Shown: one piece after another, positions 1 through 64,000 of the stretch
How positions within the stretch are numbered: position 1 is the stretch's first letter
Layout: the number at the start of each line of letters is the position of its first letter
NCBI GenBank assembly: GCA_034620365.1
Contig: JAQGEQ010000071.1
Coordinates: forward strand, 2,542,001 to 2,606,000
Reading direction: 5' to 3'
Origin: Pegea sp. RAD2-039
Lineage: Eukaryota; Chordata; Thaliacea; Salpida; Salpidae
Length of the DNA: 64,000 nucleotides
The notes under the pieces: model-generated
Databases searched by the model: none
What the model saw: only the letters and a program-made list of their open reading frames with translations
What the model was told of the DNA's origin: nothing
Made by a program: the position numbers and the translations under genes

Positions 1-3000
1 AACTTAAAAAAACGTTGGAAACTGAAAAATATCTGTTTTACATATTTATAATAGATAAGACCTTAAAAATATGATTTGTTAAAAGTTTTGCTACTTAAAA
101 TAAAGGTTGAGTTTCCCTACTCATGTGCAATAAATAAATAATATAGTTTTTATGTTTAAGGTAATTAATCTATTAATAAATCCATTATTGTAAAAACTAA
201 AAAGCAAATTTACTGCAAAGTTTAAACAGCAAAGTAGTTATTGATTGATAAGTAGCTATTAAATGATAAAAAAAACATGGTATTCAATAGTGATTCTGAA
301 CCATAATTTTAAGTCAAATATTTGGTTTATAACTCACAACCAAAAGTAAATGAAACAGTAAACCCACACTGCAAATTTGCAAAGTAAAGTTATTGAGGTT
401 ATTTCATATCATTTACATCTTTTTAAATGTGAAAAGTGTAAGAAAGTCATAATGAAAGTTAGAGATTACAGCATCATCAAATATTCCATCGGTACTGATT
501 AATTTAATTTTTAGTTGATTTTGGAGTTTGAACTATCAATATGTATTTTTAATAAGTCGAACAGCTTACATAAATATTAAAAGTAAAAAGTAAACACGCT
601 TCAACTCGATGTCTAAATAATACTTTTTATATAATCAACTATCTTAATGTTTATATAATGTCTGTACATTAAGTGGCGGCTTTAAATAATAATTTTTTTT
701 TATTAATCAGATTTTTTAAATTGATCTAGAAAATTATGTAGTAGTCATTTGAAGAATTTTATTTTGGCAATTTTGAAATATACTTAACTTTTATTATTTT
801 ACATTCGCTAAAATTTTGTGAAGTATTTATTCCTATTTATTTATTTGATCGTTAAATGCATTATATATATTAAGAATTTATACTTATTAACTATCTAATG
901 CAGGTAATAAATCATTCAGCTCGTAGATGTCATTTGTAGGAGACTTATACCAACACATTTTATATAGAATCTATTGTGTAGTAAAAAGCAGTGTTGTTCC
1001 ATATTAGTTATCGTTTGTATAGCTCTCTTAAAAAGTAGTTATTGTTACAATTATATACTTTATTTATTTATTCAACGCGTGGTTGCAAAGTTACAAACTC
1101 AACAGCTCTTGTCAACAGAATTACTCGAAATAATATTATTTTAAAAAGATGGCAGAGCTTGTTGTAGTGATGGAATCGGAAAGAAGATTACCAACCGTAG
1201 TTACCCTCTATAAAAAAAAATATTAGTCAACTAGATGCTCTTCAAATTGCTAATCGAATCAGTTTTGAGTAATTCTGAGTTCACAGTAAAGATTGCGTTT
1301 TATAAAGAAATCAGTAAAAGTTAAGGTGAGGGAAACTATTCGTTAAAACTATGAATTAGGCTAATTTTAAAAGATGAACCTTTAAGGACGTATGGAGATT
1401 GTGACCTTTGAAGAAATAATTATAAAAATATCAGTCTGAGGGCTAGTCGTTAGCTAGCTTTAGTTGTCTATATTAAAGCCATAGATTGATAGATTTTAAA
1501 TAAGATCTAACTATAACTGATTTAGCAATATCATAGATAGAAGTATTAAGAAAAAGAGGATGGATAATGCTGCCTTGGGGGAATATAGCTACAGATCTTA
1601 AAAAATTGAAGAAATAAGTAGGACTAGTATTACATCGCTTGGGAGTTTTTACTAATATGGGATGTGAAACTAATTTAAAAGTTTTGTTTATGATTGTTAA
1701 TGGTATAAGTAGTCAAATCATTTCTCGAGGAACAAAGCCACTGGTGAAGACAGGAAAACAGCTGATTGTCGAAGGATAAATCTGACTTTTTTATGGACTA
1801 TGATAATCATAGAGCTGTTTTCTTAGGAAGTATATAAATGGAAATAGTAAAGAACTAAAAACATGTAAATATAGATTACATTATAGAATAATCTCAGCGT
1901 TAAACAGCAAACAAAATTTGCTTAAGTTTACGAGTTAGTTTGCCTTTAATATTGTGGATGACAGTAAAAATTTTAAAATTAGTGATCACATTAAAATCTA
2001 TCAGATCTGATTTCTTTGCTTTAAGAAAAATATTTGTAAAATCTTTTCTTTGAGAAGACCTTTTGAAAGCTAAGTTAACAAAGTTCAGCCTTTTCAAGAT
2101 CACTGGGGTAGATGTTTTAATTTTCATCAACAAGGGTCGTTATTAATGAGCTCGAGTTTAATTTAGATTTTACAAATTTATAGAACTCCGTGGTGAACTG
2201 CTGTCACAAATTTACTTTCTCTGCAATCATATCACTTATCATTTTTATACTACTTATTCTTGAACTTCTACTTTACTTTATGCAAGCAATCTAACTTATA
2301 TTTTGGAGGAAAAACTGCTTTTTATTCAACTAGTTTTTGATATAAGGCGGAGTTTTTGTACGATTAGTTGGAAATGAAATTTTGCGGAACAAAGGTATTC
2401 AAAAGTTTAGATGAAATTTTCGTAGAAAAACTTTGAAGATAATCTATGAATAAGCATGCACTTTCAGCTTATAAATGACAGATGGGTTAGGGTTGATAGA
2501 TGGGTATTTATTTATTACAATAAATGTGAAGGAGGGTGCCTAAAGAGAGCACCTCTCCCTAACACACATTCTCACAAATTCATCATTTTGAGGTTTGATT
2601 TTATTGTAACAAAAAACAACTTGTTCTATTTTATAATTGCATGATAACTAAAAACCTCCTAAGAATAAGTTTGTAATAAACAATATTATAAAATTACTAG
2701 CGATAATGTATGTTATGAAGTTGGAAAATTGGTTTATGTAATACACAAAAACATTATGTAGTTCTTTAACAGTCAAAAAATAAAATTAGATTAGTTCACT
2801 GTACAAGTATTATAAACAAAATCTATTTTGCAGTGAGTCAACCAGTAGCTTAATTTTATGAATAGAAAATTAAGAATATGATGTTTTCCAATTTGTGAAA
2901 TATAACAGAGCTATATCAAAATACATAACGAATTATATTCCGTACGTGTTTATAGTTAATCAGACAACTCAACGCCTTGAATTATTTTAATAATTGTTAC

Positions 3001-4194
3001 ACATTAGTTATATTAAATTTCAGTATATTTGATGATATATTACTTTTTGTGCAGCTTCTTCTAACAGTTTTATTTATTATTTAAAATCTATATGTTCATA
3101 ATGCTTCTCACAAATTTTTTCAATAACTCATCTTTCTTTTCCTAGCTTATAGTAATAAAAAGCAGCTTTAAAAAGCAGCTCAAAGTAATTTTACTGAACT
3201 AGAGCAAAACAATCAAGTTAATTTACATAAATATTATAATTATTTCTATTACAACAAATATTTTTCAATTTTTGGTGTATTAAAATCGGTAGGGCAATTG
3301 CATTTTTTAATGAGAATTTAAACCGATTTAAATCTAAATTCAGTACAAAAACCATAATTGCCACTCTGATACATCTCTGTATATATCTATACTGCTTAAT
3401 CATCGTCCAGAACAGTATTAGTAATTTCAAATTTATTTACTATTGAATAAGTAAGATTTTAGAATTCTTATTTAAGACTAGAAAAATTAAAAAAAATTAC
3501 AGTGAAGTACCAGTGAAAATGATAAACTCTGATAGTCCGTCATAAGTTGACATTGTTTTAATTGTTTAGTAAAACTTTGTTAGAAAGCGACTACTAAGTT
3601 TAATTAATTACAAAAATTTAGTTTATGGAAAAATAAGCTAGTCTGTTTCTTGTAGTTTTTCATTTATTTATTCTTTTTTGTGAAAAAAAGAATTATATTT
3701 TAGATGATTTTATTCTTAACATATAAGATACAATTGTTTTTATGGTGCATTAAAAAGGTTTTTTTTACAAGTTTCTTTTGTTAATTAACAATTGCTATTT
3801 TGATATATTAAAATTTTTCATTAAATATATATGTATTTCTTAAACATATTTGATACTTAGCTGAAAGTTATGTTTATAATAATTTTAGTCAATTCATATT
3901 TTATTGCTTTTTATTGTTATATATACATGTTATTTTATTCTCTTAGAATATATAATTTTTATGTTTTTATGAATTTTCATCAATAATTTGTAGTATTATA
4001 TTATGTCATTGAATCACCTTAAGTTGTTATTAATTTTATATACAGAGTATATCTTTTATATGCTTTATTAGTTTTAAATTAAATTCAAATAAGATAAAGT
4101 TGCTTTCATAAGTAGTATATGAGAAATACATAAGAAATTTACTGATACTATTTAAACTAACAAAATTGAATTAATAATTTCTTGTAATAATTTT
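1..4194. other. Intergenic or distal intronic DNA, no recognised gene
   Basis: Very AT-rich. No reading frame here resembles a known protein and frames longer than about 75 codons are absent. One short stretch (1570-1779, +) reads through some 70 codons with one internal stop and has slightly higher GC than its surroundings; I do not recognise it and it may be a decayed coding relic. A GC-richer imperfect hairpin lies at 2525-2566. Confidence 0.6.
2525..2566. repeat. Imperfect inverted repeat (hairpin)
   Basis: The left arm (ggagggtgc at 2531-2539) pairs with the right arm (gcacctctcc at 2549-2558) apart from a one-base bulge, around a loop of about 9 nt. The flanking tgtg and cacaca extend the pairing. 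It is an island of higher GC in AT-rich DNA. It may be a foldback remnant of a small mobile element; no function is implied. Confidence 0.35.
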
Positions 4195-4209
4195 AGAAAA
4201 AGATTGAGA

Positions 4210-7052
4210 ATGGCTTTGTTTCGGAATTCTAGCTCTTCTGTTGTAACATCTAAAAATTTAGTAGAATTTAAATGTGGAAAAATGTCAATTAAAGTAAGAA
4301 GCTCATAATTATAATTTTCGATTTTTATGAATTTAAAAAATTGAATGAAACTGAATTTTTGGTGGCTTTTTTGTATAAATTGATATATAAATTCTAATAG
4401 AAGAACTATCTTTCAAAACCAAACAATAAAACTTTGAGATATTAATGCCTTGCTGCCTCTGTATTGTATTATTGTTTAAAACTATTTATGATTTCTTTAT
4501 AGACTGCAATTTTTTTATGTCTTCAGAAGTTTGTCATTTAAAATGTACCTTTAATAACACCCAGTGGATTAATAGCTTTTTAATAGGGTAACTACAGCGT
4601 CTTCCCAACTACATCACTACAGAAAATTCTCTTACTTAAAAAATTTTTTTAAAAGTGTCTTGAGTAATTTGTTGCCAAATATGTGAAGCTGCCATTTCTC
4701 CTCTAATTTTGTATCTTATTCTAATTTTAACTTTTTTATACTTTGCATAAACTTGCCATATTAGTGTCCTATTTTTTTTACTTTTCTCATGTTGAGCTAA
4801 AGGTTCTTGCACTTTTTTATTTTTCTATAATTGTGTCATTCTCTGTTTGCTACAAAAGCCATATAATTTGTTATTTGCTGCTGCATCCATGTTAAATGAA
4901 TAAATAGATATTATTTTCAGGGAAAAATGGTGTCGCCCGATGAAAGAAAAGGGTTGTTGTACATCCATCATGGTGAGGACTCACTTATTCATCTTTGCTG
5001 GAAAGAACGCGAAAAAGCAAAAGCTGAAGAAGATTTGATCATTTTTCCTGGTTAGGGTTCAATTAAATTCTGTTGAAATTTTAGTTTTGAATAATTTTAT
5101 TTTTAGAGGACTGTGAGTGGAAAAAGGTGGCTCAATGTACTACTGGAAGAGTTTATGTCTTGAAGTTTAACTCCTCGGCAAGAAGAATGTTTTTCTGGAT
5201 GCAAGTAAGCTTTGCTTGATGAAGTTGTTATTAAGAGTTTACCGAAAGTTGAAATAAAAAGTTCAGATTTCAACAATCTCAATTTATATTTTATCTGCAT
5301 TTAAGGAGCCGAAGGAAGACAAAGATGACGAGCTTGCTAAAAAAGTAAACGAATCTTTGAATAATCCTCCAAAGATGATCAGAAGTGGTGGATCTAACTC
5401 TTCTGGACTTTCTGATCTTACTGATGCTCTTGGGCAAGGAAATCTTCAGGTTGATCTCTTACAAATCTTCACAAATCTATCTTTTAGTTTAATCTTTATG
5501 AGCAGGAGTTGTTTAATAATGTGGATCACCAGCAGCTTCTGCAGATGATGGCTGCTAGTGGAGGTTTGGGAAATCTTCTTACTTCACCAAGTTTGTTGTT
5601 TTGTCAACCTTTTTAACCAATTTGCTTGTTGAGAGTTTATCTATCCCTATACTCTTCCTTAAATCTTTTTTCCGGTGTATCTTTCATTTCTGGTCATCTA
5701 TCTTCGGACCTCGAAGCTCTACCGATAAATATTTTCACTTTTTTGACTCACATTTCCTTTTTAAGGATTAAATGTTGAAAATTGATTTAAGATGACTTTC
5801 ACTTATTCAAGTTGACACCTTGTTCTTAAAATGCCATCATTCAAAATAAATAAATTTTTGTGAAATTTCAGTGAGATCATCACGGACTACAAGATCTTCT
5901 TCAGCAAAATCTTCTACTCAATCAATTACTTCTTCAACAACTGAAACACAACCTGTACAATCAACTCCTTCAACTACGTTAGTCTTCTCTTTTGTGATTT
6001 TATTGAGTAAATTAAAAGCTTAAAGTTGATTGAAAGTAGAAATCAAATATTTCCAGTATTTCAAAGAAGACAAACAATTTCACTTTCAACTAGTAAATAA
6101 CAAAGGTCTAATCATCCATATAATTTTTGCTGCTAATTAGCAGATTTGTTGTAATAATTTGTAATAATTTCGAAAATTTAAACTTTCACTGATCATATTG
6201 AACTCATGAAAGATTTCAGAAAAGTTTTCACATCAACATCAAACTTTTGTTTTAATTTAAATTTTTATCTTTCAGAAAAACTTCAACTTCATCTTCTAGT
6301 CAGAACCCCGTCCAATTGAGTCAACTACAAAGTATTCTCTCTCAAATGGGAGTTCAAAAGCCAAAAACCCCAGGCATGCCTGATTTAATCATTACATGAC
6401 GTTTGTGGTATCAGAATAAATTAATCTTGACTTGAATTTTTATGTGCCCGTCTTTTCCAATTACTTTTAGTTGAAAGTTGTTGTCTTGTTTTTGTAGCTG
6501 TGGATCTTTCCGAAGCGCTCGATACCAACCTGATGATCCGAATCTTTTCTGACCCGAAGGTTCTTTTGGTTTTATCACAATAATTTTCATTTTATAATTT
6601 TCATTTTATAATTGTAATCGAAATTATATCGTTCAATTTTAATTTCTCTGAATTATTTAAATGAATAAGGTTAGAAATTGTTTTCAATCTCTACTCGAAA
6701 CAGATCAAGGAACGTCTTCAACCTCATCTTCCAAAAGGAACCGAATCATTAGGAGTGTTTGATGAGATCAGATCAATCCCAAGATCGCCCCATTTCAAGC
6801 AGGCCATGGCTTCTTTCAGTTCTGCCTTGGCTTCTGGTCAATTAGGGCCATTGCTTAGTCAGTTTGGTCTGCCACAAGCTGCAATTGATGCTGCTAATAA
6901 AGGAGGTAGAAAATAATAAGAAGAATATTTTTTGAGGTCTCAACTTGTGATGGTTTTTAGACGTTGAAGAATTTGCTAAAGCGATGCAAGAGTCTTCAGA
7001 AAAGAAAGAAGAAGCGGTTACCGAGGAAGATGAAAAGATGAACGTTGACTAA
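4210..7052 (+). CDS. ADRM1: Proteasomal ubiquitin receptor ADRM1/Rpn13
   Basis: Ten coding exons join in frame to 366 residues: 4210-4293, 4921-5050, 5107-5204, 5306-5449, 5506-5590, 5872-5977, 6276-6373, 6498-6559, 6704-6905, 6961-7052. The family binds ubiquitin chains through the N-terminal Pru domain at the 26S proteasome base and recruits the deubiquitinase UCH37 through the C-terminal DEUBAD domain. Seen here: Pru from about residue 17 ([47 protein letters not shown]), a Ser/Thr-rich linker, then DEUBAD ([44 protein letters not shown]) and an acidic tail ending NVD. Human ADRM1 has 407 residues, the difference lying in the linker. The intron at 6374-6497 starts with GC, not GT. The start follows an acceptor-like AG by 13 nt. 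A poly(A) signal AATAAA lies at 7157-7162. Confidence 0.96.
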
Positions 7053-7169
7053 GCAGGAGCTATTCATGTGTTTAGTTGTAAATTAATAAGCAACCAACAG
7101 TGATAGATTGGAAGCTTTCTTGTAGTTACGTTTTATCTATTTCTACTACAAATGTAAATAAATGTCAGT

Positions 7170-8651
7170 TCTCAATGCTTCTTTCAACATTCTGCTTTTG
7201 TTGCATATATGAAATTTTGTTGAACAGACTACATGCTTTTTAAAAGATTAACAAACATACTGTTTACTAGAATGTCAGTTATCTAATTGTTAGTTCTGCA
7301 TACAAATCTGCAAGTTTTGTGAATTTTTAAGTTTGTTTAGCATTTTTTTGCTGTTTGTTTCCAAAAACGGATTTTTATTTAGTCATTTTCTAATATAATA
7401 AATTAAATATTTAGATTTGTTATAATTCCAGAATACTTCTTATAAAAATACATTTTTTTAATTTTTTTGAAAACTTGGTTGCTGGTTTCCAACTTGCATC
7501 AGAGCTTTTTGTCCATTGCTTCAGTGGTCTTTGATTTAAACTTTTGGGAACCACGGAAAAGCAAATTATAAAAACTTCTAGGACGATATACATCGAATTA
7601 AATTCGGTTTTTGAAAGCAGCATGTTACTTTACTGGCAGCGAATAATTTATTGGTGAAAATGATAAATGTTTATAAACTTTAGTCAATTTATCAAAATAA
7701 TTTCAAACTATTTTTCTAAGATATTTGCAATAAATAAAATGTCTAGTTAAAAACTCCATCAAATAGATTATTTGTGTGAAAGGAGTTTTCTTTGATCTGT
7801 TGCAATTGGCCGACTTTTGGTTCCTGAAGTTTTTCACGTTTCTCCAGATTTAAACCATTTTTTTTTAGTATTCTCCGGGTACCCAAGGAAAATATGGTTT
7901 TCCCAAGAAGTTTAATTTTATTTGCTAATTCAGACAGGTAGTGTAACTATTAAAACTCTTCAGATAAGATCATTAAATTAAAATTTTTAATTGTTTAGAA
8001 TTTTCAGAGTTTTAGTTACAAATAACACATCAAAAATTTCTATTAAAAGTTGAATAAACCATCTGATCTTGTTAAAAAGTTTTATAAAATTTCAACACAA
8101 CTAATTTTTATTCTTAAAATTATTGTTTTGTAGAAAAAGTAAAATAGAATTTGATTAAAAGTTTTTTTAATGGAAAAATTGTTAGAAAATTTCGAAGTCA
8201 ATTCAATGATCCTTTTTAAAACTTTTAGAAGTAATATTTTTATTGAAGTTATAAATTAAACTGATAAAAATATAACTGAAAGATATTTGCTGGTTTTTAT
8301 ATCAATATTATGCAACTATACAATCACCTCAATATTATTTCGCTTAAAGACTTCACAACCGAATGAATAACAATTAAAAGCTAAAAACTTTATTGCAACT
8401 ATAAAACTTTGAATAATAAAATAAGTTGAGTTTTTGGAAAAAAATTATTTGAATAGAATTAGAAGAATATCAAATTGTTAGCTGTTGATCGAGTCTTCTA
8501 CTAAACCACAAAGTGATGAGAAGTAGAAAACAGTTGACTACCTGCAAAAGATATCGAACAAACTATCAACAAATATTATTGATACAAGCTGAAAAATTAA
8601 AAACACAAATTAATAATCTTCATTATTTTCAATCTTATATCTAATAGAAAG
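7170..8651. other. Gap between ADRM1 and the SLCO gene
   Basis: The region lies between the 3' ends of two convergent genes. It contains only AT-rich sequence with scattered poly(A)-like hexamers. I see no coding or RNA gene. Confidence 0.6.
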
Positions 8652-11160
8652 TTAAAAAACATAAATAACCCTTTCAGATAAACATGTTAGAAACATGTAG
8701 TTGGAAAGAGAATTATTATCATAAAGACGACAAGATCCGGTGACGTCACAATGGCGAGAGCGGTTTAAACATGCCAGATCTGCTACTTTACCATAGATAA
8801 GCGGTCCCGGTATTGCACCAAATAAACGTACAAATATCCACTATCAAAAAAGACTGTTTGTGAAATTACATGAGCTACTTTTGTAACTTACTTGTATTCC
8901 TAACGCATATGACTGTAGTTCTTCTTGTTTTACAGTACTTAGTACAATTTGTATCTGAATAACTTTGCCCATAAAAACACAAAATATAAAACAGAAAATA
9001 AGACCAATCACTAATGCACGAGTTGCAACTGTAACAAGTTTAGATAAGCAAGTTCCAGAGGTTGCTGACCCATTTGTGGTCGATGTCAGGCAACTACAGT
9101 TGGAATAAGACTAAAGATAAAAGAAATTGATTTCTAAACATTTCAAAGTGTAAAAGTGGACGACCTTTAATTCTGAAGATGCTTTGCATCCGGCTAGACA
9201 TGGTGAGAAGTAAGTGACATGGTCTTCACCACAGACTGGTTGATAATCGTAAATATTACAGTTGCAATCAGAAAAACAAGTTTCTATTCCAAAACTTCTG
9301 TTAGGATACTCACTATTTACTCCTGCTACTTCTGAAATAGTTTAAAAATTTGTTGGAATACAAGTTTTAAAATGACAAATGTCATGTAAGCTTTACAGTT
9401 GCTAAATAAAAACTTTATCATGAAATATCTGACTCATATCCGGGCTTCTGACTAGCAGCAGCGTTGATAAAATAGCTGCAATAAGAGTAAATCCCAGAAT
9501 AAACTTGATGATTGTGCCAACATCCTGGAACTTCATACCAATAAAACCACCAACAAGTTGACCACCAACTCCAGCTAAAACTAAAACAGTTCCTACAAAA
9601 GCATAAAATATTTCGATTCTATTTTCAACTGTTGCTGTAATGAGAAGACAAACCAATGTATGAAGCTGCGTTGGTTTCTGACATACCAAAGTTGAAATGC
9701 ATATACTTCACTAAAAAAGTGTTTAATCCTAAAAATGTGAAAAAATCAAGGGCAGACACGATGTCTATCAGAATGAATACAGGATTTCTCAACAACTCGT
9801 AACCATCTATAATTGCATTGCTAAAGCTAAATAACAAGTTGACAGTATTAAGTCCACAAAAAAACAAAATTTCTGGTAAACTTGCTCTAAGAAGTAATCT
9901 AATTTTAAATTGTGCATGAAAGCTATTTTTGAGTTTATTAATTTACACATCTGTAATCGATTTTAAAAATAATTAAACGATTTAAAGAAATTGTTATTTA
10001 GTTAATTTCACAACCTTATACGTTTAGTTTTATCTCTTGGCTTAAATTCAGAGCTTCTTTTGGTTGGTTTAATTGCAGGGAGCATAATGATCGGGATCGA
10101 AATAATAACAGAGAAGAAACCAGCTATTAGAAAACCCAACCACCAAGTTTCAGTTCCATGAGATCTATAGAGAAACAAATTTGAAAAAGTTTAAAAAGAT
10201 TGAAATTTTACGTATTTCCATCAATTGCAATTTTATAGTTTAATGATATTCCTCCAAGATAATAACCTCCAGCAACTCCAAACACAGCAAAAGAGAAAAA
10301 TATTCCTGAAAAATTATAAAATTTTTTATTTAAAAATTTCTAAAAATACAATTTAAAAAAATGACATAATAAAAATACCCTGATACAAAGAAGATTTGAC
10401 TTTGGGAACATTTTCATGAATATAAACGACCCCAAGACTATACAAGGGTACAGTAGTTGCTCCATTCCATATATTTATTAGAATAAAATAAATCCTAAGA
10501 AGAAAATAAAAATAAAGTTTTGTAAAACTTAAATTATTTGCAAATTACAGTTGACATCAAAATAACAGTTAATTTGTATATATATTCTTGGTTTTAATCT
10601 AAGAAATCATCAGACTTACAAGTAATTTCTTAAACTAACCATCTTGCAAGTGTTATCTAAGTTCTCCGTCAAATTAGTGACACACAAAGCTGTTTTTCCA
10701 TCCGTAGTACTTGAAAATGGTGCTGTAAACTGGGGTAGAGCAAACAACATTGTACCAATTCCAAAACAGAACATGCCCCATCCCACCCAAATATTTTTTC
10801 TCCCAAATCCACCGACATAAGTCAAAAGAGGAAGAGTTATCAAAGATCCAAAGTGATATGAGCTACTTATAGCGGCTGATTGCGAACTTACAAAGTTAAA
10901 TCTGAAAGTAATTTCGTTGATTCAATTTTTTTAATAACTGTTTGTGAAGATTTCGAAATATAATCATTTTCATTAAAATTTATTCGATAAAGTAAATTAT
11001 ATAATACTTTATTATGTATTAACCTTGCTTCGAAAGTTGACACCACAGCTGGAAATAAACCATTGATTATTGATCCCTGTGTAAATGATGCTAAACAAAA
11101 ACAAGCCAACACATATTTTGGAGATGGGTTAGACATCAGACTTAAAAAATCTTTTTTAAT
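8652..11160 (-). CDS. Organic anion transporter polypeptide (OATP/SLCO), 5' end missing
   Basis: Ten exons join to at least 585 residues: 11160-11024, 10901-10620, 10494-10379, 10305-10212, 10164-10015, 9898-9654, 9592-9434 (3' edge tentative), 9331-9165, 9110-8892, 8840-8652. OATPs are 12-helix plasma-membrane exchangers of bulky organic anions. Seen: first helix (VLACFCLASFTQGSIINGLF), the WWLGFL stretch of the family signature before helix 6, GVGGQLVGGFIGMKF in the middle helices, and a Kazal-like Cys-rich extracellular loop (CFSDCNCNIYDYQPVCG, then YFSPCLAGC), which is diagnostic of the family. The C-terminus is short. The first exon found opens at an acceptor-like ttcttag with an open frame, so the true start codon lies further upstream, probably within 11.2-13.6 kb; I could not place it. 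I cannot assign a subfamily. Confidence 0.93.
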
Positions 11161-13653
11161 CTAAGAACAATTTTTTTAAATTTTTACAAACAAGCAATTT
11201 ATAAACTGTTAAAATACTAGTCACAAGAAAATGATAAAAAACTAGAATTTATCTAAAAGTAGTTTAAGGTTTATTTTAAAGCAATTTTAAAATGTTTTTT
11301 TTTTCTAGCTTTGAAATATTTAAAATTGTTATTAGAAAATTACACAGATTCTGGGTACGTTAAAAAGTCATAATCTCAGCTACCGAAAAAAAGTATTTAA
11401 AAGGCTATAAATATGTCCAATGTAATAAATAAATACAATATGTTCAAATTTGTTACTAGTTTCTTCAAAATTAGACAAAGTATATGTTTACAGTAAAAAA
11501 TCCAATAATTCTTTTGTAATTTAATAGTAAAATTAATTGTTAAGCCTTATTAGTTGGGAGGCTTGTAATAAATTAGAAATCTATTTTACCTCTTTTTATG
11601 TAATAAAAATTGAAAATAAAATAAAAATTACGAAACTAAAATAAGAAAACTTGTAGAAATGAAAATAGTTTAAAGTTATATACCCAATTCAGTTTTTACA
11701 GCTATTGAATAACTTTTAAATAATGACCTTACGTAAAGTATTTTCACAGAAATTTAATCACAAACTTTATATTCAAATTTTTATTTGTTTTTTGATTATC
11801 TAAAGTTTGTATATCAACTGACAAAAATGGTTAAAAAATAAAAGGGATCAATTGTTGAAAAAATATACAACTTACCAATGTCAACAACAGAATATGGAAT
11901 CCAAATAATCGTAAATAGCTTAACTTTATGTAAGCATTTTATTAAAATAAAATACTTTCTATAGCCGATCAAAAGTAATTACGTTCCAGTAAACGATGAA
12001 AAACCACCTTTTCTTTAAAATATACTTTAATTCTAGAAAGTAATTTTACATTATGTCATAAACTAAAAAAACAAAGTCTAATAAACTCTTATAAATACAA
12101 CTAATAAATACTTTACTTTTATTATTGAGTGTATGACCAAAACTATATTTACGGGATGATAAATTAGTTTTTAGCAACTTGCAAAGACTTAAATAGATTG
12201 AAAAGATGTTAAAATTTAAAAATGTACGTTCAACCACCATAAGACTAATATAACCATAAGATAGATATGATTCATAAAGTAATCTAATAGATTGATTAAC
12301 TCATCAGTAGCCAATCATCATTTTTTTAAATCATATATCTTGCCATTTAGGTAAATATTTAAATTGGTGCCCTGATTTTGTTGGATTATTTTAAAGGCGG
12401 ACGAATTTCACAAATAAAGAGTCAACATCGATTCAAAACTGACTTTAGTTATTTGATGTTAGTATTCTAATAATATTAGCATCACTGGCATTAAAAACTT
12501 GTTCTTTATCTATTTTTTTTATCTTTTTTGCATATACTGTCTAAAACTTACTTTGGTGCCTTGTTGTGCGCTAGTTGAATCCTGAGCCACGAAGCCTGTA
12601 ATTTAGTAATTTTTACAGATTATGATTTTTATTTGCCGAATACTGGAACATATATTGTGGGGTATATGTTCAACTTTTTATTTAATTTGTTGTACTTTAA
12701 GCTAAAATGTTTAACATGATGTTAGACAAACACACACAAGTTATTCAACTGATAATTTATTTGTAAAATCATTACATATATGAAAAGAGGATTTAATATT
12801 AGAATAACTTTTTTCAATCTTATTGTATAAGAAGTTATTTCACAAAATTAATTCTAAGAAAAAGACGAAAAATATTAACTTTGAAAACTGTGTATCAAGA
12901 AAAATAAAATTCCGAAAAACTAAATACATAAAAATGAATTTCGTGATAAGAGAAGTTAAAGTCAGAATAAAAGATAAAAATTCCGAAAAAGTTAGAAGTT
13001 ACAGACACTAAAGATTTAGATCAAAAATGATTTGATTGCAGAATAAGTTAAGCCCGCATATTGTTATAAAAGCAAATAGACATCGAAATGGCATTTCATC
13101 ACTAAAATAAGATCTTCAATGATTACTGATATAGAAATAAAAAACAATTGACAACATCATTCACAATTAAGAACCAATACGATCATTTCTGATTGAAAAA
13201 ATGTCAGATTTAAGCTTCAATTAAATGTAAGTAATTGAATGTGCTAATTATCATTCAATAATATCAGAAAAAGACATACGGTAAAACATCTTGGACTCAG
13301 CAGTGATATAAAACTAAACCAGCTAAAATTTAATATGAATTCTTAATACACAAAATCTTTTACTAGAATATAATAAGAGTAGTAATCTTAAACTTCTTAA
13401 TTTTCGATTGCATAAGTATACAGTAATTATAAAAGTTATTTGATGCAACAATAATAAATTTGATTATATAATAACAAAATTAAATCTGAAGCATTTAATT
13501 GCTTCAAAAATAATTGGTAACATAAGAGAGTATATCATTTAGAAGCAATAAATATTTAACACAACTGTTTACACCAACAAATTTGTTAAATACAAACAAT
13601 ATTTTTCTAAAAGGTTTTTGTAAAAGCATCTAATAAAACTGAAAAGAAAATGA
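11161..13653. other. Gap; probably holds the 5' end of the SLCO gene
   Basis: AT-rich, with no recognisable protein. A donor-like site on the minus strand near 11875 could end a small upstream SLCO exon, but no start codon fits it convincingly. The sequence between there and the ASPH stop shows nothing else that I can support. Confidence 0.4.
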
Positions 13654-16600
13654 TTAAATAGGTGCAAGTGTTCTCCTTTCACGATCAGTCAAGTCAGGAT
13701 GCCAAATATCTATGATAAATATAAGCCGGTAACTCTCTGCTTCTTGCCAAACTTCATGTTCAAATGAGTCATCAAAGATCATCACTTTTCCCTCCTCCCA
13801 TGTTCTAAGGATAAATAATCACAAAATTAGTCGATAACAGAAATAAACTGAATTAATCTAAACTGTAAGTAGCAAAAGGAGTTGATAATTAATTCGAAAC
13901 ACTCGATGTATTTCTAAAGAAACTTTATAATACTGAAGACATCTTGTGATTTGATAATTAATTAAGCTGCTAATCAGAATAATGATGCAACATCAGAATA
14001 TCGATTCAATTGTTTGAAATATGTTGCAACTTCAGCAAACTTAACAATACACTAAAAAGCATTTAACTAAAATTAGAAATAGTTGGAAAGTTACCTGATC
14101 TCATCAGCACATCTTAATTTGGTACCATTACCAGTCTTAGGAATCACAAGACCCAGATGCATTCGCAGACGACAATTTGTTGGGCCAGTATGGGGCCACA
14201 CATGAGTCCCAGGCATCATGATACTAAAAGTTGATAAATTTACAAGAATGAAAATACAAGATGAAATTGAAGAAAGAAAAGATTTATTTGAAGAAGTTGT
14301 GATCTTTGTAATCACCTGTATTTAATCTGACCACGTTTACAACCTGCAGCTGTATGCATCTTACTGATCAGGGAGCATGTCTTCGGAGTTCTTTCACATT
14401 CTTTGTGTCTATTTCCTACAAATTGATGATTAGATCTCATTCTTTAAACCTAAAGATCAAACCTCTGGAGTAAAGAGTGAATTGTCTCCATTCACCAGTG
14501 TTCTTCAGGCTCTCTTCTTCGTGAAGAAAGAGTCCTTCTTCAACATTCATCACTTTAAGAGCCTCACTTCGAATTGTCTTCCAGTTTGATTCCAATTTCT
14601 ATGAAAATTTTTTACTTATTTTGTGGTTGTGAGAAATTTGAGATTTTTTACAAATTTAATGACATAAAAAATCCCTCGAAAAAAGTTACAACAAAATAAA
14701 AAGATCTTTGAAGTAAAATTGTTAGATGAAGATTTTACTAAAAACCATTTTTATGGCAAAATTTTGAAGATGAGATGAAACAACAATAAAAAAGATGATT
14801 ATTAATAAAATTACTCGAAACAAAGTCGACTGTATTCAGTTTTAAAAGTTTTAATGTAAGAGAACAAAAGAGAATTGTTGAGAAAATTCGATTATAAAAT
14901 TTGTTCTGTCTTTGACAGAGTGTAAGATTTCACACACGATTCAATTAACCGCAAAAATATTTGTCTTTTGTTGTCTGGTTCATCGTTCTATTGCTAAATC
15001 AGAAATCTCGGTCAAAGGTCAAATAAATCAACTTTTTCATCAGTTGTGAAAATAATTTAGAAAACTTTGTGAGGATTTGTCGTTGGTTGAAATTTATTTC
15101 CTGTCAACCAACAGGTCGGGTAGAAAACAGAAAGTTTCGCAACATTTATTTTCTAAAACTTGTCTGACCAGTGGTAAGGATTATAACTTTCAAACCTTCA
15201 CAATATCCGTTACTTTTGCTTGTTCAGCCGTCCAAAAAGGTCTGGACTTGAGACGATTGACATTATATAGAGAGCGCTGATATTTAGAAAAGAATAAACC
15301 CTTATCTGCACCTCTTTGATACCATTCTTCAGCCTAGAATAAAAAAAAATTTTAATAATTGATACAATTGCTTGAAATATTTAAGTAGCTTGAATAGATG
15401 TTTTGAAATAAAACATTCTTCATCTATCTCTTCATTGGTGTATTTTTCAGATATAAAACTTTAGTTTGATGTATTTAGATAGCCTGGAGGTGAATACTTT
15501 TAATTGCAAAGAAATTTATCTTCAGAAAGTTTTAATGAAATTATTATTTGAACAATTCGAAGTTGATACACAACAACAGTTGCAACTTCAAAAATTAAAT
15601 CTAATTACAAGTTTATCGAGTATTGCCAACAAGACAATCAAACTTTAGTTGAGAAAATTACAAATTAAATTTAGTTTTGAAACATTTTGGTAGCAATCAC
15701 AACTAAATAAATTTTCAGTAATTTACGAGGCGACTTTGTGGAAAAGTAGAAGATTTGAAATCAATTATTTAGCTCAAAAATGAGAAGATTTTACAGGTGG
15801 ATGTACAAGAACTTCCTGATCCACTAACCTCTTCCTTACGTCCAGTACGAAAAAGAGCATCTCCGAGATGAAAGTAAAACTTCCCATCATGAACACCAGG
15901 AGCATCGGATTGGAGTCCTTCACTCAGATACTTGATCGACTTCTCCCAATCACCAGAGACTTTTATGATGAATCCGAGATGAACTTTAGCAAATCCATTG
16001 TCCGGATCAATTTTAAGTAGCTGCAAGATCAACATCCAGATGAAGATTAAAGACATTAAATAAAATCTCAGCTTTCTGACCCGTTCATAGATTGATTTAG
16101 CTCGGTCATTTTGATTAATAGTCAAGAAGAGGACTCCATATTCGTTGAGTATATCAACATCATTTGGGAACTCACGTATGACTTCCTTCATCAATTGTAA
16201 AGCTTCACGATATTTACCTGAATGAAAATTCAGTTAAGAAGTTAGTAGAATGCGCGCTGAATTTTGTTTTGGTTTGAAAGTTTGATATTGTTCACTTCTC
16301 ATCAAATACTCACCGAGAAATGTGTACTTCTTCAAACTCAGTAATCGGATTTCTTTTTTCAGAGCAATTGGAGTATTTGGCATAGTAGCAGCCTGATAAA
16401 TTAAATTTAATTAAAACAGGAACTGCATAAGTAAATTGCGTGGTAAGAAAAAGATTTGTAAAAAATAAAAATCAATAACGAAATTAGGTGAAATATTGAA
16501 TAAGATCTAATAATTTACAAATATTCAAAATATTTTCACATAAATCACAAAAAGCAGTTTTTCAGGTGGTTTAGTTGAAATCGGACTAAGAAATTAAACT

Positions 16601-18703
16601 TAGAAACAAATTTTACGACAAAAAATTGTTTAAAATGTTAATTTGTTTAGTAACTAGCAACATAAAATTTACCCAATTAAGAATTCATCCTTTAAACAGC
16701 AAATAGTTCATAAAAATTTGTGACAAGTATTTGAAAAAGTTATATTTAGACAAATTTGAAAAGTTTAAAAAGTAAAAACTGAAAAGTTTAAAAAGTAAAA
16801 ACTGAAAAGTTAATGGTTCTAGTTGTAACTTGATAATTCAGAAACGATAAATTGAGTAGAAAGCACAAAAGTTTTTACATCAGTCTGATGTTATGTAAAC
16901 AAATTTACCTTTTTTAACTGGCTAATACCTTCAAGCAATATTTCATTACTTCGTTCTTTTTCAGCTTTTGCCAGTAGTGCGTTTGCAAGTCCATACCTTT
17001 TACATACGACAATAAATTGAAGTTTGCAAATTTGATCGGATATCAGAATGACGCAGTTTGTTGAAAATAGTTTAATTACAGTCAGTTCAAAATGTCGCTA
17101 AACTTTTTATGAACTATTCAGCAATTAATGACATCTTCAACATTTGAACATCGACGTTAAAAAAAATAAAAGTAGAAAAATTGTTTCGTTTATTTAATAG
17201 TTTTTAATCAATTTGTAGATTTTGATAAATTAGTAAAGAAAATTAACCTTAATCGAGGACTGTTAGGATGAGATTTGAGAAGTTTTTCGAACAATGAAAC
17301 AGCTTGTTGAATGCTTTTACGCTTAATCAACTTTTCAGCTTCTTTAATTTCATTTAGAATTGGTTTATCTTCTGGCGCAGTTATTTGCTCTAAAAGTTCA
17401 TCATTAAATAAAAATATTTAATCAAATCTGCTGTCTAGCCTTCTCTTTTATTCTTCTCTTTTTTTGATTTTGCTGAAGTCTAAAAAATAAAACTTGTGAA
17501 TGAATCGATGTGAATATAACCGGATAAAATCTTACTTTCTTATCATGAGAGAGGTCTTTCTTCTCCACAACATCTGAAATTCAAATTTGTAATTTCTGTT
17601 CTATTTAAAAGATCATTTAAGTTTCATTTTTGGAAATAAACAACAGCTTCTGTCATATCAGTAAACGTAAAGCGGAATTATTTCACTTAAAATGAAAAAT
17701 AAATTATCTATGGTTTAACAGCTTCTATAACTCCTAATTCAATTTACTTTCTTTCAGATTTGTTTTTGCATCTTCCTACAAGACAAAAATTACCAGTTAA
17801 GAAAATATAAAAGTTAAACTTCAAAATGTTTTATAACTTTAATGATTTAAACAAACTATAATCATAGCAATAAGTTATTATAAATATCAAATTACCAACA
17901 AAGCAAAATTTAAGTAAACATTAAGTAGCTTTATATAAATAAATGTGTTTAGTCATAATTAAAGAACAAAGCTGTTAAAATATATTTCAATAAAATCAAT
18001 TTATTGAACACTCAACTTACAGTCACTGCAGGAGTATCTGACTTGCTGTTTACATGATCTGAAAATTTTTACATGAACTGTTTGAAAGGTTTGGAAGTTT
18101 TAAGCAAATGTTAAAAACAGATTAAAAAAAATAGCTTAAAAAAATTGATGAAGAAAGACTAACCTTCATTAAAAGATCCAGCTGATGAAGATTCATAACC
18201 TAAATAAAATATTCACAGAAATTAATATCAGACATTTTACTAATGTCACAGTTGGGTATTCTAAAAGTATCAAGCTTATCTTTAAATAATTAATAAGACA
18301 TTTAATTTGATACAAAGATAGATTTTTAAATGTAAGTTATACTTTATTAAGAGGCATAAATAATTGATTAAAGTCTACAGCAGCTTTTTATTAACTTGAA
18401 ACCAGTTTATTAAATAAAGTTAACTATTAATGATACATAAAGTCAATTAAACTAATAATTTAAGAAGTATAAATAAAATAATACTTTCTTTACCTAATAT
18501 ACTTTGGTAATCAATAAGTTTAAAATGAACTGAAATTAAAATTCCACATGTTATGATTATCAGAATAGGAATAATTTTTTTTGAATATGAAGTTTCTGTC
18601 TGATGAAAAAAAATTCTAAAATGAATAAAGAGACTTGATTTACCAAATCTATAACTCACTTTGAGAGCAGTTTTTTTATCTTTTGTAGAATCATTCTTTT
18701 TAT
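13654..18703 (-). CDS. ASPH: Aspartyl/asparaginyl beta-hydroxylase (ASPH), first exon missing
   Basis: Seventeen exons join in phase to about 540 residues: 18703-18660, 18599-18494, 18199-18164, 18058-18021, 17775-17748, 17573-17536, 17479-17440, 17389-17248, 16996-16909, 16392-16314, 16217-16081, 16020-15829, 15333-15196, 14598-14463, 14415-14316, 14223-14095, 13804-13654. ASPH is a type II ER membrane dioxygenase (Fe(II), 2-oxoglutarate) that hydroxylates Asp/Asn in EGF domains. Order seen: Lys-rich cytosolic end, one membrane helix (IIPILIIITCGILISVHF), a low-complexity luminal linker in several tiny exons, a TPR-like helical region, then the catalytic domain. The catalytic domain retains GTHVWPHTGPTNCRLRMHLG and FDDSFEHEVW, which carry the two metal-binding His and the substrate-site residues, so the enzyme looks active. 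The intron at 17390-17439 is 50 nt with a GC donor. The start-codon exon lies upstream of 18703 and was not found. Confidence 0.94.
16758..16811. repeat. Direct tandem repeat, 23-nt unit
   Basis: Two exact 23-nt copies (16758-16780 and 16781-16803) and an 8-nt partial third copy lie inside an ASPH intron. This is a simple slippage-type repeat. Confidence 0.85.
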
Positions 18704-20795
18704 CTACAAAATAGTTGAATCATGATTATGTCATATAAAAATAGACTACTAAAAAATATTTGGTTTTACTAAACAAATAGCTCATTGTTAAAAGAACTTG
18801 CTTAGACATTTATTAGCATTGAAGTAAAACCTTTTGTAAAATTTCTTTTGCGAATTTTTTTTTCATTGGACATCTTAAGACTGATTTTCCAAGATTAAAT
18901 TTTTAAATATGAATGAGGCAGCCTAAAATTTAAAAAAAATTAAGAATAGATTTCATAACATACACATAAACATTAAATAAAAAGTTGTAGATAATCAATT
19001 AACATATAAACAAGTTTTAAAAACTATAAAAATATGATTTATTGGCTTTTTATCTTTAATCACAGAAATTATTATTATTTTAAGTAAGTTTAATAATTGC
19101 TTCAAATTGAAATTGCAATAAAAATAATCTATAAACAAGACTTGTACAATAAAATTTGCTAAAAATACAACTTTATATGCTTCTGTAATCAGGCTTTTCA
19201 CTTTAAGTTGCAGTTAAGAAGTATTAATGCTTGAATGAAAGCACTAACCACAAATATTTCTAACGTAACAGTAATGCAGACTTTATCTGTAGCTTTAAAA
19301 ACTCCCAGCAATGAAAACCCTAGTGGTCGAAAAAATAAACTTTCTAGCGGTTTTGTGTTATAAACTAATTGACACTTTCCCCAAAAAAACTGCTTTAAAT
19401 TTTGTAAAAATACAATCAACTTATGAATGAAACGAAAGGTTTGAAAACAGTTTCTGAAAACATTGTTTTCAAGAAATTGTATTATAAATAAAAAAACATT
19501 TCTTCAAATACATACAAAAAGTATCGCAAGTTAAAAATTATTTGTTTATATTTTGATATTAATTTGGAAATTGAATGCATATTTCCTTTTTTTTATTTTA
19601 TTTTTTTTATATAAACCATTGCATCAAAAATGTTACATTAATTAAAGTGATTAAGTTTTATTAAGAGGTAAAAAAATCGTTCCACTGCGTTCGGGTTGCT
19701 TCGAAAGAAGCAAAAGCTATTGGATTGAGCCCAGATAGAAAATCCATCGATGGCACTGTCTCAGATCACTGAGCCGTGTCGTCGAACAGCGGATCTATAG
19801 AGTGAGGGTAGTTCAGCAGATCCTACATTTTACTGTAATAAAATGTCTTGCGCAGGCAAGAAAGTATGGCTGTAGACTTGCTTCCATCTACTATTTCTAT
19901 GTTAAAACTACTGAAGAAAGTTTTTGTATTTTTAAAATAACTGTATAAAGCCTTTATTTCTTTTTATAACATTGCTACCACAGTTTTTATTTACTTTCGG
20001 CTAATTGAAAGTTATGCCAAATATTATTAGTCTTAATATTTAAAAAATCAGTCTAAAAATAAAATACGATCTCTGCTAAAACTTTTAGAGACCATCAGCA
20101 TATTATTTATTGTAATATACAAGAACAAATTTCTCAATACAGTCAAAGTGCTTACAAATACTGAAATTTGATTTTAAAACTCATCAAATTAAAGTATAAG
20201 TCAAAAGTTAATCTATATTTCTCAAGGTTTACCGAAAAAATAGAAAGTAATCTTATTACTTCATTACAAATTAGGCATCTAATATTTATTATTGTTAATA
20301 AATTTTCTATCCAATGTTTTTAGCAATATTGTGGTTTGTAACTCTTAGTGCATCATTAAGTTTGTCTGAAGTAATTATCTCTTCTCGCTAAAACATAATC
20401 TGTCAAAAAAGTTCTTCATACTTAGTTCTTTAAATTTGTTTAAGCATATTTAACTAAGAAGTTAATGGAGTAGAGTTAAGAGTAATTTTTAAAGATAGTT
20501 AACTTAAAAATGCTAAAAAGAATTTTCAATTCATCTAATATTGTATTCATTTTGATTTTAAACCAACCAAATTTAAGAAAAATTGTTTGTACTGAACACT
20601 TTTCGTATACAAGTAACAGTTTGAAAATGTTAAGCTTGAACAAACGAGATCTTTTTGATGAGTAAGAATGGTGTATTCTGTAATTCATCTAGTTTATATT
20701 ATAAACTTTCATAACAATCAATTTAATTGATTATCTTCAAGAATACATGTATTGACATATAAAATGTTTCTCCTGATGTTTTAAAAATACTTTAG
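18704..20795. other. Gap upstream of ASPH with a GC-richer island
   Basis: The region must contain the ASPH first exon and promoter, which I could not identify. Apart from the island at about 19676-19890, described separately, it is AT-rich and featureless. Confidence 0.4.
19676..19890. other. Unidentified GC-richer island, possible mobile element or Pol III RNA
   Basis: About 215 bp stand out from the AT-rich surroundings. They hold short palindromes, including gcttcgaaagaagc (about 19699-19712) and ccatcgatgg (about 19743-19752). On the minus strand the segment ends in a run of seven T, as a Pol III terminator would. I see no clear A and B boxes and no match to the U1, U2, 7SK, RNase P, RNase MRP or SRP RNAs that I know. 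It is not similar to the SINE copies elsewhere in the window. No protein frame is convincing. Confidence 0.3.
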
Positions 20796-22918
20796 CTACA
20801 AAAATAGTTTATTGGTGAATAATGAACATTTTTTCATCAACTGATTGTCCAAATCCTTTATACCTCCAAGAAAAAAGATCGAGACGCTGTTACCAATTCC
20901 AGCATACAAGACATCTTTACTCATAAACTCAATCAGATTCATAGATTTTGATATTTTGTTAACTTTTGCTTTATCATTTGTATTACTTAAAATCTGTTGA
21001 AATAGAAATTTGTTTTAAACAGTTTCTACTGTTGTAGAAGGTATTTGAAAACTTTATTTTTATAGCAGAGATCTAGAATACATTCGATAATAGAACTAAA
21101 AAAGGTATAGATTAGTATACTTATAAACTATTCAAAAAAAATTTATATGCTTCAAGTTAATAAAAACTTACACAAAAGTATCCTTTTTGAGAGGTACTGA
21201 ATGTAAGTTTACCTTCCCACTCTAAATTTGAATGGTAACTTGAAAAATTAATTCGTCCCAAAAAATAATTATCAGATTTGTAAATAATTGAGCAAGTCGC
21301 TGGTATTTTTGAAAGTTTTGATTTATCTGTTATTTAAAAATTAGAATTGATGAGAGTAATTGTAGATACTATTAGTAGGAATAAGTATGATTTAAAAATG
21401 TATTCTATAATTCTTTACTTTATTGTCTAATCTTTCGAAAAACTATCTTCACTTGAAGGACTTTTTTCCCATAAATATTTTATAAATTATTTAATCTGCA
21501 CAGTCAGTAGTTAAACTTTAAATAAATTGAAAAAACTTAATTTTATAATTAGTAAGAAGTTATACATTAAGGCTTACTCAAAGACAGAATGCAAAGATTA
21601 AACTTATCAATCCAGCAACATCCCTTTTTAGTACATTGATTTTGATCAACAATAGTTTCACATTGAAGTCGTTCTTCAGCTTCCAGATTAGTTATTATGT
21701 ATATAATATCTTCTTTTGATAGCGGGCATGTGTCTTTTACTGTAGAAAATAATACTCTTTATCATTTTCATTAAAATTACACAAAGGTTTAATTTATTTT
21801 TTTATTAGAAAATTAAAATTAGTATTTTGGTAATAATTTTCTGATAGCTGTTGTTAGTTTTGTAAATTTAATTTTTAAATACTAATCAAATATTAAAACA
21901 ACTTTTTAATTTAATGACGAATTATAATAGTTTAGAAGCAAGATTGAAACCATCATTAAAAAGCTAAACTTACGTTTGACAGAAAAAGAGCAATTAAACT
22001 GGTTTTCTGCAAAAATGTTTAAAAAATATATTACAATCGTTGTATAACTCTTTGCTGAGTTTAATTTTTTTCAAATAATTTATTTTCAACCGACTCATCG
22101 ATGACAAACTTGTATGTGAATATTTTTCAACAACCAGCCACATTCTCTTACAACTGTTAATGTGATTAAACAAATTTCTTTAAAAAACAAACTTTCTGGT
22201 ACTCTTGAGTTAACAGTTTGATTTCTTTTGCATTTATTTTCGCATTGTTTTTTAGTCAGGAAAATATTATTGGATGAAGAACACCCTCCAAATATAAACA
22301 TTTCACATTCATTTGTGTTTGAATCGAAAGTAAATCGTTGGAAATATGCTTTACAAGGTTGCTGAATCATTTTTTCAAAACAATATGATGGCACGGTCTC
22401 TGAAACTATAAATAAAATGGTTAAATACAAAATATTTTTATTGTATTATATTAAGCTTGTGTTATATTACAAATAAACTTTAACTTTAATCATGAAATAA
22501 AAGTATAAATAGATTTCAAATAGAAATTTAACGTTTATTGTTTTTCCGATTGTGCTATTGAGAGATTAATAAAGTGATACTTTCACATACAAATTTACAA
22601 ATTTACAAACCTTGAAATGGAAACTAAATACATTTTTTGAATAAAAATTGGGATAAAGTTTAAGGATCAATTCAACAATTTTTTCATGAATAAATGAAAG
22701 CTTAAACAGAAAATTAAACAGTTTTATCAACAAACATCAAAATGTTTATATGAAGAACATATTTTAAGTGTGACTAAAACTTAATTGGTTACTTTTGAAA
22801 TAGAATTATTTCTATGTTTCAAAGTCACAGCAAATACATTTCACTAACCTTCAGTAAAAGAGGTAACATATTTAATTTGCCATAAAGTTATTGAAAGAAA
22901 CCAAAAAAACCATTTCAT
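20796..22918 (-). CDS. Secreted Kunitz plus trefoil-like domain protein
   Basis: Six exons join in phase to 276 residues: 22918-22849, 22405-22193, 22006-21974, 21739-21578, 21326-21172, 20993-20796. The first exon encodes a hydrophobic start (MKWFFWFLSITLWQIKY) fitting a signal peptide. A complete Kunitz domain follows with exact family spacing C-x8-C-x15-C-x7-C-x12-C-x3-C, starting at SYCFEK. The residues after the second Cys are Lys-Ala, the inhibitory P1-P1' pair of trypsin-type inhibitors, although the usual Gly before that position is absent. A trefoil-like (P-type) segment is next: CETIVDQNQCTKKGCCWID, with the diagnostic GCCW but a longer gap before it. The last roughly 120 residues have only a few Cys and match nothing I recognise. 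Family knowledge suggests an extracellular serine-protease inhibitor with a mucosal or matrix-binding module; the target is unknown. Confidence 0.85.
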
Positions 22919-22956
22919 GATAAAAGAAGCAATTTTTTCAGTATTTAAAAAAGGGT

Positions 22957-24317
22957 CTGAAAAACAATAAAACTTCAAACATTTAACAATTGATTATTAT
23001 AAGATATTTTGATTAGTTTCGAATTATGATATTTATAACACAATGTTGATACCTCAAATTAAAATTCTGATCACGCTGTTAGACGAGACACAAGACTCAA
23101 GATCGAATTTTGAGCATAGAATTTGGTATCCCAACTTAACTACGAGCGAAACTTTTTTAATTTTATAAACTTCAATAAAGTTTTATAATCAACTGATAAC
23201 AAACAGTATATATGAGCGTTTAGATTTTACATTGACACACCAAAATAGCGCCACAAATCTTTAGTTTAATTAATCCTCGGCACATAATCATTTGTTCTAA
23301 TATGCATTAATTTCTATACTTATACCTTTAAATAAACTACTATACTTGTAAAAGTAAAATTCTTGTTCTTAAATTATTCTATATAGCTGAAAAAAGCTCT
23401 TCTGAGAAAAACATTTAGTAAATCTGAGTGACAATTTTTCGTTTTCAGTTCTCTGTAATGCCCCCGGCAATGCTTCTTCTCCTAAAATAGTTTTTTTTTT
23501 TTTTACTAAAATCGTTTTTGGTGTAAAGGTAGTTAGAGTTTGTTAAGATTTTTTTTATATATATTTCAGCTTTATTGTAATCAAAATACAATTTATTTTT
23601 TAAATATTATTTGTGGAATCAATATAATTACTCATAAAACTGACAAAAATAAAATTCTTAATTTATTTAATTAAATCGCAAAATAATATGTAGAAAAAAA
23701 CTCTTGAAGAAAAACCTAAAAGAATTAAAAAGATGAAGTTTATTTGATCAACCAGATTGTTTACTTCTAAAAAGTTAAGAAATGAACGTTTTATGAAAAA
23801 AGCAAAATAGATATTAAATTAAAAAAAAAAGTTAATGTTTTTTCAAAACTTAAATATTTTAGTTGCAGGTTTTCAAGTTTAATTCTTGATATGAAAATTT
23901 GTTAAATTTACGAGAGTTTAACATCCACTTATTCCTAGTTTTATGTTTATAGAAAATTTATAGCTGAACTTTAAAAATAAAAATGATTAAAATCTATTAT
24001 TGATGCATACCAAGATTTTGTTCGAATCTAAATTCCAAATTGATTTTTTACAAGATTATCAAGTTGTTTGTTGAAACAGATTTTGTTAGAATGATTTAAT
24101 AGTTTGTTTCTATTTGGTTTGAATAAACAAATACTTAATCAAAAAAATTAAAGTCAAAATTCAGGTCCAAACTTTGAAATATTTGAAATTAAATGATAAG
24201 AATGAATATTTAAAATCTTTGCAAGCAGATGAACAGATATGAGAACTTCGATATCTTATTCAAACCTCAAAGACAATTGTTTGAAGTGAAAAAATGATTT
24301 CTGAGTTTATTACAACT
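22957..24317. other. Gap, no gene seen
   Basis: This AT-rich DNA separates the Kunitz gene from the 3' end of the uL1m gene, both on the minus strand. It has several T and A runs (for example about 23490-23505) and no recognisable coding exon. It should contain the Kunitz gene promoter. Confidence 0.55.
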
Positions 24318-26541
24318 TTAACAAGTTTCTAATCTAATTGGAACATCTTCAGTAAAACAAAGCACAGAAATTCCGGTGATAAACTCTGTTGGAGTTTTCT
24401 GCTGTTTTGTATTTTCTTCTTTTTTAAACATCTGAATAACATGACGGATATTTGCTGCAACTTCTTCAACCGGCTGTTTCAGCTGCAACAAAATAATCGA
24501 CAAATTTGAATTGAAGCGAAAAAGAAATCGACTTCATATAAAATCTCATTTTTACAGATCAGTTTCACAATTGAAATAAATTGATAAAAAAGAATCAATT
24601 TCAAAACTTACACTGCCAACTCTTGTAAGACTCATTTCACCATTATTAATATAATTATCATACTGAACTCCCGTACAGCGAGATTTTAAAGTTGACAGTA
24701 TTTCTTCTTCGTTTGTATACCCTCTTCCTCTAACTGGCAAATATGATCCCAATTTTGCTTTCAACTCCACATGATCACTAACAACATGACCATAATTATC
24801 CATACATAGATATGAATCACATTTCATCGAGTTGTTCAGTAGCTGTAAACAAGAACATTAAATGGCATTCAACACACAAAGCTTTGAAAAAGAAGCGCTC
24901 ATCTGTTGACCATGACAGTTGTTTTGATAAATAAGTAATAATTTAAGCTGAAAATGGAATAATAGAACTTACCTGTCTGATAAACAAAACTCCACCTGCA
25001 TGAGCGGCTCCATTTTCTAAACATAGTTGTTCTATATGCTCTTGGGAAGTAAATACACCAACAATATTTTTATAATCGAAAGGAAAGGGAACTTCGGTGT
25101 TTTTTAGAAACATATGTGGTTTGAAAATACCCTGAAAACAAACATGTTAAACTTTCTTGATATCAGCAGTGGGAGAATCATTCCCTTAGTTATCGGGATT
25201 CTACATGGAAAATTAAACATCTAAATATTTTCTCAACTCAAATTTATTACAGCAGATAATCAAAAAATAAAACTTATATCTAAGATGTTCAGCGTTTAAG
25301 AAAATGCAATAAAGTTAGTCTAGTTACTTGATAACATTAGAAAGAATATACCTTGTTAGAGATTTATATAAATGTTTGGAATGTTTATACTATAATAATT
25401 TTATATAATAAAAAGTTGAATCATAAAGTAAAATAGTTGTTTCTACAAAAAAGTATCATTTTTAAATAAAACTTTATTTAATTAATATTTCTATACAAAT
25501 AAAAACAAATATCTATTTTACCTTTTTACGTTTTGAAGCTGCTTGTAATGGATTCATTTTAATTCTTAACTGAATTAATGAATTCTCATCTACAAAATCT
25601 AATTCTGCTATTTCCCTCAGATAACTAATAGACTCCTCCAAGCTATACATTTTGGGTTTATAATCTTTAATAAAATAGATATCGTCAACTGGTTGGTCTT
25701 CAATCTTCTTATGACTTGAAAATATTGGTGTTTGCTTTTGTATAGGTCGCCTAAAACAAAATAAAATTAATAAAAACAATTATCTATAAATATAATAATG
25801 AGATAAAATAAATTTTAAAGTCAAGCTTTATATAAAAGGTTATTTTGTTAGACAATAGTTGATATAAATAAGGATAGATAATCAAATTAATTATAAAATA
25901 ACTGACCCCATCGTATAATCAATTCTTTTATCTCCTCTATAAAATACTCTTCTTCCTCTAAAAGTATCATTTCTATGTAGATACTGAGTTTTATTGAACT
26001 CACACATCTTTTCCTCCCTGGTTACATTTCTTCTACTTAAACAACTAGAAATACAAATGAATCTACCTGAAAACATTTGCTTCTAGTTAATATAAGCATT
26101 TAAACTTCTAAATACCACTTTAATTTAAAAAAATCATTATACAAAATAATTAAATTAAATAAACAACTATTTTAGTTTTAAGTAATTATCTAAAACTTGA
26201 AAAAAATTTACAGAAAAGTTCTTGCTTAATTTAGCTAAATAAAATATGATATATTCTGTGGTAAAGCTTTCTATAAAATTAGTTTATTTTTAGTTTATAA
26301 GAAAGAATAATATAAAAGCAATTTTTTAAATCATAAAAATGATTATGGTGATAAATATATAATAATTATATAAATAGAAACTGATACAAGTTTAGAATAT
26401 TATTTCTATGATCTAGATAAAACTAAAGATCAGATAGCCATAAAATAAAAAAAACAAATTACTTGTCAGCCAAGTTGTATTAAATTTTCTAAATCCATTT
26501 GAACTTGTGTTTGAGAAAAATGAACTAAGGACTTTTGTCAT
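24318..26541 (-). CDS. MRPL1: Mitochondrial large-subunit ribosomal protein uL1m
   Basis: Six exons join in phase to 340 residues: 26541-26463, 26066-25907, 25750-25522, 25131-24973, 24842-24612, 24482-24318. uL1 proteins form the mobile L1 stalk of the large ribosomal subunit; this is the mitochondrial form. Seen: an N-terminus rich in Ser, Arg and Lys without acids (MTKVLSSFFSNTSSNGFRKF), typical of a mitochondrial presequence, then MYSLEESISYLREIAELDF and ENGAAHAGGVLFIRQLL, hallmarks of uL1, and a late helix PVEEVAANIRHVIQMFKK. I chose the start at 26541 because this exon supplies the presequence and its phase fits the next exon; the ATG at 26076 lies just before that exon's acceptor and is not used in this model. 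An acceptor-like AG lies 25 nt before the start. Confidence 0.9.
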
Positions 26542-26566
26542 CACCATCAAAGCTTAATTACAAAAT

Positions 26567-28223
26567 CTATAAAAAAAGTAAAATTAGTTGATTCATATTA
26601 TAGATGTAAACATAAAAATTGTAATAAAAAAATAGTATATATTATTTTATTTGCAGTTTTATATAATAACAATTAACAAGTAAAATATTTATTGTTATAA
26701 ATATGATATAAGAGAAATTTAGAATTAATATATATAAAAAACACTAATTTAAAAAAATTACCACAGCTTTAAACAAATTAGAAACAATCTAAACTCAAAA
26801 TGATGTTTAATTAATTGAAAATAAAACTAATAAAACTAGAATTGCATTTTTGCTTCAAATTAAAAGTAACTATAAATGCAACTTTAAAAAATACATTTGA
26901 TAAAAATTTTACATTCCAACTTCATGTTAATAATGAGCTACTTATGAAAGAAAAAGTCGAAATATATACACAGATTTATATGAAATAACCAGAACATAAT
27001 TTAGGAAGATAATATAATAATAATATACACATGTGGGAAATGCCAAATTATTTTACTAAATATTTTCAAGGTTTTGTAAAAGTATATAAATTAGCAGAAC
27101 TAAAGTGGCTTATAATTTAAACGGCCTTGGTATAAGCTGTTAAAAGATTACCCAAACAAACTATTATAAACTATTACAAACTAGATAAATTAAGCGTCAT
27201 TTAAAAGTAAACCAACTGGAAATTGTAATGAACAAATAAGAAATAAAAACCATTTAAAATGACTTTCACTAGTTACGGTAAATTTTTTAAGCTCTTATGC
27301 GACCAGTAGCTGCAGTTATAATCTTACGCTCGCAAAATATCTTAGAACTTCTTTATTTACCAGTTAAATTAAATTAATAATGATTTGAAAATAAGTCTTG
27401 ATCAATTAATTTCAATTTTTACAGCAAGACTAGTTCAAATTTTAATTTTTAAGAATTTTATGTTTTCGAAAGTATTACTTGGTTGAATATCGTTCAAAAT
27501 AATCTACTTTAATAAGTATAAACATTGCACAACATAGTTTTAATTTTTATCATAACTTTTTCTAATTTTAAAAATCGATAAATATGTTTTAAAGATACTT
27601 TTAAAATAACTATCACCCATATTCTACAACACCAAACCTTTAATGTGAACAAGTTGAATACTGAGCTTAAAAATATATTTATTATTTTAAGCTGACATTC
27701 AGTCAAATATGACAAAAGTATCTAATTTTTTTTTCTGTTTGTTTAACTAATGTTTTTACATTTAATTTTTAACTCTTGTCATTGTCCTCTTATTCAATGT
27801 TCTTTTATATTTCATGAAAATCATTGATAAATTTTATACAATGATTATAATTTAATTTTTAACAATCTATTCATAAATTGAAATGGCTTCCAATAATATT
27901 TCTTTGTCCATAGATATATTTAAATACATTTATTTACTTCTAGCTTCTTAAATAGCATATTAGTATTTTTAGTATAGTAGTTTAAATCAAAGTTTTTTTG
28001 AAGATAACTTTTTTAAGGTGATAAAAGTCATTGCTTAGTTTAAGTGATTTTTGAACTATATTGTAAAAAGCTTTGTTACTGGTTAAAAATGATTAGTTTA
28101 AAAAATTACATTTATAGCTTAAAAAATAATTTTGTTCTATTTAATTACATAAAGTTAATTCTAAAAAATTTTTTTTTTCAAACATTTCTTTAACTTTTTG
28201 AAATTTTATTAAAGAAATTTTCT
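26567..28223. other. Intergenic, divergent 5' ends of uL1m and NDUFB2
   Basis: The two flanking genes, both of mitochondrial function, are transcribed away from each other, so this 1.7 kb should hold both promoters. I could not pick out defined elements in the AT-rich sequence. No coding exon is apparent. Confidence 0.55.
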
Positions 28224-28241
28224 AGCTGGCTTCAAGTATTA

Positions 28242-29360
28242 ATGAAAATGCTGCAGATATTTCTTAGGCAAAATGCTAACTTCTTAACAAGGAGTCCAGC
28301 TTTCATGACAAGAATGACACCACAAAGTCAATTATTAAGGTTTTTATTTAATTATTTATTTATATAAATAGCTTTCTTTACATCTCAAGTACTTTACACT
28401 TTTGCCAGCCATTGAATCATTCTGAGCATAGTATTTTTTGATGATGGTGGTTTCATGCCACAAAAAGAAAATCAATCTATGCAAAAAGATCTTAATCACT
28501 TTATATAACACTGTTTAAATATTATACCAAAAAAACCTTTGAATTCTTTATTCTAGAATTATTCTTTCTAAAATGTTTTTATAACAAATTGCATGACTTA
28601 GTTTCTGTTGTGGATCTTTTAGCTGATCAGATAAAGATCTCAATTATAATATTAATCATATTTATAAATTTATTATTTAGAAATTCTTCAAATTTGCCAA
28701 AAGATACACCAAATGAAAATGTAATGACAATGGCAAACAATAGAAATTTTAATGAATTCAACCACTTTAGAAAGAATGGTATCAAGTGGTTTTTAAGGTG
28801 ATTTTAAATTTATCTACCTAAATATTAAAAGTTTAGTGTGTAGTTGTTTATATTTTTTATAATTTATTTATAATAAATCATTTTAATAGCGAGCTAATTA
28901 TTTTAGTGAATTGAAAGAGACTTTTAATTTTATACAGCTATCAAGGTAGCACTGGTTACAGAACTCTTCCACGAGAACCACCTGTTACATCTCTGTACTT
29001 TTACTTATTTATGACAGTTGTTTGGACTCATATTATTTGGACTTTTTTTCACGATGGCGTTCATTTTGTTGTAAGTTAAATTTTTTTGATTGTAATCTAA
29101 ATTGTTTCATCATTGTAGATGATCAAATTATCTTTTATAAATTTATTTGTTGACTTTAAGTCAGAAAAGAATTAAATCAAGTTTAAAATTTGTCGAAAGT
29201 TGTCATTGTCTAAATTATTTTCCATAAAAAGCTTTTCAAATGAAGAAATTCAATTTTAAAATATACATGTACTTGGATTATTCTTTTCTAGATGCATCCT
29301 TTCTCATATGAAGACATGAGTGGAGCTTCCAATGAAGATCTTGGCCTTGAAGATGAATAA
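28242..29360 (+). CDS. NDUFB2: NADH dehydrogenase (complex I) accessory subunit NDUFB2
   Basis: Four exons join in phase to 138 residues: 28242-28339, 28681-28797, 28938-29070, 29292-29360. NDUFB2 (AGGG subunit) is a single-helix accessory protein of the complex I membrane arm in the inner mitochondrial membrane. Seen: a basic, acid-free N-terminus (MKMLQIFLRQNANFLTRSPA) fitting a presequence; YRTLPREPPVTS before one membrane helix (about LYFYLFMTVVWTHIIWTFFH); HDG at its end; and an acidic tail ending DLGLEDE that parallels the WTDEELGIPPDDED end of the human subunit. A poorly conserved Asn-rich segment in exon 2 makes it longer than the human precursor. A second in-frame Met lies two codons after the chosen start. 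An acceptor-like site (tctag) ends 16 nt before the ATG. Confidence 0.88.
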
Positions 29361-30766
29361 AAAATGAAATATTTTTGATCACTTGTAGCGCTTAATATTT
29401 CATTGTTTCATTATAAATAATTTAATATACATTTTCCTGAGCTTCCTAAAGCAGCGTTGGTCATTTTTTCAGTTTTCAAAGAAATAAATCTCAAATATAA
29501 TAAAAGTTTATTTAGTGAAATTATGTTTTCCAATTTTCTGGTTTGTTTTGGTTCAGTAAACAAATGAAAACTTAAGATTTTTTAGTTGCCGAGTTTTTCG
29601 AAAATAAAGAAAGGTGAACAACTATTTCTTTTGACAGTTACTCATTTATATGATTATATCATGGATACTAGTCAAACTACTTATTATAGCTCAGGTTTAA
29701 CAACGTTCTTATAAAATATCGACAAGCAACCACTTGGTAATTGAAAGCAAGTCATCGAGCGAATAGATGATTTATTCAGACGTGTGTTCTATTATGAAAC
29801 TATAAATAATAATTTAATTACTATAAAGTAGTTGGTGTTCTTCAAATTTTGCAAAACTTTGTGAACATCTTTTAGGTTGACTTATTTAAATTGATTATGA
29901 TAAAACACTTTCTAAAAGATTAATGACCAGGTTTGCAAACTAACTTTTCAAACAATAATTACAAAAATAACTTAATAATCTTTATTTGGTCTGCTCTGAC
30001 GAGAACGGCCATACATATATGCACCAGGGTAGAAGTTATGGTGATACGGTTGTTGCCTATGCAGCAGGATTCCACTCTCCACGCCAGCCAGGTTATGCAG
30101 TGGAATAGACATACTGATGTAGCTACTCCCGGCTGGTGTCACAGGAGCTGCCAGAACGACACTGAGTACAGCGATAAACTGCCTATCGGCTTTAAATTTG
30201 AAGTTTCACATCTCCTAGAAGTTGTATCGTTAACCAGACTCATAGGGCCCTTCTATCCGGGTTTCTTATGGATCTTGTCGCAAATATGTGCTCACCTGGG
30301 CTGAAACCAAAAACTTCCCGCTTGATAGGCGGCTATGGTAACTGTTACACCAAATATTGTTTGTAATTGAGTAATACATTCAACAAAAGTTTATTGATAA
30401 CCGAGTGATGTTGTTGATGAGTAAAACTAACTTTAAGAAATATTTGTATCCTTAATACTTCATGCAAGCTTTTATAAAAGAAACTCAAAGAGTGTAACGA
30501 AAGCGTAAGTGATTAAGAAACTTGTGTAGATATCAAATTGAAAAATTTTTCTACTCATGTTTATTTGGTTAGAAAATTTTCTCAAACAGCAATTACTCTT
30601 ATGTTGAAACAAGAAGAGATTAGTGCCAAAAATAGTTTTAAAAGGAAAATAATTTTCAAAAAATGTTATGATTTTGTGGAAAAAGTAAAATAATTTAACA
30701 ACCAACGAAAAACAGAAAGAATATAGCTTCACAAACTTCAACAAAAACTTGTTGATATTCAAATGC
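29361..30766. other. Gap between convergent NDUFB2 and SVIP, carries a SINE
   Basis: The gap contains NDUFB2 3' sequence with poly(A)-like hexamers (about 29480-29505) and the SINE copy annotated separately. Nothing else is supported. Confidence 0.6.
29985..30350 (-). mobile_element. tRNA-derived SINE, copy 1
   Basis: This is a GC-richer segment homologous to the copy at 37925-38245. Shared blocks include gcagcaggattccactctcc, ggttatgcagtg and ggctttaaattt. Read on the minus strand it opens with a degenerate tRNA-like head: the A-box region is near 30340 and a decayed B-box (about 30298-30308) has lost the canonical TTCGA. Copy 2 has better boxes and shows the polarity. The two copies differ by many substitutions and small indels, so this is an old insertion. 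Frames reading through it are fortuitous. Confidence 0.8.
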
Positions 30767-31145
30767 TTAACTAACATTCCATTTTAAACTAGTTCCTTGG
30801 TTATCATAAATACGGTTTCTTTGTTCCTGTTCATATTTTTCCATTTTCTAAAAGTAAATAAACATTTTAGAAAGTAATAAATATGCTAATACATTCCACA
30901 GTAATATAAAATAAAGTTGAACAGGCTTTATTAAATACCTTCTGTTTTTCTTTTAATGCTCCTGGGTTTTTAATACCTCTATTTTCAGACTGTTTCATCC
31001 TCTTTTCAGCAGCTTCCAGCATTTGTTGGCGTTTAGTTTCGCTGTCAGGAGTATTATTAGAAGAATAATGTTTGAAAGATGAATGATGGATATTTTGAGG
31101 GGTTAAGGAGTCGTCTCCAGGTAAACAACAACATAAAGAGCCCAT
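30767..31145 (-). CDS. SVIP: Small VCP/p97-interacting protein SVIP
   Basis: Two exons (31145-30939, 30847-30767) give 95 residues. SVIP is a lipid-anchored adaptor that binds the AAA ATPase p97/VCP and restrains ER-associated degradation; it also acts on lysosomes and autophagy. Seen: MGSLCCCLPGDD, with Gly2 for N-myristoylation and three Cys for palmitoylation; then RQQMLEAAEKR, an exact R-x5-AA-x2-R VCP-interacting motif; then a Lys/Glu-rich helix and the end SLKWNVS, closely parallel to the LRWTVS end of the human protein. Human SVIP has 77 residues; the extra length lies between anchor and motif. A Met 13 codons upstream in frame is disfavoured because it would bury the acylation site, and an acceptor-like AG lies only 7 nt before the chosen ATG. 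Confidence 0.9.
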
Positions 31146-31152
31146 AATATAT

Positions 31153-33046
31153 CTAAGTATAAATAAGCGTAATAAATAAAACATTTTTTTAAATCAAAAC
31201 TAATTTTTTTAATATTTTATTTAAATAACTTTTGTTAGCTAACATTTGATTAAGTTTTTAAGAAATTAAAAATAAACTTTTTATTAAATGAAAAAATAAA
31301 AGACTTAACAATGAATAATAAAAAATAACATCGTATTCATTTTCCTTAAGATAAGATTATAAAAATATGGAATAATAAAAGTGTTTAGTAAAATATGTTT
31401 AACTTATGAGAAATTAAAAAGTTAAATGCTTATGTTTGTTTACATTACAGATAAAGCCTAATAGCTACAAATATTATAAAAATACGTAACAATTTCACCG
31501 GTATTTAAAAGAACTACCTAACCAATATCCAAAAATATAAAAATAAAATATAAAAGTACTTACATAATTGTTTTTAAACTTCACAGAAAAGAGTTGTATT
31601 TGTTTAATTGTTGATAAAATTGTAGAAAAGTCCCTAACCTGCAATCCTATAAAATATTTAGATATTTATCAAATAAAATTATTGCTGCATTAGATAAAAA
31701 AAAAAATCAAATATAAAACAGTTTTACAATCATATAATAAACTTTATTTCTTGGAAAAACATTCCTTATACATCTGCGTGTCTAAATCTGATTTAGAACA
31801 GTATTCTAGTGGTCATAAATTATATTTCATTAGAATTGATTAGATCAATGTTTAAGCTTTACTTATATAAATTTGATAGACAGTAAAATACTTGCCTTAT
31901 GAAATTAGGCCATCGAGAGGCACTTAATTTTATCATTTTAAAAAGTCCTCCAAAATCATTTCAGAGTTCATAGATTCCTCCTATACTACATGGAAATCGA
32001 ATATCAATCACATACAATTTTTAAGAACGAAAATTTTGTGGTTTCTACAAAATAATAACATACAAACATACTTAAGCGCTAGCCTGCCAAAGCAGATATA
32101 AAAAATCTCTTTTTTCAATTTAAATTTTTGTTTTATATATTCTCAAGCCTAACAGCAATGTTCAGCATCCTAAGCAAAGGCTTCACTGGCTCAGACATGT
32201 CTGTCGAATGGAGGACGGACAGATCTCAAAGAATTTGTTGTTTGGAGAGCTATCAAAAGGCAAACGCAACACCAGCCGTCCCTGTATCTGCTTTAAAGAT
32301 CTGTAAACCTGATCAAGAAGAACCGAATCAAAATGCCCTGACTAGTTTCTCCTCAAATTATAAGCTTTTAGTGGGAAGCAGTTACGCTGAAACATTGATT
32401 CACAACGCCCATCTTGCTGATAGATAGAAATAAGAATATGTTCATACTACTAGAAGAATAATTTGTGAACAAATTGGCTGTAATTTTTAAAGTTGGGTTT
32501 AAGTTTTAATGCAATGTAATAAAAAATTTGAAGAAAACTCTAACCTTACCCTAAATAAAACTAGTTGTATTAACAAAAAATAAACGTGCAGAGTATCATT
32601 TTATTACTTCAAATTCAAGTAAAATTTATAACTTTTTTTGTTTCATACAAGACCATAAGATAATAGATTGATGAAGAAACTTAAGTGACAGGGTCAACTT
32701 AATTTTCCACCATGGATAAAGAAAAAACAAAACTTAGAGTCAAAATGTAATCTGAGTTGTAGAAATTCTGTTCGTAAAACTATTTTTTCAGGTAAATTTA
32801 AAAGATTAAAAAAGACTCTAATGTATATAATCAATTTTTTATATTTAAAAGTTTATTGGTGAAAAATTTGACAAGAAATCAATACATGTGAATGATTTTT
32901 AAATATTTGATAAATTGCAAATAAAAAGGATATCATCAAAATTATTTATCATAAAACTTTGAATTTAATTTATTGCTTTTAGATAGAAATGTTGGCGATA
33001 AATTCAATAAATAAATAAGAAAAATGAATGAAAGCAGAAAGATGGT
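31153..33046. other. Gap between SVIP and COMMD9, holds a LINE relic
   Basis: AT-rich except for the retrotransposon fragment at 32163-32306, annotated separately. No other coding signal is seen. Confidence 0.6.
32163..32306 (+). mobile_element. Fossil 3' end of a LINE-type reverse transcriptase ORF
   Basis: One frame reads LHWLRHVCRMEDGQISKNLL then FGELSKGKRNTSRPCICFKDL before a stop. This is the characteristic segment found after the reverse transcriptase domain in many animal non-LTR retrotransposon proteins (GHVxRMxDxRIPKxLLxGEL, GxRxxGRPxxRxKD). It is about 48 codons with no detectable flanking element protein, so it is a dead, 5'-truncated fragment. A different 99-codon frame across the same DNA is accidental. 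Confidence 0.8.
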
Positions 33047-33933
33047 TTATTTAGCAATTGAAGAGATTTGATCTCGGATAACAGCCAAAGAATCAATCAC
33101 AGTTGCTAAAGTGTCTTTATCAATTAGTACAGAAGTTTTCTCTTCACTTGCAGTTGTCTAAAAACATGTAGAATCAAATTATTACAGAAAAATTTTAGAA
33201 GTATCTTTTATAATTTTTTTTTGATATTTCAGAATATAAAATTAGAAATTAAAGTTACTGAAATAATCGAAAAAAAAAGAAAATTTCGAGAAACCCAAAA
33301 AGTTGAAAACTTACCTTGACATGCAGTAAACAAGATTTTGATTTCTCATCGTCATTAAGAGAATATTCATAAGATATCAGCTTTGGTATACTCACTAAGA
33401 AGATTACAATTAATCAGTGATCAGCATCAACACCAACAAACCTTGATTAGTCACAATTTCGTTTTTCCATTCAGCTATTTTTTCAACAACAATCTTGCAG
33501 ATAAGATCTTTTAGTTTTTTATCGAAACCAGAAGAAAAAAGAGGTTTTAATAATTCCATTGTAGAATAATCTGAAGAAATAATTATCAGTTAAAACTGAG
33601 AAGGAAATGAAAGTAAACAAATTTGTGACAAAATCTTAGTTACTTTTGTTGGTATGTAAACAACTCACCGTAGTATATAACAGATCTTACAAATAAGTCG
33701 AGTGACTTTGAAAGTTCGTCTATTCCATCAAAATCAACAATTTTTATCAGCTGATCTTTCAGAGAGCCAGAATTGATGATGTTAGAGACACAGATTGAGA
33801 AGCATTTGACCACCTGAGTTTTTGACGATGCCTATAAAAAGAGATTAGTTCAGCAGGTCGCATTGATTAGCACATAGTTTCAAAATACCTTCAAAAAATG
33901 GAGCAGGCCATCATAATTGTTTGACGATTCCAT
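33047..33933 (-). CDS. COMMD9: COMM domain protein COMMD9
   Basis: Five exons join in phase to 175 residues: 33933-33889, 33831-33669, 33570-33442, 33394-33315, 33157-33047. COMMD proteins assemble as a ten-member ring in the Commander complex, which recycles membrane cargo from endosomes. Seen: helical N-domain (MESSNNYDGLLHFLKASSKT), the stretch LFSSGFDKKLKDLICKIVVE and NQVSIPKL, both close to human COMMD9, then the COMM domain ending KDTLATVIDSLAVIRDQIS, like the ETLDTMLDGLGRIRDQLS region of human COMMD9. It is somewhat shorter than the human protein (198), mainly in the loop before the COMM beta strands. It lies 208 bp behind TAF7 on the same strand; an acceptor-like cag ends 49 nt before its ATG. 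Confidence 0.92.
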
Positions 33934-34141
33934 TTATTTTAGATGCAAACAAATTAACTCAAGCTTTAAATAACAATTAACGCTGTTGATAATAAACACA
34001 AAAGATAAGAATTCAAAAAAATATTTATTTTGAGTAATTTTTCAAAGCCATTAATGAACAAAATCGAGTTAAAATGACTAATATTGAAAAGCACAAAAAT
34101 TAATTGAAAGTAACAACAGAACAGAAGCAGGTAGTTGATGT
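33934..34141 (-). promoter_or_regulatory. TAF7-COMMD9 intercistronic region with poly(A) signal and 3' splice site
   Basis: On the minus strand a consensus AATAAA (34029-34024) follows the TAF7 stop by about 110 nt. Forty nt further on, tttattatcaacag ends at 33983, an acceptor-like site, and the COMMD9 start is 49 nt after it. This order and spacing is that of operon junctions in animals with spliced-leader trans-splicing. An ordinary compact gene pair with a 5'-UTR intron is the alternative, but such an intron would have to start inside or upstream of TAF7. Confidence 0.45.
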
Positions 34142-36292
34142 TTATTTAGCTCTGCCCAGCATCACCAAACACGTCAAATACTCCTGTCTTGATTCTTTGT
34201 ATCTTTGCGTTAGCTCATCAAATTCGTGTTGAAATCGTTTCTAGAATACAGAAAAAATCGTTTAAATACCAGTTTCAAGAGAGAATTTGTGATTTAATGA
34301 GAAATTAGGGAAGTTTTGTAGAAACCTTTAGAAGTTCATTTTGAATGTTATCAGCAAAGATGAGATTTTCTTTTCGATGTCTTCGCTTCTCTAGCTCAGC
34401 AAGCTCACTTGACAACTGTTCAACTTTCGCCTCTAAAACTTCTGCAGTGATATGAGTCGAAAGTTAAAAAGAAATGTGAAGAAGGGAAGAAGAACCTATT
34501 TGGTCAGGGTCTGTGGCCACATCTATGCCTGTCGGAAGCTCTTTCGAGGTATATTCGTGCCAACGAGTTTGAATCTACAAAAAGATTTAAATGACAAAAT
34601 AGTGTTCACAGCTAAAAGAAGATCAAGGAATTTGATGAGAGGTGAATTTTTTAAGAAGAATAATTTTAATCAGCTTCAGTCACTCACAGTCCCATCTTGA
34701 CTCTCTGATTCACTTTCACTGCTGGAAATGTCCTCAAATATTTTGTTCAACTCTTCAGGAACAGCTGCAAAAGTCATCGAATCAAATGTGACATTTTTTG
34801 ATCATACAAAAAGATTTTTAAAAAGTGAAATGTTACAATCAACTTACAATTCGAATCCATTTCTCCAGTTTGGTTTGAAAGTTTGCTGCTATCTTTATCT
34901 TCTTCATAAACTACTTCATATTCTAATCAATTCTCATTAAGAAAAATTTAACATTTTGTAACATATCATCCTATTTTTTGAGGATAAAATAAAACTTTTT
35001 GATTACTTTGGTGAAAATCTCAACTCTTACAATTAATTAAATTAATTGAGAAGTTTTACAAACAAAAGTAGTTGGCACGTTAGTTATAGAACAAGTTATA
35101 TAGGGATGCTAGTGACATGAAACACTTTTGAAGGATACTGACAGGAGCACACGCTTCCATGTCTGCTTTTAGAAGTCTCATCACTTCTTTTTGAACATCA
35201 GGTGATTCTCCATACTAAAAGAGAATAAATTTCAATCATTTAAAAGTTGACATCAATCACAAACCTTTTTTCTCGCAGTTTTTCGAAACCTACGATGACG
35301 AATATTTTTCAGTGGAGGTGTCACTAGAAAAAACATAAATCTTCAAGATAAAGATGTTATAAATCAATCCGCAAACCTCCATGGGGCCACAAAAACTTCT
35401 TCTCTTTTAAATGATTGGTTTTTGAAATTGGTTGATCAGTAGATTCCGTCTTATCTTCACTAGAGCAAACCAAAATCTGAATATGAGATTTCAAATTATA
35501 TCATTTGTTGTGAACAGAAAGTTTTATAATTTATGATTTATTTGTTAACATCTCAATAAATTGATTTAAACCAAACACTTTCATCAACATATAGTAAGTT
35601 TTTAGTTTAAAACTCATATTTTAGGGGAAAGTATAAAATCAGACAATATTTATAGAAAATAAAAGTGTATAAATACTTGTGAGATGTCAGCTGTTTTATA
35701 AAATGTTTTCATTTCTAATGTTTTGAGACTTTCAATGATACAAGGAAGATCATAAAGTTTTGATTTTAAGGTTTCACCATCAATCAACACAGATCCTTGT
35801 CGTTGATCAGCTGGATAATTTATTCACAAAAAAAATAATTTATCAAATAGATCACAAATTAAATCTATTAGTTATCTAATTAAACTTAATTAAAGGTTTG
35901 AAAATTCCTATAAAATATTTTTAAATTTATTTATTAAAAACTTCATTAAACCTATTGATGCCATTTATGAAGTAAACAAAAAATTAGTTAATTGTTGAAG
36001 ATAAAATGTCTTTAACTCATTTCTTACCTTGGATATCAATTGAGAGCCGATCTTTCAGATTGCCAGCTAATATAATCTCTTTTAACTTATCAGCTTGTCT
36101 CTAAACAATGAAAAAAAACTAAAGTTATCACTTTGAAAATTCAATTTATAACTTGAAATTCAACTAAATAAAATTAATTTAACAATAATAGAAATAAATA
36201 ATGGAAATATATCAATCAAAATAAATCTATACCTGAGGTAGACGAAGAATAAATTGATTTTCCAGTTCATATGGTTTCTCAAATAGATCCAT
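34142..36292 (-). CDS. TAF7: Transcription initiation factor TFIID subunit TAF7
   Basis: Eleven exons join in phase to 315 residues: 36292-36233, 36100-36028, 35810-35677, 35476-35377, 35323-35265, 35214-35139, 34922-34848, 34764-34688, 34574-34496, 34441-34326, 34240-34142. TAF7 is a TFIID subunit that binds TAF1 and blocks its acetyltransferase until initiation. Seen: ELENQFILRLP at the start, GNLKDRLSIDI, LYDLPCIIESLKTLEMKTFY, KTADISQIL, FLWPHGVTPPLKNIRHRRFR, and KYGESPDVQKEVMRLL, all landmarks of the TAFII55 N-terminal domain in the usual order; then KYEVVYEED, an acidic Ser-rich stretch and a C-terminal coiled coil. The human protein has 349 residues. An acceptor-like site ends 16 nt before the start codon. 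COMMD9 follows closely. Confidence 0.95.
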
Positions 36293-36308
36293 AATTTATT
36301 GTCACTTA

Positions 36309-39192
36309 CTAAAGATTATAAAGCTGAATAAAATAAGCTACAAAAGTCTTAAAAACATTCTTAAATTATTTCATAATAAAACTAAAGAATAGTCATGACA
36401 AACATGATTATGGTATTAATGATCTATGATAGAATAATATATTATTTGAGTATAATATAAAGTACTATAAAAATTAATATAAATAGAATTTAATTGTCAA
36501 ATTTATTCTACATAATTTATCTTATAATACAAGATTCTGTTAAAGAAATACAGAATAAGATTTTAATGAATTTTTAAAAATTAAAATAAAAAAATAATCT
36601 TGGAGAGTAAGAAATTAAAAATATCTGAAAATTTAAATCAGCCATCAATAATAATTCTAAAGAAATTACACAATTACTTATTTTAATCGAAAATTTTATT
36701 AAAAAATACTGATATATTTTGATTAAGCTTTCCATGGTTAAGTTAATTAAAATTTTTATCAGTTTCTGTTACTAGCCAACTACCAGAAAAGTAAAGCTAA
36801 ACCATAACAGCTTTAAATAAATGTTTTTATACTAAAAGGGCGATACCAACTATTTTGGCTGATTTATATTATATTTTTTAAAAGAGATTTATTTAAACAA
36901 TTTATAGTAAAACAAAATTTCTGTTGTCAAACTTTGCTTGTGATTTTATGAATTTTATTTATTTTATGTTATAAAATATTTTAGAAAAAAACTTGATAAA
37001 AAGTATAAGCCAATGATTGAAACTAGGTTTTAATTACTTATTTTTAATAAATAGATTTATACACACATGGGAAGAAAAACAATATTATCTAATTGATTAA
37101 AGCTTAATTAAAAATATAAACCCATATCAAACACTAATTTAAAAATGGGAAGCTTATTTAAGTCATTTTAAGCCATCTTTCTTGTCCTACCATAATAAAT
37201 TAATAAGTAACTTAAGTTTGCTCATTATAACACTTGAAAACTTTTAGCCTAATCTTTATTACAACTTCAACATTTATGTGCTGCTTTTTACATCTCAATG
37301 ACTCACTCTAAATTGAAACGCCTTATCAAGAAATCCTTAATGCAGCTTTTTATTTTGTTTTCACGCAAATCTGATAAACTTTAGAAAAACAACAAAAAGT
37401 CCAACTACAGCAGAAAATTTATGATTTGTTGTTTAATATGTTCAAGATGAAACGATCTAATTTTCATTAAAGTCTTTTTAGCTATCATTTTTACGAACAA
37501 TCATAAATGACAGCAGTTTTTTAAAGCTCGTGAGTGCCACAAATCAAATGCTTCAAAAGATAAACTAATTTTTTTTTTTTTTTCTTTTTGATCTACTAAG
37601 TTCATGAAAGGATCCATTCTGGGCAACGAGTTTTTCTGCTCTTCTATTTTTCTTGTTATTAACAACATATCTATTTAAAGTAGGACCGGGTACTATAATT
37701 ATTTTGTAATAGCTTTAGCGACGCTTATGTTAATAACCGGTTACTAAGTAGGTGGCGGTGAACTGTAAAATAGTTTCTAATTAAAACAAAATAAGCTTAA
37801 AATACTCAAACCAGATACTCAAAAAGTATCTTTAGGAACAACATCAGACTTTTCAAGTTCTTGTGATTAAAACTCTAGAAAATCATTTAAATATGTAATG
37901 TACAAATGGATTAAAGATTATTCCCTGCTTCGGCCGAGAACGGCTGTGACAGTAATTATAAAGATCTAGGTGCAGCAGGATTCCACTCTCCACGTTAACA
38001 AGGTTATGCAGTGTAACAGACGGAGCTACTAGTACGACTACGAGTACAGTGACAAGCCGCTTATGGGGCTTCCATTCTGGCTTTAAATTTGGAGTTTTGC
38101 TTCTCCAAAAAGTGCTGGCATTAACCAGACTCCCTTTTATCTGGGTTTTTATAGTCTTTTCCTCGTCTCAAATATTTGTCCACCTGGGCTCGAACTTGGA
38201 ATGTTTCGCTTGGTAGGCGGGTGTGGTAGCCGCTATACCAGACAGATGAATGATTTTTTACTAGTAAAAAAATAACTACTGTATACTACTTTGCAGATTT
38301 ATAACTTTGTTACAAAAACTTTCCAAAAAACTTTCCAAAAAACTTGCAGCTTCAAAGTGAAAAGTATGTGACTAAAAGTTTTTAAATTGTCTTGTATGAT
38401 CGACTAAATACAAATAAAAAGTCTCTTTAATTGTCATCTAAATATACATATGTTTATAAAAGTGTGGTTATAAAAAGGCTTTCGAAAATATTTTTCTAAA
38501 GAGTTGCAAAAAAGTTTTGAAACAGTAGTTCTAATTTCTCTAAGTTAGACTAAGCTTTAGAAAAAAGGGTTTAATTTTAAATAAACAAAAAAGGTTTGGT
38601 TGAAAAAGCAAAATTGATAATTCAATAAAATACACAATTTAAATTTATAGATATAATTCAAAGGTGTTGCTGGATTATAGGATAACAATCTGAAGAATTA
38701 CATTTCAAAATTGACGTGTTGAATCTGCAAAACTTTTGATCTAAGAAAAGAATGTTGCATCTGAAAAATTTAATCTACTTTAAAGCTTTTTATCAAATTT
38801 ACTTGTGGCAAACAAAACCTATCGGTTTACCATAAATTAAGTCTTCTAAATTTTCAAACAGCTTTTTTATCATTTTTAATTTATTGGAAATCTATCTTTA
38901 AAATAAAGTATAGATTTTAATCTTCTTAGAAATGTTTTTCTTTATCATAGGGTTTTAAATTCAACATGTATTAGTTATATTTTTTATTAAAAAATAAGTA
39001 ACAGCATCTTTTTACACAAATTTATTTTATTTCTCAAATTCAAGTTTAGCAAATATTGACTCTTAATAATTTTTTTCAAATAAATCAAGTTATGGTATAG
39101 ATGGATTAAAGTAGAAGTTGCACCAATACTTGAACACAATAAAAGAATTTTACTTTCATGATTTTTACATTGTATGGTTAACATCATTATGT
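36309..39192. other. Gap between DUOX 3' end and TAF7 5' end, holds a SINE
   Basis: AT-rich, with the SINE at 37925-38245 as the only recognised feature. TAF7 promoter elements should lie near 36.3-36.6 kb, but none is identifiable by eye. Confidence 0.6.
37925..38245 (-). mobile_element. tRNA-derived SINE, copy 2
   Basis: Read on the minus strand the element starts with a tRNA-like head carrying an A box (TGGTATAGCGG, complement of 38230-38240) and a B box (AGTTCGAGCCC, complement of 38186-38196), separated by about 33 nt as in tRNA genes. That makes it a Pol III-type SINE. The body of about 230 bp is shared with the copy at 29985-30350 and shows no resemblance to a protein. It is GC-rich compared with its surroundings. 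The 3' tail near 37925 is not clearly delimited and I could not define a target-site duplication. Confidence 0.85.
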
Positions 39193-42100
39193 TTAAAAAT
39201 TTTCAAAATGATGACTAAAAATCGCCCCCTTCTGTGTATTTAACTCAAAACATGCAGCATCCACACTATGGGTCATTGGAGGTGGTCCACAACTGAAGAT
39301 ACCAAATTTCTTAACCTTTTGAAAAATAATATTTGCTTAGAAATATCGTTCATTTCATAAAGTGTTTTTAAAGTTACTTCGCTATAATTTTCTTTGATTG
39401 ATGAAAGAAACTGTTGAATGTTTGGTCGACCAAAATGGGTTTTTGCACGCAATCCAGTAAATAGAGATTTCCTAGAGACCTTATGAAATCTTTTTTCACA
39501 TATATACTTCAAAAAAAAATCAATTGTTCGAAACTATTTTCGAAATTTTTGTGTAAAAACACATTTTATAAAATTTCATTTTAAAGTGAAAAACATTCGT
39601 TAAAAAACAATGGTATTATGTAGCGATCGTGATTATAGTTTAAATGCTGAAAGAGCTCAAGTGAAATTTGACACATTCAAAATCCTTTTACGTAAGCTTA
39701 CCAGCATTGTTGTTCGCAAGTCAAACTTTTGAGCCATCTGAGTAATAAAGATATGTATGTGAATTTTACCATGGGAATTTGTTTGTACTTCTACCAGTCT
39801 TAATATATCCATTAGCCATTCATATTGTTTTTGGTCTCTCGTTATCCAAACGAAATGAACCTGAAAAATATATTTTTGCTTGATTGAAGAAAGCAAGCAA
39901 TGATTTCTAATCAAAAGGTCAATGTTGTTATGAAAATAAAACTTTAAAAGTTGGTATTTGGTATTTGAGTTTAAGATTTAACCTTTTTGTTCAAATTTGA
40001 CACATTTAAAAACGTAGTGAGCTACATCATTTTCAGCTTTGTTAATTTGTTAGCATTTCTTATGCTTATATATTCTTATGCAAAGTAATACTTACTGCTT
40101 TACAAATATCACTTGTTCTGTCAAAAGAATAAACAATGTCCTTCAAAATAGATGCAAAAGGTGTAACACCAATTCCTCCTCCAAATAAGACAGCCACTTT
40201 ATATTTATACCAATCTTGGTGTCCTTCTCCGAACGGCCCATCCAAAAATATCTAAAATAGTAACACAACTTACTTGTAGTTTACCTTTCACTTATTTAAC
40301 TTTCTACAAAAATTGACTGAAGCATTTAAAAAAGGATAATGACGAGTTAAATTAATCGTTATAAAAGATTCAAAAGTGAATTTATTTTTCAAAAGTTTTT
40401 AAAACAACAATACAAACCTTAGGAAGAGATTTTGATTTTTCGCTGTAGATCTCTCTTATATTTTTAGTCCATGGACCAACTGCACGAATATGAAGAGTCA
40501 AGTTTTTTTCGTTTGGCGCAGACGAGATTGTGAAAGGATGATATTCGTGTTTAGAAAGACTAGAACAAGCAATTTTCACCTACGAAAATTGTTCAGCTTT
40601 AACCTCAGAAAGAGAATAATACTTTAGTATAAGAAATTATCAAGCTGTTTATATATCAACAACTGTGGCAATCAATTTCTTCTTGTTATATACTTTTCAC
40701 AAATTTGTACAAAAGACAGCATAGCTTTTTACAAACTTAAACCTAAGCTTTAAAATGCTTGATTCTTAAAAGATCTCTAACCCATTGTCCAGCTTTGAAT
40801 ACAAAATTTTGTGGCTTCTTTATTTCTAAATAAGTTACATTTGAAGGTAGTAACTGAGATTTTAAAACTTCAATTTCAAAACTACTACGACGCATCGAAT
40901 ATAATCGATCCAAAGTATACAAGATGGCAAAACCAAGAAAGTAATTTTGGAAGCTGGGCACCTGCAAGTATCAGTTGTTCAATATTTCCATTTTAAAATA
41001 TTTCCTCAAAACTTTTTTATTTTCTTATTTAAAGTTTTTAAATTCTTTATAAGTTTAATTTAATCAATAAATTCGTTATAACTAAAATAAATAAAGTATT
41101 TTGATTTATTTTATAGAAAGGTCTAAGGTGAATAAAAACATATCAAGAAATTATCATTACATTCAGTAGATGAAATAAAATGAAAAGTTACTTGGATAAG
41201 CATTCCGCTTCCGTGTAGCACTGTAAAAACGTAGACTAAAATAAAGCCGACGTAATGAGTAAATCGAAACCACTGATGTAAAGACTTGCGAACAAAGTCC
41301 ATCGCAAATACATACCTAGAAGCCATTGTTAAATTATACCATTTTGCTAAAATTTTTCATAAAAGATTTATTAACTTACATAATAATAAGAATAATACAT
41401 AGAATGACGCCAGTAATTCCAGTAATCGTTTGAAAACACCAAAACACAAAATTAGGAACAAAATTACTTGAAAAACAGATATCAGGAAAAAAACAACTCA
41501 TATCAAATGGAGATTGAGTGGAAATTTCATAAAAATTCACTCCATGTGCGACAACATGAATCACTAAACAACAAACAATTATTCATACTACTTTTACATT
41601 TTCTACGTCTATTATCACCCGTAAAAAACATTGCAATCCAAGCTATCACTACATGAAAGTCGACTGCTGCGTCAAATGGTATATAACGTTGAAGAAAAGT
41701 TTCTCGAAAAAACGTCAGAGTATTTCTTGACATAGTTAGTAATAGGGAAGAGAAATTAAATGATAAAGCCGCTCCTGATGCTCGCGCAATGGCCACTGTT
41801 ACTCCTCCAATACTAAGCAGTCCTGAACCTTGATTAGATATCACCGCCCCTGAACAAAACATTTTGTTATATCGCTTTACTTAGCTGATGAAATTATTTA
41901 TTTACAGAAGGCTTTTGCAAAAATTCCAACTGTTAGAAGGATGTAAAGGTTCATGATGAAGATATGACGAGAATAATATTCATTCAGTTTTGAAATGGCG
42001 GCAGAAACGGAAGAAGATGTTTTGTTCTGTTCTACTAGGTTTCTTGTTGTCGAGTAGTTTTCATATTTTTTTGCTTCAAGGTTTGTTTTTCTGTACATAT

Positions 42101-45100
42101 ATATATTAAGCTGAATTTATGAGCTAATTAAGATACTTGTTGTTAGTTTAAGATTGTTTAAACTTACTTTTGGAAAAAAGGGATTGCATCTTTTAGCTTT
42201 TCACTCTTTCTCTTTTTTATTTTTTGTGCAAATTGACTTTTGATATTTGGCAACATTGCTGTGATTTATATAAATGAACAAAAGTTTCAATTTATATTTG
42301 TTTTCAAACCATTTTCGTTGAACAAAGTCGCGGATGTCAACTCTGATTCATGCTTTTTCATTATCCAAAGAAAATCTTGAACAGTTAGATACTCAGGTTG
42401 CCTCACATTGGTTTCAGCTAACATTTTTTCTGCTACAATCTCAATAATATTTTCGTCAACTTCAAAGCCTCCAAGATTGATAAGCGATCTACAATGTTTG
42501 AGGTCTTACTCTAAGGCCTAAATTATAGTGTACAGACCCTAATCTAATCATCTTATGTGTACAAGAACTGTTTAAAATATTTTTAAAAAAATTCTTACTT
42601 TAACATGTTTTTGAACTCTGGTATGCTCAATTTGCCTCGATTATTTAAATCATACATATTAAAGATGGTTCTTGCTTTGTCTTCAGCAGAGCCTGTGTAA
42701 CACAAGTATTTTGTTTACTAAAATTATAAAAAAATACTATTTTTAAATCAACCTTTAACGAAAATAAAGATGATAATGCAAAAATCCTTAAAAGTTATTT
42801 TGCAATCTTCTGACTTTTTACAAATATTGAAGATGTTTTGAACAAAGTCATTATCAACTGTAAGGTCAAGTAATTCTGCAAATTCTTCTCTAGTTATTTC
42901 AGCTGATTGAAAAAACTGCTTTTCTTCAAAGCTGAGTTCTTCTGTATCTTCGATTCTTTCCATTGATAGCGCCTAAAATAATTAAAAGTTTTGATAGTTT
43001 TTCTACTTAGCAGTATATCCGAACGTATGAATTAGTTTTAATACCGATGTTAAAGCTTGCTGAAAAAATTCTTGCAATTTCATATCTTGTTTTGCTTTCG
43101 TTTTTGTTTTCTTAAACAGCTGATTTTCAGACATCATATGCTGAGTGAAAGGAATATTCTTTGAAAGAAAAATCAGAAGATCACTGTAGAAGTGTTCTCT
43201 AAGATGTATGTCCGTAAAATCCAGCAACTAAAAATATTTAACTTTTTGTTTGATCAGTTTATATATTCTTGTTTATTTGAAAGTTACTAAATAGATATTA
43301 TTGAAACCATGAGTTTTGATCATTTTAAATAATTTTAAAATAAACAGGAGTGTTTTAAAAGTACTTTATCTTAAAGCGTTCTTGCCAAATTTGTTTGACT
43401 AAAATATGCCTTTCAACTCACTAAATCATAATTTTTTATCTGATTGATCAAAATAGATATGAACTGTTGGTTTCCGTTTTCGCTTCTAAGTATCTCGAGC
43501 TGGGTGCTTTTGGTCAGATCTATATCTCTCAAGATCTTCTTTTGTTTAAAGCACATTACTCGAATGATATATGGCTCAAGTAATATAATCTATAATCAGA
43601 TAGCTAAAGCCTATAAATCTAATATATCATCTTTTAACTTACTTCAATTGGACGAACATTAGTTGAGTCAGAAAGTACCTCGAAAGACGCATATCCTTTT
43701 TCTGACTTTACAATTTTTCGCGCGGTTAATTGATTTCCAGAAATTTTAGATTTCTGCTGAAGAGCTTTCCGACATTCAGCTACAGCCAGGAGGTAGATGA
43801 CTGAAAATGAAAAGCAACTACGATAAGATTTATGTCTTTTATTTCGCTGAGAATCAAACTTACATGCAGCAACTAAACCAACAAAAATAAAAGTTATCGT
43901 GAACCAAAGCTTGTTGCTGGTTGTAAAATAATCGAAAGTTTTCAACTGGATGCAATCTTCCAACATATCTGATGTCAACTGAACTGGTTGCCCACAGCTG
44001 TCATCACCATCTTCAATCGATGTGTTTAATACGAGCGCCGAAAATGATGACGTCACTAACCGAAACTCCATACAAAAAGCGATTCTCCCAAATCAGTTGA
44101 TCCGTTTAAACTTGGAAAAACTCGCAAGATGACGTCACGGATGGTAAGAGCGCGAATCTCGGCAATATCTTGACCACTTAACATTCTATGAAGATGTAGA
44201 AATATAAATGGAGCTTTAAGGTCTTAAAACAGGGGTACCTATTTTTAGGGTTCTCAAACCAAAATCGATCTGCATCGCGTATTTTCATGAATTGCTCTCT
44301 GAGAAGAAGATCAATGATCTCTCCTGGTGCTCCAGATGTTTTGGTTTCCAACATTGCACCAACAAAAACATCCAAATCATTAACATCCAAAAAGAGCTCT
44401 TCTAAATCTCTAAGAAGCTGAAACAAATTACCTTAATTTTGATCCTAAGTTTTTCCAAACTTTACTTTTGATCCTTCGGACGAGTTAAAAAGCTCGGGAT
44501 TAATCTCGCGAAAAGTCATTCTAGTTGCCAAGGACAGCCCTGCACGCGCTGAGTTGTAGTCTGTAAGCCCATGGTCACGTCCTCTCTACCCATCAATAAA
44601 CAGGTTGTCATAGCAATTAATGATATCAGCTACAAACCTGGATGGTTTCAGCAATGATGTCACGCCGCGAGAAGTGAAGCGTACCGTGGTAGAAATCATT
44701 AAGGTCTTCGACAAAGACCGCGTCCTCTTTTTCAGCTAGCTGACTACTCATTCCCATCACCAAATCTTCAACTTCCGATTGTTTGATCACGTTCTGCTCA
44801 AATAAATCAAATAAAATGGTTATAGATAGAAAGCGTGAACAAATGAAAAAATTTGGCCGTTTTACATCTGGACGCAACTCACCTGAGAGTTCCAATAAGT
44901 GTTGCAGAGACGAAGTATTTTCTGAGTGGTTTGTTTTACGAGGTTGTGTTTTTTAAACGACAAAAAACACATTCGCCCAAACTGTTGAAAAACTGAGCAT
45001 GAAAACGTTTTCGCGATTCAATTTTCATTTTACTTGTTTCTGCGACTTCGGTGATAAACTCCTGGAGGAATCAAAGTCTTGGTATAAGAGGTTGCAACAG

Positions 45101-46611
45101 TGTAAAACGTATTTGAGACTCCCAAAGATAAGGATGGCTTGTACCCTGAATGATAGCTTATTACGTGACTGATTTCCTACCAACATAAAATACTACGAAC
45201 CCGAATACTCCGGTAAATTTGAAGCAGCCGACCGTCCGAGTAGTATTGGTAACCATTCGTAAAGTACAATATTCTGCAATTTAGATAATCTAAATCTAAA
45301 TTCTGAAGAATAAATTTCGAAGTTTGCTGTTTGCAGTAAAATAATTTTGCTTTAATTTTTACATATTGCAAACTTACAAAATTAGGAATAAATTTTATAA
45401 ATAAAAGGTTAAAACCTGGAAAGTAGCTATATTTTGATCCTTGGCAGCTTGAAAAACTCTTTCTTCACTCCAATCTTGATTTTTATCTCTAATTTTTCGA
45501 GCTAACCAGTTGTGGTGACGAAACCAAATAGTTCCAATAGTTAACAAAAATGGGTTTTCATTAATATGCTTTAATCCAGTTACTACAAAACTCAAAAAAG
45601 TTAAACTTCGTCCAATCAGCAATTGAAGATTTACTCACAATGCAAGCGGCTCGAAGCCTGCATCTTGTCATCATACACTGATGGTTGATTGGTTAGAGGT
45701 AATCCTTTCCAGTTAAGAGGTGGTAAAAGTCCTTGATCATTATATGACTCTAACTCACCCCGGCAATCAGAAGGATTTGTCTGAAATAGTAAATAATTTT
45801 CATCTGACTCGCTTAGCAACAGATTGGGTGATGTCACCTGACTTGTAAATATATTCGAATTTAATGATCTCAATGGACAGTTTTTGCGACGTAAACGTAA
45901 CTGATCAGTCCACAATCGCTCATTACCATATATACTGCTTCCGTCTATGTATGACGTCACAGAAGTCAGCTGCTCTCGAGGGTAATTAACTGACTTTCCA
46001 GTAAGGTCATCATCAAATTGTGAACGCAAGTATGGAATTGTCCGTGAGGCGTTAAAAGCGCGATCATTGAGTGGAATTGGGATATTAAAGTACTCCCGAG
46101 GACATCCAGCTAGTTCTTCACGCGTTGAAGACGCGATTTCTCCCCATACAAACTCACCTTGTGATAAAATCATTTGATTACGTCATCAGAAATTTTGTTG
46201 ATCAGACTGACTGAAAAATGCGAAGAAAACTGTTTTGTTGTCGATTGAAGGTTTTCCAGATCTTCCACTCATTAGAATGGAGCTGATTGATCTTGAACTA
46301 GGTCTTTTGTGTCCTCCAGGAGATCCAACTCCGTCAGAGTAACGAGGTTCAAATTTTCGATACATTTTTGATCCTAATTTAAAGATCTTTTGAGTTGTAC
46401 ATTTTAGGAACTAGGAGTTAAATTACCAGCTATTCCACTGGAATGTGAAGCTCTATTATTGCTCCATCCATTAGAAGGTCGAAGCTCTTTTCCTCCTGAA
46501 TCATCTATAAAACAGAATTCATTAAAATTTGAGTTGATTAAATGTTAACGAGATTCTACCTGCTAATAATGATGATGTGAGTATAAAGACTCCAAAAAAC
46601 AAAAGTTTCAT
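39193..46611 (-). CDS. DUOX: Dual oxidase (DUOX), complete
   Basis: Thirty-one exons join in phase to 1558 residues (human DUOX about 1550). DUOX makes extracellular H2O2 from cytosolic NADPH, gated by calcium. Order seen: signal peptide ([16 protein letters not shown]); peroxidase-like domain (NNPREQL-type [73 protein letters not shown]); first membrane helix; two EF-hand positions (about 42.6-42.9 kb); six-helix oxidase core with heme His in [15 protein letters not shown] and later THYVGF, VLHGSG; FAD motif [16 protein letters not shown] motifs [17 protein letters not shown] and [12 protein letters not shown]-terminus FENF. Exon ends from the 5' side begin 46611-46560, 46504-46427, 46373-46212, 46157-45639, 45582-45416, 45273-45201, 45145-45034 and finish 39506-39378, 39315-39193. 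Introns at 44011-44060, 45146-45200, 45583-45638 and 46158-46211 are only 50-56 nt. The 22-nt exon at 44992-44971 is the weakest part. An acceptor-like cag ends 30 nt before the start. Confidence 0.95.
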
Positions 46612-48833
46612 TTTAAAACTCTATAACTTAAACAAGGAATTCTGAAATGAGAAAAAATAGCAACATCAAGTTCAGGTAGATTAAATTCTGAATGCTATAT
46701 CTAGATTGACTTCTTCTCACTGATTTATTACTTCTAAAAGCACTTTAAGAAATACCTTCTTTCGTTTACGCTTTTTTGAATGGTATAAAGATACTGAAAA
46801 TATGATACTAACGTAAACGTGATATTTTCTGCAAAAAATGAAGAAGACTTCAAAAAATAGTTTAAGCGGTTTATCTATTCAATTGATCTTGCATCTTTCA
46901 CTTCATATATAACCTAGTATTATTGATATAGTTTCAATAAAATATTTTTGTTTCTATCTTTTTGAAAATAAACTTTTAAAACACTCAAAATACATCTACA
47001 ATTTATATTCAAGCAACAGTAATGTAAAATGAATTTTAAAAAACAAGTCTTGTAACCCATATTTTGTTCTAACAAAAAAGTTTGTGACATTCTATCTACG
47101 AGCTCAGTTATTTTATACCCTTAGCTTAACCGCTAGTAGCATATTAAGGTGTGATAGTCTCTTTACATATGATTGAGGTTATAATTACGATTAAAGTTTA
47201 TTTGCTAAGAAAAAATGATTTATTTATTCTAAATACTAATAAAGATACTAAAAGCTCAATGAAAAATACATTCAGTCGATTTAACTATTTAATGTTTGAA
47301 TTATGAAACTAATAACATTTTCATAAACTGATATTCAAAAAAATATAAAATTCTAAATTATACTAAAATAAAGTTTTATTAATATTATTTCAAACAGAGC
47401 TATTTAAAAACTATTTATTTTACTTTTGTTTACTCAGTTAACAAATATAATAGTGATAATCACTTTACAAACTTTAAAAACTTTACAAACTTTAAGTATA
47501 GAGGTAATTGAGGTTCCAGGAACTGTTGAATATAGGTTTTGATTCAAACTCCTCAATGAAGCAAACCCAAACGTTTCTTTGTTTTTACCTTTTTAAGTTG
47601 TTACTCCTCTTTGCTTAACTTATTCATATATTTCATTATTTGAAAATGGAAAGTTTTAAATAGTGGGTTAAAGAAGAAAAGATTTAGTCATCGTTACAAA
47701 ATATTTGTTGTAAGAAATCTTTCCCCAAAAATTTCCAATGAGTGGAAATTGAGTATTTATTTTTCACTGCTAATTTAATATATGGTTCTTTAATTTGCAT
47801 TAAACATAAATTTAAATCAACAAACGTGATGATAAAAATTATTCTTTACAGATAGAAGTAGTCTCTTTCATTTGATGATAAAGTAAGGGCCAATGAAACT
47901 TTGCTCTATACAGTTTGGAATTCTGCATTTATTTCAATGATTCTGTACTCAATAATCTTCCTCAATTTATAGAGATAACTTAAGTCTCAATTGGTTATTT
48001 TATTTTGGTTATAACATTTTATATATTTATTATATAACTCAGTTCAATTATTTTGAAAAGGTTTAGTCTGATGTAAAACATTATTTGTATTTCTGATTTT
48101 TAAGCTTAAAGACTTTGTACAATTTAATAGAGTAATAAGACATTATTCAATTTTTTGCGTTTATGTCTTTAATTTATTCTCAACATGAGAGCATTATTCT
48201 TGTCTTTAATATGGATTTACAATTGTTTGAACCATGGGTTGAGTTAAAAATCAATTTTATGTTTAGTTAATTATTTTCAAATAAACTAAATGAACTATTT
48301 AATCTCGTTGTTTAAATTGAAGTAAATACAATTTGAAAATATTAAGGTCTTTTTAACTACCATATATGATTTAGAATTTATGTTCGATATTTTAAACAAG
48401 CTTAAAGTTTTATTGGGAAGATTTGAAACTCATTTTTATAATAAAAGAACTATTTGGACTGCTTGAATGATTTCTTTAAACATACTTTTAATAGCAAAGT
48501 TTTAGAAGTTGCTTGTTTTAGTAAACTAAAGTCAATTTGGTTAAACATTTAGTAACTTTCACAAAGTTCAATCAACTGTGTAACGTAATTCGATCGTTTT
48601 ATTTAAATTAAATTCAAGAAAAGAAGCCGTATTGTGTAAGAAGTGTTTATTTAATTCGTAATGCCTAAAACTACACATAAAGATATAATTTTCGCGACTT
48701 AAATTTGTTTGAAAAATTTAGTAAAAATCGAAATGAATTTAAAAAAAGTGAATTTAACTTAACAAAAACATAATAATAAAATGTTTAAATTATCACTTAA
48801 TCGATTCATTTTAAATCTAAATTAGAGATCAGT

Positions 48834-48935
48834 AACGTCAACTAGACTGACGTGTGTTTGTTACGTCATCTAACGTAATGGTCTAATGTTTAAGTCATCT
48901 ATATTTAGTTCTAGTCTGGATTACATATGACGTCG
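48834..48935. promoter_or_regulatory. Cluster of CRE/ATF-like sites
   Basis: Four ACGTCA or TGACGT cores lie within about 100 bp (48835-48840, 48848-48853, 48863-48868, 48928-48933), with a further TAACGTAA-like variant between them. The motif is rare in DNA this AT-rich, and the cores stand 2.2 kb upstream of DUOX and 1.4 kb upstream of the MuRF gene. It is a candidate enhancer for bZIP factors of the CREB/ATF type; the target gene is not determined by sequence. Confidence 0.35.
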
Positions 48936-50042
48936 TTTAGATAACATTGAAAAAAGAAAGACAGCTCACAAAAAAATAATTAAATTTGTTGAGCATTATC
49001 AAAGTTTAATTTTATAATAAGTTTGTAATCTTATGGTTTTAATAAATGTTTCTTGGTGTTTATCAGCATTATATGAAATAATTGTAGACTGCGATTTATG
49101 TAGTGCATGTGACTTACACAACAAGTTATTTTTGTTAGTTGAACATTAATTCATAACAAACTACATTCAAACAATATGATTGGTTTGAGCCCTCATCTAT
49201 TTAAAATGATTTATCCAGACAAATTATGATTTGTTGTTTGATGCTGCAAACATTTTTGGATGGTGATAAGAACTGAAAAATGTCAACAGAAGTTGAAGTG
49301 AAGAAGAGAAATCTAAAATAGAAGCTGATATCAGCTTTGTAATCACGAGTATTCTAGAAACTTAACTGCGAGGTTTATTTGCAACTAATATTCCTATCAA
49401 CTTGTTTTCATCACTTAGTGAGTGCAGAAGGACTGACACTGATTTTCAATAAGATAGAAGTTTTGAGAAAGTTGTGACTAAAAACTGACATTTTATTAGT
49501 TTGTCTTTGCAAGATCTCAACGAGCTCACAAATAGTTTTGTTAATTGTTGTTTCTTTTAATGTTGTTTTTGTTTTTGCTAATGATTTTTTGTATTAAACT
49601 TTTTAATTTAGTTAATAAAATTTAATTTTTTTTAAATGATTTATTAATACTATTAAAAAGATTTGAATCATCAAGCTAAATTTTGATACTTGAATATGAA
49701 TAAGATCTATAAAAAAAAGTAAATCAGATATGAACATCGTATAATATTAATGGTAATAAAACTTACCAAAATATCACTTAGTTAGTAATTTATCAGTATT
49801 TGCTTATTTCCATCATTAACTTATTTTGAGTTTTATGATTTGTTTTAGAGTTGAGATTCATACAAGATATAAGCTAGTCAAAAAGCAAATGAGCTTCTAA
49901 ATCATTAAAGATGAAGCAGGTTATTTCTCAAATACCTTTTAGTTTAGCTTAGTACAAAGTAAGCAGCTGTAACTCCTTCTAATTCATTTATATTCGTGAC
50001 GTAGAACCAATACTCCTGGGATTAAGTTGATGCATGTATTGT

Positions 50043-50070
50043 CACGTGATATTATGAGAGCTTATATATA
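50043..50070 (+). promoter_or_regulatory. Candidate promoter of the MuRF gene: E-box and TATA box
   Basis: A palindromic E-box CACGTG (50043-50048) is followed 14 nt later by TATATATA (50063-50070), and a second E-box, CAGCTG, lies at 49964-49969. The start codon is 240 bp downstream, past an acceptor-like gcag at 50268. TATA-like strings are common in AT-rich DNA, so the pairing with E-boxes is the main support. Confidence 0.35.
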
Positions 50071-50311
50071 TCACGGTTGAGGTTATTTAACAAGCGGATG
50101 ATTACTTGATCATACGAATAATCATAAGACTCATTTTTATATTAAGTTCTAGTAGCTACTGAAACTTCACTTACTAATTAACTTTCTTTTATGAATGAAG
50201 TTTATTTTAAACAAATAGATTTGTGATTATGATGATGAGTTTAAAACTGAATTCAAATTTGTTTGCAGCTAACTTATTCACAATTTATTTAAATCAACAC
50301 TAAAAAGTGAA

Positions 50312-53300
50312 ATGGAAGCGATTCGTTTGATGAAAACTCCGGGATCCAGCGAAAACTCCGAGGAGATCGAACATCTTTTATCGTGTCCTATATGTTTGGA
50401 AGTTTACAGCAAACCGGTCGTCATTCTTCCTTGTCAGCATAATCTGTGCAGAAAATGTGCCCAGGATATGTTTCAAAGTCGAGGCACTCCGATGGGGAGT
50501 GGCGGACGGTTCAAGTGAGTTCGTACTTGTGCTTCTTAGGACCTTGATGAAGACGATCATCTATGTTTAGATGTCCTACTTGTCGGTACGAAGTCCTTCT
50601 TGATAGACATGGTGTTTATGGACTGCAACGAAATTTACTTGTTGAAAATATTGTTGATATGTATCAATCATCTCAAAATTTGAAACCAACTATTGAATAC
50701 AAAGCAGCAGCGGTAAGAATTCTCAAATTGATAATTAATATTTTGATATTTCAACATTTTTTTATAAGAATTTCGAACTAAAAATTTGACAGAAATCTAT
50801 TTAAACAACTTTTCGAAAATTTGGAATTTTAAATAGAATTAATTTAACTTAATAAATAATGAATAAAACCGATTTTAACTCTTCTAAATTATGCTAATTG
50901 ATAACAAAATCTAATATGAAGACTCTTAGAAGTTGTTTTTGTTTTACAGGAAGTGATTAAATGTAGTGAACATCCAGACGAGAATGTTAGCATCTATTGT
51001 GTTACATGTCAGAAACCTACTTGTTCGTTGTGCAAAATTTTTGGAGGTCACTCTGATTGCGAGGTTGCTACATTTCAAGACATGCATTCAACGTTAAAGG
51101 TTTTAACTCATTGTTACTTATTTACGAACAAACTTATAATTATTTGCTTTATTTAGTTAGAGCTCTCAGATACTATAGATAAACTGGTCACTACGAATGA
51201 TCAGTTACATGCTGCTGTTATTCAGACAGAGGATATAACACAAGTCACAGAGGTATTAATATAATTATTCTAAAAAGATAAAAGAACATTTAAAAATTAG
51301 TGACGCACTTGAAATTAAACTTGTCATTTTTCACAGTTATATTTATCAGTTACGTTAATATAGTTGTGTTGCTTACGAAGTTTACCTCATTTGTTAAATT
51401 AAATTAAAACAAACTTGCTTTGATGCAATGACATTTAGTTTATGGAAAATGTTGTGCTTTAAAATAGCTACTAAATATATAAGATACTTTAATTTTTGAT
51501 TACTTTAGATGAATGGAAACTCAGTTAAAACAAAAATTAATAAAGCATTTGATGATTTAAATAACATTTTGGAAAACAGAAGACAAATAATGTTATCAAT
51601 TGTCACAAAGGAGTTGAAGAGAAAAAAAGATGTATGTCAATATTAAGCAAATACATTAGATTGTTTAACAGAATGAGTAGAGTTTAAATTAAACAGTTTT
51701 GTGAAAGATACAAGCTAATGCTTTTCTTTACATATTTGTAGTATTCTGACAAAATTAAAACAAAGTTGACTAATCAGCAATCGATATCTGGAGAAATAAT
51801 GGAAGGGGCTCTTAATCTATTAGAAGAGAAAAAGTCGGCGGTATTTTTAGAGCAAGCACGAGACATCATTGAAAAGTTTGTTTTTTGATTGCTTCAAAAT
51901 CGTCAATGACCCTTTTATAGGCTCCATCAACAGAATTATTTTTAAACAAAAAAGTGAAAAAAAATTTGTTGATTTATAAAAGTTAGCACATTGTCTTGTA
52001 AAAAATTTTATTAAATAAGTTTTTATTCACAAAAAACTTTTTGCATCTGGCTCCAATCATTCATGTAATTTACTTTTTTAAACTACTTGTTTAATATTCT
52101 CTGAGATGATAACAATCTGAAGTAAAACAAATTTTTTCATGAAGCAATCTACTCACAGTTAACGATTTGATAAAATTTTTTCAAAGTTTTAGGAAAAAAT
52201 TGCTAATGTCATTAATGACAATTTTTGTGTGATAAGTTTTATGAACATCAAAGTATCTTCTATCTATTTTATATCTTCTTTTATTCTAAAGATTTTTATA
52301 TATTATTTTCTGTGCAGAATTGAAGATAATTTGGAAGTTAACTACGATAGTGAAGTTTGTATGGAATTGAAAGATATGAGCAAGTTTGATTTCGACTTCA
52401 CTGAAGAAGAAGAACTTTTGAGAGCAACAACCTTTCTTGCATTAAAAGGTAACGTAGGTTTCTAAGATTTACAAGAGCTTCGAGTCATCTCAATATTCTC
52501 AACAGAAGACACTGAAACTCCTTCAACATCCAGTGCTGTTAAGGATCAAACTATTCGACCATGGGAAGTTGAGAACGACTCGGAAGAAAGTAGCGAAGAA
52601 GAGGAAGAAGAAGATGATGAAGAAGACGAAGACGTTGAAATAAAAATAGCCAATGAGCAATCTTCAACAAGCGAGTCTGACTCGGACGAAGAGAGCATCC
52701 CTTATACAAATGCGTCTGCTTCTAGAAGAGTGACGTTTCCATGGCAATCAAGAAATAATTATGACCTACATCGCACACCTAGTCCTGAGTCTTCCATTTC
52801 CCGAAGCCGAGGCGCTGACGTAAGTTCTTTCATGCAGTTTCTTCATATATCAAATATTTAGAAATTTAACTCATCAGCTTCATCCAAAACGAAACAGTCT
52901 TGCCGACACATTAACGATTTATGAAAATTTTGAGTAAATTTTTTATAATCAATTTTCATTCAACAGGATAAAAATGGGAAAAAAGTTTATTGGTTTGATA
53001 CTAACCAATCAAATACTGAAACTACAACCAGCAAACCAAACGTCCGAGTAAAAATTGACCCACCTAAGGCATTTACTTGGACCAGACCTTCATATAAACC
53101 CAAAAAACCAGTCCGCTTTGCTAACCTGCTACCTTTGTCAGATTCTGACGATGACTTGGATAACTACAGCACTAGCAGACGCGCGCGTTTAGCGAGAGTA
53201 TCAAAGTACGGTGGTGATAGAAGTGGATCATCTCTGCTTGAAGTCCCGCAGAGCTCAGAAGATTTTTCCCGATCACTAGTTGACTCAATTATTGATCCTA

Positions 53301-53452
53301 ATATGTCTGTGAAGAATGAAACAGGATCTTCCTCATCTTCCGTTGTTCTTGATCCATCGCAAGACACAGCTGCAGAAAGAAGAAGAAAATCTCGAGAATA
53401 TTGTACCCATAAGCGCCGTACTTGGTCTCACTTGTTAGAAAAAAAGCCATAA
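50312..53452 (+). CDS. MuRF-type TRIM E3 ubiquitin ligase (TRIM54/55/63 family)
   Basis: Nine exons join in phase to 592 residues: 50312-50514, 50571-50712, 50950-51099, 51157-51252, 51509-51631, 51742-51875, 52318-52448, 52506-52819, 52967-53452. MuRF proteins are muscle RING ligases that bind sarcomeric titin and microtubules and control turnover of contractile proteins. Seen: RING ([20 protein letters not shown], later CPTCRYEV, split by the first intron); the MuRF family-specific [20 protein letters not shown]-box 2 ([35 protein letters not shown]); a coiled coil; a COS-type box ([20 protein letters not shown]); a long acidic, then Ser/Arg-rich tail. No NHL, SPRY or FN3 domain follows. 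The tail is longer than in human MuRF1 (353 residues) and resembles the long tails of MuRF2/3. Which vertebrate paralogue is closest cannot be told. AATAAA lies at about 53643. Confidence 0.93.
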
Positions 53453-54721
53453 CTTGAAGTTTGTATCTTTAATGAGCTTTCTGAAAGCTATTTGTACAAA
53501 AGTTGATCCGACATTTTGGGATGAAAATGGAAAACATGGAATGAGTTAATTGCCATTTAAGTGGATAAAGTTTGATTTTATGATTGATTGAAGGTGCAAA
53601 AGGGGCGTAGATCTTATTGATGCTACATTTGTTTAACTCTGATAATAAAGTTATCTTTTTATATTTTTAGGATTTATAATTATTATAATTTTTTGTACAC
53701 TAAATGTAACTATAAAAAATGTTTAAGATTTTATTTCAGACCACTTAACAATAAATAAACTGCTTTTAAGTGGAAAGTTATGCCACGATTATATTTCTTT
53801 AAAAAACAACATATCGTTTTCAACTCAAAGTTTGTTGCATTTTACAAAACATTGTGGCCTGAGATTGGGTTTAAGTTGAAATACGTTTTGTAATCACTTT
53901 GACTTGTTTTTGAGTTTAATTTAATAAACCAAGTGATATTTAATTGCATAATCAATTTAGATTGCCGAGAATACTGTAAAATCATATGTTGTCATGTAAA
54001 TAAAAATAAGCTGTTTTTATTTACTAAATATAATCTTAAAAGTTAGTTTTTGAGTACACTGGTTGTTTCCAGTAAGACACAATTTGGACTATTTTTTCAA
54101 ATTATCAAACTTATTTACTTTTATAGGATATATTTCAAAATCAACATAACACACATTTTTATAAATATTTTTGATAAAATATTTTGAGTTAAGCTTTTCA
54201 GTATCTCTAGTTTTTAAAATTATCAATGATTTTTTTTGTAACTGTCTCATTTGTTATATCTTAACATACATTAAGAATAAAACATAAATTAAACACATTA
54301 AAAAAATTATTAAATAAAATAAATATATTATCTTTAGAAAAAAAAACATTTAACAATGCTTTTAAATGATTATTTTTCTAAAAAAAGGAAGTTTTAGAAG
54401 CTTGTAACAGAAAAAGAATCTTAATAATAAATACAAATTTGCACAACTATCTGAGAAGTGGATGTTTATTTTTCCACATGATCATGTTTAAAACACTGTA
54501 CTGAAATTATAAACTAAAAGTTTGCACCAAGATTATATCAAAAGTAAAGCAAATAATACTTTTAAGTGCATATGTAGAGTATAAAGTTGCAACAATAGTA
54601 TACTCTAATTATTAATTTCTATTTTAAGGCAATGATAAGCTAAAAATAATTGATAAAATATACAATAAACCAAAAAATTGATTTAAATAAATATTACTAA
54701 AGACACAACCAAAGATCTTTA
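53453..54721. other. Gap between convergent MuRF and sulfotransferase genes
   Basis: This is 3'-UTR and spacer of two tail-to-tail genes, AT-rich. A poly(A) signal for the MuRF gene is near 53643. Nothing else is supported. Confidence 0.6.
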
Positions 54722-57700
54722 TTATAAAGAACTGTTGTATCCAAGGACGGTAAAGTCTTTGTTGTACATTTCAGTTAAACGTTCTAGAACAAACGGATTT
54801 AAAGTGTACATTGTTTGTTTGGTGCTACTCCCATTAACAGCACTTCTTTGCTGTTCAAAGTAGACTTGCTTATCTTTAGGAACTGATCGTTGTAGGTACT
54901 TCAATAAATGATCAGAATCTTGCTTTAAATTTGAAAAGTCCACAATGTAATCATACTCAACAGCACAAGGATTACAAAGATCCGTTTGAGGGCGCCAGTG
55001 CACATCTCCTAAATGTTTTGAAGCTTTGCTATGTTGGTAGATAACAAAGCTGAAAAAATAAGATTTAGAAAGAATCTACAAAGGCAAAATAAATAAAATA
55101 TAGATTTTAAATTTAATTTCTTAATTATTTCTAATAAAAATTCCTTTTAGAAAGTAGTCTACCTAGCAAACTTCTTAAAATCCACTGTTCCAGTTCTAAA
55201 AGAAAACACAGCATCACGAACTTCTTGCTTCTCAAGATCGTTTAAATCTTTGAAAGCAGCAAATTTCTCGAGAGCACTGATGTTAGCACGAATAAATTTT
55301 CTGTTAAAAATAAATAGCTTCTTAAAGTGTCCTAACGAAGAGAGATTTCAAAATTGTAGCTAAAAACAATCATATTGTGTTGCTAATTTATTCAATAATA
55401 CTTCAAACCTTTTGTCAGTTGTAAATGTTAGTTACTTCAGATAAAGACATGAGAAAAAGATTTATTTGTAAGAAAAACATTTTGTTTCAGACATTTTATT
55501 TATACAAAAGTTAACAAGGCTTTTTTTGACAACTAACCTTACGGGAATACCATAAAGAAACTTAGGTGTAAACATTTCAGCTATTTTTCGACCCGCAATT
55601 ATTTTGTATTCACGATTTGTTGACCGTTTTGAAAGCTTTGAGCCATAAGCAGAGATTAAGCGGTCAAAAGGATGTCTTTTAACAAAAAACTTCGTATATG
55701 TCCTCAGCTTTTCAAAAGCTTCAGTTTTGTTGGGCAACCTATAATTTAGTTTAATTATTTTGCGTACCAAATTAAATTTTCTTATATTATACTAATTTCT
55801 TATTATGCAAAAAAATAGTAAATAAGTTTTTCTTATAAAATATAAAAAGTCGTTAGATAATTTTGATCATTCAAATTTTGAAACAATCTTTGATTAATAT
55901 TTAAAACTATTTTTTGAAGAATATAAAAAACCGTTTAATATTGTGGTAGATCAACTCGCTGTAAGCCTCACAAAATTTACTTTAAAAAATAAAGTTTAAT
56001 CTGGCTTTAATCTGTCAGTTTAAAATGTTTGATAAAAATTTAATAAAACAACAATTTGAAACAATTGGCTTCATTTATAATGTGAAACAATAACCACGAA
56101 AATTTCTTTGCTTATGAAAAAAAGAACTTTTCAAATATCTTTGTTTTGACTCTAAGAACTTAAACTCTAAGAGCTTGAACTCACTTGCTCAATGTCTTTA
56201 ATTTACCATAACCTAAAGTCAAATAGTTACTATTAATAGCTCTGAAGTTAGGTCGTCCGTAGAAATGCCAAAAAAATCTTTTCCATGATGTACACGCATT
56301 CTATAAAAAGAGGAAATCAATACGAACAAAAGATTATATTAGCTTAATAAAAGCAATCTTTTTATGAAAAGTTTAAATATTACTTCCTAAGATTATATAC
56401 GATTAAATAAACAACTTTTTGTAATTCAATGTTTTCAAACATTAACAAATTTGGCAATAAAAGGAAGCTGGTAAATTTAAGAGTTCTTTTTTGATAAATC
56501 ATGAAATGATAGTTTAATAAATCCATATAAATTTATTAAAATAAAACTAAATCAAGAGCTTACAAGAAAAAGATTTCAAAAACGCTAACAACAAATATAC
56601 TAGATAGTAAAATACAACTAGTGTTAGTAAGCTATCAGCTTTTATCTTGAAAATTCAACCTATAATCGTTCAACAAATACCTTTGGAACAACACACATGA
56701 CAACCTTTCGAGTATCGTCGTAGATAAACCGTGAAAGATCGACTTTGAAGTCATTATATCTTTTACATCTTTCTTTAGTTTCTATCAGTCTTGATGAGTA
56801 ACTCCCTTCTCTTGAAACCTGATGAAGTCCTTTTCTTTCTGTAACAATGATTAGTACTTAAAAGTCGATCCTAGTGGTCTGCATACTTCACACCTAATAA
56901 ATTCTGACCAAGAGGTTTCAATTGTATAAAGTTTCTGGATAAAGTATAGAAATATTTGTTGCTTGAATAATTTCTAAAAACCCTGACGATTTTGTGTGGA
57001 TTGTAATGAGATTTTATAAAGCCTAGGTTTTCAGTTCTTCCGAAATGTGCTGGATCATTTTTTGATTGGATGTTATTCGGCTTAGAATAAGTCAAATTTC
57101 TATTTTCATAGATCTGATAATTTTTTGAATCAATTTGAGATTGCTCAGTCTGGAGCTGATTTTTAATTGTCTTGATCTGATCTACTTTTGAAGGGATCTG
57201 ATCTTCTTCTAAAAGGGATTGTTTCGGCTCAGATTGAATCTGTTTTTCTTTCAGCTGAATTTTATTATCTTCTGATTGTAACAAATTCTCCTCAGAATGG
57301 ATTTGATCTCTTGCTGGTTGAACTTCATCTTCTTCTGGTTGTATTTGACCTTCTTCTGGTTGGACTTGTCCTCCCTTTGATTGGACATGATCTTCTTCTG
57401 ATTGGACATGATCTTCTTCTGATTGGACATGATCTTCTTCTGATTGGACATGATCTTCTTCTGATTGGACATGATCTTCTTCTATTTGGACATGATCTTC
57501 TTCCATTTGAATCTGATTTTTGCTTTGTTTATTTTGAATCTGATCTTCTTCTAGTTTGATTTGAGATTTATTCGTTCTTAGAACTTCTCTTGGATCCTGC
57601 AAGAAGCAAAAGTTAAAAAAGCATTTTTCGATACTTTTGTTTTTAGCAAACTTTTCTTCTTTCAATTTCTCAGTGTTCTTATTAATTTTAATATAAACGA

Positions 57701-58212
57701 CGTTTTTGGGTTAATTTTTACATATTTTTATTACTTTTCTATATGAAGCCAACATTTTATCATGAAATATCCATAACAATGAATAATTTATCGGATGTGG
57801 GTTATGGTGAAGAGTTTTATTGATTTTTTTCCACCTTACGTCATATCTTACGCTCCTCAACCAATTTCTTCTTGTAATCACTTAATTTAACGAGTTTAAA
57901 ATCGGGTTTTACTTATAGACAACCAGCTATGGGTATTTTCAACGAGAACATGTTAATGAAGCAATCACCTTTTACTAGTATGCTGTTGTACACGAGTCAA
58001 AAAAGGGTGAACAATTTTGAAAAAAAGTTTTATCAATTCCGGCAGTTTACTGAAATTGTTTGTCAACTCATTAAAAAATATCTTACTTTTGGTCTAGACA
58101 CATAGCTTGTTTGTTGAGCTGTTATTGAAGAGTCATTTTGCCAGTATGTTAAAATGCTAACAGTGAATGAGATGACGCAAACACAAATAAAAGTTTTCTT
58201 GTTTGTCTTCAT
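54722..58212 (-). CDS. Golgi carbohydrate sulfotransferase (CHST8-14/HNK-1ST family) with repetitive stem
   Basis: Seven exons join in phase to 589 residues: 58212-58087, 57596-56894, 56838-56681, 56300-56185, 55738-55538, 55300-55163, 55049-54722. Family members move sulfate from PAPS to GalNAc, chondroitin/dermatan or glucuronyl glycans in the Golgi lumen. Seen: type II anchor (MKTNKKTFICVCVISFTVSI, then LTYW); a stem of some 230 residues in one large exon, dominated by heptads of the type EEDHVQS; then the catalytic domain with the 5'-phosphosulfate loop VPKNACTSWKRFFWHF, the 3'-phosphate strand FVKRHPFDRLISAYGSKL, and the family C-terminal motif HWRPQTDLCNPCAVEYDYIV. Potential N-glycosylation sites include NYSS, NISA and NGSS. 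Human relatives are about 350-440 residues; the excess is the stem. The exact substrate cannot be read from sequence. Confidence 0.93.
57381..57506 (-). repeat. In-frame 21-bp tandem repeat in the sulfotransferase stem
   Basis: Four identical 21-bp units (57381-57464) and two more with one or two changes (57465-57506) encode the heptad EEDHVQS and variants on the minus strand. More diverged heptads extend on both sides, covering about 57150-57560. The length 21 keeps frame, so copy number can vary without breaking the protein. The same DNA gives a long accidental frame on the plus strand. Confidence 0.95.
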
Positions 58213-58230
58213 ATCTTAAACATTATACTA

Positions 58231-61200
58231 CTAATAAATTAAAAGTAAGAATAAAGTTTCGACAAAGTACAAACAACTTTGATTTTTTGAATAACCTCAA
58301 TTTAAATGCAATATAATGCTTAAAAGTTTATTGAACATCAAATGCTACAATTATTTAAAAAAAGTAAAAGTTGAATGAAAATTAGTGAACCATCTTTTTA
58401 AAAGCTCTCTTAAATTTATTAAAAACTAATTGTTAAAAGAATCAAATTACATTTTTGCTTTAAAAATTTCCTTATTTACATTCTTTTTAAACTCTTAAAC
58501 TCTTGCTTCAATGCTCATTAACATTCTTTTGTACTTTTGCGATTTTTGCTACTTGATTGCATAGAAGGTGATATAAAGTAAAAAACTAAAAAATCTAGTT
58601 AAGTTAATATAAAATAAACTAATCTAATAAAGTAACTCAATCATTTTTTCATTTTTCTCAAATAAAAACATTTCCAGAACTCTGCTTTTTTAACACTTTA
58701 AGGGTTTTTCTAATCGTGATTACCAAGTAAAAATAATAAAGATTAAAAAGCAAAAGTCTTTGAGAACAACTTTTCCGGCGCTGTTTAAAAAGTTCTATTT
58801 ATCTTGAAATGAATTTTAAGTTTAAACTTTTTCTTTTCAATATAAAACCAAACTTTTATACAATTTCAAACCATCATTTCATCATAAAGTTAGGTTACTT
58901 GAGTTACAAAATCAAATTGATGTAATTCAGTTGATATACAAGATGAGATTAAGCTTTACCTCTAGGAGTAATTAAATGGAAATATAATAGTCAGGGATGT
59001 ATCTTTAATGAAAATTTAAAAGCAACATTATGAGTTTCTAAATATAGACAGCATAGAAATTGTGTTTAAACCCAGTGATGTGAAAACTATTTGAATTTTT
59101 TTACATTCGTTTGTTTACTTTGAACATAAACTTGTAATTGAGTAAACAAAACAAAATAGATTTTTGAAATATTAAAAACATCCCTGTAAATACTTATTTC
59201 AAAGTTTTAGCTAAAAGTTGAGATAAGTTGTTAATGGAGTGAACTACTAGAAGTAAAAATGAATTGGAGCCTTATCACCGGAAGTTAATTTCAACATCAG
59301 AATTGACTGCTTGAAAGATTTTAAACTCTGAAGTGTAAAGTTTTTTTTTAAGAAAACAACAATTTGGTTTTAATTATTAATTAGTTTATAAAATACTAAA
59401 TCATAAACACTCCGAAGGAAAAAAGCAAAAATTTAGTGTCTTGTAAATTAATAAAAGAGAAATAATTTTGTGAAGTAGCTGGCTTTGAAGCGAAAAAAAT
59501 ATGAAATAATGAATTCAAAAGTTTTGAAATTCTTATATTTGCAAAATGCTTAAATAAATATCGACTTTTTCAACGACATCCTTAAAGTTAAACTGTATAA
59601 AAACATCTCAAACCAAATTGCAATGTATTATCAATTTAAAACCTTACACTAAAAATCGATTTTTATGTTCTTAAAATATTAAAGCCTTAAGTCAAGATTA
59701 AGCTACTTTTTTCAATTGTCTAAGAAAATTGATATGATTCAAAACTAGTTGCATCACAAACCAAGACATCAACCTTGGGGGCATTTCAAAAGTGGCTTCT
59801 ATTTACTAGCATCATATGACACTAATCTAAGTAGAACCTAAGCAATTTAAGACTGTTATCAGTTACTTTTACTACTAAGCTTTTTATAGTAGCAAACACA
59901 TAATATATTTTTTATCTTATAGCAGGTCCCTGACTTTTTTATTATCAATAATGTTAGTAATATTTCTTCAAAATAAAAATTACCTGACATTTTTCATATT
60001 TGATAAAAGTGTATTTAACATCTCAATTATTTTATCCAAAAACAAATTTATTTAAAGAAAATGAAAAGAAATTCTTGCTAATATCTAAACACTTAGAGCT
60101 TATTTCAAAAGTATTTAAAACCAAAGTTGTTCAGCGAATAAAACTGCAAAATGCTAACAGTTCAACTTTTTATTGTTTCATTTTTAAAACTATTGAGACA
60201 TCATTGAAAATTCATTCATCTTTATAATTTCCACCTTTATGATTTAAAAACTTTTCAGTATTGAATGAAAAATGTAAAATTTACTAAATCGCATTACTGA
60301 CTAAATGCTTCTAACATAGAACCCAAAAAATGTGCTAAACTGTAAAACTATTTTATAAAATCTACAAAATTTTAAACAATTGCCTGCGAACCTATATCTA
60401 AATCAGTAAAATATGTAAATGAATTTCAATGAACTCATTGCAAATACTATAAATCATAAGAAACTTCTTTTTTTCTTTTTTTCGCAATGTTTCTTTTTTT
60501 GTTTCTTTCTTACTCATCGAGAAAATACGATGAAAAAGTTGTTTTTCAGCTTTTTAAACAACGTTTTATTTGCACGTTTTCACAATATTTTGATTGTTTA
60601 TTTTCTTATCGGAACTTTTTTGATCAATAATTAAGTTTAGGATAGTTCTGATAAATTTTAATAACTTGTATTTGTTTTAAATGTTAAGGTTTCGCAAAGT
60701 ATTTCTAAATATTGGTAAAATAGATGGTAAAATCAGTTAGTAATCAAACTAAGACTAAAAATATCATAAAACTATTTATGACACTAGAGAATTTACTTGG
60801 TCGAGTTTAAAGCAATACTTAAATTATTAACTTCATTACAACTTAAATTGGCAGTTTCCATCAATTTTTGAGTTGAAAGAACCTTATGAATAAAAACAAA
60901 AGGACTATAAAAAGTATGTTACGTAAAGCTTTTAAATGGTTGAAGTTTACAAAAGAAAAGAAAACAAGAATTTGTAGCTTTGTCTTTAAAAAGAATAATT
61001 ATATTCTTTAACTTTTTTCTACTATTAACTTCTTTTTTTAAAGGTAGCCTTTCTACTACTAATTTCCTTAATTACGTCATGTGACTGAAACTTTATTGTC
61101 TGACGAATAACGTACTCATTTTTTTCAACCAACATTACTTAATACTAAGTTGGTACTATCTGATCATTTTACTATTAATTTTTTCCAATCAATCCTATAA

Positions 61201-64000
61201 GATAAATATTTAGCATATAACTAACAGTAAAACTAAAAATAGAGTCAAATATTAATAAAAAAGAATTTGATAAAAATCTTTATTGGTTTTATATAATAGT
61301 GATTTGTAGTAAGCAATTAATTCGGTTACTTGCAAGAATCATTTGATTCATTTATTTCTTGTTTTTGGTAATCATCTTGATTGTATAAATGACTTAAACA
61401 ACCTTGAACTTGCCAAGACACAAAAGCATAAGAAAACAGAATTGCGTTGCAAGTTATCTGAGATTTCATCATTATCAAAGTTTATATATTTACATTTAAA
61501 TGCAATTTTTTGCTAACTTGACAGTTATTTAATAGAATTTTAACAAATATTAAACTTTTTCAAAAACGAAGTACAGATAAAAAAGTATCTTGGTTTATTA
61601 AAAAATCCAGAAAATTGATAAATAAAAGTCATTTTAAATATTTGGTCGTAAAAATCATTTTTTAGTTCTTATATTATTCATATTATTTTCTAGCTTTTAA
61701 TTTTAGATTGAAAGTAAAAAGATAAGGTAAGAGTAATAAAGTGAGTAATTTGCTGCAGGCTTCAATATTTGCTATATTTCAACATTGCTTTTAAAGTATT
61801 CTAAGTGAGAAAAAGCAGGCGTGACAAAAAGTATTGAGTAGCTGAAAGGCATTATGTAACATGTAAAAATTGTGAAAAAAGCACCAATAGCTAAAAATTG
61901 AGCAATAAACTCTTAGTTGTGTTCCCTAAACTCTTTGATTACGAGAAATCTTCTTAGCATCTTATTGGTCAATTAACAAATGCAATTTTGTGGTAAGGTT
62001 TTCCTTTTTTACTTGACCTTGAAAGGAAGCTTATATCTTTAATTAGACGTATACTTAAGTAAGCAGACATTGAAATTTTACTTGATTTATCAATCTTCAG
62101 CTATCAAAAACTATTTTTAAAACAACCAAACAAGTTTTTTCAGCTTAAAACTTTAAGTTTTATTTCATCAAGTTGTTGCTGATGTTACACTTCGGTACTT
62201 TTAAACGGCTGTTACTTTGATGTACAATTCATAATTAAATCTATTTCGATTTCAATTTTTATCAAATTTTTTCTTTTTCTTTTATGAATCTGTTATTGAA
62301 AAATATTGACCCAAAATTAACGGTTCGCTTATAAAATTTCACAAGCTCTATTGCTAATGACATTGTTATTCAAGTACGTGGTTTGATGTGCTTGTTACAA
62401 GCAGACGAGAAGTTGGGAACCTCAAATACCTGAAAATATTTGACTTTCAAGCTTGATTGTATCAAAATAAACGAACAGTTGTTTAATAAGTCTCTTTTAA
62501 TTAGATGGGTTTGTAAAGATATTTTACATATTCCTGGAACTTTTGCTTTTACTGTTCATAAATTTTAATAGCTTAGGTATAGTAGTTTTATAATAGTTTT
62601 AACAGCTAAAATCTAAGTTTTTAAAATCTAACCACTGAAAAGTGTTTATATATACACATAAATATAAATATAAATAAAATATTTAATTCATATGTGAATA
62701 CTAGTAGTAAACATTTTTGGAGGGTATCTTTTTAAATCTTAAAGGCTTTTCTTTGACAATTCTATCCTTTCAAATTATTTGTTATAAAAATGTCAGTTTC
62801 TTCTTATAACTTTCAAATAGCTTTTAATTCTTCTTAAAAAGTTTTATTAGCCATGTTAAACTCCTGTACAAAAATAACTTTTATTAAAAAGACTTTTTAT
62901 AATCTACTATTGAAATATATTTTTTTAGTTAGATTTAACTAAAATCTATAATCGTTGATATTATATTTTTCTATATTATATATATGTAATATATAATATG
63001 TATATAGTTTACTTCGAATCCCTTTCAAACTGTTTGCAGTTTTACCTACTCTGGTATTAAAATCACACAGTATGAGAACTTGCTCTTTGCATTAGAATAA
63101 GTTCAATCTTCCTTTTTCATACTTTTTTATTAAGCTAAACTTCAATTTTACTTATTTCTTTACTTAAAAATGATTATTTTTCTTATCGCTTACAAGATGA
63201 TGCCAAAAAATCTTTGAAAAATCTTATTTTAGAAAATTGCCTACAAACTTATTAAAAATCAATAGTTTAAAGTTGAAATAGCAATATGTTCAATTTTATG
63301 TCTGAAATAAAATTTGTAAGCTTACATTTTAGAAATTCAACTGCAACATAAATTAAACTCTTTCATAATCATAAATAAAAAATTAACTCTATACAAACTG
63401 AAGAAATTATATTTGTTCATACCAATTTAAGAAGTTCTTTTTATTCTGATGTCTAATCAACACCAACAAAAAGGATTTATATTTATTTTATTTATCCGTT
63501 TGCTTTCCTAATTAAAAATGATATTTATAATAAGCATAAATATTATGAATAAATTAAAGTAGTACCTCACAATAATTGGATAAAAAACTGTAAGAAAATT
63601 ATTTGGGAATATTATATATAGTAATTATTAATATTAAAATACAAAAGTTGCCAATAATCAATCATTTGATCAGTTTGATTTTTAACTGTTGGTAATATCG
63701 GGCAATATTAAAATTATTTATATTCTACAACAGTAGCTCTAACCCTTTCGGTGAGTGTTAGATCTGAACTTACACAAATTTAAAACTGTTCTATAACATA
63801 AAAATTGAATGTTTATTAGTTGTTTTTTTCAAATAAAGTTTTGCTACAAACTGTAAAATGCACATAACACCTGATTTAAAAACTATACAAAAATATACCG
63901 CTCAAGTAAATGTTCGTACGTGACCAAGGTAAACAGCTGATCGTGATTCTAGCGTGTTTCACTTAACATTCAATTTATTCAGACTTCAGTTTAGCTAAAA
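58231..64000. other. Distal 5.8 kb, no recognised gene
   Basis: AT-rich throughout, no frame above about 75 codons and none that I recognise. It includes the sulfotransferase upstream region and an AT-only imperfect palindrome at about 62971-63007 (tatat/atata arms). I see no tRNA-like boxes, clear repeats or coding exons, although short exons of a gene extending beyond the window could be missed. Confidence 0.5.
62971..63007. repeat. AT-only imperfect palindrome
   Basis: The sequence starts ctatattatatata and ends atatgtatatag, so the two ends pair with each other. It may simply be low-complexity TA repeat; no function is inferred. Confidence 0.4.

Follow-up and report, generated by a model that had tools for sequence, protein, structure and literature searches.

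The acceptor signal upstream of start codons in this genome is YAG-specific and concentrated in the last ~50 nt before the ATG, and the near-start sites are probably real 3' splice sites. With a working 3' splice site before the start in most genes, the mRNA 5' end would be made by splicing. The best explanation overall, in which we place evenly balanced confidence, is that mRNA 5' ends are made in this way, with a leader added in trans in many genes.

Acceptor-like tracts at ten start codons

We examined ten genes with placed start codons in the window, the 64,000-nt stretch of DNA that was analysed. Sites were assessed with a pattern and a weight matrix. The pattern (at least three pyrimidines, an optional N, then YAG) was used in a single version with no later tuning and over the distance range of the preliminary description (7–49 nt), and the starts had already been inspected by eye before it was composed. 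The matrix was built on 32 hand-placed internal acceptors, of which 26 came from the window, four from locus L009 and two from GTPase loci. The candidate tracts are as follows.

4181..4196, + strand: ADRM1, acceptor-like tract 13 nt from ATG 4210; matrix score 0.39; pattern match
28210..28225, + strand: NDUFB2, acceptor-like tract 16 nt from ATG 28242; pattern match
50253..50268, + strand: MuRF-like RING gene, acceptor-like tract 43 nt from ATG 50312; matrix score 2.96; pattern match
46642..46657, − strand: DUOX, strong acceptor-like tract 30 nt from ATG 46611; matrix score 6.62; pattern match
36309..36324, − strand: TAF7, acceptor-like tract 16 nt from ATG 36292
33983..33998, − strand: COMMD9, acceptor-like tract 49 nt from ATG 33933; matrix score 0.9; no pattern match
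31153..31168, − strand: SVIP, acceptor-like tract 7 nt from ATG 31145; matrix score −0.41; no pattern match
26108..26123, − strand: uL1m, best acceptor-like tract 31 nt from ATG 26076; matrix score 0.52; no pattern match
22957..22972, − strand: Kunitz-trefoil gene, strong acceptor-like tract 38 nt from ATG 22918; matrix score 7.67; pattern match
58231..58246, − strand: sulfotransferase, acceptor-like tract 18 nt from ATG 58212; matrix score 2.5; no pattern match

At TAF7, a second upstream tract scores higher (AG at 36324, 31 nt from the ATG). We tallied all AGs 0–60 nt upstream, and nine of the ten AG distances in the preliminary description were correct. The exception is the 25 nt given for uL1m, where AGs lie 3, 6, 28, 31 and 41 nt from the ATG. 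Gene identity scored above the Pfam cut-off for seven of the ten genes: ADRM1, RING (MuRF), TAF7, SVIP, Kunitz plus trefoil, sulfotransferase and haem peroxidase (DUOX). The Pfam match of NDUFB2 was below the cut-off, and one exon each of COMMD9 and uL1m gave no Pfam match; the names of these three genes are putative.

A bare YAG lies 7–49 nt upstream of 1222 of the 1953 ATGs on both strands of the window, and the ten window genes alone are therefore weak evidence. The pattern preceded six of the ten, compared with 10 of 40 shifted windows (p 0.044). Both figures speak for a chance origin, in which YAG strings precede any ATG in DNA of 72% A+T with T-rich upstream stretches.

Enrichment of the signal near start codons

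We enlarged the start set with conserved starts of small GTPases encoded outside the window. There were 122 GTPase matches, 48 of which start at profile positions 1–3, and 40 of these 48 were retrieved. We kept 28 canonical starts, giving 38 with the window genes, and report six lineage-specific ones separately (L084, L086, L087, L088, L090 and L091). Six loci were dropped: L089 (M within the domain), L094 (a near-duplicate of L087), L123 (ambiguous), and L098, L101 and L107, which lack an in-frame ATG.

The pattern occurred 7–49 nt upstream of 27 of the 38 starts, compared with 35 of 150 equal windows lying 93–264 nt farther upstream (p 7e-8). The preliminary description had placed an AG-ending tract before every start; this count supports "most", whereas "every" was an overstatement. 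The GTPase starts alone, an independent set, gave 21 of 28 against 25 of 110 shifted windows (p 5e-7). YAG also ranked first among the 32 triplet endings tested (p 7e-8; runner-up 7e-4). Both results count against chance, which we consider very unlikely. Matches fell from 27/38 at 7–49 nt to 9/38 at 50–92 nt. There was no match within 60 nt at 10 of the 38 starts, including COMMD9, SVIP, uL1m and sulfotransferase, and neither upstream pyrimidine content nor AG-free distance separated near from far matches. Because only 19 of the 32 internal acceptors match the pattern, true acceptors would precede the start in at least about half of the genes and possibly in nearly all.

The base following AG in near-start matches (A 11, T 7, G 6, C 5) is distributed similarly to that at internal acceptors (A 14, G 9, T 5, C 4) and unlike that in upstream matches (T 18, A 14, C 7, G 0). 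This bears on a rival idea, in which genes with very short 5' UTRs use the motif as a YYCAG-like transcription initiator and no splice site is involved. A distance of 10–50 nt is compatible with such UTRs, but T follows AG in only 7 of 29 cases and base usage resembles that of internal introns, which argues against a TCAGT-type element; we consider an initiator extremely unlikely.

The weight matrix gave results that depended on the threshold. At a lax score of 0, 29 of 38 starts passed compared with 45 of 74 shifted windows (p 0.14), a lack of excess that fits a chance origin, and the same starts were separated from all ATGs (806/1953). Separation from upstream windows was weak at a score of 2 (20/38 vs 20/74, p 0.012) and better at a score of 3 (15/38 vs 9/74, p 0.0014). 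None of the six lineage-specific GTPase starts reached a score of 2, and with these divergent starts added the comparison at that score became 20/44 vs 23/84 (p 0.03). A mixture fit put the share of genes at 0.56 (90% bootstrap interval 0–0.91) with the shifted-window background and at 0.89 (0.38–1) with the all-ATG background, an estimate too broad to use; the fit was also high, 0.73, in a negative-control window at 120–180 nt.

Leader addition in trans or 5'-UTR introns in cis

Spliced-leader trans-splicing is a fair reading of the start-codon acceptors, because the acceptor share is larger than is known for 5'-UTR introns in cis-only animals. The chief alternative invokes ordinary cis splicing: a short, gene-specific non-coding first exon lies upstream, and the last of the 5'-UTR introns tends to end near the ATG. 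Ordinary 5'-UTR introns would present an identical genomic signal, the same acceptor consensus near the ATG. Two loci also fit this alternative. In L092 (ATG then GTGAG) and L099 (ATGCAG then GTAAA) an apparent intron follows right after the start and the pattern is absent within 60 nt, as expected if near-start splicing is a cis matter. Against it, at least about half of the genes would need a last UTR intron ending ≤50 nt from the ATG, an unusually large share, beyond what is known for cis-only animals. Donors seen in ADRM1 were too degenerate to call by eye. We regard cis-spliced 5'-UTR introns as a serious alternative, somewhat less likely than not.

Under the best explanation, most genes would carry a working 3' splice site 10–50 nt before the start codon, the use of which is suggested by the YAG-specific enrichment. 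In many genes a short leader would be joined there by an SL snRNP in place of a local non-coding exon, a step of which we are less sure, and the outron upstream of the acceptor would be discarded.

One gene pair bears on the choice between these explanations.

33934..34141, − strand: TAF7–COMMD9 intercistronic stretch, 208 nt from the TAF7 stop codon (34144–34142) to the COMMD9 ATG

This gap contains AATAAA (34029–34024), a T-rich run and an acceptor-like AG, and the COMMD9 AG ends 41 nt past the end of AATAAA. Such a gap could hardly accommodate a promoter and first exon of COMMD9's own, as the cis alternative would require. From their arrangement on the same strand, TAF7 and COMMD9 appear to form one operon-like pair, the single closely spaced same-strand pair noticed. 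As a two-gene operon, the second message would be freed by cleavage after AATAAA and leader addition ~41 nt downstream.

Searches for spliced-leader RNA genes

The searches that we ran found no SL RNA gene, which speaks for cis splicing. The trans-splicing reading of the preliminary description is partly supported: the acceptor signal favours it, and the failure to find an SL RNA gene and the competing 5'-UTR introns weigh on the other side. The nematode SL1 RNA model (RF00198) gave no match at E up to 10, with 50 of 41,002 first-look candidates scored. Inspection of the L009 5S array by eye revealed no SL RNA, and a location in 5S spacers was rejected on the reading of that array, which L010–L012 overlap; L009 and L013 were the 5S loci put through Rfam.

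We also searched for a multicopy gene with an snRNA promoter, donor and Sm site and found none, by a search that can miss genes: a slightly longer promoter core than the exact one caught one of 19 U1 genes (C115) among 100 places listed of 123. Promoter plus GGTR plus TTTTTG gave one match, compared with none in the control, and a looser form gave eight, compared with six in its control. The sole match of the first form and the three equal-length matches of the looser one are listed here.

C14:424660-424785: promoter + GGTR + TTTTTG
C109:85488-85620: looser form
C261:12433-12565: looser form
C286:28292-28424: looser form

Scanning locally for promoter-like, donor and Sm motifs yielded four matches, compared with two in the control; all belonged to one C188/C224 repeat with a poor promoter match, and they were set aside. 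The genome holds >500 excess copies of the snRNA promoter element, many of which drive unnamed, clustered, U7-like RNA genes. The unnamed Sm RNA families were rejected as SL RNAs for now, as 69 printed members had no conserved G/GT donor by eye.

Comparison with known systems and lineage markers

Among the systems compared, Hydra (SL-A, SL-B and others) is likewise an A+T-rich animal in which a T-rich tract and an AG closely precede the ATG (PMC3273482, PMC7986045). The RFC140/flp operon of Hydra, which has been tested and contains a T-rich tract, shows a short gap comparable to that of TAF7–COMMD9 (PMC3273482). A leader and SL RNA are known in Hydra, and none is known here. Hydrozoans have innexins, whereas our genome search gave no innexin match, a result that does not prove absence. 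To our knowledge, all the phyla named in the preliminary description have innexins, and the lineage appears unlike these other groups because none was found. Wnt exons occur at ~8 loci in the genome. Together with the lack of an innexin match, this presumably excludes many candidate lineages.

Sponges lack innexins, which resembles the result here, and wnt genes are absent from the glass sponge Oopsacas, in contrast to the genome studied (PMC10280926). The lineage is therefore unlike the glass sponge examined, because Wnt genes are present. The glass sponge Aphrocallistes vastus and the ctenophore Hormiphora, both outside Bilateria, have genomes of only 80 and 110 Mb, respectively; long cDNA reads identified trans-spliced leaders on 4% of reads in the former and 56% in the latter (PMC10282587 and PMC8527503). 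Leaders are thus reported in both, whereas none is known here.

A more specific proposal, tentative and rather unlikely, is that a lineage without known trans-splicing equips most of its mRNAs with leaders, the SL RNAs lying concealed among the genome's hundreds of snRNA-promoter genes. Spliced-leader addition is scattered across the animal tree. If the proposal is true, pervasive leader acceptors in one more lineage would allow a direct test of how often such addition was gained or lost. Genomic DNA by itself suffices to reveal the sharp YAG peak ahead of start codons, and exact positions are given here.

Acceptor-like tracts upstream of start codons

The expression Y3+, optional N, YAG, which we composed after the starts had been looked at, occurs 7-49 nt upstream of 27 of 38 start codons. 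This test set comprises ten genes of the window and 28 GTPases. A whole-genome search with the Ras family profile gave 122 matches, 48 of them starting at profile position 1-3. For 40 of these we retrieved 391 nt of sequence each. Subfamily resemblance served to place the 28 starts; of the remaining loci, six had divergent starts and six were unusable, and both groups were kept apart. Successive equal-size windows further upstream contain the expression at 9/38, 7/38, 12/38, 11/38, and 5/36 starts; against the last four pooled (35/150), the excess has p = 7e-8. For the GTPases alone, the counts are 21/28 versus 25/110 (p = 5e-7). YAG ranks first among 32 triplets of the same form (p = 7e-8; runner-up, 7e-4), and the sites, counted in 10-nt bins, reach their maximum at 10-19 nt (13 sites for the 38 starts). 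The motif is unlikely to be an initiator element, because the base after AG is spread as in internal introns and lacks a T bias.

The preliminary description had claimed an acceptor-like AG 7-49 nt upstream of each of the ten window starts. We tabulated all AGs 0-60 nt upstream of these starts; nine of the ten distances were correct, but that for uL1m was wrong. Many ATGs have a bare YAG at this distance: 1222 of the 1953 that the window carries on both strands. With the pyrimidine run included, the window genes alone give 6/10 versus 10/40 in equal-size windows shifted 93-264 nt upstream (p = 0.044).

Several results do not show the excess. At a lax threshold, a weight matrix built from 32 hand-placed internal acceptors found none over upstream DNA (29/38 starts versus 45/74), and its mixture estimate of the share of genes was broad and non-specific. 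The expression is absent within 60 nt upstream of 10/38 starts, and none of the six lineage-specific GTPase starts has a stronger site (matrix score 2). Neither pyrimidine content further upstream (0.59 versus 0.54, p = 0.10) nor AG-free distance (p = 0.15) separated the two sets of matches. The expression matches 19/32 internal acceptors. Given this sensitivity and the 35/150 background, nearly all starts having a true acceptor would yield 27/38; allowing for sampling error, we infer a lower bound of about half.

The Ras-like GTPase genes L084, L086-L088, L090, L091, and L094 (contigs C20, C32, and C40) are divergent and apparently lineage-specific. Several lie near one another, and most have a single open frame across the matched part.

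Content of the window

The window, from an animal genome, covers bases 2,542,001-2,606,000 of a 6.1-Mb contig in a 105.7-Mb assembly (387 contigs) and has 24-33% G+C in 4-kb steps. Pfam matches above the cut-off support seven of the ten genes previously named, along with the neighbours OATP and aspartyl hydroxylase. NDUFB2 has a match only below the cut-off, and the names COMMD9 and uL1m are presumptive. Nowhere in the 64 kb did an Rfam match attain the family's gathering score, and ARAGORN found no tRNA there. Further open frames were observed:

29927-30304 and 37883-38216, both strands: related odd open frames that share VESGILLH and probably derive from a single dispersed repeat
56871-57710, - strand: 279-codon open frame with tandem QSEEDHV-like repeats, close to the sulfotransferase gene

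Search for a leader gene

The nematode SL1 model (RF00198) gave no match at E up to 10 among the 50 of 41002 first-look candidates that were scored. The 5S array of L009 (1501-2782) holds four tandem 5S rRNA genes, with a fragment lacking its 5' end between the first and second, and no SL RNA was seen in its spacers when read by eye; the Rfam scan of 5S loci covered L009 and L013. One degenerate 5S copy lies at C84:560000.

U2 and U6 served to define an snRNA promoter element. In one U1 gene and in the U2, U3, and U4 genes read, CCACAAACNCTAARC or a near variant begins 57 nt upstream of the RNA; for U6 and RNase MRP the distance is 61-63 nt. Allowing up to one mismatch, we counted 624 genomic copies, versus 80 in the reversed control; a shorter exact core has 123 (1 in the control). 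Copies of the element CCCACAAAGGCTAA occur at C182:47750, 48785, 57135, and 58170, two pairs exactly 1035 bp apart, and at C195:22054 and 76810.

The leader-gene pattern joined a promoter core, a leader of ~13-43 nt, G/GTR, and an Sm site. With TTTTTG as the Sm site, it matched one place (none in the control), and with TTTTG eight (six in the control). Among the 100 listed of the 123 core copies is one of the 19 U1 genes, that core being slightly longer than the one in the leader search. A search with an exact core may thus overlook true genes, and this negative result is soft. Three matches to promoter, GGTR, and TTTTG have equal length (133 nt) on different contigs and are possibly one repeated gene or element:

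C109:85488-85620
C261:12433-12565
C286:28292-28424

Clustered U7-like RNA genes

Besides known snRNAs, the promoter element heads large clusters of unannotated genes, at which Rfam gave no match:

C188 and C224, L036-L043 and L051-L059: first family, 55 distinct members among those listed
C102, L032-L035, L048-L050, L082, and L083: second family, 12 of 13 listed members; the thirteenth, L079 in C64, is doubtful
C72 and C94, L064-L069: third family, at least one listed member, others read
C24, L077: further promoter-bearing hairpin gene

The genes combine a subgroup-specific 5' part, with an Sm-like site at its end, and a terminal hairpin after it; we take this to be a U7-like architecture. The hairpin lies 33-47 nt (first family) or 30-54 nt (second family) downstream of the expected RNA start, and its stem varies by family (AACCGC/GCGGTT; GTTGAA/TTCAAC; GTCGTC/GGCGAC in L077). 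Single-sequence folds of seven members recovered it in six minimum-energy structures and all seven centroids, although for most the folding energy did not beat that of shuffled sequences (z -0.4 to -1.3, one -3.9). These genes are perhaps antisense guides. We do not call them SL RNAs because no conserved splice donor was seen by eye in the 69 members listed. Paper listings searched at title level showed nothing similar.

Cis- or trans-splicing

The Brachionus genome is similar to this one. Brachionus ESTs showed no leader, according to an excerpt of PMC1925144. Trans-spliced leaders are reported for glass sponges in an excerpt of PMC10282587, and Wnt is absent from the glass sponge genome examined, according to an excerpt of PMC10280926, whereas here Wnt exons occur at about eight loci genome-wide (27 matches). 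The genome search gave no match to innexin, which does not prove its absence.

TAF7 is followed on the same strand by COMMD9, head to tail, with 208 nt between stop codon and ATG. The gap contains:

33934-34141: interval from the TAF7 stop codon to the COMMD9 ATG
34029-34024, - strand: AATAAA
in the same gap: a T-rich run, and an acceptor-like AG that ends at 33983

These signals resemble those of an operon, and the layout is similar to that of the tested Hydra RFC140/flp operon, as far as an excerpt of PMC3273482 describes it.

In genomic DNA, the acceptor of a trans-spliced leader and that of a 5'-UTR intron look alike and cannot be told apart. If half or more of the genes have an acceptor no more than 50 nt from the ATG, this share is, to our knowledge, above the level in animals that splice only in cis. 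For this reason we lean toward trans-splicing as the reading of the acceptors near the ATG, at about an even chance.
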